Origin: a virus
IMG/VR virus record: IMGVR_UViG_3300028590_000551
Span: 1 to 51,509 of that record
Strand: one strand, 5' to 3'
DNA: 51,509 bases
A program made the translations under genes and the position numbers. The notes beneath the pieces are model-generated. The model was given only the letters and a program-made list of their open reading frames with translations, searched no databases and was not told the origin of the DNA. Below, in pieces: positions 1-51,509 of the stretch (position 1 is the stretch's first letter; each line of letters opens with the position of its first letter).

Positions 1-152
1 TCCTGCACGACGGGCGCTTCCTGCAGCGGTACCTCAACAAGGGCGTGATGACCGAGCAGCTGGAACGGGTGCCGGTATGGCGGGTGGAGCATGGGCAGCT
101 GGGGCTGCTGGGGGCTGTGGCTTGGTACAGGCAGAACCGTTTGGAGATCTGA
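1..152 (+). CDS. glk: Glucokinase, 3' end (partial)
   Basis: Only the last 49 codons are in the window, read from base 3; the gene starts upstream. The visible residues include RYLNKGVMTEQLERVPVW and a closing GLLGAVAWY-type motif, the usual C-terminal end of bacterial glucokinases of the ROK/Glk kind (a phosphorylated-sugar regulator or substrate loop followed by GxLGAAxWY). The enzyme phosphorylates glucose to glucose 6-phosphate in the cytosol. It ends 18 bases before the prophage attachment site, so it marks the chromosomal left flank. Family call is by recognition of the tail only; the catalytic part is out of view. Confidence 0.6.
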   Translation, partial: LHDGRFLQRYLNKGVMTEQLERVPVWRVEHGQLGLLGAVAWYRQNRLEI

Positions 153-169
153 TGGGCCTTGCGTGCTGC

Positions 170-197
170 CTTTAACATAATAGGCATTAGCTTACGC
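170..197 (-). other. attL, hybrid Xer-type site
   Basis: On the minus strand the 28 bp read as a poor XerC-type arm GCGTAAGCTAA (phage side), a central hexamer TGCCTA, and a good XerD-type arm TTATGTTAAAG (chromosome side), which matches E. coli dif TTATGTTAAAT at 10 of 11 bases. The 15-bp core 175-189 is repeated at attR. Seen: the repeat and arms. Inference: crossover occurs within or beside TGCCTA. Confidence 0.8.
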
Positions 198-243
198 GCT
201 AACCATCTGAATCTTCAGCGGTTTACCGATACAGGAAACATCG

Positions 244-1200
244 GTGAACCCAGCTTCCCAACCATACAACGACGGGCCAGACCGCGCCCATCCTTGCAGC
301 ACTTCCCACGTTAAGCCCGCGCCTGGCGCGCCGCACGAAGCCGTGGTTTCCCCTGCATTTCGCTACCACGGTGGGAAGTTCCGCCTGTCGGGGTGGGTCC
401 AGCAGTTTTTCCCGCCACACGAGATCTACGTCGAGCCGTTCGCTGGCGCTGCCAGCGTGCTACTTACGAAGCCGCGGACGCAGGCCGAGGTCTACAACGA
501 CCTCGACGGGGACGTGGTCAACCTATTCCGTGTCCTGCAGAACGGCGAACAGCGTGACCGGCTGATTGAGGCCTGTTCACTGACGCCGTACGCGCGGGCC
601 GAGTTCGATCTAGCGTGGCAGGCCAGCGACGACCCCGTCGAGAGAGCCCGCCGCCTGGTGATCCGCGCGCAGATGGGCTTCGGATCAGCAGGTGCGTCGA
701 AAGGCACGACAGGGTTTCGCATTGACACCCGGCGCCGCTACGGGACGGCACAAGACCTTTGGCTGCGATTCCCGGAGGGACTGATGTCCGGCGCGTCCCG
801 CTTCACTGGGGTGCTGATCGAGAATCGCCCAGCGGTAGAGGTGATGCGGCAGCACGATAGCCCCGTCACGCTCCACTACGTTGACCCGCCATACCTCCAT
901 TCAACACGCGTCATAGCCAAGGGGAAGGCGGGCTATTACCGCCACGAAATGTCGGAGGCAGATCACGTCGCCCTGCTCGACGTGATCCTTGGGTTGCGGG
1001 GCGCAGTGCTGGTGTCTGGCTACCAGTCCCCGCTGTACGACGAAGCGCTGGCGGGATGGACGCGCCACACCACGAAATCACGCATCTCTGCTGGCAGAGG
1101 AACCGCGCTGCGCACCGAATGCCTGTGGGTCAGCCCGATCGCAGTCGCGGCCAGTTCGGCGCCGAAACAACAGCAGCTGGGCATCGAGGTCGGAGCATGA
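244..1200 (+). CDS. D12-class DNA adenine N6-methyltransferase (Dam-like)
   Basis: A 318-residue protein of the Dam/D12 class, which transfers a methyl group from S-adenosylmethionine to adenine N6 in DNA. Motif I region is YHGGK (41-45) with VEPFAGAAS (63-71); the catalytic motif IV is DPPY (214-217); YNDLD (84-88) is also typical. The GTG start at 244 has AGGAAA about 7 bases ahead and is only 47 bases inside attL. No restriction enzyme gene lies beside it, so it is probably an orphan phage methylase that protects phage DNA from host restriction or alters regulation. Its stop overlaps the next start (ATGA). In the circular phage it would follow SSB and attP, so it probably belongs to the early operon. 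Confidence 0.9.
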   Translation: MNPASQPYNDGPDRAHPCSTSHVKPAPGAPHEAVVSPAFRYHGGKFRLSGWVQQFFPPHEIYVEPFAGAASVLLTKPRTQAEVYNDLDGDVVNLFRVLQNGEQRDRLIEACSLTPYARAEFDLAWQASDDPVERARRLVIRAQMGFGSAGASKGTTGFRIDTRRRYGTAQDLWLRFPEGLMSGASRFTGVLIENRPAVEVMRQHDSPVTLHYVDPPYLHSTRVIAKGKAGYYRHEMSEADHVALLDVILGLRGAVLVSGYQSPLYDEALAGWTRHTTKSRISAGRGTALRTECLWVSPIAVAASSAPKQQQLGIEVGA

Positions 1201-2138
1201 AGGCACCGGCCACCCAGCTGTATTGGAAAGAGTGGGTGGGCGACATGGCGCTGGGGCGCTGTTCGCTCGCCGCCCAGGGCGCATGGGTGCGCATCCTGGC
1301 CGTGCTTCACCAGTCGGACGAATACGGGGTGCTGCGCTGGCCCCTGGCCGAACTGGCATCGGCCGCGAACGTTCCGCTGCGTTATGCGCGCGAATTGGCG
1401 ACAAAAAGCGTGCTGAAAGGCAGCGAACGTTTCGATACCGACTTCGTGCATACGCCGAGGCATGCGGGGCGTGATCTTCCTTCGGTGATTCTAGTGAAGG
1501 CAGACGGCGGAAGTTGTTGGTTTTCCGCGCGTTTTGTCCGCGATGAGTGGCGGCGAACGCAGCGCGGCGCCACCACACGCTTCACTGAAACGAACCAACC
1601 CAGCCGGTCACCGACCGGGCGGGTGGGTGAACGGCAAGGTGACGGCCCTGCTTTTGCTTCTGCTTCTGCTTCTTCAGGTATAGATAAATCTCTACGAGAG
1701 GATAGATCCCAAGAGGGCGCCGACGACCTGGCGCGCGCGCTTCGTGGAGTAGCGGGGTACAGCGAATGCGGGGCGTTCGTTCCCGAACTGCTGGAAGCCA
1801 AGGCGGCAGGGGTAACACCGGAGCAGATCGCCAACGTCGCACGCGAGAAGCAGGGCAAGTCGGTCGCCTACATCGCGCGTACCGCGATCGGTCGACAGCT
1901 GGACAAGCAGCAGCAGGCCAGCGAGGTACCAGGTGCGCCGGCAGTCGCCGCGGTTGACCCCGAGGCCAGGGCGCGAGCGGACGAACTCCGCGCCATCGGC
2001 GACCAGCTGATCGACCTGCGGCACCACCGTGACCACACGGGGATGCTCAGTGCCGACGACTACACCGAACGCGCGGCGCCGCTGCTGGCGCGGTGGCGTG
2101 AACTGCAGCCGGCCGCGGCGATGGGGGCTGCTTCGTGA
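1197..2138 (+). CDS. Phage replication-module protein, DUF1376-like N-terminus
   Basis: A 313-residue protein starting at the ATG that overlaps the methylase stop (ATGA). The first 50 residues (LYWKEWVGDMALGRCSLAAQ) resemble DUF1376-type phage proteins, which sit in the position of replication initiators or helicase-loader-like proteins; the reaction is not known. A low-complexity Ala/Ser linker is encoded by three TGCTTC copies (1655-1672), followed by a strikingly AT-rich, rare-codon stretch around 1677-1710. The C-terminal third is helical and charged. The replication role is inferred from position and family resemblance only. A helical, unrelated regulator is the alternative. Confidence 0.5.
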   Translation: MKAPATQLYWKEWVGDMALGRCSLAAQGAWVRILAVLHQSDEYGVLRWPLAELASAANVPLRYARELATKSVLKGSERFDTDFVHTPRHAGRDLPSVILVKADGGSCWFSARFVRDEWRRTQRGATTRFTETNQPSRSPTGRVGERQGDGPAFASASASSGIDKSLREDRSQEGADDLARALRGVAGYSECGAFVPELLEAKAAGVTPEQIANVAREKQGKSVAYIARTAIGRQLDKQQQASEVPGAPAVAAVDPEARARADELRAIGDQLIDLRHHRDHTGMLSADDYTERAAPLLARWRELQPAAAMGAAS

Positions 2139-2433
2139 TCCTCGCTTCCCATTCATTGCGCGCAAACACTGTTGTTACCCTTGGCGTGGAACATCCGCAC
2201 GGGCTGGCTGCATCCCTTGTGGCAGTAGGCGGAACCGCTGGACGCCCTCGCCGTGGAACGTTCCACGGGCTTTGGAACAGACCGGCGATCGGGGCGCGTA
2301 AGTCATTGATTCGTAAGGGTTCTGGCGTGGTGTCCGGACCGGGGCGCTACGCGGCACCGCAGCAGGGGGGGCACCCCCCCTTTGTTCCACGGGCACCCCG
2401 AGGGGGGCGGCCCAACTACTGCCGCCTCGAAAA
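2139..2433. promoter_or_regulatory. 295-bp non-coding region with repeated TGGAAC half-sites
   Basis: This gap precedes the first recombinase and the late genes. It holds CGTGGAACA (2185-2193), an 18-bp perfect palindrome CCGTGGAACGTTCCACGG (2251-2268), TGGAACA (2273-2279) and TGTTCCACG (2383-2391). CGTGGAACA and TGTTCCACG equal half-sites of the parS consensus, but no full parS is present. G7 (2365-2371) faces C7 (2374-2380). A 114-codon frame opens at GTG 2135 but is rich in Gly, Pro and Arg and looks non-coding. An operator, a late promoter region or a replication origin is possible. No clear -35/-10 pair was found. Confidence 0.45.
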
Positions 2434-3615
2434 ATGGGAAGGGTTCCCAAGGGCGACGACCCCCGGCGGTGCCGCGTGAACGCGCCGGACATCGCGCCAC
2501 TGCCCGATGGCGTCGCCGAAGCGCTGGCAGGGCTCCCCAATGGCCGCGAGTTGCCCGCGCACCGCGCGTGGCTGCTGGCGAGCGAACCGCGCTTCGCCGA
2601 GGTCATGCGCCGCGTGGAGCGGCGCGGCCTGCCGCCGCGCAGCCTGGCCGAACTGTGGCTGTGGCTGGTCCACCTGACCATCGACTGCGGGTCACGGCCG
2701 GCGACCACGGGGCAGTCGTACGGCCGCACGGCCGGCCGCTTCCTGGCGTGGGCCGCCTGCAACGGCATCGACTTCACGCAGGCCACGCTGGAAGACCTGA
2801 ACCGCTGGCAGCGCTGGCTGGCCGTGGAATGCAAAAACGGGAATACGTGGCGTGCACAGCAAGTGCAGGCGCTACGCAACTTTTTCGACTGGCGCCGCGC
2901 CTGCGGCCTGGCGAAGGCGAACGCGGCGGCCGACCTGCAGGGCCCGAAGGTCAAGCCGAAGCCGGCGAAGAAATACACCGACGACCAGCTGCGCGCCCTG
3001 TTCGCCGCGATCGCCAGCGCCAACCCGCTGCGGTCGGTGCGGGACCGCTGCGCCACGCTGCTGCTGCTGACCACAGGGCTGCGCCGCGAAGAGCTCGCCA
3101 GCCTGAAGCTGGCGCACCTGGAACTGAGCGCGGCACGCGGCGTCGTGCGCATCGAAGGCAAAGGGGCCAAGGAACGCGAAGTGCCATTCGAAGGACCAGT
3201 GGTCACCGCCCTGCACGAATGGCTGGCAACCCGCGACGGCCTGCCGTTCGACATCAACCGCGATGCGGTGTTCGTCGCGCTGACCGGGCCCACGCAAGGA
3301 CACGCGCTGGCGCTGCGGAGCTTCGAAGCGATGGTCGGCAAGCACGCGAAGGCGGCGAAGCTGCGCGACTGGGGTATCCATCGCTTCCGCGTGACGTTCG
3401 CCACGCAGCTGTACGACGACGGCGCGGACATCGAAACCATCCGCGCCCTGATGGGACACGAAAGCATCGAGACGACGCGCGGCTATCTCGCCGTGTCGGA
3501 GCGCGCGCGACGCACGCGCCTGAGTTCAGCGCGCCAGCACCGCGTGCTGGGAACCAAACCAACAGGCACACCCATGTGGGCGCGCCTGGCAGCAGGGGAA
3601 CTGTCGAGTGATTGA
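2434..3615 (+). CDS. Tyrosine recombinase, XerC/D-like (first of three)
   Basis: A 393-residue tyrosine recombinase with an N-terminal SAM-like core-binding domain (about 85-175) and a C-terminal catalytic domain (about 180-365). All catalytic residues are visible: R217 (GLRREE), K243 (GKGAKE), H316 and R319 (HRFR), H342 (GHES) and nucleophile Y351 (TTRGYL). The start is uncertain: ATG 2434 lacks a good Shine-Dalgarno, and GTG 2476 is possible. It lies far from both att sites, in front of the packaging genes, which is unusual for an integrase. It may act on a different site, or resolve dimers. Its stop overlaps the next gene by 8 bases. Confidence 0.85.
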   Translation: MGRVPKGDDPRRCRVNAPDIAPLPDGVAEALAGLPNGRELPAHRAWLLASEPRFAEVMRRVERRGLPPRSLAELWLWLVHLTIDCGSRPATTGQSYGRTAGRFLAWAACNGIDFTQATLEDLNRWQRWLAVECKNGNTWRAQQVQALRNFFDWRRACGLAKANAAADLQGPKVKPKPAKKYTDDQLRALFAAIASANPLRSVRDRCATLLLLTTGLRREELASLKLAHLELSAARGVVRIEGKGAKEREVPFEGPVVTALHEWLATRDGLPFDINRDAVFVALTGPTQGHALALRSFEAMVGKHAKAAKLRDWGIHRFRVTFATQLYDDGADIETIRALMGHESIETTRGYLAVSERARRTRLSSARQHRVLGTKPTGTPMWARLAAGELSSD

Positions 3616-3997
3616 CGAAATCCGATTCAGTGATGCCGGCGAGCGCGCCACCGAGTTTGAACGCCGGCTGGTGGCGCAAGCCGGTGCAGCGGAAAACGAA
3701 TGGCTGGACCTGGCGCGTCGCATGATGGCCGTGGTGGGTGAAGACGCCGGCCTGCGCGCCTTCCTGGTGCTGCTGGACGAAATGGGCGGCGGCGAGGTCA
3801 GCGTGTGCAAGCGCGGCAAGTTCTTCCAGCGTCTGTGGACCGCGGAGCGTGATGCGCTGATCGTCAACATGGCGTCGCGCGAATCCGACCCGTGGCCGCA
3901 GGCGGAGATCGCCCGGCTGCTGGGAGTATCCGCGCCGTACGTGCACAAGGTGCTGCGGCGGAAACTCGGGCGGGAGACGCGAGGGGGCACGGCGTGA
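3608..3997 (+). CDS. Small helix-turn-helix DNA-binding protein
   Basis: A 129-residue protein starting at GTG 3608, which overlaps the recombinase stop. Residues 97-119 (QAEIARLLGVSAPYVHKVL) form a clear helix-turn-helix of the type used by phage regulators and by some small terminase subunits. The rest is helical, with many Glu and Arg. It is immediately followed, by GTGA overlap, by the terminase small-subunit candidate, so it may be a late-gene activator or part of the packaging initiation complex. No specific family is recognised. Confidence 0.6.
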   Translation: MIDEIRFSDAGERATEFERRLVAQAGAAENEWLDLARRMMAVVGEDAGLRAFLVLLDEMGGGEVSVCKRGKFFQRLWTAERDALIVNMASRESDPWPQAEIARLLGVSAPYVHKVLRRKLGRETRGGTA

Positions 3998-4737
3998 TAC
4001 GAACCCATCCCGTGAGCAAATCCATCATCCGCGAACGCAAGCCCCTGACCGCTGCCCAGCTGCAGCAGCGGCGCGATGCCGCGAAGAAAAGCACCGGCCC
4101 ACGCACCATCGAAGGCAAGGCGCGTTCCAGCCGCAACGCGTGGAAGCACGGCTTGAACAGCGCCATCCACGTTTCGCACTTCGACAGTGGGCTGCAGTCG
4201 CTGCTGGGCGCCACCGGCAAGCCGTGCCAGACGACGTGCCCGAAGTATCCGTGTTCGCTGGTCGATGAAGGCCAGACGAAGGCGGGCGGCAGCTGTCTGG
4301 ACAAGCAGGTGTACGTGCAGGCGTTCACCGCGATCATCGACGCGCTGCAGTCAGGGAGCATGGAAGGCATGCACGGACTGATGGCGGCGGAGGTATCGGC
4401 TGCGCTGCAGATGCTGCACGAACTGCGGTCGACGGTTTCCACGCAGGGTCTTGTCATCGGCATCCCGATGGTGACCGACGAAGGCAAGGTGGTCTGCGAC
4501 GCCAAGGGCGATCCGGTCATCGGCAAGTACGTCGCCAATCCCGGCTACCCGATGATGATCAAGACACTGGAAACGCTGGGCATCAGCCTGCCGGAACTGC
4601 TGGTCACGCCACAGGCGAAGGCCAAGGCCAAGGTGCAGGAGGAAGCCACCGACGCTATGCAGACCGTGCTGGGCGGCATCTTCCAGCGCGCTGCGGCAGC
4701 AAAGGGCGCAAAGGCGCTGCCACCAGGTGGTGGCTGA
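3994..4737 (+). CDS. Putative terminase small subunit
   Basis: A 247-residue protein that starts at GTG 3994 (GTGA overlap) and ends one base into the large terminase start (TGATG). The N-terminus has the motif KKSTGPRTIEGKARSSRNAW (31-50), common in phage and phage-like proteins next to terminase genes. Four cysteines (C78, C82, C87, C101) suggest a metal-binding loop. In tailed phages the small subunit recognises the pac or cos site and loads the large subunit on DNA. The role is inferred mainly from position; no canonical HTH is seen in this protein, and the preceding gene could share the job. Confidence 0.5.
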   Translation: MIRTHPVSKSIIRERKPLTAAQLQQRRDAAKKSTGPRTIEGKARSSRNAWKHGLNSAIHVSHFDSGLQSLLGATGKPCQTTCPKYPCSLVDEGQTKAGGSCLDKQVYVQAFTAIIDALQSGSMEGMHGLMAAEVSAALQMLHELRSTVSTQGLVIGIPMVTDEGKVVCDAKGDPVIGKYVANPGYPMMIKTLETLGISLPELLVTPQAKAKAKVQEEATDAMQTVLGGIFQRAAAAKGAKALPPGGG

Positions 4738-6614
4738 TGGCGGTCAAGCCCGTCAACGTCGGCATCCTGCAGGCGCAGATGTTGGACCGCGGCGTCTACG
4801 ACGCCGACGAGTTCGATGCATGGATGGCCGAGCGCGGCTGGGCATGGCGCGCGCTTGAACGCGGCGACTACGACATCACCGTCGACGAAGCGCTGGTGGT
4901 CTTCACGTTCGAAGATCCGCTGCGCTGGGCGGAAACGTTCCTGTTCGAACCGGATACGGGGGAGCCGTATCGCTTCTGGGACTACCAGCGCCCAAGCATG
5001 CGGGCATGGATGCAGGACGTGATCCACCAGGACGGCGCCGAGTGCGGCAAGACGCGCGAGATCATCGCGCTGACGGCGTGGGCCGGCTGCACCGCCATGG
5101 GCGGGCGCGTCCCGAATCCATGGTCACTGATCGCCGCGCCCCAACAGACCCACCTGGACGAAATCATCCTGGCGCTGGAAGAGCAGTTCGGCGTGGCCGA
5201 TGGCGCCGGCCAGAAAACTCTGATCCAGCACTTCTGGCTGAAACCCAAGCGCACGCCGCACACCATGCATCGGTTCCTTGCCCCCAATCCGGTGCGACCG
5301 GACAGGCCGAGCATCGCGCGCACGTACTACCGCCCCGGCGGTCATGATGGCGAAGCGTTCCGCGGCGTCCACGTCAACGCCTTCGGTCTGTTCGACGAAG
5401 GCGCCAAGGTCAAGTCCAAAGTGATCTTCAGCGAATTCTGGCGTGCGCTGAAGCCGGGATGCCGGGCCCGCGTTTACTCCGTGCCGGACGGCGATCGCGC
5501 CAGCGAGTTTTTCCGGCTCACGCAGACCGCCGTCCCCGACCTGCCGGTCGGCAAATCGGGTTACCGCCTGTTCCGCTGGCAGCAGACGATGAAGCCGGCG
5601 CCGTTCTGGTCCGCCGAGCGCGAGGCCGAAATGGTCCGCCGCTTCGGCGGCCGCAATACGCCAGGCTTCCAGCGCAACGTGCTGGGTGAACACGGCCAGG
5701 CAGAAAACCCCGTGTGGCCGTGGGGCAGCCTGATGCCCAACGTGGTGGACCTGCCGGACTATCGCGTGATCAAGCTGCACGCCGATGCGGAGGCCGACAC
5801 GCTGTCCATCGAAGTCATGGGCGTGAAGCTGTCGGTAAGCGATGGGCGCAAGGTGGGCACGTACGACACCCTGCGCGATGACGCCATCGACCTGGCGCCT
5901 ATCCTGCGCGGTACCGACGCGACCCGTCGGGCCGCCATGGCCGATATCCTGCGACCGCATATCCCTGTCGCTGCGCACGGATCGTTCTGGGCAGGCGCCG
6001 ACCTTGGCGAGCGCAACGACCCCACGGAACTGATCGTCAGCGAAGAGGTCGGCCCGGTCATGCGCGACCGCGTTCGCGTCAAACTGCAAGGATTCCCCTA
6101 CCACCTGCAGGAAGACCTGGTCTTCGTGCTGGACAGCCTGTTCAACCACCTGCCGTTCTGGGGTGTCGACCTGGGTAGCGCAGGAACGGTGGTGGTCAAG
6201 GACCTGTGCACCGTTGACCGCTTCATGGACGCCATGTTCGATGGGCGAATGATCGGCTTCCACTTCCAGCAGAACGTCGAGTGCATCGGCGAAGACGGCG
6301 AAGCGCTGGAAGACGACGACCAACGCACCGGCGAACGGCGCACGCTGGTGGCGCCGGCCAAGCACTGGGCAACCCAGTGCATCAGCGCCCGCCTGCAAGC
6401 CGGCGGGTATGCGCTGCCATACGACAACGACGCCCTGAATGCCATGGCCACACAGACGGCGCGCGAAGGCGCCAAGTGGCCGATCTACAGCAAGAAGGAC
6501 GACCACGTGCCAGACGCCCGCCGTCAGCAGATGCTGCGCAAGCTGCGGGCACTGATCGATGACGGCCTGGGACATGACCTGTTCGCATCCGGCGCCGTCG
6601 AGCGTGCCGCATGA
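4737..6614 (+). CDS. terL: Terminase large subunit (ATPase/nuclease)
   Basis: A 625-residue DNA packaging motor that docks on the portal, hydrolyses ATP to translocate DNA and cuts it at ends of packaging. The ATPase domain has a degenerate Walker A, AECGKT (101-106), lacking the usual basic residues, and a Walker B FGLFDE (216-221). The RNase H-like nuclease domain shows acidic residues D422 (WAGADLG), D478 (WGVDLG) and the KKDDHVPD segment (587-593). Length is at the long end for the family. Start ATG 4737 overlaps the preceding stop; the stop overlaps the next ATG (ATGA). Confidence 0.9.
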   Translation: MAVKPVNVGILQAQMLDRGVYDADEFDAWMAERGWAWRALERGDYDITVDEALVVFTFEDPLRWAETFLFEPDTGEPYRFWDYQRPSMRAWMQDVIHQDGAECGKTREIIALTAWAGCTAMGGRVPNPWSLIAAPQQTHLDEIILALEEQFGVADGAGQKTLIQHFWLKPKRTPHTMHRFLAPNPVRPDRPSIARTYYRPGGHDGEAFRGVHVNAFGLFDEGAKVKSKVIFSEFWRALKPGCRARVYSVPDGDRASEFFRLTQTAVPDLPVGKSGYRLFRWQQTMKPAPFWSAEREAEMVRRFGGRNTPGFQRNVLGEHGQAENPVWPWGSLMPNVVDLPDYRVIKLHADAEADTLSIEVMGVKLSVSDGRKVGTYDTLRDDAIDLAPILRGTDATRRAAMADILRPHIPVAAHGSFWAGADLGERNDPTELIVSEEVGPVMRDRVRVKLQGFPYHLQEDLVFVLDSLFNHLPFWGVDLGSAGTVVVKDLCTVDRFMDAMFDGRMIGFHFQQNVECIGEDGEALEDDDQRTGERRTLVAPAKHWATQCISARLQAGGYALPYDNDALNAMATQTAREGAKWPIYSKKDDHVPDARRQQMLRKLRALIDDGLGHDLFASGAVERAA

Positions 6615-6889
6615 TCGTGACCGATCACGCCCGCCAGCGATGGGAAGAGCGGTTCCCGGGCCGCGACATGGTGGCCGAGTTCACCACGTCGCGCCGACCC
6701 GGAAAAGCAACGCGGCGGAAGCTGGCCAATCAGCTGTCGGATGACACGCGCAAGCGCACGCGGGGCGTTGGGCGCTACTACCTCGTTTCCAAAGCCGGCG
6801 CCGTGTTCGTGTGCACGCCGCCGGAAACCATCATCACCACGTTTCCGCTGACCGGGAACACCGACTGGAAGACACCATGCGCATCATGA
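6611..6889 (+). CDS. Hypothetical phage protein
   Basis: A 92-residue basic protein translated from an ATGA overlap with terL. It begins IVTDHARQRWEERFPGRD and has a beta-rich centre (GRYYLVSKAGAVFVCT) that resembles the small DUF4258 or RelE-like fold, but the resemblance is faint and no catalytic set is clear. It overlaps the portal start by 13 bases. Its place between terminase and portal suggests a packaging accessory. Function not recognised. Confidence 0.55.
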   Translation: MIVTDHARQRWEERFPGRDMVAEFTTSRRPGKATRRKLANQLSDDTRKRTRGVGRYYLVSKAGAVFVCTPPETIITTFPLTGNTDWKTPCAS

Positions 6890-9012
6890 ATCTGTGGCCG
6901 GAATGGCCGTGGTCCGCCCGTCGCAAGGCGGCCACCAATGGCGGCATCGCGGCATCCCTGCGCGAAGGCCAGGGCATGGGCGTGTGGCAGGACATCATGG
7001 GCACGTGGCAGCCCCGGTCGCGCAACCCGTACCTGCTGGAGGCGCTGCGCGAGGCGATCCCGATCCTGGACGGCGGCATCAGCCGGCTGACCACGATGGA
7101 CGGCATCATCACGGTGGAGGGCGCCAACGACAAGCTGGTGCAGGAAATCGAGCAGTGGATGAACAACGTGCCGGTCAACGACCTGGAAACGGGATACCAG
7201 GCGTTCTACCGATCGCAGGGCGATGAACACTACGAACAGGGCGTTGGCATCGGCGAATTCATCTACGACGGCCGCGGCCGGGAGGTGATCGGCCTGCGTG
7301 TGGCGGACAGCAAGGGCGTGTGCTTCGTGCGACACGAAGGGGTGCTGCGAACGTTCTACCGCGCGCCCGAGCCCGACAGCGACCGTCGACCCGATGGGCT
7401 TGGCCAGGTGGAACAGATCCTGCGCGGAAGCGTACGGCACGACGTGCTGTCCGGTCTGCGCACGCTGGGCTTCGTGGAGCTTGATGCGCGCCAGTTGGTG
7501 TTCGCGTTGAACAAGCCGGAAGCCGACAACCCCTACGGCACCAGCATTCTGCGCAGCATCCCGTTCGTGGCGCAGATCCTGCTGAAAATGCAGAACGCCA
7601 CCGGCCGGGCGTGGGAGCGCTTCGGCGACCCCAGTTACCACGTGCACTACGGAACGAAGAACTCCAAAGTGGACAACCCGGAAGCGCAGAAGCGCGCCAA
7701 CGTCATTGCGGAAAACCTCGGCAAAGCGATGTTGGCGAAGAAGCGAGGCAACAGCATGGATCTCGCCACGGCCGCAGCGAAGGATGACGAAATCAAGGTC
7801 GGGGTGATCGGCGGCGCTGGCGAAGTGCTGGAAATCGAAGCGCCGGCACGCAGCATGCTGGAACAGATCGTGGCCGGGTTCGGCCTGCCGCCGTGGATGC
7901 TGGGCATCACCTGGTCGCAGGCCGCCGGCATCGGCGAACAGCAGTCGGTCGTGGTGCTGCAGGAATCGGAAACCCGGTTCGCCGTGCGCAAGCCGCAACT
8001 TCGCCGCCCCATCGAAGCCATGCTGCGCGCACGCGGGCGCACCTGGAAGCCGGGCGACTGGGATCTGGTGCAGCGCCTGCCCAACCTGATGGACGAGCAG
8101 AAGCGCGCGCAGGCTGGCTTCCTGCGGGCCCAGACGGCCCTGATGCTGGGCGAGAGCGGCCAGGTGGACCCGGCCGAGCTACGCCGCGGTATCGACAACA
8201 ACCTGCGCACGCCGCGCAGTCCGCGCACCGGCAAGGCGCGCACGAAGTCCGACGACACCACGGAGGGCGAACCATGGGCGCGCAACGACCCCGCGCTGCC
8301 CGCGCTGGAAGCCACAGCGTCCAGCGCGCTGAAGCGACAGTGGCACGCACTGGCGGCTGATGCCCTGCGCACGCTGGGCTTGGACACGCCTGACGGCGAA
8401 GCGTTCGAACTGGCGCCAGGCACGGAAGCCATGCTGCTGGCGCAGGGCAATGCGCGCGTGCCAGCCATGGCGAAGGCGTTGCTGGAAGCGCAGCTTGGCG
8501 CGTGGGATCGCGGTGTGCGTAACGGCGCCGACGACCTGGACGGCGGCAGAGGCGCCAAGGGGCTGATGGACGACCCGGTGGTGCAGGCCGCCATCGCGCG
8601 GCTGCGCGATCGCGTGCGCGAATCGCTGGCGCAGACGGGGCTGCAACTGGTGCGCGACGGATTCGCACGGCAGTACCAGTCGCGCATCGTCGCCGCGCTG
8701 GCGTCGGGTGAGTTCGACGGGCAGAACCCTGTGAACGTCGCGCGCGAACTGCAGCGCCGCTTCGATGGTGGCGACTACAACTGGGAACGGCTGGCGCGTA
8801 GCGAAATCGCCATGGCGCAGTCCGATGGATCGCTCGCGCTGTACGAACAGCAGGGCATCACGCTGGTGGACTACAGCACGGCGGAGGACGCGGCCGTGTC
8901 GACCATCTGTCGGGAGCTTGCCGCGGCCGGTCCGTACACGCTGGACAAGGCGCCGGTACCGGTGCGCGACTCGCACCCGAACTGCCGGTGCGCGATCGTG
9001 CCGAACGCCTGA
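6877..9012 (+). CDS. Portal protein fused to SPP1 gp7-type minor head protein
   Basis: A 711-residue protein from ATG 6877, which has GGAAGA 6 bases ahead; an upstream extension to 6811 is open but overlaps the previous gene. Residues 1-430 resemble DUF935-type portal proteins (PYLLEALREAIPILDGGISR, then PPWMLGITWSQAAGIGEQQS), the dodecameric ring through which DNA enters. The C-terminal 280 residues end in YTLDKAPVPVRDSHPNCRCA, the hallmark of the gp7/Mu F head morphogenesis domain. In most phages these are two adjacent genes; here they are one frame with no stop. The linker (about 445-480) is Pro/Arg/Thr rich. Confidence 0.85.
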   Translation: MRIMNLWPEWPWSARRKAATNGGIAASLREGQGMGVWQDIMGTWQPRSRNPYLLEALREAIPILDGGISRLTTMDGIITVEGANDKLVQEIEQWMNNVPVNDLETGYQAFYRSQGDEHYEQGVGIGEFIYDGRGREVIGLRVADSKGVCFVRHEGVLRTFYRAPEPDSDRRPDGLGQVEQILRGSVRHDVLSGLRTLGFVELDARQLVFALNKPEADNPYGTSILRSIPFVAQILLKMQNATGRAWERFGDPSYHVHYGTKNSKVDNPEAQKRANVIAENLGKAMLAKKRGNSMDLATAAAKDDEIKVGVIGGAGEVLEIEAPARSMLEQIVAGFGLPPWMLGITWSQAAGIGEQQSVVVLQESETRFAVRKPQLRRPIEAMLRARGRTWKPGDWDLVQRLPNLMDEQKRAQAGFLRAQTALMLGESGQVDPAELRRGIDNNLRTPRSPRTGKARTKSDDTTEGEPWARNDPALPALEATASSALKRQWHALAADALRTLGLDTPDGEAFELAPGTEAMLLAQGNARVPAMAKALLEAQLGAWDRGVRNGADDLDGGRGAKGLMDDPVVQAAIARLRDRVRESLAQTGLQLVRDGFARQYQSRIVAALASGEFDGQNPVNVARELQRRFDGGDYNWERLARSEIAMAQSDGSLALYEQQGITLVDYSTAEDAAVSTICRELAAAGPYTLDKAPVPVRDSHPNCRCAIVPNA

Positions 9013-9026
9013 CCGTTAACCAACGG

Positions 9027-9053
9027 GGGAGACGGCGCATTGGCGCGTCTCCC
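9027..9053 (+). other. RNA hairpin after the portal gene
   Basis: GGGAGACG and CGTCTCCC form an 8-bp stem with an 11-base internal region, 15 bases after the portal stop. No T-run follows, so an intrinsic terminator is unlikely. A processing or stabilising hairpin is possible. Confidence 0.4.
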
Positions 9054-9112
9054 AACCTTCACCCGCAGATGCAACCCACCGGCCCCGTATCGGGCCATTG
9101 CGGAGTGAAGCC

Positions 9113-9496
9113 GTGGACAAGAAGCCCGAAGAACTCGCCGAGATCCAGAATCTGACGATTCCGGAATTCTCCGAACGTCTGGCGGGCCTGACCCTCGTCG
9201 ACCTGACCGCACTGCGCGAACTGGAAGCGAAGGAAGCCAACCGCAAGGGCGCGCTGGAAGCCATCGACGAACTGGTCGCCAGGCTGGAAGCCGCTGCCGC
9301 CGATGCGCAGCGTGACCCGAACCCGCCGCCGACCGTGCAGACGGAAGCCGCGCCGGCACCGTCCGACGATGCGCCCGCCTGGCAGCGCGAGGACTACGCC
9401 GGCCCGCTGGACATCGAACAGGCTTCGTGGCGCAACGCCAACCTGAAGCCGGTAGCTGCGGCCACCAAGCCGGTGAAGGCGCCGAAGACCAAGTGA
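9113..9496 (+). CDS. Small acidic head-module protein
   Basis: A 127-residue protein starting at GTG 9113 with GGAGTGA 5 bases upstream. It is acidic and mostly helical up to residue 70 (long Glu/Ala/Leu stretches likely to form a coiled coil), followed by a Pro/Ala tail and a basic end (KPVKAPKTK). It lies between the portal fusion and the protease/scaffold gene and overlaps the latter by GTGA. A role in head assembly, such as scaffold help, is inferred from position. No family is recognised. Confidence 0.6.
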   Translation: MDKKPEELAEIQNLTIPEFSERLAGLTLVDLTALRELEAKEANRKGALEAIDELVARLEAAAADAQRDPNPPPTVQTEAAPAPSDDAPAWQREDYAGPLDIEQASWRNANLKPVAAATKPVKAPKTK

Positions 9497-10572
9497 GCGG
9501 CCTGCACAAATCGCTGACGCTGTGCATCAAGGCGGCTGGTGATCCGACCGCCGACCAGCTGGCCGCCATCCGCCCGTACATGCTGGCGGACCTGCCGCCG
9601 GAACAGCTGTACGTGCGTACGTTCGCCCTGGCGCACAACGCCATCGACCGCGACGACGAGGCATTCGACGACTCGCTGCTGGCCGACTTCGCCCGCACGT
9701 TGCCGGGCAAGGGGCTTTTCATCAAGCACCCGTCTGGCTGGGATGGTGATTCCGGTCCGGGAGAGGGTCGGTTCTTCCACGCCGAACTGCAGACCATGAG
9801 TCACGCCGAGGCGCGCACGTTGCTGCGCCAGCCGGACCTGACGTGGCCTCCAGGCGTCACCACCGCCACCATCCTGATGGCCAGCGCCTACATGGTGCGC
9901 ACCGAGGGCAACAAGGATCTGCTGCTGAAGGCGGACGCCGGCATCGTGTCGGATGTGTCCATCGGCTTCACCGCCAAGCGCGGCGACTATTTCCGCGACG
10001 AAGCGGGCCGCGAAATGCAGGCCCGCCGTCTGACTTCCCCCGGCGAAGCGCTGGAAGGCTCGCTGGTCTGGCTGGGTGCGCAACCCGGCGCCCGCGCCAT
10101 CAAGGGCGCATCCCGTACCGAGGAACCCACCGTGGACCTGCAGAAACTGTTCGACGATGCCAAGGCCGCCAACACGGACTTGCAGAAGAAGCTGGACGCC
10201 GCGTCACCGTCGCACGACATCGTCGTCAAGGCGCGCGAAGCGCTGGGCGACCACGCCCACCTGATCGAAAAGCCGGGCGACCTGGCCGACGCGGTCAAGG
10301 CGGGCCAGGCGTTCCGCGACAGCCTCATCGACACCATCGTGCAGGGCGAGCGCAACGCGGGCCTGTGCGGAGACGACGAAGAGTCGGTCACCGCGGCCAA
10401 GGCCATCTACGCCGGCCAGCCGCTGGCGTCGCTGCAGAAGCGCGCCACCGCCGTGCAGGCGAAGGCGCCGAAGGGCGGCACCGTCACCCCCACCACCCCC
10501 GCCGCGCCCGAGCGCACCGACGAAGGCACGAAGGGTGCCCCGCCGGTGTTCGCCGCCGCGTTCAACGCCTGA
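9493..10572 (+). CDS. Prohead protease with C-terminal scaffold-like region
   Basis: A 359-residue protein starting at GTG 9493 (GTGA overlap). The first 210 residues have the outline of HK97-type prohead proteases: an early FIKHPSGW segment, GRFFHAELQ, and the conserved DVSIGFTAKRG followed by LEGSLVWLGAQPGARA. Such enzymes cleave scaffold and capsid N-termini during head maturation. The remaining 150 residues contain a coiled coil (LQKLFDDAKAANTDLQKKLD) and an Ala/Pro/Thr tail, as in scaffolds. The catalytic Ser/His pair cannot be assigned with confidence. It lies just before the decoration and capsid genes, as expected. Confidence 0.7.
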   Translation: MSGLHKSLTLCIKAAGDPTADQLAAIRPYMLADLPPEQLYVRTFALAHNAIDRDDEAFDDSLLADFARTLPGKGLFIKHPSGWDGDSGPGEGRFFHAELQTMSHAEARTLLRQPDLTWPPGVTTATILMASAYMVRTEGNKDLLLKADAGIVSDVSIGFTAKRGDYFRDEAGREMQARRLTSPGEALEGSLVWLGAQPGARAIKGASRTEEPTVDLQKLFDDAKAANTDLQKKLDAASPSHDIVVKAREALGDHAHLIEKPGDLADAVKAGQAFRDSLIDTIVQGERNAGLCGDDEESVTAAKAIYAGQPLASLQKRATAVQAKAPKGGTVTPTTPAAPERTDEGTKGAPPVFAAAFNA

Positions 10573-10587
10573 CCGGAGAGCACGACC

Positions 10588-10932
10588 ATGGGTCTTCAGC
10601 TGCGCAGCCCGTCCAACCAGATCCGTGGCCTGCAGTTCGCCGCCACGGGCGCCACCGTCGCCAAGGTGCCGCACGTGCACAACGCCCGCGTGTTCATTCC
10701 GATGAACTCCGCGGACGCCGCGGCCAGCAACGAACACATCTACGACTCGGAGGTTTCGGGCGCACCGAAGGCCACGGGCGAGGCGTGGACGGTGGGCCAG
10801 GCGGTCTACTGGGACAACACCAACAAGCGCTTCACCACCACCGCATCGGGCAACACGGCCTGCGGCTTCGCCCTCGCTCCGGCGTTGGCGGGCGACACCG
10901 TCACCCCGCTGTTCCTCTTCAAGAGCTTCTAA
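10588..10932 (+). CDS. Capsid decoration protein, DUF2190 family
   Basis: A 114-residue protein with the DUF2190 pattern GEAWTVGQAVYWDNTNKRFT (about 67-86) followed by TACGFALAPA. Members of this family are head decoration or cement proteins that trimerise on the capsid surface. GGAGAG lies 8 bases ahead of the ATG. It is placed directly before the major capsid gene, which fits. The rest is beta-rich, with no transmembrane segment. Confidence 0.75.
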   Translation: MGLQLRSPSNQIRGLQFAATGATVAKVPHVHNARVFIPMNSADAAASNEHIYDSEVSGAPKATGEAWTVGQAVYWDNTNKRFTTTASGNTACGFALAPALAGDTVTPLFLFKSF

Positions 10933-10945
10933 GGGCCACGCCGAC

Positions 10946-12052
10946 ATGAAACTGAACATCGATTACGCGGCCCTGCAGGCCAAGGGCAACGAAGGCGCGC
11001 AGCGCACGGCACTGTTCAACAGCCTGAAGGCCGCGCTGCTGTATGCGCCCATCATGCTGGCGTGCATGTCGCCGGCCGAAGTGGCCAAGGCATCGCTGAA
11101 CCCCATGTCCCGCATCGCGGGCGTGGAGGATGGCAAGGGCTTGGACGACGCGCGCGTCAAAGGTTTCCTGCAGTCGGACCGCGCCACTCCCGTGGTGGGT
11201 GCGAAGTGGGCCACGCCCGGCGACAACCCCGTGCTGCAGCAGGTCACCAGCAGCGTGGTGCAGTTCTTCCAGGACAACGTGCGCGACATGGATCTGGGTT
11301 ACCAGGTGCTGTTCGACGACGTGCCCGGCCTGCTGGGGTCCAACCAGGACCACTTCGAACTGATCAACGCCAGCATGGGCTTCACGTGGTCGCAGCAGAA
11401 GCCCGGCGGCATCATCAAGCCGCGCCGCGAGATCACCGAAGCCAAGGTGTCGGTGCCATACCTGGAATACACCGAAGGCTTCAGCCTGCTGGATGTGTGG
11501 CTGCAGTTCGGCAAGTATTACCACATCGAAGAGGCGGTCAATGAGTTCGTTTCGACGTACTACGACCAGAAGGCCAGCCGTCATTACGGGCTGATCACGG
11601 GCCAGGGCGCCGGCATCAATGTGGCGTTCGCCACCGATGCAGCCACCACCTTCAACAAGGCGACGGCCAGCATCCTGCGCAAGTGCGAGGCCAAGGGCTA
11701 TGCCTTGGGCAGCAACCCGCAGGTGGACATTCTGGTGGCCCCGGAGAATGTCGGCTACGTGCTGGCCTTCCTGGACGCGCAGCGCGGCAGCCCCATGATC
11801 GCCTTCGGTACACAGAAGCAGCCGGTGGCCTTCAGTGTGCGCAATGTGATCGTCACCACGAAGGTGCCGGCCAACGACGCCAACTACTACGTGGTTCTGC
11901 CCGGCCGCAAGAACAAGCGCGCCGACTGGAAGCCGCTGACGGTGGAAAGCAAGCGCGAGCCCGCCGCGTCGGCCGAAGACTGGTACGGCAAGGGTCAGTA
12001 CAACGCGATCGTCGGCGACGCCGACCAGATCGCGCGCGTGGCGCTGGCCTGA
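10946..12052 (+). CDS. Major capsid protein
   Basis: A 368-residue protein forming the head shell. It has an N-terminal helical segment, a central region with many aromatic residues (YLEYTEGFSLLDVWLQFGKYY) and a C-terminal half with ILVAPENVGYVLAFLDAQRG and VRNVIVTTKVPANDANYYVV, consistent with an HK97-fold P and A domain. No clear long delta domain is visible. The position after protease and decoration genes supports the call. It is followed by a strong hairpin (12063-12088). Confidence 0.8.
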   Translation: MKLNIDYAALQAKGNEGAQRTALFNSLKAALLYAPIMLACMSPAEVAKASLNPMSRIAGVEDGKGLDDARVKGFLQSDRATPVVGAKWATPGDNPVLQQVTSSVVQFFQDNVRDMDLGYQVLFDDVPGLLGSNQDHFELINASMGFTWSQQKPGGIIKPRREITEAKVSVPYLEYTEGFSLLDVWLQFGKYYHIEEAVNEFVSTYYDQKASRHYGLITGQGAGINVAFATDAATTFNKATASILRKCEAKGYALGSNPQVDILVAPENVGYVLAFLDAQRGSPMIAFGTQKQPVAFSVRNVIVTTKVPANDANYYVVLPGRKNKRADWKPLTVESKREPAASAEDWYGKGQYNAIVGDADQIARVALA

Positions 12053-12062
12053 TCGGGGACGT

Positions 12063-12088
12063 GATGGCCCGGGGCAACCCGGGCCATC
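12063..12088 (+). other. Perfect 11-bp hairpin with GCAA tetraloop after the capsid gene
   Basis: GATGGCCCGGG (12063-12073), loop GCAA, CCCGGGCCATC (12078-12088). The loop is of the stable GNRA class. No T-run follows, and the next ATG is 7 bases downstream. It is probably an mRNA structure that stabilises or separates the capsid transcript, not a full terminator. Confidence 0.65.
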
Positions 12089-12095
12089 CGCATGC

Positions 12096-12545
12096 ATGGC
12101 GGCCAAGGTCAAGATCCAGGACATCACCGACGCCGGTTTCCGACCGGAGCAGTTCGGCACGCCTGCCGATTGGTCAGAGGGAACCGGCGGCTATCTTTCC
12201 CGCCTGATCGCCCGCGCCGAGCAGTGGGCCATCGGCCGCTTCGGCGCCGGCTATGCGGCCGTGCCGGAAGACAGCACCACCCACGAACGCCTGCGCGCCG
12301 CCGAACTGTGCTGGGTGTCGGGCCATCTGTGGAAGCGCCGCGCTGCCTTCATCGACAGCAATGCCACCGGCTCGCGCGAAGGGCTGGACTATCTGAACCG
12401 GCGCGAATACGAAAGCCAGGCGCAGCGCGCTTTCGAATGCGCCGACGACACCATGGCGCTGGCCCTGGGCATCACCGCGACCGGTACCGGCGCGGCACTG
12501 GCGCACGTGGAAACCGGCCCGTATGCGCCGGCGGGGACGGGCTGA
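12096..12545 (+). CDS. Head completion / head-tail connector protein
   Basis: A 149-residue helical protein directly after the capsid gene, where phages encode gp6-like connector proteins (DUF4054 or similar). It has several amphipathic helices (GYLSRLIARAEQWAIGRFGA and LRAAELCWVSGHLWKRRAAF). No Shine-Dalgarno is seen; the hairpin just upstream may affect initiation. It ends in a TGATG overlap with the next gene. The connector role is an inference from position and fold type. Confidence 0.6.
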   Translation: MAAKVKIQDITDAGFRPEQFGTPADWSEGTGGYLSRLIARAEQWAIGRFGAGYAAVPEDSTTHERLRAAELCWVSGHLWKRRAAFIDSNATGSREGLDYLNRREYESQAQRAFECADDTMALALGITATGTGAALAHVETGPYAPAGTG

Positions 12546-12955
12546 TGTTCCGCACCGTCGTGGACGCCAACGAAACAGTGAAGCTGCTGGACGTGTCGGC
12601 GCGCAACAGCCGCGCCGCCGCGCGCACGCTGATGCGGACGCTGGCCATCCAACTGCAGCGTGCCGCGGTGAAGCGGTCCACTGGTCCCAAGTCGGCCGCC
12701 GCTGGCGCCTATCCCATCCCGCGCCGAACCGGCACGCACGTTCGCGGCTTCGCCATGGAACTGAGCGACCGTTCGGCCGTCGTGTTCAACACCAACGTCT
12801 ACGCGCGCAGCCTGCACGACGGCTTCAAGCCGTACGGCAACCCGCATGCCCGGCCGATTCCCGCGCGCCCGTACTTCGACGACGCCATGGAAAAGGATCT
12901 GGACGTCGACGCCGCGCTGGCCGCCGCCGACAAGGTGCTGGGGGAGGGTGCATGA
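12545..12955 (+). CDS. HK97 gp10-type head-tail joining protein
   Basis: A 136-residue protein. The segment KPYGNPHARPIPARPYFDDA (about 98-117) is the RPF-type signature of HK97 gp10 and of phage virion-morphogenesis proteins that join the head connector to the tail. The N-terminal half is basic and helical. ATG 12545 overlaps the previous stop (TGATG), and the stop overlaps the next start (ATGA). Confidence 0.65.
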   Translation: MFRTVVDANETVKLLDVSARNSRAAARTLMRTLAIQLQRAAVKRSTGPKSAAAGAYPIPRRTGTHVRGFAMELSDRSAVVFNTNVYARSLHDGFKPYGNPHARPIPARPYFDDAMEKDLDVDAALAAADKVLGEGA

Positions 12956-13446
12956 TCGCCGCCGCCCGCACCGCGCTGATGGAACTGATGATCGGCGACC
13001 CGCAGTTCATCACCGCCATGCAGGCGCTGAACCTGGGCAGCACCGGCGCCGCCGTCACGCCCAAGTGCCTGAAGGGCAATCGGCGCTTCGAACAGATCGG
13101 CGCCGAGAATCTCCCGTGCTGGCTGCACGATACCGGCGACCAGCAGCCCGGCCCCGCGTCGGCCGATGGCGACGCCATGGGGCTGACCATCAACAGCCAC
13201 CAGCAGGAATGGGTGGCAGACATCGTGCTGTCGCTGGTCTGGCACCAGCAGGACTACGACACCAGCGTGGACCAGACCGACGCGATCGGTCCGGCGCTGG
13301 TGCAACTGCTGCTGCGCAACCCCTCACTGGACGACACCTGCGACATGGCCTACGTGGCCGACGTGCTGACCGACCGCAACTACAACCACCCCGTGCATGC
13401 CGTCACGTTCACCGTGCGCGTGCATGGGGTCATCCACCGCGAGTGA
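12952..13446 (+). CDS. Tail terminator-like / minor tail protein
   Basis: A 164-residue protein from ATG 12952. It lies between the gp10-like joining protein and the tail tube, the usual place for a tail terminator (lambda U type), which caps the tail tube and docks to the head. It has alternating helices and strands ending in NHPVHAVTFTVRVHGVIHRE, typical of the last beta hairpin in such proteins. The family is inferred from position; sequence similarity could not be tested here. Confidence 0.55.
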   Translation: MIAAARTALMELMIGDPQFITAMQALNLGSTGAAVTPKCLKGNRRFEQIGAENLPCWLHDTGDQQPGPASADGDAMGLTINSHQQEWVADIVLSLVWHQQDYDTSVDQTDAIGPALVQLLLRNPSLDDTCDMAYVADVLTDRNYNHPVHAVTFTVRVHGVIHRE

Positions 13447-13451
13447 CCGCC

Positions 13452-13727
13452 ATGAAGAACCGTGCTTCCCGTGAAACATCGCAGGCCGTCCAGCCGCCCG
13501 GCACCGTCCGCGTGCGCATCGTGCTGCGACCGGGCGCCGTGAAGCTGGGTGACTGGAAAGGCGGCGAGATCGTCGACTGCACCCCCGAACAGGCCGAAGC
13601 CCTGCTGGCCAAAGGTTGCCAGCTTGCGGACGCCGCCCAGAACGCTGCCGCCCCCGCCGACGCCGACGCTGCCGCCGCAGTGGCAGGCGAGGGCGGCGGC
13701 GCCTCTTCCACGCCTTCCGCGGAGTAA
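13452..13727 (+). CDS. Small tail-module protein
   Basis: A 91-residue protein. Residues 15-60 form a compact beta-rich unit (VRVRIVLRPGAVKLGDWKGG, then EIVDCTPEQAEALLAKG) seen in short phage proteins beside tail tube genes; the last 30 residues are a low-complexity Ala/Asp/Gly tail. The start codon follows CCGCC with only a weak ribosome site 5 bases after the previous stop. No catalytic or binding motif is visible. Confidence 0.55.
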   Translation: MKNRASRETSQAVQPPGTVRVRIVLRPGAVKLGDWKGGEIVDCTPEQAEALLAKGCQLADAAQNAAAPADADAAAAVAGEGGGASSTPSAE

Positions 13728-13733
13728 GCCCCC

Positions 13734-14729
13734 ATGCCACAGGCCACCGGTGCACTGACCAAACTGCTGGGCGTAACCCAGTCCGCCCTAAAGGCTGTTC
13801 CCGCGTCACCGGATGCGGAAATCCTGTACGTGCGCACGTACGACTACGACGCCGACCAGCCGCTGGAAAGCGACCCCACGCTCGCCGGCGGCCTCCGTGG
13901 AGAGCAACGCGGCGAGCGCGGGCGAGTGGACGGCAGCGGCAGTGCCGTGCTCACGCTGGGCACCAGCATCGGCTTCTGGTTGAAACATCTGGTTGGCGCA
14001 CCGACGACGGTGGGCGCTGCCTCGCCGTATACGCATACGTTCCAGGTTGGCAATGGAGCCAACGCCATTCCTCCTGCAATGCTGATCGAGGCTGACTACA
14101 GCAGCCGGATTGCAACCCCTGGCCGCTATGACCGCGACATGGATATCCGTGTCGAGTCCGCCACCTTCGCGTTCAGTACAGGATCTGCATTCCAGCAGGC
14201 CACGTTCAACCTGCGCGGCGCCAGCCTGTCCACCCAGCCTGGTGCGCCGGTGGATGCCTCGCCGACCGACTACGGCCACGTGGGCTGGGGGGTGTCCGGC
14301 GTGACGCTGGAACTGGACGGCGGTGCCACGCAGGTGTGCGTGGAAACGCTGAACGTGACCTGGAACAACGACCTGGACACGGACCTGTATTGCCTCAACG
14401 ACGGTGGCCAGCGGCATGACTTGCCGGAAGGTCGCGCGATCGTGACGGGCGACGGCGTCGCCCAGTTCGATTCCCCGGTGCTTCGCGCCAAGGCGCTGGC
14501 CGGTACCGATCTGGCACTGAAGGTCACCCTGAAGCGCGGCTCCGGGGCTGGCACCGTCGGCAACGAACAGCTGGAACTGACCATCCCTGTATCGGTGATC
14601 AAGGCTCCCAAGCCGCCCATCAGCGGCCCGCGCGGCCTGAAACAGAACTTCACTTTCCAGGCCTACCGCGCGACCGGTGCGGAACTGGCCGTCACGTGGG
14701 TGCTGAAGAGCCCCCGCGCGGCGATCTGA
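13734..14729 (+). CDS. Tail tube protein
   Basis: A 331-residue beta-rich protein in the position of the major tail tube subunit, whose hexamers stack around the tape measure. Features include SPYTHTFQVGNGANAIPPAM, an internal DADSP-like loop and a C-terminal domain (LALKVTLKRGSGAGTVGNEQ, then LELTIPVS) of Ig-like appearance. It is larger than lambda V, consistent with an added Ig-like domain. GGAG precedes the ATG only weakly. Its neighbour downstream is the G-like chaperone gene, as in lambda. Confidence 0.75.
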   Translation: MPQATGALTKLLGVTQSALKAVPASPDAEILYVRTYDYDADQPLESDPTLAGGLRGEQRGERGRVDGSGSAVLTLGTSIGFWLKHLVGAPTTVGAASPYTHTFQVGNGANAIPPAMLIEADYSSRIATPGRYDRDMDIRVESATFAFSTGSAFQQATFNLRGASLSTQPGAPVDASPTDYGHVGWGVSGVTLELDGGATQVCVETLNVTWNNDLDTDLYCLNDGGQRHDLPEGRAIVTGDGVAQFDSPVLRAKALAGTDLALKVTLKRGSGAGTVGNEQLELTIPVSVIKAPKPPISGPRGLKQNFTFQAYRATGAELAVTWVLKSPRAAI

Positions 14730-14754
14730 CGCAACAACCACAGGAGCGGCGGCG

Positions 14755-15171
14755 GTGTTTCGACTGGCGGATATCGGCAAGGTGTGGGTACCGGTGGCAT
14801 TGCCCATCGGCGAGGACGGCGCGGGCACGCAGATCCATCTGCGCATGCGCCTGCTGACGCGCAAGGAACTGCGCGAGCGCGAGCGCAGCGCCATGGTGCG
14901 CACGGCCGGTGAACTGGTGGCCACTGCGGAGAAGATCCGCACGACGGAAGACCTGCAGCGCGTGTTCGACGCGGTCACGCAGGTCGAGGCCACCGACCTG
15001 CAGGAACTGGCCGACCGCATCGACGACTGGCGCGACGTGTACGACGAGGCGGGCGAACCGCAGGCGTTCAGCGCCGAGCGCCTGGCCGCCTGCCTGGATT
15101 ACCTGTGGTTCTTCCAGGCCGCGCGCGAAGCGCTGTTCCGCGCCAGCCGTGAAGGGGTGGCAAAAAACTAG
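14755..15171 (+). CDS. Tail assembly chaperone, G-like, zero-frame product
   Basis: A 138-residue protein starting at GTG 14755 with AGGAG 10 bases ahead. It ends just after a run of six A and a C (15162-15168), read GCA AAA AAC TAG. By analogy with lambda gpG it would bind tape measure and help tail polymerisation. It has a helical C-terminal half (LERLAACLDYLWFFQAAREA-like). A fraction of ribosomes should shift to -1 at A AAA AAC and continue into the frame that ends at 15578, giving a G-GT fusion. The original frame is highly biased as coding. Confidence 0.8.
   Translation: MFRLADIGKVWVPVALPIGEDGAGTQIHLRMRLLTRKELRERERSAMVRTAGELVATAEKIRTTEDLQRVFDAVTQVEATDLQELADRIDDWRDVYDEAGEPQAFSAERLAACLDYLWFFQAAREALFRASREGVAKN
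15162..15168 (+). promoter_or_regulatory. Canonical -1 ribosomal frameshift heptamer A AAA AAC
   Basis: The zero frame reads GCA AAA AAC TAG, so the heptamer is in the X XXY YYZ phase required for simultaneous slippage. The stop codon follows at once. The -1 frame then runs open from CTA (15168) to 15578. A stem-loop downstream is plausible in the GC-rich sequence after 15173 but was not computed. Confidence 0.8.
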
Positions 15172-15578
15172 AAGCCTGGGCCCGGTGGATTGCCGGCGCG
15201 GGTCCAGGCGTGGAAGACCAGCGGCTGTGGGACTTCGAAAGGAAATACGACGAGTGCTTCACATCCGACTACTGCAGGCAGTGCCCGAAGGTCTGCGACG
15301 ATTGTCCGCAGCCGCGGCTGCTGCCCGATGCGGTACCGGCCGCGCTGGCGTATCTGCGCTGTCGGGGACAGTGGAGCTACGCGCCCAGCGGCCTGCCCAC
15401 GGGACTGCGCATGGGCGACTGCCTGACGATCATTCGCGCGTCGCTGGACCGCATCGGCGTGACGCGTGCGGATCTTCCGCGCCTGCTGGACGACCTGCTG
15501 GTGATCGAGCGGGCCTTCGTGACGGCACGCGTGGACGTGGCCGAGCGGGAGCGCGCGCAGCGTGACCCAGCGCACTAG
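15168..15578 (+). CDS. GT-like C-terminal extension reached by -1 frameshift
   Basis: This frame is open from the slippery site without a stop, giving 136 codons beginning LEAWARWIAG. The only internal start of note is GTG 15210, which has no good ribosome site. The extension carries a cysteine cluster CRQCPKVCDDC, likely a metal-binding knob, which is not typical of lambda T. The predicted fusion is about 274 residues. In lambda, the T part recruits tail tube subunits to the tape measure. The tape measure gene starts 17 bases before this frame ends. Confidence 0.75.
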   Translation, partial: LEAWARWIAGAGPGVEDQRLWDFERKYDECFTSDYCRQCPKVCDDCPQPRLLPDAVPAALAYLRCRGQWSYAPSGLPTGLRMGDCLTIIRASLDRIGVTRADLPRLLDDLLVIERAFVTARVDVAERERAQRDPAH

Positions 15579-17934
15579 CCGCTTCCAGGTCCAGTTCGAT
15601 GTCGGCGGCGACGGCCAGGTGCGCGCGTCGCTGAAGAGCCTGCGCGAGGAGGTCAAGGCAACCACGGCCGCCGTGGAAGACTCGGGCGAGGAGTGGGAAG
15701 AGTTTGGCGTAAAGATCGGCAATGCCATCAAGTACGCCGGCGCTACCGCCCTAGCCGGCATCGGCCTGATCCTTCGCAACACGGCCGCTGCGGAACAGGA
15801 AATGGCGCAGCTGGAAGCTGTGCTGCGATCGACGGGGCAGGGTGCGACGTACACGCGCGACCAACTGGTCGATATGTCGGAGGCCATCGCCGCCGCGTCG
15901 ACATTCAGTGCCGGCGAGATCATCAAGGCAGAAACCCGCCTGCTGTCCTACAGCGGCATTGCCAGCAAGAACTTCCCGGAAGCATTGCAGATCGCCATCG
16001 ACCAGGCGGCGCGCTTGGGGATTGGCGTGGAGCAGTCCGCCGAGACCATCGGCCGGGCGCTGGAATCGCCGCAGAAAGCGGCGGCGGCGCTGGCGCAGCA
16101 GGGCTTCGGCGCCGCGTTTACCGACAGTGTGCGAAAGGCCATCAAGGAACTGGACGAGGCAGGCAAGACCGCCGAAGCCCAGCAGATCATCCTGGACATC
16201 TTGGCCGACAGTTACGGTGGTGCAGCGCAGGCCGCCCGCGATACGTTCGGCGGATCGATGATCGCGCTGAAGAACACGTTGGCGGATGTTCTGACCGGCG
16301 ACACGGGGGGCGAGGGGCTGGAAGGTGTGCGGTCCAGTGTCGAGGGACTGATCAGCACGCTGAATTCCGGTGATGTGCGCTCCGGCTTCGCCAACATGAC
16401 GGAAGGTGCGCTGGGGCTGGTGGCTGGTCTGGCGTCGCTGGTCGGCTGGCTGGACCAGGCATTCGGCGCCGCGCAGCGCTTGCTGACCATTCAGGGCGGC
16501 GGCTTCAGCAAGTTGATGGGTGGCGAGAACCTGGGCAACCAGCGTGCCGAACTGGCCATGGTGGAGCGGGAGCTCGCCCGGCGTCAGTCTGCGGACGCCG
16601 CGATGAAGGACGGGCGGCTCACGGGGGACTGGCTGACGCAGCGCGCCACCATCGTGAATCGACTGCCTGCCCGGTTGGTCGGCTTCGAGGGCATCGGCGG
16701 CGGCACCGATAAGGAACTGCGTAACCGGCAAGCCGCACTGCAGGCACAGATCGAGTTCAACGAACGGATCTTCGGCGACCCGTCGCGCACCCGCGTCAAC
16801 TTTTCCGACCAGGGAGATATCCCTGCGTCGATGCTTCGGCCATCGGGCGGTGGCGGTGGCAAGTCGCCTGGTGGCGGCGACGGCAAGAAGCCCCGCGCCG
16901 CACAGCTGACCGACGCCGAAAAAGCGGCCAAGCAACTGAATGCGGAATACGACCGCATGCTGGAACGGCTGCAGCAGGAGATCGCGCTGAACGGCCAGAC
17001 CACCGAACTGGCGCGGGTCAACTACCAGATCAAGCAAGACGGGCTGGACGCCCTGAACCCGAAGCTGGCCGAACAGCTGCGCCTGGCGGCCGAAGAGCGG
17101 GACGCGCAGGAACGCAACAATCAGGCGCGGGAAGAGGGTGCCCGCATCACCGAATCCATGCGCACGCCACAGGAAGTGTTGGCGGCAGAACTGAAGCGAT
17201 ACAAGGAACTGCTGGACGCCGGCGCGATCAGTCAGGACACCTTCAATCGCGCGGTGGCTGGCGCCAACGCCGCAAGCGAAGAGGCGGCCCGCCGCGCCCA
17301 AGGAAATTTCCGCAGCACGCAGGACGTTATCAAGGAATTCAGCGACAACGCCCAGAACTATCTGGGTTATGACCTGTACGACGCATTCAGCGGCAACGCC
17401 GATCGCATCCAGGAGCGGTGGAAACAGATGCTTATGCAGCTGGCGGCCGAACTCATTGCCAGCAAGGTGATGGAGTACTTCAACGGCAACAGCAGTGGCA
17501 GCCGCACCGTATCGAGCGGTGAGGGCTTCTGGGCCAACGTGGCCACGTGGATTGGATCGTTCTTCGCGGGGGGGCGTGCCACCGGTGGCGCTATGCAGGG
17601 AGGGAAACTGTATGAACTCGGCGAACATGGCAAGCCGGAACTGATCGAACAAAACGGCCGCACCTTTTTGGTGGCAGGCGCGGGCGGCAATGTTGTGCCT
17701 GCGCAGTACGCTGCGGCGGCGGGCGCTGGCACAACTGGTATGCCGGCCATTGAATTCCGGGTGACCAACAACCACGCCGGGGCGGAGGTATCTGAGCCCG
17801 GGCTTACGTGGGAGCACGGAAAGCTGATCGTGGATATGGCGGTCAACAAGGTCAATCAAGGGCTTGCGCAGAAGGGCAGCAACACGCACAAGTCGATGAT
17901 GTCCGGACTGTCTCAGGGGACGCGCTATGGATAA
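15562..17934 (+). CDS. Tape measure protein
   Basis: A 790-residue protein from GTG 15562. Its N-terminal third has the conserved TMP pattern (FQVQFDVGGDGQVRASLKSL; STFSAGEIIKAETRLLSYSG; then GIGVEQSAETIGRALESPQK), a short hydrophobic segment GATALAGIGLILRNTAA, and a Gly-rich hinge with a long coiled coil from about 440 to 590. It sets tail length and is ejected into the cell with DNA. The length implies a tail of moderate size, in the lambda range (lambda H is 853 residues). It overlaps the next gene by 8 bases. Confidence 0.9.
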   Translation: MTQRTSRFQVQFDVGGDGQVRASLKSLREEVKATTAAVEDSGEEWEEFGVKIGNAIKYAGATALAGIGLILRNTAAAEQEMAQLEAVLRSTGQGATYTRDQLVDMSEAIAAASTFSAGEIIKAETRLLSYSGIASKNFPEALQIAIDQAARLGIGVEQSAETIGRALESPQKAAAALAQQGFGAAFTDSVRKAIKELDEAGKTAEAQQIILDILADSYGGAAQAARDTFGGSMIALKNTLADVLTGDTGGEGLEGVRSSVEGLISTLNSGDVRSGFANMTEGALGLVAGLASLVGWLDQAFGAAQRLLTIQGGGFSKLMGGENLGNQRAELAMVERELARRQSADAAMKDGRLTGDWLTQRATIVNRLPARLVGFEGIGGGTDKELRNRQAALQAQIEFNERIFGDPSRTRVNFSDQGDIPASMLRPSGGGGGKSPGGGDGKKPRAAQLTDAEKAAKQLNAEYDRMLERLQQEIALNGQTTELARVNYQIKQDGLDALNPKLAEQLRLAAEERDAQERNNQAREEGARITESMRTPQEVLAAELKRYKELLDAGAISQDTFNRAVAGANAASEEAARRAQGNFRSTQDVIKEFSDNAQNYLGYDLYDAFSGNADRIQERWKQMLMQLAAELIASKVMEYFNGNSSGSRTVSSGEGFWANVATWIGSFFAGGRATGGAMQGGKLYELGEHGKPELIEQNGRTFLVAGAGGNVVPAQYAAAAGAGTTGMPAIEFRVTNNHAGAEVSEPGLTWEHGKLIVDMAVNKVNQGLAQKGSNTHKSMMSGLSQGTRYG

Positions 17935-18331
17935 CTGGCCCGTATCGCTTCCCCGCCCGCAGGTTGAAGGCTGCGCTTACACCCCTCAGGACAACCAGAT
18001 TCGCACCGAAATGCGCGCGGGCGTGCCGAAGGCGCGTCGCGCCACCACTGCGCGGCCTGTCAACGTGACGTTCCAACTGGTGCTGACACAGGCACAGGTG
18101 CAGACGCTGGATGACTTCGTGGCCATCACGCTGTCGGACGTGTTGCCATTCCAGTGGATGGACTTCCGGAAGCCCGATGGCGAAGAGAACGTGGCGGTGT
18201 ACCGCTTCATTCGCCGTCCGCACTATACGCCGCGCCGCAGCGGGATGCGCTGGAATGCAACTGTCGAACTGGAACTGTTAACCACTATGCAGGGCGCTTT
18301 CCTGCTGGATATCGAAGGACTTGGCACGTGA
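17927..18331 (+). CDS. Minor tail protein, lambda M-like
   Basis: A 134-residue protein in the lambda M position, directly after the tape measure. It is beta-rich with WPVSLPRPQVEGCAYTPQDN at the N-terminus and a central VTFQLVLTQAQVQTLDDFV. Such proteins form part of the tail tip that joins the tube to the host-recognition end. ATG 17927 overlaps the tape measure stop by 8 bases, and the stop overlaps the GTG of the next gene. Confidence 0.65.
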   Translation: MDNWPVSLPRPQVEGCAYTPQDNQIRTEMRAGVPKARRATTARPVNVTFQLVLTQAQVQTLDDFVAITLSDVLPFQWMDFRKPDGEENVAVYRFIRRPHYTPRRSGMRWNATVELELLTTMQGAFLLDIEGLGT

Positions 18332-21300
18332 CAGACCCAAACATAATTCCCGTAGCGGATGTCCCTATCACTACCCCGGGTGCTGGTGATCATGTGGTGG
18401 GCGCACAACTGGGTGAAACACGCGGGTTCCGTGTGGGCGGCTCATACGGAATTGCGACGCTGGATGCGGAGGGAAACCCCAAGGCGCCACTCGCTTTGGT
18501 GGAGCGTATCGGTGCACTGGAGGTGGGGCAAGGGAGTGGAATGCCAGGCTATGCGTCCCGCTCGGACTTGCCGACTCCGCCACCCTCCGGGGTCACTCTT
18601 TCCATGGTGACAAATGACGCCACGGCAGCGAACAACGGCACGTGGAGGTGGACCGGCGCGGCGTGGGTATTGGCGGCTGATCGCTTGACGGCGATCAGCT
18701 CGGAGGTTGCGGCTGCACGTTCCACGTCCGGCAACATTGCCTTGAACACGGCTCCCGCATTCTCCGCCGCCAACGGTGCCACGGCAATCCTTGATGTGCT
18801 TCGTCCGGTAGGTATTGCTATTCCAGACGGGGCGAGTGGACAGAATGCGTCGCTTGTACCCTTCTACGCGCTTTCTCAGGCGGAGATCGACAACCTTCTG
18901 GGCGCGGACCTGGTCATCACGGTGACCTATATCATCAGTGAAAACTGGAACAAGAACCTCACAGGAGCCGCGCTTCAGATCATACGGAACGGGTCTCTTG
19001 TGACAGGTGGAACGTTTGCGGGTAGTTCGATTGTAGGCAATCGCATGACCCGGCAATATCGTTATACGGTTCAGGCCGGAGATGAGCGTCTAGGCCCCAT
19101 AATCCAGATATCAAGCTCAACCTCTGTAGGAGCGCAGACCATTGCGCTGGAAAGCTGGGGATACAGAATCAATGTCCAGGCCGCCGGGAGAACAGTCACA
19201 GCCGAGGATCAAGCAGACCAACTCCGTCTTCAGCGCGACGTGTACCCGAGAATCGAAGCGACAAAGGGATCGTTCGGGCCACTTAGTGCAAGTGAAGTTG
19301 AGGTGCAGGCTGCAGTTTTGAATGGTGCCATCGTGCGTCAGTCTGCAGGAATAACGGTGGGACTGACGATTCCAGGTGGTGCAACAGGCCATCTCTCATC
19401 CATGGAGCTCTGGGCGCGAATTTCCACGCCGCGCGCCGCATTGCTTGCAGGCCGCAAGGTTCGGGTCACCGCTGGGTTCCTGACCTCCGATGGCTGGGAC
19501 AGGAACGTTGCGCTGGTGGCGAAGTCCTATACCGCTTCTGGATCGCGGTCACCTACCCGCGTCACGACTCGGAACGTGCAGGCTGCCGTCGGTTACAGGA
19601 TTGTTGAGGTCGAATACATCCTCACGGGCGACGAGACAATCCTTGCGCCGTACCTGCAGGTCACCACGAATGCCACTCGCGGACTGGATCAATGGATTCA
19701 GTTGGATTCGCTGGCGATAGTAATTGCCGAGACTCCCGCTGGCGCGTTAACGCCTTCCGATGAGAACCAACGTCAGATAGCGCTTCGAATCGCGGAGGAT
19801 CTGGTTAAGCAACTCACGTCCGACCCAGTGCGTGTCACTGCCGCCGCTTCCGGTGGGACCTATACGAGCCCCGCTGCTGCAAACACCGCGATCGCAGACG
19901 CGTCCAAATCTAAGCGATACATGGTGGCGATCACGCAGGGCACCTACGCGAGTGACAAGAACTGGCAGACCAAGGACTACATCGACTTTATCGGGACCGA
20001 TGCCGAACGGACCGTTCTATTGCTGGACAACCCGGACAGCACCGCGCCGTCGACCATTCAGAACGATCAGCCGCTCTGGCTGCGAGCAGAGAACAAGCTG
20101 AGGGGTGTATCAGTGATCGTGCGCAATGGACGGTACGCCATCCATCGCGACAACATCAACTTCAAAAACCGCACGGTAGTGATCGAGGACTGCCATGTCG
20201 AGCACCTGGGAAACCAAGGTGCTCGCGACTATCAGGCGGCCAACGGCGGGGACCCCGATGCGGTATGGTCGGCCACAAACGCTTGGGGGAGCGGTACGGC
20301 CAGCGGCGAAACGGTCATCGCCAGGCGCAGCCGTTTCCGCGCTCCGGGCAACGTCTGGTCCGTGCATAACAACGAAGCGTTCGAGGCGCCGAGCCACAAC
20401 ATCATCGAGCGGTGCGAGCTTGTCTGTACAAGCGCGGTCGGCACCTGTATCGCGATCCAGTCCCTCGGGTCGGGAGTTAAGGATGTCTTCGACGTATCCG
20501 GAAGCAAACTCGTTGGAGACATCTTCTACGACACGAAGGGATGGCTACCGACCGCGCTGGCTAACCGTCCGGCAAACCGCGCAGAGTGGAAGGTGACGGG
20601 AAGTGGCAACACGCCCGCCGTGTTCAGGCATTCAACCGCATCGCGGGCGCTGAAGATCGAGAGCGCATCCACCTCTGGCACGAGTGCGGTCGCGGTGAGC
20701 GGAACCGCCGTGCCGGTGCTCTTCGGTGGATCGGTCTACTCGATGCCCGGCGCAGGCGGAATCAAGGGGTACGTCTACGGTTGGGGCGACATCAGCAGCA
20801 CACCGGATGCCGCAAGTTCGCTCGGAAGCCGGCTGGGCAACCGCTCGGGGGCGCCCGTTACTCTCACGGTGGCCGTGGATGGCGGCGCTCCGGTGAACAT
20901 CGTGCTCAACGCCGACTACACTGGGATGAGCAATTCAGCCGTGCTGGCGATCATCAATGCGGCGCTGACCGGAGCTGTCGCCAGCGAGTACGACATCACC
21001 GGCCGTTACCGACCCTCGATGCTCGACGAGGAGATGAGCCTGCTGAACAGCACCGGTGAAGGTATCCTCATGGGGATGGCGGTGGTGCGCGGTATGTCCG
21101 CTGGGACCGTCCGAAAGATGACCGCCACCGACTCACCCGCGCTGTTCCTCGGCATCGCCTGGGAGGACATCTACCCGGGGCAGTGGGGGCGCGTCAAGTC
21201 GAAAGGACACGTTGCGATCGTGGACATTATGCGGTCGGACGCGTCCGGCGTTGAGACTGGGGACACGTTCTCAGTTGATCCAAGCTTGCCGGGCGTCTTG

Positions 21301-21363
21301 TATAAAGGAGGCGCTATGGATTTGTTGCATGCGATCCGCAATAACGCAGTCAGGATTCAGTAG
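18328..21363 (+). CDS. Large tailspike/receptor-binding protein with beta-helix-like core
   Basis: A 1011-residue protein from GTG 18328 (GTGA overlap). The N-terminal 200 residues include a virion-attachment type segment and a carbohydrate-like domain with WRWTGAAWVLAA. Residues about 500-700 hold a pectin-lyase-like pattern (GTYTSPAAANTAIADASKSK; VVIEDCHVEH; IIERCELVCT), suggesting a right-handed beta helix. The C-terminus is beta-rich. The DNA from about 18600 to 20300 is visibly AT-richer with more varied codons than its neighbours, which suggests exchange by recombination. It separates the M-like gene from the DUF1833 gene. No enzymatic residues can be named; a polysaccharide-binding or -cleaving spike is inferred. 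Confidence 0.65.
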   Translation: MTDPNIIPVADVPITTPGAGDHVVGAQLGETRGFRVGGSYGIATLDAEGNPKAPLALVERIGALEVGQGSGMPGYASRSDLPTPPPSGVTLSMVTNDATAANNGTWRWTGAAWVLAADRLTAISSEVAAARSTSGNIALNTAPAFSAANGATAILDVLRPVGIAIPDGASGQNASLVPFYALSQAEIDNLLGADLVITVTYIISENWNKNLTGAALQIIRNGSLVTGGTFAGSSIVGNRMTRQYRYTVQAGDERLGPIIQISSSTSVGAQTIALESWGYRINVQAAGRTVTAEDQADQLRLQRDVYPRIEATKGSFGPLSASEVEVQAAVLNGAIVRQSAGITVGLTIPGGATGHLSSMELWARISTPRAALLAGRKVRVTAGFLTSDGWDRNVALVAKSYTASGSRSPTRVTTRNVQAAVGYRIVEVEYILTGDETILAPYLQVTTNATRGLDQWIQLDSLAIVIAETPAGALTPSDENQRQIALRIAEDLVKQLTSDPVRVTAAASGGTYTSPAAANTAIADASKSKRYMVAITQGTYASDKNWQTKDYIDFIGTDAERTVLLLDNPDSTAPSTIQNDQPLWLRAENKLRGVSVIVRNGRYAIHRDNINFKNRTVVIEDCHVEHLGNQGARDYQAANGGDPDAVWSATNAWGSGTASGETVIARRSRFRAPGNVWSVHNNEAFEAPSHNIIERCELVCTSAVGTCIAIQSLGSGVKDVFDVSGSKLVGDIFYDTKGWLPTALANRPANRAEWKVTGSGNTPAVFRHSTASRALKIESASTSGTSAVAVSGTAVPVLFGGSVYSMPGAGGIKGYVYGWGDISSTPDAASSLGSRLGNRSGAPVTLTVAVDGGAPVNIVLNADYTGMSNSAVLAIINAALTGAVASEYDITGRYRPSMLDEEMSLLNSTGEGILMGMAVVRGMSAGTVRKMTATDSPALFLGIAWEDIYPGQWGRVKSKGHVAIVDIMRSDASGVETGDTFSVDPSLPGVLYKGGAMDLLHAIRNNAVRIQ

Positions 21364-21365
21364 CG

Positions 21366-21845
21366 ATGTCAAGATCGCTATCATCCGCTGCTGTAAGGGC
21401 CGCATTAGCGCGGGAAACCAACGAAGTATTCGTGGCTCTGGCCATGATCGAGCATCCGTCGCTTGATGAGCCCATCCGCATCTGCACGGACAGTGCGCCG
21501 GTGGTGCGCAGCGATGGTACGTTCTTGCCGTACCCCTTCGAATTCATACTGCCAGAAGACACTGACGGAGAGCTCCCGCGCGCCGCCGTGCGCGTGGACA
21601 ACGTGGACCGCGAAGTGCTGCGCCGGATTTCAAGCGTGACCGGCCGGCCTGACGTGACCTTCATGCTGGTGCTGGCGTCGCAGCCCGATCTGGTGGAATA
21701 CGGCCCGGTGCAGTTCCAAATGGGCGAAGCGTCATGGGACCAGATGGTGTTGAACGCGGCCCTGGCCTATCAGGAAGACATCTGGATGCAGGCTGTGCCA
21801 AGCCAGCAGTACACCCCCAGCAATTCGCCCGGGCTGTTCAGATGA
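21366..21845 (+). CDS. Minor tail protein, DUF1833 family (lambda L position)
   Basis: A 159-residue protein with the DUF1833 pattern PYPFEFILPEDTDGELPRAA (about 57-76) and RVDNVDREVLRRI. It sits between the spike gene and the NlpC/P60 gene, the place of lambda L, and probably belongs to the tail tip ring. No Fe-S cysteine set, as known in lambda L, is visible. The stop overlaps the next ATG (ATGA). Confidence 0.7.
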   Translation: MSRSLSSAAVRAALARETNEVFVALAMIEHPSLDEPIRICTDSAPVVRSDGTFLPYPFEFILPEDTDGELPRAAVRVDNVDREVLRRISSVTGRPDVTFMLVLASQPDLVEYGPVQFQMGEASWDQMVLNAALAYQEDIWMQAVPSQQYTPSNSPGLFR

Positions 21846-22234
21846 AGATCGCCACCACCCCTTACATCGGCCTGCCGTTCGCCGACCATGGCCGCGGCCC
21901 GGCATTCGACTGCTGGGGGCTGGTGCGTCATGTGCTGCAGCGTGAGCGCGGCATTGAGTTGCCCGACTACGGCGACACCTACCCAAGCCATCGCGACCAT
22001 TCGGGTGTTGCTGGCGCTATCGAACAGGGTGCTGTGGTGGGCTGGCGCCGCGTAGAGACGCCGTGCGTGGGTTGCGTGGTGGTTTTCCGTATTGCGGGGC
22101 GCCCATGGCATGTCGGACTGGTGGTCGGAGCGGACCGGTTCCTGCACATCCCCGAGGGTGAAACGTCATGCATTGAACGCCTGTCGGCCGCCATGTGGGC
22201 CAGGCGCATCGAAGGATTCTATTGCCGTGAGTGA
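21842..22234 (+). CDS. Tail tip NlpC/P60 cysteine peptidase (lambda K-like)
   Basis: A 130-residue protein with the papain-like NlpC/P60 fold. The nucleophile is C24 in FDCWGLVRHV, the general base is H90 in PWHVGLVV, and H102 in FLHIPEG may be the third polar residue. Such proteins cut peptidoglycan peptides during tail assembly or DNA entry. Unlike lambda K there is no N-terminal JAB domain, so it is short. The start ATG 21842 overlaps the previous stop; it overlaps the J-like gene by 8 bases. Confidence 0.85.
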   Translation: MKIATTPYIGLPFADHGRGPAFDCWGLVRHVLQRERGIELPDYGDTYPSHRDHSGVAGAIEQGAVVGWRRVETPCVGCVVVFRIAGRPWHVGLVVGADRFLHIPEGETSCIERLSAAMWARRIEGFYCRE

Positions 22235-24713
22235 TACCGCCACCCTGATCGCCCGCCCGCATCCTTTCAGCCAACGCCCAGCCATCGTGCAGGTCAAGGC
22301 AGGAAGAAGCCTGCGGGAGATACTGCACGAAGCGGTCGATGGTGCACCGTTGCCAGACACACTGCGCGTGGAGGTGGGCGGACTGGAAGTGCCCCGTGCC
22401 TGGTGGGGTAGATTGAAGCCCAAGGCTGGCACGCAGATCCATTGCACGGCAATGCCGGCCGGCGGGGGCGGCGGAAAGTTGCTGCGCATCGTGCTGATGG
22501 TGGTCATCATCGTGGTGGCGTGGTACGTGGCGCCGCTGATCCTCGCCGCCATGCCTGGTCTGGCGGCTGCTGGCGTGACGACCGCGATGGTGGCGTCCGG
22601 ACTGACCATGCTGGGCACCATGGTGATGAATGCTCTGGTGCCACCTCCAAAACCAAAGATGGATGCCAGCGCGCAGGGTGCCGTGGAGCGGCAGTTCGCG
22701 CTTACAGGCACCCAGAACAACGCCAATCCTTACGGCGTTGTGCCGCTGGTTATCGGTGAAATGCGGTTCTACCCATGCCACGCGGCGTTTCCCTATACGG
22801 AAGAGGCGGGTGCGGACAAATATCTCCGCATGCTGCTGGATCTTGGGCATGGCGACATCGACGTAAGCGATATACGCATTGGCGAGACGCCCATCGGCTC
22901 CTATGAGGGCGTGGAATACGAGATCACCACCACGCCAACGCTCTACACCGACGACATCTACGAAGACCCGGTGGGCGCCACCTTGAATGATGGTGATGTG
23001 ATCCAGCGCACGACACAGCCCCAGGCTGATGAAATCGGCGTGGTCATCGACTTCCAGGGGCTCTACGGCGCTGACAAGAAAGGAAAGATCAAACAAGCGA
23101 CGGCCAGCATCGCGTTCCAGTATCGTGCGGTAGGTGCAAGCACATGGATTGACGCCCCCATCACTGCGGGGAGGCGTCAGAACTGGAATTCAGGGTCCGT
23201 CAAGACCAGCAACCGCAACCCTTTCACCGTGGCAGTGTGGTGGAAAGTGACGCCGGGGCAGTACGAAGTTCGCATCTCCCGCAGCACAACACACTGGGAC
23301 GGCGCTTTGGAGGGGCAGCGCACCGGCGACGCCAGCGTCGGCGCCCTGCGCACCCTGAAGAAGACCAACCCAAGCACCACGGGCACCACGAAATTGGCGC
23401 TGCGCATCAAGGCATCCGACCAGCTAAATGGCACCGTCCAGACGTTGAACTGCGTGGTGCGCCAACGCATCCCCGTCTGGAACGGCACAGAGTGGGTACA
23501 GGAATACAGCCGCAACCCGGGCTGGGTGATGCACTGGCTGGTGCGACACTGTCCAGCGGTGTCCATCCGCGCATCGGAAAGCATGGTTGACCTGCAGGCT
23601 ATTACAGAGTTTGCCGCCTACTGCGAGGCGCGCGGTCTGGAATGCAGCAGCGTGGTCGATAGCTCCACCACGCTGCTGGAACTGGTGGGCGACGTGCTGT
23701 CTTCTGGCATGGCGTCCCGATCATTCCGGGACGGCAAGATCAGCGTGGTGTGGGATGACCCCGATGCGGTGCCGGTGGGTATGTTCACGCCGTCCAACTA
23801 TGTGAAGTTCAGCGGGCAGCGTACGTTCTTCGAGATGGCGCATGGGCTGCGGGTTAAGTTCGTGAACCCCGATGCTGGGTACATCACGGATGAAATCATC
23901 GTGCTGGCTGACGGCTACAGTTACCGGGGAGTCGACGCGCGCGGCCTGCCATCAGAACTTCCGGAAGCCACCCGGTTTGAACAACTCGACCTGAAGGCCG
24001 CGCGGGGCGCGCAGGCGGCTTGGCGGGCAGGCCGGCACCAGCTTGCACAGGCCAAGTTCCGGCCGGCCGTGTACCAGATGGAAGCGGATATCGAGATGAT
24101 CCGCCATACGCGCGGCGACCTGATTACCGTAATGGATGATGTGGTGGAGTGGGGCGAAGGTTGGGGCCGTATCGAGCATATCGACGCCGCCAACAACCTG
24201 GTTCGCCTCGATGAGATCAGCAAGGCGCTGGACGCGGGCAGCTACTACATCCAGTTCCGCACCAGCGACGGGCTGATGCATTCGCGCGCATGCACGCCGC
24301 ACGCACCCGTCACCAATACTTTCGTTTGCCCGGGTGGCCTGCCAGCGGGGCTGGCCTATGGCGACGTAGCCATCGTGGGATCTGCCACCCGGCAGGCGCG
24401 CAACCTGCTGGTCACCGGCATCACGCCGGGGCAGGATCTGTCCGCCGTTGTCAGGCTGGTGGACCATGCGCCCGACGTGTACGCCTACATCGACAACCCG
24501 CCCGAATCCATCCTGAGTGAGGCCACGGGACTTAGCTACCGCGAACCGCCGGAGCCACCCCGTATCACGGTGGTAGTCACCAGTGGGCTGGCGGCGGACC
24601 CTGGCGACGCCGGCACGACATCGCCGGAAGGTGTCGTCGGCGTGCGTGGCGGCAGCGGCTACATCCGCGGCGCGCCATGGCGTAACCCGCTGGCTGCGAT
24701 GGAGGCTTACTGA
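22227..24713 (+). CDS. Central tail tip protein (lambda J-like) with fused I-like N-terminus
   Basis: An 828-residue protein from GTG 22227. Residues about 85-135 hold two hydrophobic segments (LLRIVLMVVIIVVAWYV; LAAAGVTTAMVASGLTMLG) like lambda tail protein I, and from about 155 the J-type hub begins (NANPYGVVPLVIGEMRFYPC; then DIDVSDIRIGETPIGSYEGV). In lambda, I and J are separate genes. J forms the tail tip baseplate hub and often carries receptor binding. C-terminal domains here are short, and the next two genes may supply the distal parts. The gene stops in a TGATG overlap. Confidence 0.8.
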   Translation: MSDTATLIARPHPFSQRPAIVQVKAGRSLREILHEAVDGAPLPDTLRVEVGGLEVPRAWWGRLKPKAGTQIHCTAMPAGGGGGKLLRIVLMVVIIVVAWYVAPLILAAMPGLAAAGVTTAMVASGLTMLGTMVMNALVPPPKPKMDASAQGAVERQFALTGTQNNANPYGVVPLVIGEMRFYPCHAAFPYTEEAGADKYLRMLLDLGHGDIDVSDIRIGETPIGSYEGVEYEITTTPTLYTDDIYEDPVGATLNDGDVIQRTTQPQADEIGVVIDFQGLYGADKKGKIKQATASIAFQYRAVGASTWIDAPITAGRRQNWNSGSVKTSNRNPFTVAVWWKVTPGQYEVRISRSTTHWDGALEGQRTGDASVGALRTLKKTNPSTTGTTKLALRIKASDQLNGTVQTLNCVVRQRIPVWNGTEWVQEYSRNPGWVMHWLVRHCPAVSIRASESMVDLQAITEFAAYCEARGLECSSVVDSSTTLLELVGDVLSSGMASRSFRDGKISVVWDDPDAVPVGMFTPSNYVKFSGQRTFFEMAHGLRVKFVNPDAGYITDEIIVLADGYSYRGVDARGLPSELPEATRFEQLDLKAARGAQAAWRAGRHQLAQAKFRPAVYQMEADIEMIRHTRGDLITVMDDVVEWGEGWGRIEHIDAANNLVRLDEISKALDAGSYYIQFRTSDGLMHSRACTPHAPVTNTFVCPGGLPAGLAYGDVAIVGSATRQARNLLVTGITPGQDLSAVVRLVDHAPDVYAYIDNPPESILSEATGLSYREPPEPPRITVVVTSGLAADPGDAGTTSPEGVVGVRGGSGYIRGAPWRNPLAAMEAY

Positions 24714-25351
24714 TGGCTACGCCCGCGGCCTTTTACGAGCTGCGCTGGCGCATTGCCGGCAGCGACGGCGCGTGGCTGACGAAGCGCGTGGAAGCCAACA
24801 CCGACCATGTGCGTATTTCAGGGCTGACGCGAGGCGTGAGTTACGAAGGATTCGCCCGCGCCATTTCATCGTTCGGCGCAGCCTCAGATTGGGCGCCCAT
24901 GGACTTCGTGGTGGAGGGCATCACCAACGAAGGTCCGCTGAACTTCCCGCCAGTCACCGTGGGCAACGTGTCGTCGCGCTGGGTGGAGGGAACGGAAGTC
25001 ACGTTCACCGCCACCGACACCGAAGCCACCATCAACGTCACCGCCGGCGTGCTGCAGGTGGGCGACCAGCAGGTGAACTATGGCGCTAGCAGCGCCACGG
25101 TGACTGGCACTGCTGGTTCTTCGCGCGTGGTGTATCTGTACTACGACGATCCGCGCTTCCAGGGAGGCTCGCGCACCTTGGGCACCACCGACAGCAGCGT
25201 CGACTCCATGGCCGACTATGGCCGCATCTTCATCACCGGCATACGCATCACATTCGACACAGTAGGTGGTGGCGGCGTGGGTGGCGGTGGCGGCATCGGC
25301 GGCGGTGGTGGCGGCACCGGCTCTTCCCCCTTCGAGACCCTCGAACCATGA
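24713..25351 (+). CDS. Fn3-like tail tip protein with glycine-rich C-terminus
   Basis: A 212-residue protein. Residues 1-70 read as a fibronectin type III repeat (YELRWRIAGSDGAWLTKRVE; YEGFARAISSFGAASDW), which in many phages is the middle of J. Residues 180-205 are almost pure glycine (GGGGVGGGGGIGGGGGGTG), a pattern like the polyglycine loops of phage S16 adhesin gp38. It starts one base into the stop of the J-like gene (TGATG), so it may be a split-off distal part of the hub. Function is inferred. Confidence 0.6.
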   Translation: MATPAAFYELRWRIAGSDGAWLTKRVEANTDHVRISGLTRGVSYEGFARAISSFGAASDWAPMDFVVEGITNEGPLNFPPVTVGNVSSRWVEGTEVTFTATDTEATINVTAGVLQVGDQQVNYGASSATVTGTAGSSRVVYLYYDDPRFQGGSRTLGTTDSSVDSMADYGRIFITGIRITFDTVGGGGVGGGGGIGGGGGGTGSSPFETLEP

Positions 25352-25770
25352 CGTACATCAAGCGCGACGACATCAACCTGCCCACCGACGAAACCGTGGT
25401 GCAACTGGCAGGCCAACACCTGGTCGCGGTGCGCTGCGAGCGCAAGCGCGTGGCATCCGGGGTGGCCTACCATGCGCAGGCGCGGGCCATTGATGCGGGC
25501 GGCACCACGCTCAACGATGCACGCGGTCGTGCGATCGCCACCGAACTGAAGCACTCGGCACCGATGGATGTCGTGGATCGGCTGGGCGATGGCGCCATTT
25601 CGCGTGAATGCCTGCTGGCCGTTCTCGGAGAGCCGTTGACGCCGCGCGGAGAAGGCGAAGCGCTTCCGCTGATTGCCTGGTCCGCGTCGCTGTTGGCCAG
25701 CGTCAGCATTGCAGTCAGCCTGGCGGCCGCTGATGTCTCGGGCACGGCGGACGCGGGCAACCTGCTGTAG
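25348..25770 (+). CDS. Hypothetical tail-end protein
   Basis: A 140-residue protein translated by ATGA overlap, the last gene of the tail cluster. Its first 60 residues are mixed alpha/beta; residues 110-132 form a hydrophobic Ala/Ser/Leu segment (LPLIAWSASLLASVSIAVSL) that could pack in a trimer or span a membrane. No family is recognised. A role as tail tip or fibre chaperone is possible from position. After it, 57 bases contain the short dyad CCCGCCGCGCGGG, but no T-run. Confidence 0.5.
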   Translation: MTYIKRDDINLPTDETVVQLAGQHLVAVRCERKRVASGVAYHAQARAIDAGGTTLNDARGRAIATELKHSAPMDVVDRLGDGAISRECLLAVLGEPLTPRGEGEALPLIAWSASLLASVSIAVSLAAADVSGTADAGNLL

Positions 25771-25827
25771 GCGGACGCGTTAACCCGCCCGGTAGACCCG
25801 CCGCGCGGGGGCGCGTGGAATGCGGCT

Positions 25828-26409
25828 ATGACCGTGCCGCAACTCCCGCTGCCGATCCGCCAGGACATCGCCATCAAGCGCGTGATCCTGCCGGCGTTGA
25901 AACTGCTGCCGCCGGCGATGACCTCGCTGCCGGCCGTGCTGATGATCCTGTGCATCTTCCTGCAGGAATCGAACCTGGAACACCGCTGGCAGGTTGTGGA
26001 CTTGAAGCGTCCCAACGCGAAGGGCCCGGCCCGTGGGCTGGGCCAGTTCGAGCGCGGCACGCAGGCCAGCCGCGGCGGGGTGTGGGGCATCATGCTGCAC
26101 ACGGCCAGCCGGTTCTGGCTGGCAAAGGTCTGCGAAGCGCTGGGCATCGCGTTCAAGGCCGACGACATCTGGCGGGGTATGGAAACCAGCGACGCGCTGG
26201 CCGTGTGTGCATCGCGCCTGCTGCTGTTCACCGATCCCAAGCCGCTGCCTGCCATAGGCGATGAAGAGGGCGCCTGGCGCTACTACCTGCGCAACTGGCG
26301 GCCCGGGGCGTACACCAACGGCAGCGCCGCCGCTCGCGCCGCGCTGCGTGCGAAGTGGGGACGCAACTATCGCATGGCGCTGTCCGCCGCACAGGCGCAC
26401 TACGGATGA
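25828..26409 (+). CDS. Endolysin, lysozyme-like
   Basis: A 193-residue protein at the head of the lysis cassette. It has the lysozyme-like pattern of a catalytic Glu, E47, in FLQESNLEHRW, followed by a GLGQFERGT motif (70-78) that corresponds to the GLMQ motif of lytic transglycosylases and muramidases. The ordered N-terminus may include a signal-anchor-like stretch (PAVLMILCIFL). It cleaves cell wall glycan. No CHAP or amidase motif is visible. It overlaps the holin gene by ATGA. Confidence 0.6.
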   Translation: MTVPQLPLPIRQDIAIKRVILPALKLLPPAMTSLPAVLMILCIFLQESNLEHRWQVVDLKRPNAKGPARGLGQFERGTQASRGGVWGIMLHTASRFWLAKVCEALGIAFKADDIWRGMETSDALAVCASRLLLFTDPKPLPAIGDEEGAWRYYLRNWRPGAYTNGSAAARAALRAKWGRNYRMALSAAQAHYG

Positions 26410-26852
26410 ACCACCACGCCATCCCCGATGCGCTGATGACGTTGGCGCTGGCCATGACCGTGCCGCTGTGGCCCGGCATCGACGCCTTCAGCCGCTACCC
26501 GGTGCTGGGCATTCCGGTGGCGGCGCTGACCGCGGCCATGCTGGGGTCGGGTTTCAGCTATCTGAAGCGCAAAGGTCAGGACGTGGAGGCGGTGCCGCTT
26601 CGCCTGCTGGGGATCGCGGCCGATGCCTTCATTGGCGGATGGATCGCGGTGGCGCTGCAGCACATCCCGCAGTTGTCGCCCTACGGCATGACGTCCATCC
26701 CGGTGGAAGCGGTGGCCGGGCTGGCGGCGTTCCTGATGCAGGTGGTGCGCATCAAGGCGGCGGACTACTTCGAACGGACCTTCCAGGCGGGGCTGAATGC
26801 CTGGGTGGCGGTTTTCACCAGGGGGAAATCTCGGAATGAGGACACCCCATGA
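26406..26852 (+). CDS. Putative holin
   Basis: A 148-residue protein. Hydrophobic segments at about 9-25, 32-48, 66-85 and 97-112 suggest three or four membrane helices. It sits between the endolysin and a second membrane protein. Holins form inner-membrane lesions at a set time and release endolysin. The start ATG 26406 overlaps the endolysin stop; the stop overlaps the next start (ATGA). The family cannot be named with certainty. Confidence 0.6.
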   Translation: MNHHAIPDALMTLALAMTVPLWPGIDAFSRYPVLGIPVAALTAAMLGSGFSYLKRKGQDVEAVPLRLLGIAADAFIGGWIAVALQHIPQLSPYGMTSIPVEAVAGLAAFLMQVVRIKAADYFERTFQAGLNAWVAVFTRGKSRNEDTP

Positions 26853-27226
26853 TCTGGTTACTGCTGACCGTCAACGCACTGGTGTGCTTCGTTATCTTCT
26901 GGGTGTGCGGCACCTTCCTGCTGGTCGCTGACCGTCCCACGTGCGTGCGGAAGGCCGCGGCGCAGGTGGGGCTGTTGCTGGCCATGGTCGGCGCCTTCGC
27001 CACTGGCATGGCGCCGCTGGTGCAGCCGCACGTGCCGGGCTGGTGGTCGGTGCTGTTGCGGGTCGGCATTGCGATGATCGCGCTGGCGCAGTACGACAAG
27101 GCATTCGGCATTGCCGACCAGGCGCGAAGCCTGGCCATCACCGTCCAGACGGTGCCGCTGCGGCTGTCGCTGTGGTGGTCCGAACGGTTGGCCATCGCAC
27201 ACCGCGCCGCGCGGCTGAAGCGCTGA
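26849..27226 (+). CDS. Second membrane protein of the lysis cassette (holin or antiholin)
   Basis: A 125-residue protein with a hydrophobic N-terminus (IWLLLTVNALVCFVIFWVCG), a second segment at about 40-60 and a third at about 68-85, followed by a basic tail ending AARLKR. It may be the true holin or an antiholin partner of the previous gene; the two cannot be separated by reading. It is translationally coupled on both sides (ATGA before, TGATG after). Confidence 0.55.
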   Translation: MIWLLLTVNALVCFVIFWVCGTFLLVADRPTCVRKAAAQVGLLLAMVGAFATGMAPLVQPHVPGWWSVLLRVGIAMIALAQYDKAFGIADQARSLAITVQTVPLRLSLWWSERLAIAHRAARLKR

Positions 27227-27645
27227 TGTCGCTGCGCGATCACGTGGCGGTCTGGGGCGCGGCGGGCCAGTGGATCGCCGGCCTGGTGCTGGTGCTGGTG
27301 CTGTCGTGGGCGGCGCTGGCCGTATCGGTTGGCGTCAATGCCTGGCAATGGCGCAAGGCCGGCGCGGCGAAGGCGGAGTGCCGCACGCAGATGGAGCAGG
27401 CCGCCCGCCTCGCCATTGAGGCCGAGCAGAAACGCGCCACACAGGCTGAGGCGCAGGCCCGCGCGATCGCCACCGACACTCGAGCCGACACCGCGCGCAG
27501 CGCCGCGCAGACGCAGAGGAATACGTATGCACGGGAAACCGCACTGGCCGGCGTTGCTCTCGCTGGTGATTGCCGCATGCCTGCTGGTGGGATGCCAAGC
27601 ATCCAGCCGGCCATCGACGAAGCCAACGCCGCCGCGGGTGACTGA
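27226..27645 (+). CDS. i-spanin (Rz-like)
   Basis: A 139-residue protein with one N-terminal membrane segment (IAGLVLVLVLSWAALAVSV) followed by a long Ala/Arg/Glu coiled coil in the periplasm. With the o-spanin it bridges inner and outer membranes and fuses them at the last step of lysis. The o-spanin gene starts inside its coding region, in another frame, at 27527, as in lambda Rz/Rz1. Confidence 0.85.
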   Translation: MSLRDHVAVWGAAGQWIAGLVLVLVLSWAALAVSVGVNAWQWRKAGAAKAECRTQMEQAARLAIEAEQKRATQAEAQARAIATDTRADTARSAAQTQRNTYARETALAGVALAGDCRMPAGGMPSIQPAIDEANAAAGD

Positions 27646-27844
27646 CTGCCTGGACGAACCGGCCGGCGAGTTCCCACCCGAGCCGGCTGACCCGGCGCCT
27701 GGTCAGCCCATCACCGATGCGGTGCTGTTGGCGTGGAAGCTGTGGGGTAACCGCGTGATGGGCGTGGCCACCACCGACCGCATCCGCTGGCGCGGCGAGC
27801 GGCGGTGCATCCGCAAGATGGAAGCCGCCGGGCAGATCCGCTAG
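27527..27844 (+). CDS. o-spanin lipoprotein (Rz1-like), overlapping frame
   Basis: A 105-residue lipoprotein that starts at ATG 27527 with GAGGA 6 bases ahead, 119 bases inside the i-spanin gene. The signal peptide ends at lipobox LVGC with lipidated C23; the mature part is Pro-rich (STKPTPPRV; EFPPEPADPAPGQP), as expected for Rz1. It is longer than lambda Rz1 (60 residues). Its 3' end overlaps by 4 bases the convergent lipoprotein gene on the other strand. Confidence 0.85.
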   Translation: MHGKPHWPALLSLVIAACLLVGCQASSRPSTKPTPPRVTDCLDEPAGEFPPEPADPAPGQPITDAVLLAWKLWGNRVMGVATTDRIRWRGERRCIRKMEAAGQIR

Positions 27845-28254
27845 GGCATGCGCTGGCAGTAGGTGCTGTCGCCGTCTACCAGCCAGACCTTCAGCGCGTT
27901 GCGCCACTCGGCGGTTCGCCGTTCGCGCCCCAGTGCATACCCGACCGTGACGGTGGTCGTGCTGCCCGTGTCGGCCGGGGCGAAGTCCACGGTGGAGAAC
28001 AGGTGCCCCAGCGAGCCGTTGATGTTGATGCGTGGCGGCTGCCCCACCACGCCAGGCGCGGCTGCCAGGTTGTAGTTGCCGGTGCCGAAGCAGCGCACCA
28101 GCTGCGCCTGCACGGTCTTGAACGCGTCATCCACCGACAGGGCCGATGCCTGCGACGCGCGCGGCACGTCGGGGTTGTCGCGCAAGGTTTGCGGGTGCGG
28201 CGCGCACGCCGTCATTGTGGCGAGCAGCAACAGCGCGAGCAGGCAAGACTTCAT
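27841..28254 (-). CDS. Lipoprotein, co-transcribed with the prophage repressor
   Basis: A 137-residue protein with signal peptide KSCLLALLLLATMTA and C17 as the predicted lipidated residue (MTAC). AGGGGG lies 6 bases before the ATG. The mature protein is small and beta-rich, with two further cysteines (C56 and C133, approximate). Its start overlaps the repressor stop (ATGA on the minus strand), so it is made in the lysogen. Small lipoproteins expressed from prophages include superinfection exclusion (Cor, T1/phi80) and serum resistance (Bor, lambda) proteins; no homology to them is seen. A role at the lysogen surface is inferred. Confidence 0.7.
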   Translation of the reverse strand: MKSCLLALLLLATMTACAPHPQTLRDNPDVPRASQASALSVDDAFKTVQAQLVRCFGTGNYNLAAAPGVVGQPPRININGSLGHLFSTVDFAPADTGSTTTVTVGYALGRERRTAEWRNALKVWLVDGDSTYCQRMP

Positions 28255-28658
28255 GTTGACCCCCTTGGCTTGACCCCGACGAACTGTAACAGCCCCTCGC
28301 GCTGTTCGGCGCTCAGGCTTTCCAGCCAGGCGTGCAGTGCAGCCAGCGTGTCGTCGGCAATGTAGTGCTCGCGATGCTCGCGCAGGACCCCGGTACCGCC
28401 GCCGGTCCCTGCATCCAGTTCGGGCACTCCGCGGCCCGTAGCCAACCACTCGAACGCCACGCGGAAGTCGGTGGCCAGCGTGATCATGCGCTCGAGCTCG
28501 GGCAGCGCTAAACCCGCCAGCCATTTGCGGGCGGTTTCGCGGGTGACCGCATATCGGTTGGCGAGGGCACCCGTGCGGGCGCGGTCAGCGGGAAACCGGG
28601 CGCGGTCGAGCGCCTTGTGCAGGCGCCCGGCGAATTCCTGATAGGGCGCGGTTGGCAT
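28251..28658 (-). CDS. CI-type prophage repressor without peptidase domain
   Basis: A 135-residue protein with a helix-turn-helix at about 30-53 (ALANRYAVTRETARKWLAGL) and an acidic helical C-terminus (TLAALHAWLESLSAEQREGL). It is divergent from the cro-like gene across a 170-bp control region and so is the likely lysogeny repressor. No S24 (LexA-like) peptidase domain with Ser/Lys dyad is present, so RecA-driven self-cleavage is unlikely. The ATG at 28658 has no ribosome site nearby, which suggests a leaderless mRNA as for lambda cI, or an alternative start. Confidence 0.7.
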   Translation of the reverse strand: MPTAPYQEFAGRLHKALDRARFPADRARTGALANRYAVTRETARKWLAGLALPELERMITLATDFRVAFEWLATGRGVPELDAGTGGGTGVLREHREHYIADDTLAALHAWLESLSAEQREGLLQFVGVKPRGST

Positions 28659-28741
28659 GGGACTCAACAGGAGGCCCGCCACTCCAATCAGGGGTTCGGC
28701 CACCGTGCGGGGGCGGGGGCCAGGCGGCCCCACGTTCAGAC

Positions 28742-28827
28742 CGCAACCCATTGTTGCGCAGCACCAGCCGACGAATGGCAATTTTGAGTTGTTGACAAGC
28801 GCAATTTGCGGTTGTAGTTTTCGCAAC
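28742..28827. promoter_or_regulatory. Operator cluster of the lysis-lysogeny switch
   Basis: Repeated CGCAA/TTGCG half-sites: CGCAAC and GTTGCG with a 5-bp gap (28742-28758), CGCAATTTGCG (28800-28810), and CGCAAC (28822-28827), with further weaker copies. The middle one lies between the -35 and -10 of the rightward promoter, and the last at the transcription start. These are likely binding sites for the repressor and the Cro-like protein. Confidence 0.6.
28792..28820 (+). promoter_or_regulatory. Rightward early promoter (PR-like)
   Basis: TTGACA (28792-28797), a 17-bp spacer, and TAGTTT (28815-28820). The predicted start point is about 28827, at most 2 bases from the cro-like ATG (28829), so the transcript would be leaderless or nearly so. 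A repressor-type palindrome occupies the spacer. Confidence 0.7.
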
Positions 28828-28828
28828 T

Positions 28829-29062
28829 ATGAATTGCATCCCGACCCAACCCCAGAACCCGGTCGACCTGTGGGTGGCGCTGTTCCCGACCGTAGGCGAA
28901 GCCGCCAATGCGGCCGGCGTGTCCACCGAAATGCTGCGCAAGATCCGCCGTCGTGGGTACGTTTCCACGCGGGATCGGGCCATCAAGATGGCGGAGGCGG
29001 CGGGCGGGGTAGTGACGGCCGCCGAACTGCTGGCGGTGCATCAGGCCGCGGGGGCGCACTGA
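28829..29062 (+). CDS. Cro-like regulator
   Basis: A 77-residue protein, the first gene of the rightward early operon. The helix-turn-helix is at about 20-45 (TVGEAANAAGVSTEMLRKIR), similar to YdaS/Cro-type phage regulators. It is divergent from the repressor gene. There is no Shine-Dalgarno before the ATG, which fits the leaderless start predicted from the promoter. The stop overlaps the serine recombinase start (TGATG). Confidence 0.75.
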   Translation: MNCIPTQPQNPVDLWVALFPTVGEAANAAGVSTEMLRKIRRRGYVSTRDRAIKMAEAAGGVVTAAELLAVHQAAGAH

Positions 29063-29856
29063 TGCGCGCCCTGGGCTACATCCGCGTGTCGACCGAAGAG
29101 CAGGCGGGGCAGGGGCACAGCCTGGCCCTGCAGCCCGACATGATCCGCCAGTGGTGCGGCCTGTTCGGCCACACCCTGGTCGACGTGGTGGAAGACCGGG
29201 GCATCAGCGCCGGCATCGCGCTGCACAAGCGCCCCGGGGGCCGTGAACTGCTTCGCCGCCTGCGCGCCGGTGAAGCCGACGTGGTGGTGGTCTACCGGCT
29301 CGACCGCCTGTTCCGAAACGCGCAGCACGGGCTCAACTTCGTACGCGACGAACTGGACCGCACGGGCGTGGCGCTGCAGTCCATCAGCGAAAAGGTGGAC
29401 ACCACCACGGCGGTGGGCAAGTTCGTGCTGACCATCCTGATGGGTGCCGCCGAATACGAACGCGACCTGGTCCGCGAGCGCACGCGCGCCACGCAGCAGT
29501 CGCTGCGCGAGCGGGGCAGGGTGTACGGCACCACGCCGTATGGCTGTGTGGCCATGGGCGGCACGTGGAGCGATGACGCCGGCCGCGTGGTGGGGCAGTC
29601 GCTGTTCCGCGACCCGGCCACCTGGCCGCACCGCGAACTGATCATGGACCTTCGCGGCCCACACGACGGTCCTGCGCAGATGAGCCTGGAAGCCATCGCC
29701 GACGAACTGTTCAAGCGCGGCATACGCGCGCCCAACGGCGGCAAGCGCTGGCAGAAAACGTCGGTGTCTCGGGTGATCAATTCGCATGGCGGGTTGAAAC
29801 ATATCCCGGCCATGCCGGTGGTTCACGAAGCTGCGGTTTCGGGGGGCGAGGCATGA
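29062..29856 (+). CDS. Serine recombinase (resolvase/invertase type)
   Basis: A 264-residue protein. The N-terminal catalytic domain has YIRVSTEEQ with nucleophile S10, arginines around 62-66, and RLDRLFRN (79-86). The ISEKVDTTTAVGKF segment is typical. A C-terminal part with KRGIRAPNGGKRWQKTSVSR resembles the recombinase domain PF07508 but is short; it lacks the zinc ribbon and coiled coil of large serine integrases. It is immediately after cro, an unusual place for a recombinase. It may invert or excise a segment or help resolve replicons, but no inverted-repeat target was recognised next to it. Confidence 0.85.
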   Translation: MRALGYIRVSTEEQAGQGHSLALQPDMIRQWCGLFGHTLVDVVEDRGISAGIALHKRPGGRELLRRLRAGEADVVVVYRLDRLFRNAQHGLNFVRDELDRTGVALQSISEKVDTTTAVGKFVLTILMGAAEYERDLVRERTRATQQSLRERGRVYGTTPYGCVAMGGTWSDDAGRVVGQSLFRDPATWPHRELIMDLRGPHDGPAQMSLEAIADELFKRGIRAPNGGKRWQKTSVSRVINSHGGLKHIPAMPVVHEAAVSGGEA

Positions 29857-30140
29857 CCACGCGCCCGAGTCGCCACCCCAACCCGGCACGCCCTGCGTGG
29901 GTTTATCAAGGCACCGACGCGCTGAAGAACGCCGCACTGACGTGCTGCCAGATGTCCTACGCGCTTTCGCTGCGTCGTCAGTTGGCATCGCGCCTGATGC
30001 GCGACGCGTCGGACGTTTCCATCCACTTCACCCGGTCGCCTCTGGGTGCGGAGTTCGCGGGGATCTTCGACGCATGCCGTCGTGAAGTGGCCCGGATCGA
30101 ACGCGCCGACCGGCGCCTAGCCCACGAGGTCCATTCATGA
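29853..30140 (+). CDS. Hypothetical early protein
   Basis: A 95-residue basic protein in the early operon, coupled by ATGA at both ends. The N-terminus is Pro/Arg-rich (TTRPSRHPNPARPAW), followed by three helices with two adjacent Cys (TCCQMSYALS). It has no recognised family. Nucleic-acid contact is a guess from its charge. Confidence 0.5.
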   Translation: MTTRPSRHPNPARPAWVYQGTDALKNAALTCCQMSYALSLRRQLASRLMRDASDVSIHFTRSPLGAEFAGIFDACRREVARIERADRRLAHEVHS

Positions 30141-30454
30141 GTCGCGTTCTCACGTGCGTCTATTGCGGTCGCGAGTATCCGCAGGACACTCCCGCTCACG
30201 GTGACAAAATCCTTACCGACCACATCGCTGTTTGCGAAAAGCACCCGATGCGAAAGGTGGTGCGTGAACGCGACGTGCTGCGCGCCGCGCTGGCGGGGTT
30301 GGTCGGTGTAGACGACGGCGGCGAACTGATCGAAATGGCAGCAGCCATCAGCGCACTTCCGGCCAGCGCTGACGATAAGGAAGCGATGGTCGCTGGCGTC
30401 AAGGCACTGATGCTCACGTCTGCGCACGCAGAGTTGCGGAGCGCGGTGGCATGA
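30137..30454 (+). CDS. Small zinc-finger-like early protein
   Basis: A 105-residue protein with CVYCGREYPQDTPAHGDKIL and a later HIAVCEKHP, a CxxC...HxxxC pattern of a zinc-binding finger at about 7-36. The remaining part is helical and acidic. It is coupled to both neighbours by ATGA. It is a common type of small phage early protein; the partner is unknown. Confidence 0.55.
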   Translation: MSRVLTCVYCGREYPQDTPAHGDKILTDHIAVCEKHPMRKVVRERDVLRAALAGLVGVDDGGELIEMAAAISALPASADDKEAMVAGVKALMLTSAHAELRSAVA

Positions 30455-30678
30455 GTCTAGACACCCCGCTGACGCTCGACGAAGCGCGCGAAGTCGCCCG
30501 CCTGCAGCACGAAATCACCGTGCTGCGCGAGGCCCGCGAAGTCGTCACCAATTCCGCCACGCCGGCCGTGATCTACGGCCGCATGGACGACCTGATCAAC
30601 CGCCGCCAAGACGCGCTGCTGGGCATCTTCCAGCAGGCGCAGGGTGCGGTCCTTTCCGAAGTCAACCTGCGCGCATAA
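30451..30678 (+). CDS. Hypothetical helical early protein
   Basis: A 75-residue, mostly helical protein (LDEAREVARLQHEITVLREA) with coiled-coil character in the first half. It starts in an ATGA overlap. A dimeric regulator or scaffold of another early protein is possible. No family is recognised. Confidence 0.5.
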   Translation: MSLDTPLTLDEAREVARLQHEITVLREAREVVTNSATPAVIYGRMDDLINRRQDALLGIFQQAQGAVLSEVNLRA

Positions 30679-30695
30679 CACAGAGGAGCATAGCC

Positions 30696-30944
30696 ATGTC
30701 CGAAATCATCAAGGGCGCCACCTACACCGACAAAATTACCGGCTTCACGGGCGTGGCCATCGGCCACTGCGAATACCTGACCGGCTGCAATCAGACGCTG
30801 CTGCAGCCGAAGGGCGACGACCCGACGAAGAAAGCCGAGGGCCACTGGTTCGACGACCAGCGGTTGGAGTCGACCGACGCGCCCGTCATCACCCTGGACA
30901 ACGGCGCCACGCCCGGCTGCGACATGCCGGCGCCGGTGATCTGA
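30696..30944 (+). CDS. Hypothetical phage protein
   Basis: An 82-residue beta-rich protein (IIKGATYTDKITGFTGVAIG; KAEGHWFDDQRLES). GGAG lies 9 bases before the ATG. The pattern of a short beta-barrel with a DNGATPGCDMPAPVI tail is seen in small phage early proteins of this group, without known role. One Cys pair (C25 and C31) could bind a metal. Confidence 0.55.
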   Translation: MSEIIKGATYTDKITGFTGVAIGHCEYLTGCNQTLLQPKGDDPTKKAEGHWFDDQRLESTDAPVITLDNGATPGCDMPAPVI

Positions 30945-30954
30945 GGCCATCGCC

Positions 30955-31557
30955 ATGGTCAAGCGCGCCACCCGTTCCCAAGTCATCGCCACGCTGGTCA
31001 ACGCTGCCGTGCTGGAAAGCCGCACGCAGTGGAACGCCTATGCGGCCGAAGTGGTCCTGCACTACCACGACACCGTTGCCGTGGAGGACCGCGACGTGGA
31101 ATTCCACGTGGCCACCACCGCCGACAACCACGAACGCGCCACGCGTCTGAACACGCAGACGGTGCGCCGCATCCTGTCGGGCGAAATCCGCATGTGCGTG
31201 GACATCGAGGAATCGCTGATCAATGCGCTGCCCGAACCGTACCGCGACCACGTGCTGGCGGAACTGCTGGGGCGCGATGGCCTGATCCTTGCCCGCAAGC
31301 CGCCCATGCCGCACGACGTAGTGGGTCAGGTTGGCGCGCCCGCCGAACTGATGCGGCGGGCGGCAGATGCTGTGCAGGCCATCGCGCCGATGCTGGCCGA
31401 CAACAACGCCATCGGCCCGGAAGACCAGCACCACTTCGCCAAGGCCTTGGCCGAACTGCACGAAAGCATGGGCGCGCACCTGACCGCCGCCGCCATGATC
31501 ACCGATGCCATGGGCAAGCTGCCCGGCGGCAAGCCGTCGCTGAAGGTGGTGGGCTGA
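30955..31557 (+). CDS. Hypothetical phage regulatory-type protein
   Basis: A 200-residue protein. The first 110 residues have an HTH-like layout (TRLNTQTVRRILSGEIRMCV) and a following helical segment, then an Ala-rich helical C-terminus with HHFAKALAELHESMGAHLTA. It resembles conserved proteins of transposable or lambda-like phages that lie in early operons, but the function is unknown. The stop overlaps the next ATG (TGATG). Confidence 0.5.
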   Translation: MVKRATRSQVIATLVNAAVLESRTQWNAYAAEVVLHYHDTVAVEDRDVEFHVATTADNHERATRLNTQTVRRILSGEIRMCVDIEESLINALPEPYRDHVLAELLGRDGLILARKPPMPHDVVGQVGAPAELMRRAADAVQAIAPMLADNNAIGPEDQHHFAKALAELHESMGAHLTAAAMITDAMGKLPGGKPSLKVVG

Positions 31558-31928
31558 TGGCCGCGCTGACCGAAATCGTGGGGGTGATGGCGGCCAACGA
31601 AGAAATCACCGACGTGGTCGCGCTGATGGATTCGCACCCGCTGTGCCCTTCGTTCTTGTCGATCATGGAGCCCGGGGAAATGCCGTACGAAGGCGCGGCC
31701 CGCATCGGCATCCGCAATCCGGCGTGGGATCGGGAGAGCGGCCGAGACGTGCCGGAGTGGATCGACGGCGATCCGATCTACCCGGGCAGTCCGGAAGCGC
31801 GCCGGTTCTTTGGAAACTTCATCGGCCTGAGCCGTGTTTTCACGATCGACACCGACGATCAAATGCAGATCGCCAAGATGCGCGCGGCCATATCCGCGAA
31901 CCTCGCCAAGTTCGGGGGTGCGAAGTGA
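31557..31928 (+). CDS. Hypothetical early protein
   Basis: A 123-residue acidic protein with mixed helices and loops (NPAWDRESGRDVPEWIDGDP) and a helical C-terminus. It is coupled to both neighbours. No family, catalytic residue or membrane segment is recognised. Confidence 0.5.
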   Translation: MAALTEIVGVMAANEEITDVVALMDSHPLCPSFLSIMEPGEMPYEGAARIGIRNPAWDRESGRDVPEWIDGDPIYPGSPEARRFFGNFIGLSRVFTIDTDDQMQIAKMRAAISANLAKFGGAK

Positions 31929-32149
31929 GCACCTGGCAGCAGTGGTTCCCCGGTTCCGACCCGGACCGCCACGGCTGGTGGCGCCTGATCCGCTTCGAAC
32001 AGGTCGACGGCGACGGCAAGCCGATGGGCAAGCCACAGGTGGCGCTGACGCCGGGCAACTACCCGCGCCAGTTCCCCAGCGAAGAGATCGCGCAGCGGGC
32101 GGCCAATGTCCTGAATCAGGAAGAGGCCGAGGACCGCGCCCATGCGTGA
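31925..32149 (+). CDS. Hypothetical early protein
   Basis: A 74-residue protein starting at GTG 31925 (GTGA overlap) with a tryptophan-rich N-terminus (STWQQWFPGSDPDRHGWWRL). The compact RFEQVDGDGKPMGKP centre suggests a small beta fold. No function is recognised. It overlaps the next gene by 8 bases. Confidence 0.5.
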   Translation: MSTWQQWFPGSDPDRHGWWRLIRFEQVDGDGKPMGKPQVALTPGNYPRQFPSEEIAQRAANVLNQEEAEDRAHA

Positions 32150-32420
32150 CATGGAAGCCCGGAAGTTCGAAGGGTGCTGCCGCTACATCGGGTTCGACCC
32201 GGTGCCGAAGGGCAAGTCGCCCGACCTGGAGTTCGTTTCCGATGACGGCGCGCTGCGCGTGCCCGCCGTCATGCAGTCCACCCCGTTGGGCACGCGCCTG
32301 TATCGCCGCGGCTCGCTGGAAAAGCTGGTCGCGGCAGCACGGGCACGGCCCGTGAAAAAGGAAGCCCCCGGCGCTGGAACGCCGAGGGCTTCGGATGACC
32401 AAACCCGTCTAGGAGATTGA
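32142..32420 (+). CDS. Hypothetical early protein with 3' hairpin
   Basis: A 92-residue basic protein (CCRYIGFDPVPKGKSPDLEF; LRVPAVMQSTPLGTRLYRRG). Its last 20 codons fall in a strong inverted repeat (32361-32392), so the C-terminal residues are dictated partly by RNA structure. The protein tail looks unstructured. No family is recognised. Confidence 0.5.
   Translation: MRDMEARKFEGCCRYIGFDPVPKGKSPDLEFVSDDGALRVPAVMQSTPLGTRLYRRGSLEKLVAAARARPVKKEAPGAGTPRASDDQTRLGD
32361..32392 (+). other. 13-bp inverted repeat (attenuator-like hairpin)
   Basis: GAAGCCCCCGGCG and CGCCGAGGGCTTC pair over 13 positions with one mismatch and loop CTGGAA. It follows a short A-run (AAAAAGGAAG) and is not followed by Ts. 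It lies in the last codons of one gene, 30 bases before the next start. Partial termination or RNA processing is possible. Confidence 0.5.
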
Positions 32421-32422
32421 CC

Positions 32423-32668
32423 GTGCACCAGTGCATCACAGGCGGCGCGACGCCGCAACCCCCGCAGTTTCCGAAGGTCAGCCATCGCTTGATGGTGCGC
32501 GTCAACATGCGGCGCGACGCGCACCGCTGCGGCGTGCCGTCAGGCCCCGCGCTGGCGGCCGTCGACCGCGCCTGGTCGGCCACCGGCGGCGATCGCTACG
32601 CCGCGCGCCGCGCGGGCTGGGCGGCCACCGATGCGCTGCGTGCGCGCCTGCTGTCGCGGGAGGGCTGA
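32423..32668 (+). CDS. Hypothetical basic early protein
   Basis: An 81-residue Arg- and Ala-rich protein starting at GTG 32423, chosen because AGGAG is 7 bases upstream; the TTG at 32417 is too close to it. It has RLMVRVNMRRDAHRCGVPSG and a helical Arg-rich end. A nucleic-acid-binding role is inferred from charge. It precedes rdgC by 3 bases. Confidence 0.5.
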   Translation: MHQCITGGATPQPPQFPKVSHRLMVRVNMRRDAHRCGVPSGPALAAVDRAWSATGGDRYAARRAGWAATDALRARLLSREG

Positions 32669-32671
32669 CCC

Positions 32672-33610
32672 ATGTTCTTCCGCAACCTGGTGATGTTCCG
32701 TTTCTCGCCCCTGATGTTGTGGCAAACCGGCACCAACCCGATGGAGCCGGAGAAAGCGACCCTGCAGGACCTGCTGGCAGACGCCGCGCTGAAGCCGGTC
32801 GGCCCGCTGGAACTGTCGTCGCGCGGTTTCGTGTCGCCGTTCGGCCGAGATAGCGATGCGCTGTTCGCGCAGGCCGGCGATGCGCTGTGGCTTACCGTCG
32901 GCGGCGAGGACAAGATCCTGCCCGGCGCCGTGGTCAACGAAGCGCTGCAGAAGAAACTGGCCGAGATTGAGGCCAAGGAAGGGCGGAAGCCGGGCGGCAA
33001 GACGCGCAAGCGCATCAAAGACGACCTGCTGCACGAACTGCTGCCCAAGGCGTTCGTGAAGCCGTCACGCGTCGACGTGTGCATCGACGTGCGCCGTGGG
33101 GTGGTGGCGGTGGATACAGCGGCCCGCAAGGTGGGCGAGGGCGCGGTGTCGGAGATCCGGCGAGCGCTGGGAAGTTTCCCGGCGCTGCCGCTGAACGCCG
33201 AAGTCGCGCCGCGCGCCGTGCTGACCGGCTGGCTGGCGGGCGAGCCGTTACCCGATGGCCTGTGGATGGGTGAAGACGCGGAACTGCGCACGGCGATGGA
33301 GGGCGGTTCCGTCATCAAGTGCCAGGACACCGACCTGCGGTCGGACGAAGTCACCGCCCACCTTGCGACGGGCATGCAGTGCGCCAAGCTGGCGCTGACT
33401 ATGGACGACTGCGTCAGCTTCGTCCTGGGCGAAGACCTGGTGGTGCGCAAGCTGAAGTTCCTCGACGGCGCCGTCGACCGGCTGGAAAACACCGAACACG
33501 ACGACCTGCGCGCCGAACTGGACGCGCGCTTCGCGCTGATGGCGGGCGAACTGGGCCGGCTGTTCGACGTGCTGGAACCGGCGCTGAAGCTGTCGAAGGC
33601 GGAGGGCTGA
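32672..33610 (+). CDS. rdgC: Recombination-associated protein RdgC
   Basis: A 312-residue protein of the RdgC family, recognised by the opening MFFRNLVMFRFS, the LSSRGFVSPFG segment, and PSRVDVCIDVRRGVVAVDTA. RdgC forms a ring-shaped dimer around double-stranded DNA and restrains RecA filament formation. It is usually a host chromosomal gene; here it is in the phage early operon with recombinase, clamp and SSB genes. It may shield the phage genome from RecA-driven recombination or support phage DNA replication. GGGAGG lies near the start. Confidence 0.9.
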   Translation: MFFRNLVMFRFSPLMLWQTGTNPMEPEKATLQDLLADAALKPVGPLELSSRGFVSPFGRDSDALFAQAGDALWLTVGGEDKILPGAVVNEALQKKLAEIEAKEGRKPGGKTRKRIKDDLLHELLPKAFVKPSRVDVCIDVRRGVVAVDTAARKVGEGAVSEIRRALGSFPALPLNAEVAPRAVLTGWLAGEPLPDGLWMGEDAELRTAMEGGSVIKCQDTDLRSDEVTAHLATGMQCAKLALTMDDCVSFVLGEDLVVRKLKFLDGAVDRLENTEHDDLRAELDARFALMAGELGRLFDVLEPALKLSKAEG

Positions 33611-33612
33611 TC

Positions 33613-34164
33613 ATGCAAGCCGTCCGCTACTACAAAACCAACCATCCCGACGTGATGCGCGCGATCAGCGACCAGCGCGAGGCCCGCCGGACTCTCTGGG
33701 ACCGCGCCACATCGTTTGCCTTCGACTTCGGCGGCAAGCCGGCGATGCTTAGCACCATCACTGATACCTACTTCGGCGGCATCATCTTCACGCCGCCGAA
33801 GCCGACGACCTTCTGGACGGCACCGGACGAACATGGCGCCCAGCGCCCGCGGGCCCGTCCACCTGCGCGAACGACCTGGACGCCCGAAGAGCGGGAGGCC
33901 CACAAGCGGCGCCTAGCTGACTGGGAGGCGCGTCGGCCGCGCGATCACATCCGCGACGAAGGACTGTACGCGGCGATGGGGACCGACTGGGGCTGCCTGC
34001 TGTTCGTCGGCATCGCCTACTTCGACCATGCCGATTATCTCTACGTGGCGACGGCCGCGACCCTCGCACCGCACATGCATGAAATCCTGGGCAGCGAGTA
34101 TCAAGCTGCCCAGCAGCAGGCCAACGCAGTGCGGGCCGCAGAGAAGCAGGCGGTGGCCGCATGA
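33613..34164 (+). CDS. Hypothetical early protein
   Basis: A 183-residue protein with GGAGGG 7 bases before ATG 33613. It starts MQAVRYYKTNHPDVMRAISD, has a central segment with LAMLSTITDTYFGGIIF-like strands, an Arg/Glu-rich middle and a helical C-terminus. Similar proteins occur in early regions of related phages without known role. The stop overlaps the second tyrosine recombinase start (ATGA). Confidence 0.5.
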   Translation: MQAVRYYKTNHPDVMRAISDQREARRTLWDRATSFAFDFGGKPAMLSTITDTYFGGIIFTPPKPTTFWTAPDEHGAQRPRARPPARTTWTPEEREAHKRRLADWEARRPRDHIRDEGLYAAMGTDWGCLLFVGIAYFDHADYLYVATAATLAPHMHEILGSEYQAAQQQANAVRAAEKQAVAA

Positions 34165-35156
34165 ACGTCATCGCCTTCCGCAGCCGCAGCAGCAGCACCG
34201 CGCCGCCCACCACGCCGTCGACGCTGCACCTGACGCCGATGGTAGACCTGTTCCTGGAACGCCTGCGCGTGCGTGGTGCCGCGCGCAACACGCTGCTGGC
34301 GTACGGCAGTGACCTGCGCCACTTCGTCGTGTTCGCCCTGCGCATGGGCGTCGCACTGGCCGGGCAGGTGGACGAACGCCTGGTCAATCGCTGGATCGAC
34401 GCAGGCACGCAGGAACGCCAATGGTCGCGCCGCACCGCGCACCGCAAGCAAATGACCCTGCACAGCCTGTTCCAGTGGGCCATCGGCGAGGGCTACGCGC
34501 TGCGCGATCCCACCACGGACGTGCGCATCACCTTCCGCCCGCGCGCCGTAGTGGCACCGGAACTGGAACCGCTGAAGCGCGTCGTGGCCGCGATCGGCAC
34601 GCAGGCGCCGCTGGACCTGCGCGACCGCGCCATGTGCCTGCTGATGCTGGATGCCGCGCTGCGCGCCAGTGAGGTGGCCTGCATCGACGTGGAGGACGAC
34701 ACCCATCCGCGCCTGCACTGGGTGGACCTGGTGGCGCGCCGCGTGCACGTGCGGCCCAAGGGTGGGGCGGATACCGACGCCGACGTGGTCGGGCTGGAAC
34801 CGCAGACGGTGGAAGCGATCCGCTCGTGGCTGCGCGTGCGCGGAAAGCTGGCCAAGCCCGGCGAGCGGGCGATGTTCGTCAACCAGAACGGTGTGCGCAT
34901 CGGCCGCCAAAGCGTCTACACGATGGTGCGCGCCCGTGGCGCCGCCGCCGGCCTGCCGCGCCTGCATCCGCACCTGTTCCGCCACCGCCGCATCGGCGAC
35001 ATCGTGGAAAAGCTGGGGCTGGACGTGGGCAGCGCGCAGGCCAGGCATCGGCACAAGTCCACCACCGTCAACGTGTACGGAACGCACGCTGCCGAAGTGC
35101 AGCGCAACGCGGTGCGCGAATTGGCGCCGCTGGGAGACATCGCATGCAACGGATGA
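34161..35156 (+). CDS. Tyrosine recombinase, XerC/D-like (second of three)
   Basis: A 331-residue recombinase with a SAM-like N-terminal domain (about 27-115) and a full catalytic set: R168 (ALRASE), K200 (RPKGG), H271 and R274 (HPHLFRHR), H298 (RHRHKS) and Y306 (VNVYG). The KSTTVNVY motif is close to XerC/D and integron-type enzymes. It is translated with the replication genes by ATGA coupling, far from attachment sites. It could assist integration or excision at the Xer-type att, act on the host dif site, or resolve phage multimers. Confidence 0.85.
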   Translation: MNVIAFRSRSSSTAPPTTPSTLHLTPMVDLFLERLRVRGAARNTLLAYGSDLRHFVVFALRMGVALAGQVDERLVNRWIDAGTQERQWSRRTAHRKQMTLHSLFQWAIGEGYALRDPTTDVRITFRPRAVVAPELEPLKRVVAAIGTQAPLDLRDRAMCLLMLDAALRASEVACIDVEDDTHPRLHWVDLVARRVHVRPKGGADTDADVVGLEPQTVEAIRSWLRVRGKLAKPGERAMFVNQNGVRIGRQSVYTMVRARGAAAGLPRLHPHLFRHRRIGDIVEKLGLDVGSAQARHRHKSTTVNVYGTHAAEVQRNAVRELAPLGDIACNG

Positions 35157-35404
35157 TCAGCCACACCGAACCGCTGCCGAACTGCCGCAACGGCCACCGC
35201 GCCCGCCACATGCACGACGTACGCCGCGCAGAGGCCGGGGGCGGCCACCTGGTGGAGTGCGCCTGCAGCACCACCGGCAAGCACGCGGAGTTCGACACCG
35301 CGCTGGTGGAGTGGTGCCGCGCCAACGGCCACCCCGTCCCGCACGCGCTGCTGCAGGCGCCGCTGCCGCTGTCCAACGTCACCCATCTGAGGGCGCGGCC
35401 ATGA
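35144..35404 (+). CDS. Small Cys/His-rich early protein
   Basis: An 86-residue protein from ATG 35144, which has GGGAGA 6 bases ahead; the ATG at 35153 (ATGA overlap) is the alternative. Cys and His residues (C13, H17 and H21 in CRNGHRARH, then CACSTTGKHAEF) could bind zinc. It sits between the recombinase and the DnaJ-type zinc finger gene. No family is recognised. Confidence 0.5.
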   Translation: MQRMISHTEPLPNCRNGHRARHMHDVRRAEAGGGHLVECACSTTGKHAEFDTALVEWCRANGHPVPHALLQAPLPLSNVTHLRARP

Positions 35405-35901
35405 GCATGACGCAACTGCAGCGCGACGCGCTGGCCCGCGCGAAGGCAGGCGACTGGGAGCTGGCGGACGCCATGGAACTGGTGGAGCGCGCCAAGATCG
35501 AAGCGCCCCATGCGGTAGTGATGGCGTGCGGCGGCTACGAAGAAGAAGCCTCACTGCTGTACGGCGTCGTGGACGGCAACCGCATGCGGTTCCTTGCGTG
35601 GGGGGACGCCAGTGAAACCGAGTGCCAGACCTGTGACGGGAAGGGCGAGACCGAATGTGGTGAGTGTGGCCACACCGAAGAGTGCGAAGACTGCGACGGG
35701 GAAGGCACGACGGATGGTGACGTGGTGGTGCACTGCTTCACTGACATGAATGACAACGTGTTGACGGAGTCCGCCGAGCCGGCCCAGCGAGTCACGCGGA
35801 CGATCAAGTGGGCGCGTGAAACCCTGCAGACGTACCACGCCGAACAGAACGAACTAGCGCGCAAAGCCGTCGGCGATGCGCCCATCATGGAGACTGCTTA
35901 A
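35401..35901 (+). CDS. DnaJ-type zinc finger protein without J domain
   Basis: A 166-residue protein. Residues 75-102 hold CQTCDGKG, CGECGHTE and CEDCDGEG, the CxxCxGxG repeats of the DnaJ cysteine-rich domain (C75, C78, C86, C89, C95, C98). No J domain (HPD motif) is present, so it cannot stimulate DnaK in the usual way. It lies directly before the sliding clamp homologue, with TAATG overlap. It may be a zinc-dependent assembly factor for a phage replication complex. Confidence 0.65.
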   Translation: MSMTQLQRDALARAKAGDWELADAMELVERAKIEAPHAVVMACGGYEEEASLLYGVVDGNRMRFLAWGDASETECQTCDGKGETECGECGHTEECEDCDGEGTTDGDVVVHCFTDMNDNVLTESAEPAQRVTRTIKWARETLQTYHAEQNELARKAVGDAPIMETA

Positions 35902-36977
35902 TGCGCGCCACTGTAGAAGCCGCCGACCTGGTCACCGTCCTGAAGCAGGGCGTGGCCGTGACCGGCAAGACCACCATGGACGTGTTGACGCACGTGCTGA
36001 TCCGCACCGACCGCGACGGGATCACCGTCGAAACCACGGATACCAACACCTATGTGCGCGACCGCATCCCAGCGCGTGTGGATGAGCCGGGCGAAGCGCT
36101 GCTGTCGGCGCCTATGCTGCAAGCCGCCGCAAGTGCTGGCGGCGACATTCGACTGGCGCACGACGGAAAGGTGTCGCGCGGACGCAGCCACTACCGGGTT
36201 CCGTTCCGCGAAGACATCACCGAATTTCCCACGCAGGAAGACGTGCGCTTCGCGCCTGTGGATATCGACCCGCTGGCACTGGCGGCAGCGTTGCGCCAGG
36301 TGGAATACGCACCCGATGCCAACGACGTGCGCGCCATGGCGCAGTCGGTCCACGTGGAAAGGGACCGGGTGTGGGCGACCGATGGCGTGCTGATGGGGCG
36401 CGTCCGTGTCGACTACGACGGGCCCACGATGTCGATTCCGGACAGCCAGCTGAAGCGAGTGCTGGACGTGCTGGGTACTGGCGCCACGTTGCAGGTGGCC
36501 AACGTGCAGGATGGCCAGGCGGGCAGCCTGCGCATCGACAACGGCAACCTGACGATGGTGGTCCGCCTTCGCCACAGCGGACGGTTGGCGGACGTGGAAC
36601 GCCTGGTCCCGATGGCCAACGACAAGCATCCGGAAGTGATCGTGGAGCGGGCGGCATTCATCGCTGCGCTGCGCCGCTTCCAGCCGTTCGTCACGGTCGG
36701 CCGGGTGTCCAACGTGGTGCTGGAAATGGCGGACGGCCGCTTCCGCATGACCAGCCCCAGCGAGGAAAGCGAAGAGGACCTGACCGAACTGGTGAAGTCC
36801 GGAAAGGGTAGTTTCCGCGAGGGCTTCGACGTCAAGCGCATGGTGTCGCTGCTGCAGGGCATCACCACCGACACCGTGCACCTGCTGCCTGGCACCAAAG
36901 GCGCGGTGATGTTGTTCCAGCCGGGGGGCACCACGCGTGACGAAGTGGCCCACCTGCTGATGCCGGTGAGGCTGTAA
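35901..36977 (+). CDS. Phage-encoded beta sliding clamp (DnaN homologue)
   Basis: A 358-residue protein, close in length to bacterial DnaN (about 366). It follows the clamp layout: MRATVEAADLVTVLKQGVAV at the start, a first-domain LIRTDRDGITVETTDTNTYV strand pair, and a C-terminus ending VAHLLMPVRL, matching the DnaN ending of the type YVVMPMRL. Three topologically similar domains are expected. A sliding clamp encircles DNA and tethers DNA polymerase III. No phage polymerase is seen nearby, so this clamp may recruit the host polymerase or compete with host DnaN. Residues lining the partner pocket need structural comparison. Confidence 0.75.
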   Translation: MRATVEAADLVTVLKQGVAVTGKTTMDVLTHVLIRTDRDGITVETTDTNTYVRDRIPARVDEPGEALLSAPMLQAAASAGGDIRLAHDGKVSRGRSHYRVPFREDITEFPTQEDVRFAPVDIDPLALAAALRQVEYAPDANDVRAMAQSVHVERDRVWATDGVLMGRVRVDYDGPTMSIPDSQLKRVLDVLGTGATLQVANVQDGQAGSLRIDNGNLTMVVRLRHSGRLADVERLVPMANDKHPEVIVERAAFIAALRRFQPFVTVGRVSNVVLEMADGRFRMTSPSEESEEDLTELVKSGKGSFREGFDVKRMVSLLQGITTDTVHLLPGTKGAVMLFQPGGTTRDEVAHLLMPVRL

Positions 36978-36980
36978 CCC

Positions 36981-37244
36981 ATGAGCGCCGACCAGAACAA
37001 CGCGCTACTGGCCGCGCTGAAGGAAGGCCCGATGACGGCGATGGACGCGCTGAACCGCCTGGGCATCGCCCGGGCGAGCGCCCGGGTGTTCGACCTGCGC
37101 GAGCAGGGCCACGACATCCGCAGCACGGATATCACCGTGACGAACCGCCAAGGCAAGCCCTGCCGGGTGGCCCTGTATTCGCTGGGCGCCGCCCAGCGCA
37201 CGTTGCTGCCCGTACACCCGGGCAGGGGAGTGATGCACCCATGA
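36981..37244 (+). CDS. Winged-helix DNA-binding protein
   Basis: An 87-residue protein with a winged helix from about 7 to 55 (LLAALKEGPMTAMDALNRLG; ARASARVFDLREQGHDIRST). This is a small helix-turn-helix type found in many phage early operons and in genes that control alternative reading or replication. It follows the clamp gene by 3 bases and overlaps the next start (ATGA). Confidence 0.65.
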   Translation: MSADQNNALLAALKEGPMTAMDALNRLGIARASARVFDLREQGHDIRSTDITVTNRQGKPCRVALYSLGAAQRTLLPVHPGRGVMHP

Positions 37245-37681
37245 ACAACCCCTTGCTTCCCGTCCTGCTGGTGCTGGTCGCCACACTGGTGTCCGGCATC
37301 GCCCTGGGCGCGTTGGCCCACGCCACGTGGCGCCGTCGCCGGCAGCTGGTGTCACCGCTGTCGGTCGACGGCCTGGCCGAACGCGCCGACGTGAACGGCC
37401 AGGCGCTGGTGCAGATGGCCAAAGCCATGCGCGAATGCGCTGCGCAGGAACAGCGCGAGGCCCGCCGTGCCGCACTGCTCCGCTGGGCACGCCTTGCCGA
37501 ACAGGCTGCACAGGAACACCTGGAATGCATCAATGCCATTTCGCTGGACGCCCTGCAGCAGGTCAGCGAAGCCATGGTGCACCTGGGTGACTTTCGCCCC
37601 GCCAGCGATGACCGGCGGCGTAACCCGCCGATGGGTCCGGTGGCGCGCCACCTGATCAGGGGAGGGCGCCTGCATGGGTGA
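37241..37681 (+). CDS. Membrane-anchored hypothetical protein
   Basis: A 146-residue protein with one N-terminal membrane segment (PVLLVLVATLVSGIALGAL) followed by an Arg-rich stop-transfer end and a helical, coiled-coil-like cytoplasmic part. A role in superinfection control or in attaching phage complexes to the membrane is possible. No family is recognised. Confidence 0.55.
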   Translation: MNNPLLPVLLVLVATLVSGIALGALAHATWRRRRQLVSPLSVDGLAERADVNGQALVQMAKAMRECAAQEQREARRAALLRWARLAEQAAQEHLECINAISLDALQQVSEAMVHLGDFRPASDDRRRNPPMGPVARHLIRGGRLHG

Positions 37682-38249
37682 GGCAATTGCGCTACCAATG
37701 GACACCGCACCGCGCGATGGAACCATGGTCCGGCTGCTGGTGGAGTTCGCCGAACACGCGACGGAAGACTGCGTTGGGCCGGCCTGGACCATCGGGGCCA
37801 ACAACGACGACAACGTGGGCGATGACGAACGCGTCGGCTGGCAGTTTGCCGGCTGGTGCTGGACGCACGACCACTTCACCGAGGGGCGCGGAACGCCGGT
37901 CGGCTGGCTACCGATGACCACGGCAGCAGATCAGGTGCAGGCAACGGCGGCGCGCGACGGCTATTACCTCGCATCCTTCAAGAGATCCCACGATCGCGGC
38001 TACGTGATCTGGTGGATGCCCGACAACGCTGGATACACGACGGACCTGGAACAGGCCGGAATCTATGCGGAACCGGTGCTGGGTTACCACGACAGCGACG
38101 AGACGGTGCCGGTGCCGGTTGCGCTTATCGACAGCCTGCGTGTGCGGCGAATGATCGACGTTGGCGACAGCGCGAACCGCTCGCTGTGGACCGCCAAGGA
38201 ATTGCGAAAGCTGATCGCCACGTGGGCAAAGGAGCGGCCCCATGCGTGA
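37674..38249 (+). CDS. Hypothetical phage protein, DUF551-like N-terminus
   Basis: A 191-residue protein. The opening MDTAPRDGTMVRLLVEFAEH and later GWQFAGWCWTHDHFTEG, followed by GWLPM, resemble the DUF551 pattern of short phage proteins. The rest has Asp/Glu-rich loops and a C-terminal helix. Function unknown; it overlaps both neighbours by 8 bases. Confidence 0.55.
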   Translation: MGEAIALPMDTAPRDGTMVRLLVEFAEHATEDCVGPAWTIGANNDDNVGDDERVGWQFAGWCWTHDHFTEGRGTPVGWLPMTTAADQVQATAARDGYYLASFKRSHDRGYVIWWMPDNAGYTTDLEQAGIYAEPVLGYHDSDETVPVPVALIDSLRVRRMIDVGDSANRSLWTAKELRKLIATWAKERPHA

Positions 38250-38823
38250 GCGCATCGCCGAAGCCCTATACCACTGGCTGCTGTTCGCCATCGCCGGCCA
38301 GCGACCGCCCAACCTGGTGGTGGGTGAGGACAACCCGGACGGCGCCTATCTGCTGCGCTGGTACGTGACGCCGTGGCGTGGCTGGTTCGCTGGCATCGCG
38401 CCGGAAAACATGACGTGGTGGCAGCGTGCCGTCCACGCCGTGGTCAAGCGGCTGCCCAACCTATACCTGCACAAGTTCCTGCGTGACGACGACGACCGCG
38501 CCCTGCACGATCACCCGTCGTGGGCGGTCAGTTTCATCCTGCGGCGTGGGTACATCGAACACACCATCGCCGATGGCGGCATCCACCACCGCCGCGAGTA
38601 TGGCCCGGGCACCCTGCGCTTCATGCGCACGCGGCACACGCACCGCATCGAACTGCACACCGACACGACCACCGGCACCGCCCAACCATGCTGGACGCTG
38701 TTTCTGTTCGGTCCGCGGTGTCGTGCCTGGGGCTTCCACTGCCCGGAACGCGGCTGGGTGCCCTGGCAAAAGTTCACCGCCGAGGGCAAGCCCGGCGAAG
38801 TGGGGAAGGGGTGCGACGCATGA
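38242..38823 (+). CDS. Cupin-like hypothetical phage protein
   Basis: A 193-residue protein. It has KFLRDDDDRALHDHPSWAVS (about 73-92) and RFMRTRHTHRIELHT, then WTLFLFGPRCRAWGFHCP, which gives a cupin-type metal-binding barrel: H86/H88-like pair, downstream His and a Trp-rich end. Members of this phage family have no known reaction. AAAGGAG lies 9 bases before ATG. It is a candidate enzyme for nucleotide or DNA modification, or for sensing; both are guesses. Confidence 0.55.
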   Translation: MRERIAEALYHWLLFAIAGQRPPNLVVGEDNPDGAYLLRWYVTPWRGWFAGIAPENMTWWQRAVHAVVKRLPNLYLHKFLRDDDDRALHDHPSWAVSFILRRGYIEHTIADGGIHHRREYGPGTLRFMRTRHTHRIELHTDTTTGTAQPCWTLFLFGPRCRAWGFHCPERGWVPWQKFTAEGKPGEVGKGCDA

Positions 38824-39344
38824 ATGCCATCATCAGTCCTTGCGGACTCTATCGCTATCGCCTCGACCGCATCGTCCTCGATGCCTTGACTTTGCTGATG
38901 CCCACCGAGGTTCAGCCACACCTGGTGTTTGCCTACTTCGGCGTAAACCCGTCGAAGGCTGACGCCACGACCGAGGACCAAACCACCCACAAGTGGCGCG
39001 GCTTCACGCGGATCAACAATGGCAGGGCCTACATCGCCGGCAACCCGTTCGCGTTCCGCGCGACCGATGTTGACGAACTAGCACGGGCTGAAGATCCAGT
39101 CGGGCCGGATAACGCGTCTCACTTGGATGCCATCATCGCCGAAGCCCACGTGCTGGTGCCGTGCTGGGGCAGCCGAAACAAGCTGCCCAAAGTACTGCAT
39201 CACCACCTGGACGCCCTAGCGGCTCGCCTGATGGCCTCCGGCAAGCCCGTCCGTGTATTCGGTACCACGAAGTCGGGCGACCCCCAGCATCCCCTGATGC
39301 TTGGATACGACACGCCGCTGGTGGCATGGGGTGGCTTCGCATGA
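38820..39344 (+). CDS. DUF1643 family protein
   Basis: A 174-residue protein with the DUF1643 signature FAYFGVNPSKADATTEDQTT, GNPFAFRATD and VPCWGSRNKLP. The family is common in phages and mobile elements; its reaction is not known, and some members lie beside DNA modification genes. Its start overlaps the previous stop (ATGA) and its stop overlaps the next start (ATGA). The cytosine methylase gene is 0.7 kb downstream. Confidence 0.75.
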   Translation: MNAIISPCGLYRYRLDRIVLDALTLLMPTEVQPHLVFAYFGVNPSKADATTEDQTTHKWRGFTRINNGRAYIAGNPFAFRATDVDELARAEDPVGPDNASHLDAIIAEAHVLVPCWGSRNKLPKVLHHHLDALAARLMASGKPVRVFGTTKSGDPQHPLMLGYDTPLVAWGGFA

Positions 39345-39628
39345 AGCCCATCCGCGAATGCCCGGCATGCGGTCAGAAGACCGACGCGCCGTCGTGCTGC
39401 GGCGTGTTCCTGGACAGCCAGTTCACCATGACGAAGGCGCGCACGATCGCCCTGCGCCGCTACGCCCACGGCCGCAAGGGGCTGGACGTCGAAACCTACC
39501 GCATGCACCTGGAAGGCGTGGGCGCCCGCAGCACCACCGAACTGACGCGCGACCAGCACACCGCGCTGCTGAAGCGCCTGGGTGCGCTGCCGGACAAGCG
39601 CAGGCCAGGCAATGGGGCGTCCGCATGA
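39341..39628 (+). CDS. Zinc-ribbon protein with GemA-like domain
   Basis: A 95-residue protein. CPACGQKTDAPSCCG (8-22) looks like a zinc ribbon; the following FTMTKARTIALRRYAHGRKG, then LDVETYRMHLEGVGARST and LTRDQHTALLKRLGA, resembles the DUF1018/GemA regulator of Mu-like phages. GemA modulates host DNA supercoiling genes in Mu, but the role here is unknown. Confidence 0.55.
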   Translation: MKPIRECPACGQKTDAPSCCGVFLDSQFTMTKARTIALRRYAHGRKGLDVETYRMHLEGVGARSTTELTRDQHTALLKRLGALPDKRRPGNGASA

Positions 39629-39906
39629 TTCTGGCCGTGCCCAGCGCGTGGGACGTGCTGCAGTTGAGCGACAACCCGTCGCGTCTGCCGCTGTCGGTGA
39701 TCCAGCGCCGCCTGCATGTCGGCGAGAACTGCGCGCGCGAGTTGCGCCAGCAGGCATGCGAGCGGATGCGCCTGCAGGCCGTACCCGACGACACCGTACC
39801 CAGCCGCCTGGAACTGCGGCTGATGCGCGATTTCCACTTCAGCCGCGCCGAAGCGCGCGTGGCCAGCCACATGATCCAGACAGGTGAGATCACATGCCCC
39901 AACTGA
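39625..39906 (+). CDS. Hypothetical helical early protein
   Basis: A 93-residue basic helical protein in the early operon (LPLSVIQRRLHVGENCAREL; RDFHFSRAEARVASHMIQTG). An HTH could lie at about 22-45, but the match is weak. It is coupled to the previous gene (ATGA) and overlaps the next small gene by 13 bases. Confidence 0.5.
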   Translation: MILAVPSAWDVLQLSDNPSRLPLSVIQRRLHVGENCARELRQQACERMRLQAVPDDTVPSRLELRLMRDFHFSRAEARVASHMIQTGEITCPN

Positions 39907-40064
39907 GCGCCACCCCGAAACCCATTACCACACTGGCGGACGCCATCGAAGCCGGCGAACACGCCTTGCGACGCGCGCCAACCGGCTGTCCCGCCCTGGT
40001 CACCCCGCACGTGATGCGCATGCTGCTGGAAGCGGCCGCCGCAACGGAGGCCACCCATGGCTGA
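39894..40064 (+). CDS. Short early protein (56 residues)
   Basis: A 56-residue frame from ATG 39894 to the stop at 40064, which overlaps the methylase start by 8 bases. It reads MPQLSATPKPITTLADAIEA, then a helix with HVMRMLLEAAAATEA. Overlaps at both ends and codon bias like its neighbours support coding. No family is recognised. Confidence 0.55.
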   Translation: MPQLSATPKPITTLADAIEAGEHALRRAPTGCPALVTPHVMRMLLEAAAATEATHG

Positions 40065-42027
40065 CGGCGGCGCACGCACGCAGCTGGGCTTTCACCTGCC
40101 CGACATCACCGCCGTGTCGCGCCTGCGCGCGGGCGAAATCGTGGTGGATCTGTTCGCCGGTGGTGGTGGCGCCAGCAAGGCGCTGGAAACCGCACTGGCC
40201 CGCGCCGTGGACGTGGCGATCAACCACAACCCGTGGGCGATCGGCATGCACGCCGCGAACCACCCTTACACCAAGCACCTGTGCGAAGACGTTTGGGAAG
40301 CGGACCCGGTGAAGGAAGCTGCGGGCCGCCCCGTAGGTTGGCTGCACGCCAGCCCGGACTGCACGCACTTCAGCCAGGCCAAGGGTGGTCAGCCGCGCGA
40401 TCGCGCCACGCGATCACTGGCCTGGGTGATTCCGAAATGGGCCGGCAGCCTGAAGCGCAACGGCCGGGCGCCGCGGATCATCAGCATGGAAAACGTCATG
40501 CAGATGATGAAGTGGGGACCGCTGGTCGCCAAGCGTGACAAGGCCACGGGGCGCGTGGTGAAACTGGATGGCACGGTGGCCGCAAAGGGCGAACGCGTGC
40601 CGCTGCAGCAGCAGTTCCTGATCCCCGACAAGCGGCGCGAGGGCCAGACCTGGCGCCAGTTCATTGGCGTGATGCGGGCGCTGGGCTACGTGGCCGAGTG
40701 GCGGAAACTGAAGGCATGCGACTACGGCGCCGGCACCAGCCGCGAACGGTTGTTCGCCGTGTTCCGCTGCGACGGTGAACCGATCCGCTGGCCGGAGCCT
40801 ACCCACGGGCCGGGCAGGGCGCACCCGTACGTGACGGCCGCCGACTGCATCGACTGGTCGATTCCTTGCCCGTCCATCTTCACCCGCGCCAGGCCGCTGG
40901 CCGATGCCACCATGAAGCGCATCGCCCGGGGCGTGAAGCGCTACGTGCTGGACGCCGCCGAGCCGTTCATCGTGCACGCCACGCACGGCGGCGAGCGCCG
41001 CCCGCACGGCGCCAGCGAACCCGGGCCGACGAGCACGGCCGCAAACCGCGGCGAACTGATGGCGGTGTCACCCACGCTTGTGGAGTGTGCCAATGCATCG
41101 GCCGATGGTGTGGCTTCCGCCGACGCGCCCCTGCGCACGATCACGGCTTGGCCGAAGGGCGGTTCGCACGCCGTCGCCGCACCGGTGATGGTGCAGGCCG
41201 GCCACGGCGAAGGCAAGCCCCGGGCAGGGCGGTGGAGTTACGGCGCCAATGACCCGCAGCAGCCCATCGGCACCATCGTGGCAAGCGGCGGCGGTCAGGC
41301 ACTGGCAGCGGCTGCCCTGGTGAAGTTCCGGCACGACAGCGAGGGCGCGCCCGTCGACGCGCCGCTGCCGACCATCACCAGTGGCGCAGGCGCAGCACGC
41401 CCCGCCGGTGCGGCGCACGCCATGGGCGTGATGACGGCGCACCTGGAACAGGCCAATGGCGGCTTCTACGACGGCGACGGAAAGGCCGCAGACGAACCGC
41501 TGTCAACCATCACCAGCAGCGGGACGCAACAGCGACTGGTAACCGCGCACCTCGTCACCAACACCAGCGGACACGCCGGCGCATCCTGCGACGATGCGGT
41601 GCCCACGATCACGACAGGCGGACACCATGGCGTCGTGCAGTGCACCCTTAGCCCGGAACACGAAGCTGGCGCGCTGCGGGTCGCCGCCTTCCTGACACGC
41701 TATTACGGCACGGGCGGACAGCATGGCGAACTGGACGACCCGCTGGCCACCATCACCACGAAGGATCGCCTGGCGCTGGTCACCGTACGGGTGCAGGGCG
41801 TGCCGCACGTCATCGTCGACATCGGCCTGCGCATGCTGCAGCGGCATGAACTCTTCCGCGCGCAGGGTTTCCCGCCGGACTACATCATTGACCGCATGGC
41901 ATGCGGCACGCCGCTTTCCGGCAGCCGCAGCGTGGCCATGGTGGGCAATAGCGTCAGCCCGCCGCCGCTGCACGCGATCGCCGTCGCCAACCTGGACCCG
42001 GCCGACGCCGACAGGATGGCCGCGTGA
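40057..42027 (+). CDS. DNA (cytosine-5) methyltransferase with repeat-rich target domain
   Basis: A 656-residue enzyme that methylates cytosine C5 using S-adenosylmethionine. Motif I is DLFAGGGGAS (31-40), motif IV is SPDC (99-102; C102 nucleophile, with SPDC instead of PC-Q), motif VI is ENV (145-147), motif VIII is SRERLF (228-233), and motif X includes GNSVSPP (630-636). Between them, about 355-570, six degenerate copies of a D-x-PL-x-TIT unit occur (355, 399, 434, 479, 512, 560). This target-recognition region is long, so the protein is above the usual 400-450. Probably an orphan methylase for anti-restriction. No endonuclease is next to it. Confidence 0.85.
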   Translation: MADGGARTQLGFHLPDITAVSRLRAGEIVVDLFAGGGGASKALETALARAVDVAINHNPWAIGMHAANHPYTKHLCEDVWEADPVKEAAGRPVGWLHASPDCTHFSQAKGGQPRDRATRSLAWVIPKWAGSLKRNGRAPRIISMENVMQMMKWGPLVAKRDKATGRVVKLDGTVAAKGERVPLQQQFLIPDKRREGQTWRQFIGVMRALGYVAEWRKLKACDYGAGTSRERLFAVFRCDGEPIRWPEPTHGPGRAHPYVTAADCIDWSIPCPSIFTRARPLADATMKRIARGVKRYVLDAAEPFIVHATHGGERRPHGASEPGPTSTAANRGELMAVSPTLVECANASADGVASADAPLRTITAWPKGGSHAVAAPVMVQAGHGEGKPRAGRWSYGANDPQQPIGTIVASGGGQALAAAALVKFRHDSEGAPVDAPLPTITSGAGAARPAGAAHAMGVMTAHLEQANGGFYDGDGKAADEPLSTITSSGTQQRLVTAHLVTNTSGHAGASCDDAVPTITTGGHHGVVQCTLSPEHEAGALRVAAFLTRYYGTGGQHGELDDPLATITTKDRLALVTVRVQGVPHVIVDIGLRMLQRHELFRAQGFPPDYIIDRMACGTPLSGSRSVAMVGNSVSPPPLHAIAVANLDPADADRMAA

Positions 42028-42440
42028 GCCGAGGGCATCAGGTAGTGGTGGTCACCGGCCGGCTGGGTGCAGATCCGGCAGTGAAGGCGCCACCCAGCGG
42101 CGGCATGGTGGCCGAACTGCGCGTGGCGGTCAGCGAGTCCTACAAGGATCGCGCCGGCAACCGCACGGAACACAAGGAGTGGATACGCATCAAGGTGTTC
42201 GGCCAGGCTGCGGAAGCCGTCCAGCGCTTCCTGAAGAAAGGCGGCCTAGTAACGGTGCAGGGCAGGTTGCACACCGAAAAGTGGACGGCAGGCGACGGCA
42301 GCGACCGCTACAGCACGTGGGTCTATGCCTCGCCCAGCGGCGTGGACATCCACCATCAGCCGGAACACGAAAGCACGCGGGCAGCGCACAGGGGACGCGC
42401 TGCAACGCCCGAACCGGAACCGGCCGCCCCAACCGCGTAG
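42024..42440 (+). CDS. ssb: Single-stranded DNA-binding protein
   Basis: A 138-residue OB-fold protein from GTG 42024 (GTGA overlap). The pattern VVTGRLGADPAVKAPPSGGM, then AVSESYKDRAGNRTEHKEWI and VFGQAAEAVQRFLKKGGLVT, is that of bacterial and phage SSB. It binds ssDNA during phage replication. The C-terminal tail ends EPEPAAPTA instead of the acidic DDDIPF tip that docks host repair enzymes, so partner binding may differ. It is the last gene of the rightward early operon before attP in the circular genome. Confidence 0.85.
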   Translation: MSRGHQVVVVTGRLGADPAVKAPPSGGMVAELRVAVSESYKDRAGNRTEHKEWIRIKVFGQAAEAVQRFLKKGGLVTVQGRLHTEKWTAGDGSDRYSTWVYASPSGVDIHHQPEHESTRAAHRGRAATPEPEPAAPTA

Positions 42441-42462
42441 GACTGGGTGGACGATGACGACT

Positions 42463-43437
42463 TCAGGTTCTGACCGCCGGCAGCCGCTTGGAACGCGGGT
42501 GATGCGCAGCAGCGGTGCGCAGCGTGGTGATGTCGACGCCGAGGTAATGCGTGGTGGTGTCAGCATCAGCGTGGCCCAGCAGCTGCGCCAGCGCCATGAT
42601 GTTTACGCCGCGCTTGTGCAGTTCAGTCGCGAACGCTGCGCGCAGCAGGTGCGGGTAATGGCCGGACCACGGCCGCCCGGTGTAGGCCGCTTCCAGGCGC
42701 GCGAAGCCGCACGCCAGGCCCAAGGCGCGACGTGCATACCGGTTGACCACGACCCACACGCTGCGGCCGTCGCGGAGCGCCTTTCCATGGCGCGTCACGA
42801 ACAAGGCGCTGCGCTTGCCTGGCCGCACCGTGGCGCGCAGGCGCAGGTAAGTCTGCAGGAGGCCGTACCAGGACGGACCGAACGGCACCAGGCGGTCGAC
42901 GCCGCCTTTCCCGCGGACGTACAGGAAGCCATCGATGCGCACGCTGCCAAGTTCCAGCGTGGCCAATTCGCTGGCGCGCAGGCCGCACTGGTAAAGCGTG
43001 GCCATGATGAAGTGATCCCGAAAGCCCACGAACGTGGACAGGTCCGGCGCCGCCAGCAGCAGGCCCACTTCGTGATCCGACAGCGCCCGCGGCAATCGCT
43101 GCGGTGCACGCTTCTGGCGTGGGTAGCCATCGGGCTGCCAGGCGTCCGGATCGGCGACCTTCAGCCAGTTGAACCACGTGCGCAGGGCCGACAGTTCCAG
43201 GTTCAACGACGCCTGTTTCAGCTGGTCGCGCGTGCGCCGCGTGGCCACGTAGCGTGCCACCGGGTCCAACTCGTCGGGCACGTGCACCGCGAACGCCGCA
43301 TAGCGCGACACCGTCGCGCGGTACGCACGCACCGTCGCCGGGCTTCGACCCATGCTGCGCAAGGTGATGACGAAGCGATCCAGCAGCCGGTCAATCTGAC
43401 AATATCCGTGTCTTAGCACCACCAACGGAAATCCCAC
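42463..43437 (-). CDS. int: Integrase-type tyrosine recombinase next to attR (third of three)
   Basis: A 324-residue tyrosine recombinase, the best candidate for the phage integrase because it ends the prophage, 70 bases from attR, on the opposite strand. It has a SAM-like N-terminal domain (about 15-110) and a complete catalytic set: R154 (CGLRASE), K177 (GKGG), H263 and R266 (PHLLR), H289 (GHAD) and Y298 (THYL). It is XerC/D-like in size and motifs, matching the Xer-type att. The start is GTG 43437; no good ribosome site is seen. It faces the SSB gene convergently. Confidence 0.85.
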   Translation of the reverse strand: MGFPLVVLRHGYCQIDRLLDRFVITLRSMGRSPATVRAYRATVSRYAAFAVHVPDELDPVARYVATRRTRDQLKQASLNLELSALRTWFNWLKVADPDAWQPDGYPRQKRAPQRLPRALSDHEVGLLLAAPDLSTFVGFRDHFIMATLYQCGLRASELATLELGSVRIDGFLYVRGKGGVDRLVPFGPSWYGLLQTYLRLRATVRPGKRSALFVTRHGKALRDGRSVWVVVNRYARRALGLACGFARLEAAYTGRPWSGHYPHLLRAAFATELHKRGVNIMALAQLLGHADADTTTHYLGVDITTLRTAAAHHPRSKRLPAVRT

Positions 43438-43507
43438 CCATTCAGAATAGCGGATAAACCGTAGAATATTCAGATAGATGCAGAGCGTATCTAAGGCATC
43501 GCCTTAG

Positions 43508-43535
43508 CTAGTACATAATAGGCATTATGCGAAAT
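43508..43535 (-). other. attR, hybrid Xer-type site
   Basis: On the minus strand the 28 bp read as a perfect XerC-type arm ATTTCGCATAA (chromosome side), central TGCCTA, and a degraded XerD-type arm TTATGTACTAG (phage side). The 15-bp core is at 43513-43527. Seen on the plus strand it is in D-to-C orientation, opposite to the site at 45108-45135. A 7-bp palindrome (CTAAGGC, ATC, GCCTTAG; 43491-43507) lies just inside the phage and may be an arm site. Confidence 0.8.
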
Positions 43536-43776
43536 GGCTGGTTGGGCGAGATGAGGGTCGGCAGGGATTCGTGAGAAAAACAGCCGAATCGGCTCTAACA
43601 CCATGATTCAACGAGGAAACACCCCTCGACGTCAGGCAGTGCGTGGATTACAGACTTAGGCTTGATCGAACCAGAAGCCGCGTGACCCAGGCATTTCTGA
43701 AGTGCTGCTTAGGCACGCGTGCCCTTCTTGAATATTGGATTCAAGAGTTTCCACGCTCCTGACCCAACGGAAACCC
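43536..43776. other. Gene-poor stretch after attR
   Basis: No convincing gene is seen. It contains the inverted repeat TCTTGAAT, ATTGG, ATTCAAGA (43726-43746), the palindrome GCACGCGTGC (43713-43722), and AGCCGAATCGGCT near 43581. It may hold the decayed partner (toxin) of the following antitoxin-like gene, but nothing can be aligned by eye. Confidence 0.4.
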
Positions 43777-43935
43777 TCAAGAAGGCTCCGACCATCGCCT
43801 GATCCATTGCAGTAGTTCCTCGTGCGGGATCGTACGTCCAGCGTCGACGTCGGCGATACCTTCGCGGGTCCGCCGATCCTTCTCTTCCTCGGTCAATTCC
43901 GGAAGGAGTGCTAGCAGTTTGTCTTCAGGGCTCAT
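43777..43935 (-). CDS. Antitoxin-like small protein (orphan)
   Basis: A 52-residue acidic protein. The pattern REGIADVDAGRTIPHEELLQ, then WIRRW, is typical of small type II antitoxins, with a helix of Asp/Glu-rich character and a short C-terminal toxin-wrapping segment. No toxin gene is evident on either side. It starts 17 bases after the SseB-like gene and may be co-transcribed. Antitoxin orphans can protect cells from related toxins. Confidence 0.55.
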   Translation of the reverse strand: MSPEDKLLALLPELTEEEKDRRTREGIADVDAGRTIPHEELLQWIRRWSEPS

Positions 43936-43952
43936 AGGCCGATGAGCTGCGC

Positions 43953-44714
43953 TCAAGTTGGCTTGATGCTCGTGAACATGGGCACGATCTGGGGATCATC
44001 CAGGCCCGCCGGCAAAGGCTGCGATACGTCGTGGACCGCCAAGTCGATGATGACGTCCAAATCTGAGCATAAGGGCTGTATGGCGGTGGTCACCAGACGA
44101 GCCGCCCGCTCGGCGAAAGCCAGGTCGACCACCAGCCAGATCAACAGACCGGGAGGCTGTTCGACGCCCCCCGACGAGTGAGTTTCCAGGAGATACGCCG
44201 ACGAGACGAAGTCGGCGTGTTCAAGGCTGCCGCTGATGGCCGGAGCGAGCCAAGCCGGTGCGGCTTGGGCAGGTCTCACCGCGAACTCCGCCGGCTCCAG
44301 CCGTTCCACCCTGGCCAGAAAGCCCGTATCCAACAATGCCGCAACCTCTTCCGGGTAGAGGACAACGCCGTCGTCGTTGGGATTGAGCATCAACGTAGCG
44401 CCGCGAGTACCGGTTAGCAGCTCACGGCCTGGAACTCCCAGAATTCTGACAGCAGCCGAACTGGCCGCCTGCGCCTTGTCGAGCGAGGTAAAGAAGGGGA
44501 TCGCATCGAAACCGTCAGGATGGCGGAACTGGACCAGCCGCAGTGTCCGCGCGTCATCCGAGACGGGCGCATGCACGTACACGATCGCATCCATCAGTCG
44601 CTTGAAGAATGCGCGTTCCTCGGCTGCGCTGTCGCGGGCCCGTTCAAAGGAAGCCTCCAGCGCTGCCTCTGCGGACGTAGTCCCTCTTGCACGCGGCCTG
44701 CTCGGTTGCTTCAT
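43953..44714 (-). CDS. SseB family protein
   Basis: A 253-residue protein with the SseB N-terminal domain signature RGATLMLNPNDDGVVLYPEE and FVSSAYLLE, plus a C-terminal SseB-type domain. Proteins of this family are linked to serine sensitivity or act as substrate- or chaperone-like partners in secretion islands; the biochemical role is not clear. The ATG at 44714 is chosen because it follows the preceding stop by 2 bases; an upstream extension to 44756 is possible. It lies between the BPSL0761-like gene and the antitoxin-like gene. Confidence 0.65.
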   Translation of the reverse strand: MKQPSRPRARGTTSAEAALEASFERARDSAAEERAFFKRLMDAIVYVHAPVSDDARTLRLVQFRHPDGFDAIPFFTSLDKAQAASSAAVRILGVPGRELLTGTRGATLMLNPNDDGVVLYPEEVAALLDTGFLARVERLEPAEFAVRPAQAAPAWLAPAISGSLEHADFVSSAYLLETHSSGGVEQPPGLLIWLVVDLAFAERAARLVTTAIQPLCSDLDVIIDLAVHDVSQPLPAGLDDPQIVPMFTSIKPT

Positions 44715-44716
44715 AG

Positions 44717-44989
44717 TCAGATGCGATGAGGGCCAAGCGGGTATCCGGAGAACCAATCCGCCTCGATCTCGCTGCTCAGGTAGGGTCGTACGAAGGCCGA
44801 CTGGGTCAGCGCTCGCAGCCGCTCTTCGTGCTCAGCAATCGCCTCGATGTCGCTGACGGTTGGATAGTGCCGCAGCAGTCGATATGCCTCTTGCCGCACC
44901 TCTTTGGGCACGGCTTGGCTGGCCGCTAGCTGCCGGAGGAACGCGCCCGCCTGCAACACATTGCGGGTGCGCTCAGATGGCGTCGTCAT
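44717..44989 (-). CDS. BPSL0761 family protein
   Basis: A 90-residue protein of the BPSL0761 family: MTTPSERTRNVLQAGAFLRQ, then VPKEVRQEAYRLLRHYPTVS. The family is widespread in proteobacteria near mobile elements and has no established function. It is the first gene of the leftward trio that runs through the SseB-like and antitoxin-like genes. Confidence 0.75.
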   Translation of the reverse strand: MTTPSERTRNVLQAGAFLRQLAASQAVPKEVRQEAYRLLRHYPTVSDIEAIAEHEERLRALTQSAFVRPYLSSEIEADWFSGYPLGPHRI

Positions 44990-45069
44990 GACATCAAGAA
45001 TGGCTGGAACTAAGGAATGCTTAGCTTATCGCGTCTGTGGCCGGCTAGCGCACGGTGCAACTACAGACC

Positions 45070-45098
45070 TTGCGATTTCCAAATTAATCCGGTATAAT
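45070..45098 (+). promoter_or_regulatory. Strong sigma-70 type promoter, rightward
   Basis: TTGCGA (45070-45075), a 17-bp spacer and TATAAT (45093-45098), read rightwards through the dif-like site to the YkgJ-like gene at 45318. Confidence 0.65.
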
Positions 45099-45107
45099 CA
45101 ATAACTT

Positions 45108-45135
45108 ACTTCGCATAACGTCGCTTATGTAAAAC
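45108..45135 (+). other. Second dif-like XerC/XerD site
   Basis: On the plus strand: XerC-type arm ACTTCGCATAA (10 of 11 with the chromosomal-side arm of attR), central CGTCGC, XerD-type arm TTATGTAAAAC. The inner CATAA and TTATG are the conserved inverted core of dif. Its orientation is opposite to attR. No second copy of its central hexamer was found, so any transfer partner is outside the window. Confidence 0.65.
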
Positions 45136-45317
45136 CGCGGCGTGGCCGGCTTGGTGAGTCTGGTGTTTGAATGGCTCCGCCCTTGATCGGTGTCTTGCTC
45201 ACGTTGCGGCTAGCCCGCGCCGGACGCTCCAGCCCTGATAGCCTTCAGTTCCGCGAGCATGATGGGCGCAGGCTTGGTAGGTTTTGAGGATGAACCGGGC
45301 ACGCTTGAGGAGCACCG
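45136..45317. other. Intergenic stretch with possible gene fragment
   Basis: Together with 44990-45107 this leaves about 330 bases without a gene, apart from the promoter and the dif-like site. On the minus strand, 45199-45312 is open and reads LKRARFILKTYQACAHHARG, ending in a stop, with no start in its own right; it may be the tail of a decayed gene. Nothing more was recognised. Confidence 0.35.
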
Positions 45318-45920
45318 ATGACGCAGCAAACGGATGACTCAGAGCGCGATCCTGCTCAGGCCAAGAAGAATGCCCAGGCGAATTTCGATCGAATGCTTAC
45401 TGGCATTCCGATGGAAATCCAAGACAGAGAAGCCAGCTTGGCCAGTCGGCTGGCCGACTTGCCTGGAAGCCCGATAAAGAAGCTGCGCGCCTTGCACAAG
45501 GAAATGGAGATCCTATCCGCGGCGATGGCTCCGTATGTCGCATGCAGTGCGGGCTGCTCGGCATGTTGCCACTACCCGGTGCACCTTTATCCCGTTGAGG
45601 CCGAGCTTATTGAGAAGCGCTCCTCGCATTCTCGGTTGCCGAAGCCGCTTCCTAGTGCCGACTTCCATGGTTCGCCCTGCCCCTTCCTCATCCAGGAACA
45701 ATGCTCGATTTACGAGGACCGTCCAATGGTTTGCCGCCAGCATGTTGCGTTGACCAACACGGCGTACTGGTGCGATTCGGTCAGATCGGGCGAAATCACT
45801 TTGCCGATGGCCCAACTCTCCAAAGTTCAAGAAGCTTTTCATGAGCTCGTAGCAAAGGATGGCCGCACGACCCCCATGGACATCAGACAGATCTTTGCGG
45901 TACCCGGCGAAAGCTCCTAG
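45318..45920 (+). CDS. YkgJ family cysteine cluster protein
   Basis: A 200-residue protein with the zinc/iron-chelating CxxxCxxCC pattern: CSAGCSACCHYP (about 75-86) and a second cluster CSIYEDRPMVCRQH. Members bind a metal, perhaps an Fe-S or zinc centre; no reaction is established. GAGGA lies 8 bases before ATG 45318. It is downstream of the strong promoter at 45070-45098 and stands alone on the plus strand. Confidence 0.75.
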   Translation: MTQQTDDSERDPAQAKKNAQANFDRMLTGIPMEIQDREASLASRLADLPGSPIKKLRALHKEMEILSAAMAPYVACSAGCSACCHYPVHLYPVEAELIEKRSSHSRLPKPLPSADFHGSPCPFLIQEQCSIYEDRPMVCRQHVALTNTAYWCDSVRSGEITLPMAQLSKVQEAFHELVAKDGRTTPMDIRQIFAVPGESS

Positions 45921-45988
45921 GCATGGGAGTGCCTGAGAACTTGTCCGGACAGCGTTCTTTCGCGCGAGATATGCGCGTAACGGGAATG

Positions 45989-46381
45989 TCAGGACTGATG
46001 GAACCGCGCTTCTTGTGTCCGCCCACCGTAGCCATAGGCCGAGGCGCGCGCATCGTGGACATGGACATAGCTTGTCGGGTGCACGGGGCCTAACAGGCGC
46101 TCAAAGCAAGCGAATACCTCGGCAAGATACTCTGCCTTCTCCGCTTTGGTGTTGGTCTCATCCGTCACGCTGATCTCCAGCGAGAAGCTTGAGACGCCAA
46201 TCTCGCTCAGCGTCTTTCCTCCAATCAGCCAATCTTCAGGCCGGACATTCGTGATGATCGTCGCGATCAGGTCCGCCTTCTTTCCTTGAATCCGGCTGGT
46301 CAGATCGCTTACCAGGGTAGATATCTTCGCGGTCAGCGCCGGAGACGTAGATGCAGAGACTTTGATGTTGATCAGAGGCAT
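45989..46381 (-). CDS. Tautomerase family protein
   Basis: A 130-residue protein beginning MPLINIKVSASTSPALTAKI, with the catalytic Pro2 of tautomerases exposed after Met removal, as in 4-oxalocrotonate tautomerase and MIF-like proteins. The length is nearer the MIF-like two-unit type. It follows the MDR oxidoreductase gene by 26 bases and is probably co-transcribed with it. The substrate is unknown. Confidence 0.75.
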   Translation of the reverse strand: MPLINIKVSASTSPALTAKISTLVSDLTSRIQGKKADLIATIITNVRPEDWLIGGKTLSEIGVSSFSLEISVTDETNTKAEKAEYLAEVFACFERLLGPVHPTSYVHVHDARASAYGYGGRTQEARFHQS

Positions 46382-46407
46382 GAAGGGCCTCGTGTGAAGC
46401 CGATAGG

Positions 46408-47409
46408 CTAGTTGATGGCGATGACCACTTTGCCGATGGGCCTTCCATGTTCCATGCGCGCAAACGCGTCAGCCGCTTCAGCGAAAGGAAAGATGGTGTC
46501 GATAACCGGCACGATGGCGTGCTCGTCGATGAAGCGGATGAGCGCTTGGGTCATTCTCTTGGAACCCACTACCACTCCGGTGAGCGACTTTCCGCCGATG
46601 AGTGAGAAGGGATCGATGCTCAATGCGAATCCGCCAACGACGCCACCGATGGTCACGACATGGCCGCCGGGGCGCAGGCTTCGCAGCGAGCGAGCGATCG
46701 TGCCGGCGCCACCGATGTCCATCACCAGGTCTACGCCGCCGGTCGTGCGGAGCACCGTTTCATCCCAGTTGGGATCGGTGTTGTAGTTGATGGCGGCCTG
46801 TGCACCCAATGCCACCATGTGCTCGATGCCCTCTTCCCTCGAAGAGAGCACCGTGACGCGCAAGCCGGCTGCCAGCGCGAGTTGGACCGCCCATGTAGAA
46901 ACGCCGCCGGTGCCCTGAATCAGCACTTGAGCTCCATGGGGCAACGCGCCCAGCTCAAACAACGCGTGCCAGGCAGTGACCCCTGCGCAGGCGATCGTAG
47001 AAGCTTGCTCCCATGACAGAGTGCGTGGCGCGTGCACCAATGCACTTTGATCCACCACCAGATGTGTCGTCAGCACACCGTCGATGTTGCCACCCAGCGA
47101 CAGGGACAGCGCTTGCTCGCTGGGAAATCCCTCAGTCCACCGCGGAAAGAAGATGGGGAGTACGGCATCACCGATGGAGAAGTCGGTGATCGCCGAACCT
47201 ACAGCTACTACTTGTCCGGCGGCGTCCGACAATGGGATGCGGGCTTCGCCGGCCCCCATCTGACCGTGAGCAACGAGTAAGTCACGGTAGTTGAGCGAGG
47301 CGGCCTTGACGGCCAGTAGCACCTGGTGTTCGCCCAAGGACGAGGGCGGAACCTCGATCCTGTGAAGGCTTTGTGGACCCTGTCCACGGATGATGCGGTA
47401 GGCGTGCAT
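46408..47409 (-). CDS. Zinc-independent MDR oxidoreductase (quinone-reductase-like)
   Basis: A 333-residue protein of the medium-chain dehydrogenase/reductase superfamily. It has VLLAVKAASLNYRDLLVAHG (N-terminal GroES-like part), the Rossmann signature GTGGVSTWAVQLALAAGLRV, and AINYNTDPNWDETVL for NADP specificity. The catalytic zinc cysteines are not seen, so it fits the quinone oxidoreductase or enoyl reductase type. The start ATG 47409 has TGAGG 6 bases upstream and is preferred to the longer frame to 47487. It may handle reactive aldehydes or quinones. Confidence 0.75.
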   Translation of the reverse strand: MHAYRIIRGQGPQSLHRIEVPPSSLGEHQVLLAVKAASLNYRDLLVAHGQMGAGEARIPLSDAAGQVVAVGSAITDFSIGDAVLPIFFPRWTEGFPSEQALSLSLGGNIDGVLTTHLVVDQSALVHAPRTLSWEQASTIACAGVTAWHALFELGALPHGAQVLIQGTGGVSTWAVQLALAAGLRVTVLSSREEGIEHMVALGAQAAINYNTDPNWDETVLRTTGGVDLVMDIGGAGTIARSLRSLRPGGHVVTIGGVVGGFALSIDPFSLIGGKSLTGVVVGSKRMTQALIRFIDEHAIVPVIDTIFPFAEAADAFARMEHGRPIGKVVIAIN

Positions 47410-47486
47410 GAGCCTCATTCGGCGAGTTTGGTGAGAGGTGGCGATCGAGATGGCGCAATGACACAACGCATTCTTTGATGACGCCA

Positions 47487-47687
47487 TTAATGAACAATAT
47501 GGGCCGGATAGCCGATCGAGCTGAGTGCTTGCTTTATCAGCTCAAGCGGACGGCGGGTTTCGAGACTGATGCGGCGTTGGTCCGGCATGAACTGCGCCCG
47601 CATCGAGGGGTCTACGCTCATCAGCGCACGTCGAATGGGTGCCACACATGCGCTGCAAGCCATGGCCGGGATATGTAGTCGATGCAT
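47487..47687 (-). CDS. Small HMA-domain metal-binding protein
   Basis: A 66-residue protein of the heavy-metal-associated fold. The usual GMTCxxC loop is changed to AMACSAC (C11 and C14), and the C-terminus (ELIKQALSSIGYPAHIV) has the helix and last strand of the domain. It lies downstream of cueR on the same strand, so it may be a copper chaperone or buffer of that operon. ATG 47687 is chosen; TTG 47702 also has GGAG nearby. Confidence 0.65.
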   Translation of the reverse strand: MHRLHIPAMACSACVAPIRRALMSVDPSMRAQFMPDQRRISLETRRPLELIKQALSSIGYPAHIVH

Positions 47688-47744
47688 GCGTTGCTGCTCC
47701 AACCAGCAGGGTTAGCCAGCGTCAGGCTTCCCACTGTGGCAACG

Positions 47745-48215
47745 TCAATGCCCGTTCGTCGGACTCGCCAAATCGTCCAGGATCGGACATTCAGGGCGGT
47801 TGTCGCCATGGCATCGACTTGCTAGGTCGCGCAGCGTTCGCTGCATGGCCTGCATCTCGGTAATCTTGATCTGCAGATCGTCGATGTGGCCCTGGGCCAG
47901 TTTCTTGACCTGGGCGCTGGCTCGCCGGTCATCGCTCCACAAGCCTAGGAGCGATTGGATTTGTTTGATGGAAAATCCCAGGTTGCGGGCACGACGAATG
48001 AACCGAAGCCTGTGCACATCGGCATCGGTGTAAAGGCGATAGCCCGCAAAGGTGCGACCGGCCGGAGGGATCAGATCGATCTCTTCATAGTGGCGAATCA
48101 TCTTGGCGCTGACCTCGCTGAGCGCGGCGGCCTCGCCAATGTTATGCAATCCGGCTTCGCGCGCGTCGGCCAGTTCGGGCCGCAATGCCCTGGAGCTGCG
48201 TCTGGTTGCCATCAT
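47745..48215 (-). CDS. cueR: Copper-responsive MerR-family regulator CueR
   Basis: A 156-residue protein with the MerR winged-helix domain ([40 protein letters not shown]), a long dimerisation helix, and a CueR-type Cu(I) site C135 and C143 in [11 protein letters not shown], spaced as C112/C120 of E. coli CueR. It has a 23-residue N-terminal extension over the usual start. Its ATG overlaps the copA stop (ATGA), with GGGAGAGG ahead, so it is co-expressed with the pump it controls. Confidence 0.9.
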
Positions 48216-50644
48216 GCCTCTCCCACATCGATCTTGGTTGGCTGCCAACGGCGCAACAGCAGCGTGTTGGCAATCACGCTCACACTGGACAAGGCCATCG
48301 CTGCGCCGGCGATGACCGGATCAAGCAAGCCCAGGGCTGCCAGAGGGATCCCGACCACGTTGTATCCGAAAGCCCAGAACAGGTTCTGATGGATCTTGCG
48401 GGTCGTGCGGCGGGAAATGTCGATGGCATCGGCGATCAGACCCGGCTCAGCGCGCATTAGGGTAACCCCAGCGGCATGCATCGCCACATCGGTACCGGTT
48501 CCCATGGCCACTCCCAGGTTGGCGGCAGCTAGCGCTGGCGCATCGTTGACACCGTCGCCGACCATGGCCACCGGTGCCGACTGAGCCAATTCAGCGACCA
48601 AGGCGGCCTTCTGCTCAGGCAGTACATTGGCGCGCACCTCTTGAATGCCCAGTACCTTGGCCACCGAGGCGGCCGCGCCAGGGTTGTCGCCAGAAATCAT
48701 GACGGTGCGCAAACCCAGCGTGTGCAGCCTTTGCACAGCTGCGGCTGCACCCAGACGCGGCGGGTCCTCAAAGGCCAGTATGCCGAGCAACTGCGGATGA
48801 TCGGTGCCCTGCTCTGCCAGCCAGGACACCGTGTGGCCGCTCTGGCTGAGTAGTTCGGCCCGGGTCTGCAATGCCGTGAGCGCCACGCCATGCTCAAGCA
48901 TCATGCGGGTACTGCCCAGCAACAGGTTCCTGCCATCCACTGTGCCGGTGATGCCGCGGCCAGGCACCGCCTGCACGTCGCGTGCGAGCGGAATGGCGCG
49001 CTGGCCCATCACGCTCAATACGGCCCTAGCCAAGGGGTGCTCGCTGCCTTGCTGCAGGGCCGCCGCCAATGGCAACAGATCGGCCGCGTGGCCACGGGTG
49101 GCAATCTCTTCGGTCAGTACAGGACGTCCTTGGGTCAACGTGCCTGTCTTGTCGAAGGCCACCACCCTTACGGTACGTGCCACTTCCAGCGCCTCGGCAT
49201 CCTTGACCAGAATGCCCGCTCGGGCGGCCACGCCGGTGCCGGCCATGATCGCGGTCGGAGTCGCCAACCCCAGCGCGCATGGGCATGCGATGACCAGCAC
49301 CGCTACCGCGCTCAGGATCGCCTGGTTCCAATCACCCGTTCCCAAACCCCACCCGAGCAGCGTGAGCAAAGCCAGGCCGATCACCACCGGCACGAAGATC
49401 GCGCTCACCCGATCCACGGTTCGCTGGATAGGTGCCTTCTTGGCCTGTGCATCCTCCACGAGGCGAATGATCCGAGATAATGCGGTCTCGGCGCCGATGG
49501 CGAGTGTGCGCACCAGGATGCGGCCTTCGCCATTGATGGCCCCACCGGTGACGCGATCGCCCTCCCCGCGCGCCACGGGCATGGACTCCCCGGTGATCAG
49601 GGATTCATCCACGTGCGTGCGGCCCTCGGCGATCACGCCATCCACGGGGATGCGCTCGCCTGGCCGCACACTGACGATGTCCGAGAGGGCAACCTCGTGA
49701 ATGGCAACCTCGCGTTCTTGTCCGTCCTGATACACGCGTGCGGTGGCTGGCCGCAGTGCCTGCAATGCCCGGATCGCTTGCGTGGTCTGTTGCTTGGCGC
49801 GGGCCTCTAACCACTTGCCCAGCAGGATCAAGGTAATGATGACCGCCGAGGTCTCGAAGTACAGCGCGGCATCGCCGTGGTGTCCGGCATCGTTGAACAA
49901 GTGATAGACACTCAGTCCATAACCGGCACTGGTCCCCAAAGCGACCAGCAGATCCATGTTGCCCGTGCCGGCGCGCAGGGCGTGCCATCCAGCGCGATAA
50001 AAGCGCGCACCGATCCAGAACTGCACCGGCGTTGCGAGCAAGAACTGCAGCCAGCCCGGTAGCATCCAGTGCTGACCTGCGACCCATCCCAGCATCGGGA
50101 CGACCAACGGCAGGGACAGGGCCGCAGCGATCAGTAGTTTGAGGGTGTCACCACTGAGCGGCTGGCGCGCCGGCGTTGTATCGGCGTTGCCTGCCGGGGT
50201 CTGCGGTTCGATCGCGCGGTAGCCCGCTGCGCTGACCGCGGCAACCAGGGATGCGACCTCCACCAGTGACGTGGTCCTTATGCGCGCACGCTCGGTGGCC
50301 AGATTGACCGACACCTCCATTACGCCCGGCACAGCGCGCAGCGCACCCTCCACCCGTGCCACACAGGAAGCGCAGGTCATCCCTTCGATGATCAGATCCC
50401 GCTCCTGGCTGGCAACCTCATAACCGGCTTGCTTCACCGCAGCGATCAAGGCCGGCAACGCGGCCGCCGGCGCGGTTACCTCGGCCCCTTCTGTTGCCAG
50501 ATTGATCGACGCATCGCTCACGCCGGCAACGGAGCGCAAGCTGCGCTCTACCCGGCCCACACACGAGGCGCATGTCATGCCGGCGACACTGAAGCGATGG
50601 GTGTCCGCAGGCGTCGGCTGCGGCGAGGTGAACGTTATGTCCAT
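48212..50644 (-). CDS. copA: Cu(I)-exporting P1B-type ATPase CopA
   Basis: An 810-residue inner-membrane pump that exports Cu(I) from the cytosol. It has two N-terminal HMA domains (C25/C28 in GMTCASC; C91/C94 in GMTCASC), eight expected membrane helices, the transport motif CPC (454-456), the TGES actuator loop (351-354), the phosphorylation site DKTGT (498-502), the SEHPL motif (534-538), and GDGVNDAP near 697. The translated product is of normal length. It is the first gene of copA-cueR-HMA on the minus strand, preceded by a CueR box. Confidence 0.95.
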
Positions 50645-50681
50645 GGAGTATGGGCCAATAGGAACGAGCAGCTAGCCTGAG

Positions 50682-50700
50682 CCTTCCCATGATGGGAAGG
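50682..50700 (-). promoter_or_regulatory. CueR box for copA
   Basis: CCTTCCCATGATGGGAAGG, a near-perfect palindrome that fills the long spacer after TTGACC on the minus strand (revcomp of 50699-50704). A 19-bp spacing is typical of MerR-type promoters. Confidence 0.8.
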
Positions 50701-50745
50701 TCAACAGCGGGGGGCGGACCAGCACTCAACTTGCCTGCGGTTTGA

Positions 50746-50764
50746 CCTTCCCACCGTGGGAAGG
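50746..50764 (+). promoter_or_regulatory. CueR box for the CopZ-like gene
   Basis: CCTTCCCACCGTGGGAAGG lies in the 19-bp spacer between TTGACC (50742-50747) and CATCGT (50767-50772), reading rightwards. It is the twin of the copA box, 46 bases away. Confidence 0.8.
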
Positions 50765-50813
50765 CTCATCGTCACGCCGTCGGCAAACCGCCGATGCTTT
50801 TGGAGGGTTGTCC

Positions 50814-51074
50814 ATGAATCTCGTTGTTGAAGGTATGACCTGTGGTCACTGTGTCCGGACGGTCACCCAAGCCATTCAGGCCCTTGACCCCCACGCCCAG
50901 GTGGACGTTGATCTGAGCAGTGGCGTGGTCAAGATCGAGGGCCTGCTTGCCGCAGAACAGGCGATGGGGGCCATCCAGCGGCAAGGCTATGTCATCGCCG
51001 CCGTGCTCCCTTCCGAGGCCGATACGCCAGCGGCCCCGGACGCATCCTCCTGCTGCGGCGGATGCCACCGCTGA
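50814..51074 (+). CDS. copZ: Copper chaperone, CopZ-like, with Cys-rich tail
   Basis: An 86-residue HMA-domain protein with the Cu(I) loop GMTCGHC (C10 and C13). GGAGGG lies 6 bases before ATG 50814. After the single HMA fold the tail is Ala/Pro-rich and ends SSCCGGCHR, an extra cysteine cluster not normal for CopZ; it could add a metal site or be a sorting tail. It is divergent from copA under its own CueR box and delivers Cu(I) to the pump. Confidence 0.85.
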   Translation: MNLVVEGMTCGHCVRTVTQAIQALDPHAQVDVDLSSGVVKIEGLLAAEQAMGAIQRQGYVIAAVLPSEADTPAAPDASSCCGGCHR

Positions 51075-51088
51075 GGCCGCGCGAGGGC

Positions 51089-51130
51089 TTGATCTTGATC
51101 AATGCCCGTCGGCCCCAAGAGGGCTAGACT
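51089..51130 (+). promoter_or_regulatory. FNR/ANR-type class II promoter
   Basis: TTGATCTTGATCAA (51089-51102) is a perfect TTGAT-N4-ATCAA FNR site, centred at 51095.5. TAGACT (51125-51130) is a -10. A start near 51137 places the FNR centre at -41.5, the class II position. It should make the next gene respond to low oxygen. Confidence 0.65.
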
Positions 51131-51137
51131 GGCCATC

Positions 51138-51218
51138 ATGAGAGCTGGCACGTCCCCTACCCTGATCCGCCCAGCGTCCGCAGGCGCTGCTTCGGGCGTG
51201 CGTGAGCTGTCATGGTGA
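51138..51218 (+). CDS. Possible short leader peptide ahead of the secreted protein
   Basis: A 26-residue frame from ATG 51138 to TGA 51216-51218, overlapping the next start by 7 bases. If transcription starts near 51137 it would be leaderless and translate into the following gene's initiation site. The peptide reads MRAGTSPTLIRPASAGAAS. Evidence for expression is only positional. Confidence 0.3.
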   Translation: MRAGTSPTLIRPASAGAASGVRELSW

Positions 51219-51509
51219 AGCTGCTCAGGCGATGGCGGCGTTCCCGCCCTCGTGCCCGACTGGCATGGCTGGGACTGTGGGCGCTGCTGTTGCAGCAGCT
51301 GGCGCTGGTGGCCTACGCCTGTCCGCTGGAATCGGTGGAAGCTGGACAAGCGACCCTGATGGTCGGTTGCGAAGAGATGCCCGCGCCGGATCCCGATGCT
51401 CCGGCGTTGTGCGACCAGCATTGCCTGCGCGATCACATCACCACGGCCGATGCGAAGGCCCCTCAAGTGCCTTACCAGCCGGCGCTGGTCGCCTTCGCGC
51501 TGGCGCAGG
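51212..51509 (+). CDS. Secreted Cys/Asp-rich protein, N-terminal part (partial)
   Basis: The frame is open from ATG 51212 to the window end (99 codons). It starts MVKLLRRWRRSRPRARLAWL, a basic N-region, followed by a hydrophobic core (GLWALLLQQLALVAYA) and AYAC, suggesting a Sec signal peptide or membrane anchor. The mature part has Cys, Met and Asp residues (MVGCEEMPAPDPDAPALCDQ; HCLRDHITT). It is a possible periplasmic metal-related protein because of its copper neighbourhood and FNR-type promoter. The function is not recognised. Confidence 0.5.
   Translation, partial: MVKLLRRWRRSRPRARLAWLGLWALLLQQLALVAYACPLESVEAGQATLMVGCEEMPAPDPDAPALCDQHCLRDHITTADAKAPQVPYQPALVAFALAQ

Follow-up and report, generated by a model that had tools for sequence, protein, structure and literature searches.

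A temperate siphovirus-like prophage in the dif site of a Xanthomonadaceae host, probably placed there by its own Xer-like integrase

The dif site is needed to separate sister chromosomes, and an element that inserts there must keep the site working. Among the elements that exploit host Xer (IMEX), CTXphi, TLCphi and VGJphi and the gonococcal island GGI carry no integrase of their own and depend on host XerCD (PMC5357621). An earlier note on the DNA studied here described a prophage at dif and attributed to it Xer-like recombinases of its own, which raises the question of how a tailed phage so equipped can occupy dif and leave it intact. We report that a temperate siphovirus-like phage of about 43.3 kb lies in dif and that its own Xer-like recombinase, Int, is the probable catalyst of its integration. 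The host is a member of the Xanthomonadaceae, of the same GTDB genus as Pseudoxanthomonas winnipegensis. On the best reading, the phage belongs to a clade of temperate tailed phages that insert at dif by means of a dedicated Xer-like integrase. This clade appears to keep dif working by donating a half site, and to do so with its own integrase, not with host XerCD alone.

The window, i.e., the whole stretch of 51,509 nucleotides analysed, carries at the two ends of the prophage the 15-bp direct repeat described earlier, ACATAATAGGCATTA, at 175-189 and 43513-43527. The left end, attL (170-197, minus strand), reads CTTTAACATAA TAGGCA TTAGCTTACGC; it is composed of a host XerD arm (170-180), a centre (181-186) and the phage arm GCGTAAGCTAA (187-197), and has no XerC arm. 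The right end, attR (43508-43535, minus strand), reads CTAGTACATAA TAGGCA TTATGCGAAAT and is a complete dif-like site, with a XerD arm from the phage (43508-43518), a centre (43519-43524) and a XerC arm from the host (43525-43535). It scored 40.4 bits on a family dif profile built from 150 Xanthomonadaceae sites. Scores of a full dif site (40-44 bits) were reached at just two places in the window, attR and a separate site at 45108, the best unrelated place reaching -5, so that the att sites are not a product of chance. Joining the outer halves of attL and attR on the minus strand gave ATTTCGCATAA TGCCTA TTATGTTAAAG, as had been claimed, and the XerD arm of this rebuilt site agreed with that of Escherichia coli dif at 10 of 11 bases. 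The further claim that the arms of attP resemble dif only weakly holds for the XerC-side arm, which is foreign, but not for the centre and the XerD-side arm, which make a good half dif: the attP half adjoining the integrase, TGCCTA TTATGTACTAG, matches the native dif XerD arm TTATGTACAAG of two host relatives (G331 and G243) at 10 of 11 bases. As a whole, attP lacks a XerC arm and scored -19 to -30 on the family profile. Because the phage supplies a XerD-side half dif, attR next to the integrase ends up as a complete dif-like site and attL is left without a XerC arm. Thus, the locus combines integration at dif and a dif-like attP with an integrase beside attP and att direct repeats at both ends, and its letters fix the insertion point and the structure of the att sites.

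The left chromosomal flank holds the 3' end of the host glucokinase gene, glk (3-152, plus strand), which is 94-100% identical in protein sequence to the C-terminus encoded beside dif in G331, G354, G275 and G243. The empty site that the earlier note predicted does exist: directly behind glk, five host relatives carry the same site, and none of them has this integrase. The order in G275, G354, G331 and G243 is glk, about 30 bp, then dif, and the integrase is absent from these empty-site genomes. Moreover, the joined flanks of the prophage align unbroken over the junction to G275 (94%, 201 bp), G354 (92%, 212 bp), G331 (88%, 200 bp) and G243 (85.5%, 200 bp). The window, being a virus record, comes with no host genome, and GC skew was therefore read from relatives. 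In G119, a complete relative of the same GTDB genus as G331, the site stands at 2.007 of 3.972 Mb, where the skew in 20-kb samples passes from positive to negative between 1.9 and 2.1 Mb; this position at the sign change marks the site as the real dif. The features of a chromosomal dif, namely 28 bp with an arm each for XerC and XerD, as a rule a single copy per chromosome, and a location at the GC-skew switch, were found in the relatives. An exact scan of genome contigs for the 28-base attB gave no match, since the outer XerD bases differ among species, and a less strict search across the family recovered the site in 246 of 395 genomes. The centre shared by the two ends is one of the host dif centres (TGCCTA, TGTATA, TGTACA and TGCATA), and the host site rebuilt from Stenotrophomonas sp. 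MMGLT7 equals the published dif of Xanthomonas campestris at 28 of 28 positions. By sequence, then, the target is dif, and the proposed location of the prophage is borne out by the glk-linked empty sites and by the terminus position in relatives.

Between these ends lie the head and tail genes of a tailed phage, all on the plus strand: a portal/minor head fusion protein (6811-9012), a tail tube protein (13734-14729; PF18906, 2e-25), a tape measure protein (15562-17934) and a tail tip J-like protein (22092-24713; PF24801, 9.5e-13). No terminase was identified by Pfam, PHROGs or NCBIfam. On the same strand are a D12-class adenine methyltransferase (244-1200), which is the first gene inside attL, an RdgC homologue (32672-33610; 1e-137), a DNA polymerase beta-clamp-like protein (35901-36977), a C5 cytosine DNA methyltransferase (40057-42027) and a single-strand DNA-binding protein (SSB; 42024-42440) that adjoins Int.

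The phage was rightly credited with Xer-like recombinases of its own, as the window encodes three tyrosine recombinases and one serine recombinase. Int (42463-43437, minus strand; PF00589, 1e-20; NCBIfam XerC, 1.8e-46, under cut-off) reads away from attR, with 70 bp between them. A second Xer-like tyrosine recombinase, YR1 (2434-3615, plus strand), lies on the other side of attP and is kept in 20 viral contigs and in the prophages of G001, G003 and G153. Against the NCBIfam equivalog cut-offs for XerC and XerD (335 and 330), Int scored only 158.9 and 151.6 bits and YR1 144 and 132. Both retain the active-site residues (R, HxxR, H and Y), and in a tree each falls into a clade of its own, fully supported and separate from host XerC and XerD. 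The third tyrosine recombinase, YR2 (34161-35156, plus strand), has an altered active-site spacing and is located in the RdgC/beta-clamp region; the serine recombinase (28657-29856, plus strand) has a resolvase N-terminal domain at residues 138-288.

Sequence comparison indicates that the att arrangement recurs with the integrase in many phages. A TTATGT half site was present 84-200 bp upstream of the match in all 19 integrase relatives (38-66% identity) for which upstream sequence was available, and the half site had a dif-type TGNNNA centre in 17 of them; L150 and L159 have unusual centres (TACATA and TCAATA), and both assignments are weaker. In prophages (G001, G002, G003, G386, G153, L147, L149, L151, L152 and L156) a host XerC arm stands before the half site, and phages that are free or permuted (MACPNOA1, L003, L150, L154, L157, L158, L159 and L160) have a phage arm there. 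The phage arm varies among Int clades (GYGTAAGCYAA, ATGCAATCAAA, TCCTGTCAAAC and others), the first of these types, that of attL, occurring in two relatives as well; TTATGT on the XerD side is invariant in all phages. The exchange is directly visible between close kin that are free (L140/L157, with the attP TCCTGTCAAAC TGTATA TTATGTAAAAT) and integrated (attL in L142, attR in L156). The same arrangement was found in isolate genomes of Stenotrophomonas sp. MMGLT7, P. winnipegensis and X. codiaei and in several other contigs. The attL pattern TAANNNNNNTTATGTTAAA had no match in G001-G003, because the host XerD arms differ there, and a shared-word comparison of the ends recovered attL in G001 and G003. 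G386 and G002 were left out for attL, as the stretches read show only the integrase and SSB ends and may be remnants or broken assemblies; attL was not found in G153, whose contig stops near YR1. A genus search around G001 returned no genome beyond G001 itself. Archaeal and Lewinella matches (27-30%) were dropped because they had no dif-like site. Among the relatives, Microcystis phage MACPNOA1 (KY697807) has an integrase 49.5% identical to Int, a XerD-like and a serine recombinase, an RdgC-type gene and an SSB gene, and the region beside its int holds ACCTAAGCCAC TGTATA TTATGTCAAAC. Its targeting of dif is a prediction of the present analysis, which may supply attachment sites for such unplaced phages.

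These data suggest the following course of integration. The attP consists of the phage arm GCGTAAGCTAA on the XerC side, the dif centre of the host and the half dif TTATGTACTAG on the XerD side, and Int, encoded beside it, would most likely catalyse the exchange over the 6-bp centre. Integration thus leaves attR with both arms, XerC and XerD, of a complete dif, and dimer resolution should go on; it leaves attL without a XerC arm, so that XerCD should be unable to excise the prophage, which may account for its stability. The natural set of attP, attL, attR and attB lends itself to three questions: how a Xer-like enzyme turned into an integrase, whether recombinases of phage and of host can work together in a single synapse, and in what way dif is reshaped by mobile elements.

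This scheme would accommodate a partner of Int and overlaps with a mixed synapse, in which Int would act on the XerC-side arm and the XerD-side arm would be served by host XerD or by YR1, much as XerC and XerD form a two-recombinase pair. We regard such a synapse as possible, though short of probable. The two arms of the att sites are unlike, TTATGT is constant where the phage arm differs among Int clades, and Int and YR1 flank attP, both being conserved and both having their active-site residues; but TTATGT would be just as constant if it were needed for rebuilding dif at attR, and YR1, 2.2 kb from attP, could serve another purpose. Two observations count against Int as sole catalyst: the arms of attB differ, and a homomeric integrase would have to bind both; and the invariance of TTATGT also fits the use of host XerD. 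More tentatively still, a hybrid complex of this kind, in which the phage Xer-like enzyme takes the phage or XerC arm and host XerD or YR1 takes the XerD arm, may have combined with repeated arrivals, every one of them exchanging the XerD arm and sparing the XerC arm, to rewrite the XerD side of dif across the Xanthomonadaceae. The 150 dif sites of this family show 44 variants of the outer XerD arm against 10 of the outer XerC arm.

It is unlikely that host XerC and XerD alone integrate the phage, as in a classical IMEX, the adjoining integrase doing something else. Cf16-v1 and phiLf are single-stranded DNA phages, unlike the present tailed phage, and are not known to have an integrase of their own. 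As far as they are described in the work cited in PMC2731167, these filamentous phages of X. campestris have the same target site and host family. CTXphi, TLCphi, VGJphi and GGI also insert at dif, have a dif-like attP and preserve a dif site (PMC5357621). The likeness extends to the dif centre and XerD arm in the present attP, although GGI and TLCphi are its mirror image, retaining the XerC arm and centre and diverging on the XerD arm (PMC5357621). Legionella LME-1 is likewise phage-like, has a partial dif copy and leaves one intact and one modified dif, but it uses a single-recombinase dif at which host XerL suffices for recombination (PMC9765430). Some of the tailless dif-integrated prophages of Vibrio (PMC11630473), including NO16 phages (PMC9966536), have integrase genes and a dif-like motif, but these elements are under 16 kb and lack a tail; their authors either did not decide between host and phage recombinase or proposed XerCD (PMC11630473, PMC9966536). 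Against host enzymes acting alone stand the conserved Xer-like integrase gene, which all relatives examined have at 84-200 bp from the site, and the attP without a XerC arm, with its negative profile score.

A dif-like site of a plasmid or other element is a very improbable target. A second full Xer-type site, ACTTCGCATAA CGTCGC TTATGTAAAAC (45108-45135, plus strand), lies outside the prophage, 1.6 kb off and in the orientation opposite to dif, as in pdif modules; yet the target adjoins glk, is single in most relatives and stands mid-chromosome at the GC-skew switch in G119, and this position and glk linkage argue against a pdif plasmid site. An assembly chimera, with phage and host contigs joined at a short AT-rich repeat, can hardly be entertained: the window is a virus record and the sister contig L127 is broken precisely at this repeat, but the arrangement recurs in the three isolates and several contigs named above. 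The start of L127 falls within the 15-bp core (window position 176), which would be expected were more than one junction present in the sample.

The prophage lies between attL (170-197; CTTTAACATAA TAGGCA TTAGCTTACGC) and attR (43508-43535; CTAGTACATAA TAGGCA TTATGCGAAAT), both read directly in the window, a virus record of 51,509 bases; the left flank of the prophage is the 3' end of glk (3-152). As the earlier note had described, the two ends share 15 bp, and their outer halves join, on the minus strand, to a Xer-type site, ATTTCGCATAA TGCCTA TTATGTTAAAG. The junction predicted for the empty site was found in other Xanthomonadaceae genomes: the window's flanks, once joined, give an uninterrupted alignment over this point with G275 (94%, 201 bp), G354 (92%, 212 bp), G331 (88%, 200 bp) and G243 (85.5%, 200 bp). 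These four genomes and G295 carry a dif-type site immediately behind glk, and the integrase is absent from all five. The right flank is 94-96% identical over ~8 kb to G331 and G265, which are therefore near relatives; G331 shares one GTDB genus with Pseudoxanthomonas winnipegensis (G002). Of 395 Xanthomonadaceae genomes, 246 contain the pattern TTTCGCATAA, six bases, TTATGT, usually as a single copy. In one complete relative, G119, the site lies at 2.007 Mb of 3.972 Mb, where the GC skew changes sign (twenty 20-kb samples; positive to 1.9 Mb and negative from 2.1 Mb, with a single near-zero exception at 3.3 Mb). In Stenotrophomonas sp. MMGLT7 (G001), joining the host-derived halves of the two att sites gives ATTTCGCATAATGTATATTATGTCAGGA, the published dif of X. 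campestris (PMC2731167). The skew switch at mid-chromosome and this identity bear out the proposed targeting of dif, and the target site is, as judged from sequence, the real dif.

The attP of the window reads GCGTAAGCTAA TGCCTA TTATGTACTAG. Both of its arms had been thought to resemble dif only weakly, which holds for the XerC side, with a profile score of -20.7 versus +23.6 for the dif arm, but not for the XerD side, which scores 16.8 versus 18.0 for the native G331 arm TTATGTACAAG and equals it at 10 of 11 bases. The XerC-side arm is foreign; the XerD-side arm matches real XerD arms in quality. With such an attP, attR becomes a complete dif-like site and attL is left without a XerC arm. Elements known at dif include filamentous phages, GGI, LME-1 (PMC9765430) and small tailless Vibrio prophages. 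In GGI and TLCphi it is the XerD arm that has diverged, with XerC arm and centre retained (PMC5357621); the window phage shows the reverse. By analogy with GGI and LME-1, attR may act as dif, and the missing XerC arm of attL may protect the prophage from excision by XerCD. Searches limited to the open-access literature found no description of a tailed phage with its own integrase at dif. A perfect inverted repeat, CTAAGGC-ATC-GCCTTAG (43491-43507), directly adjoins the phage-supplied XerD arm of attR, and another inverted repeat, GGCTTA-N5-TAAGCC, is found in G001 and G003, where it overlaps attL in its phage arm; these repeats are possibly extra binding sites for the integrase or a regulator.

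The phage has its own Xer-like recombinases, as had been proposed, namely the tyrosine recombinases Int (42463-43437, minus strand, next to attR), YR1 (2434-3615, plus strand) and YR2 (34161-35156, plus strand), all in clades apart from host XerC and XerD. Int scores as Xer-type, far under the XerC and XerD cut-offs, and among the solved structures that match it best are those of XerD and of XerA-type enzymes. The residues R, HxxR, H and Y are retained in Int and in YR1. YR1 lies on the opposite side of attP from Int, and 20 viral contigs carry a conserved copy of it. In YR2, located near RdgC, the tyrosine is displaced by one position; a similar protein occurs in phage MACPNOA1 and G153. Siphovirus-type head and tail genes are present, together with genes for RdgC, a beta-clamp-like protein, SSB, two DNA methyltransferases and a serine recombinase (28657-29856). 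The catalytic domain of the latter begins only at residue 138; the stretch before it is an unassigned extension, unless the start codon has been placed too far upstream.

Relatives of Int occur in Stenotrophomonas sp. MMGLT7 (64%), P. winnipegensis (59%), X. codiaei (55%), G386, G153, MACPNOA1 (49.5%) and viral contigs. A TTATGT half site lies 84-200 bp ahead of the integrase match in all 19 relatives with upstream sequence, with a TGNNNA centre in 17. In prophages the arm ahead of this half site is a XerC arm from the host, of type ATTTCGCATAA or ACTTCGCATAA; phages that are free or permuted have a phage arm there. Both ends could be paired in G001, G003 and several IMG/VR prophages, with identical centres in attL and attR, e.g., 2919675420 (CCGTAAACTAA TGTACA TTATGTAATTA and ACTTCGCATAA TGTACA TTATGTAATGT) and 3300048930 (ATCTAAACTAC TGCATA TTATGTTCGGA and ATTTCGCATAA TGCATA TTATGTAAATA). 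In the pairs found, the centre plus TTATGT is the minimal sequence common to both ends. Phage 3300049573 has the attP TCCTGTCAAAC TGTATA TTATGTAAAAT; its close kin, prophage 3300024996, has the same sequence at attL with other DNA beyond, and ATTTCGCATAA TGTATA TTATGTAAAAT followed by phage sequence at attR. Together, the two records display the reaction directly, in its initial and its final state. A contig of the window's phage from another sample, L127, starts at window position 176, within the repeat. The best-supported reading of these sequences is that Int would integrate the phage by exchanging strands across the 6-bp dif centre in the manner of Xer enzymes, the arms being held by Int alone, by Int and YR1, or by Int and host XerD. 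Two explanations would fit the constancy of the XerD half: XerD binds there, or selection maintains a functional dif at attR. MACPNOA1 (KY697807.1) is recorded as a Microcystis phage of cyanobacterial origin; its integrase relatives are Xanthomonadaceae prophages and its predicted attP has a proteobacterial-type dif half, and the host assignment deserves a check.

Among 150 Xanthomonadaceae dif sites collected with the inner halves alone fixed, the outer part of the XerD arm varies widely (44 variants), that of the XerC arm hardly at all (10 variants). Three other proteobacterial dif sites depicted in PMC2731167 all terminate in TTATGTTAAAT. Turnover by elements bringing their own XerD arm would give such diversity; so would relaxed XerD specificity. 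To the right of the prophage, a unit of 1.6 kb (43550-45150) that carries a gene with an SseB domain begins with GGGTCGGCAGGGATTCGTGAGAAAAACAGCC and ends with a second Xer-type site (45108-45135, centre CGTCGC), resembling a Xer-site cassette such as the pdif modules of Acinetobacter. Six relatives have such a site (centre CGTCGC, CATTCC or CATCCG) 1.5-9.9 kb from dif, inverted relative to dif in all six as in the window. G107 and G131 each have a second Xer-type site with the centre CACATC, 2.2 to 3.4 kb from dif, which is oriented like dif, in contrast to the inverted pairs elsewhere.
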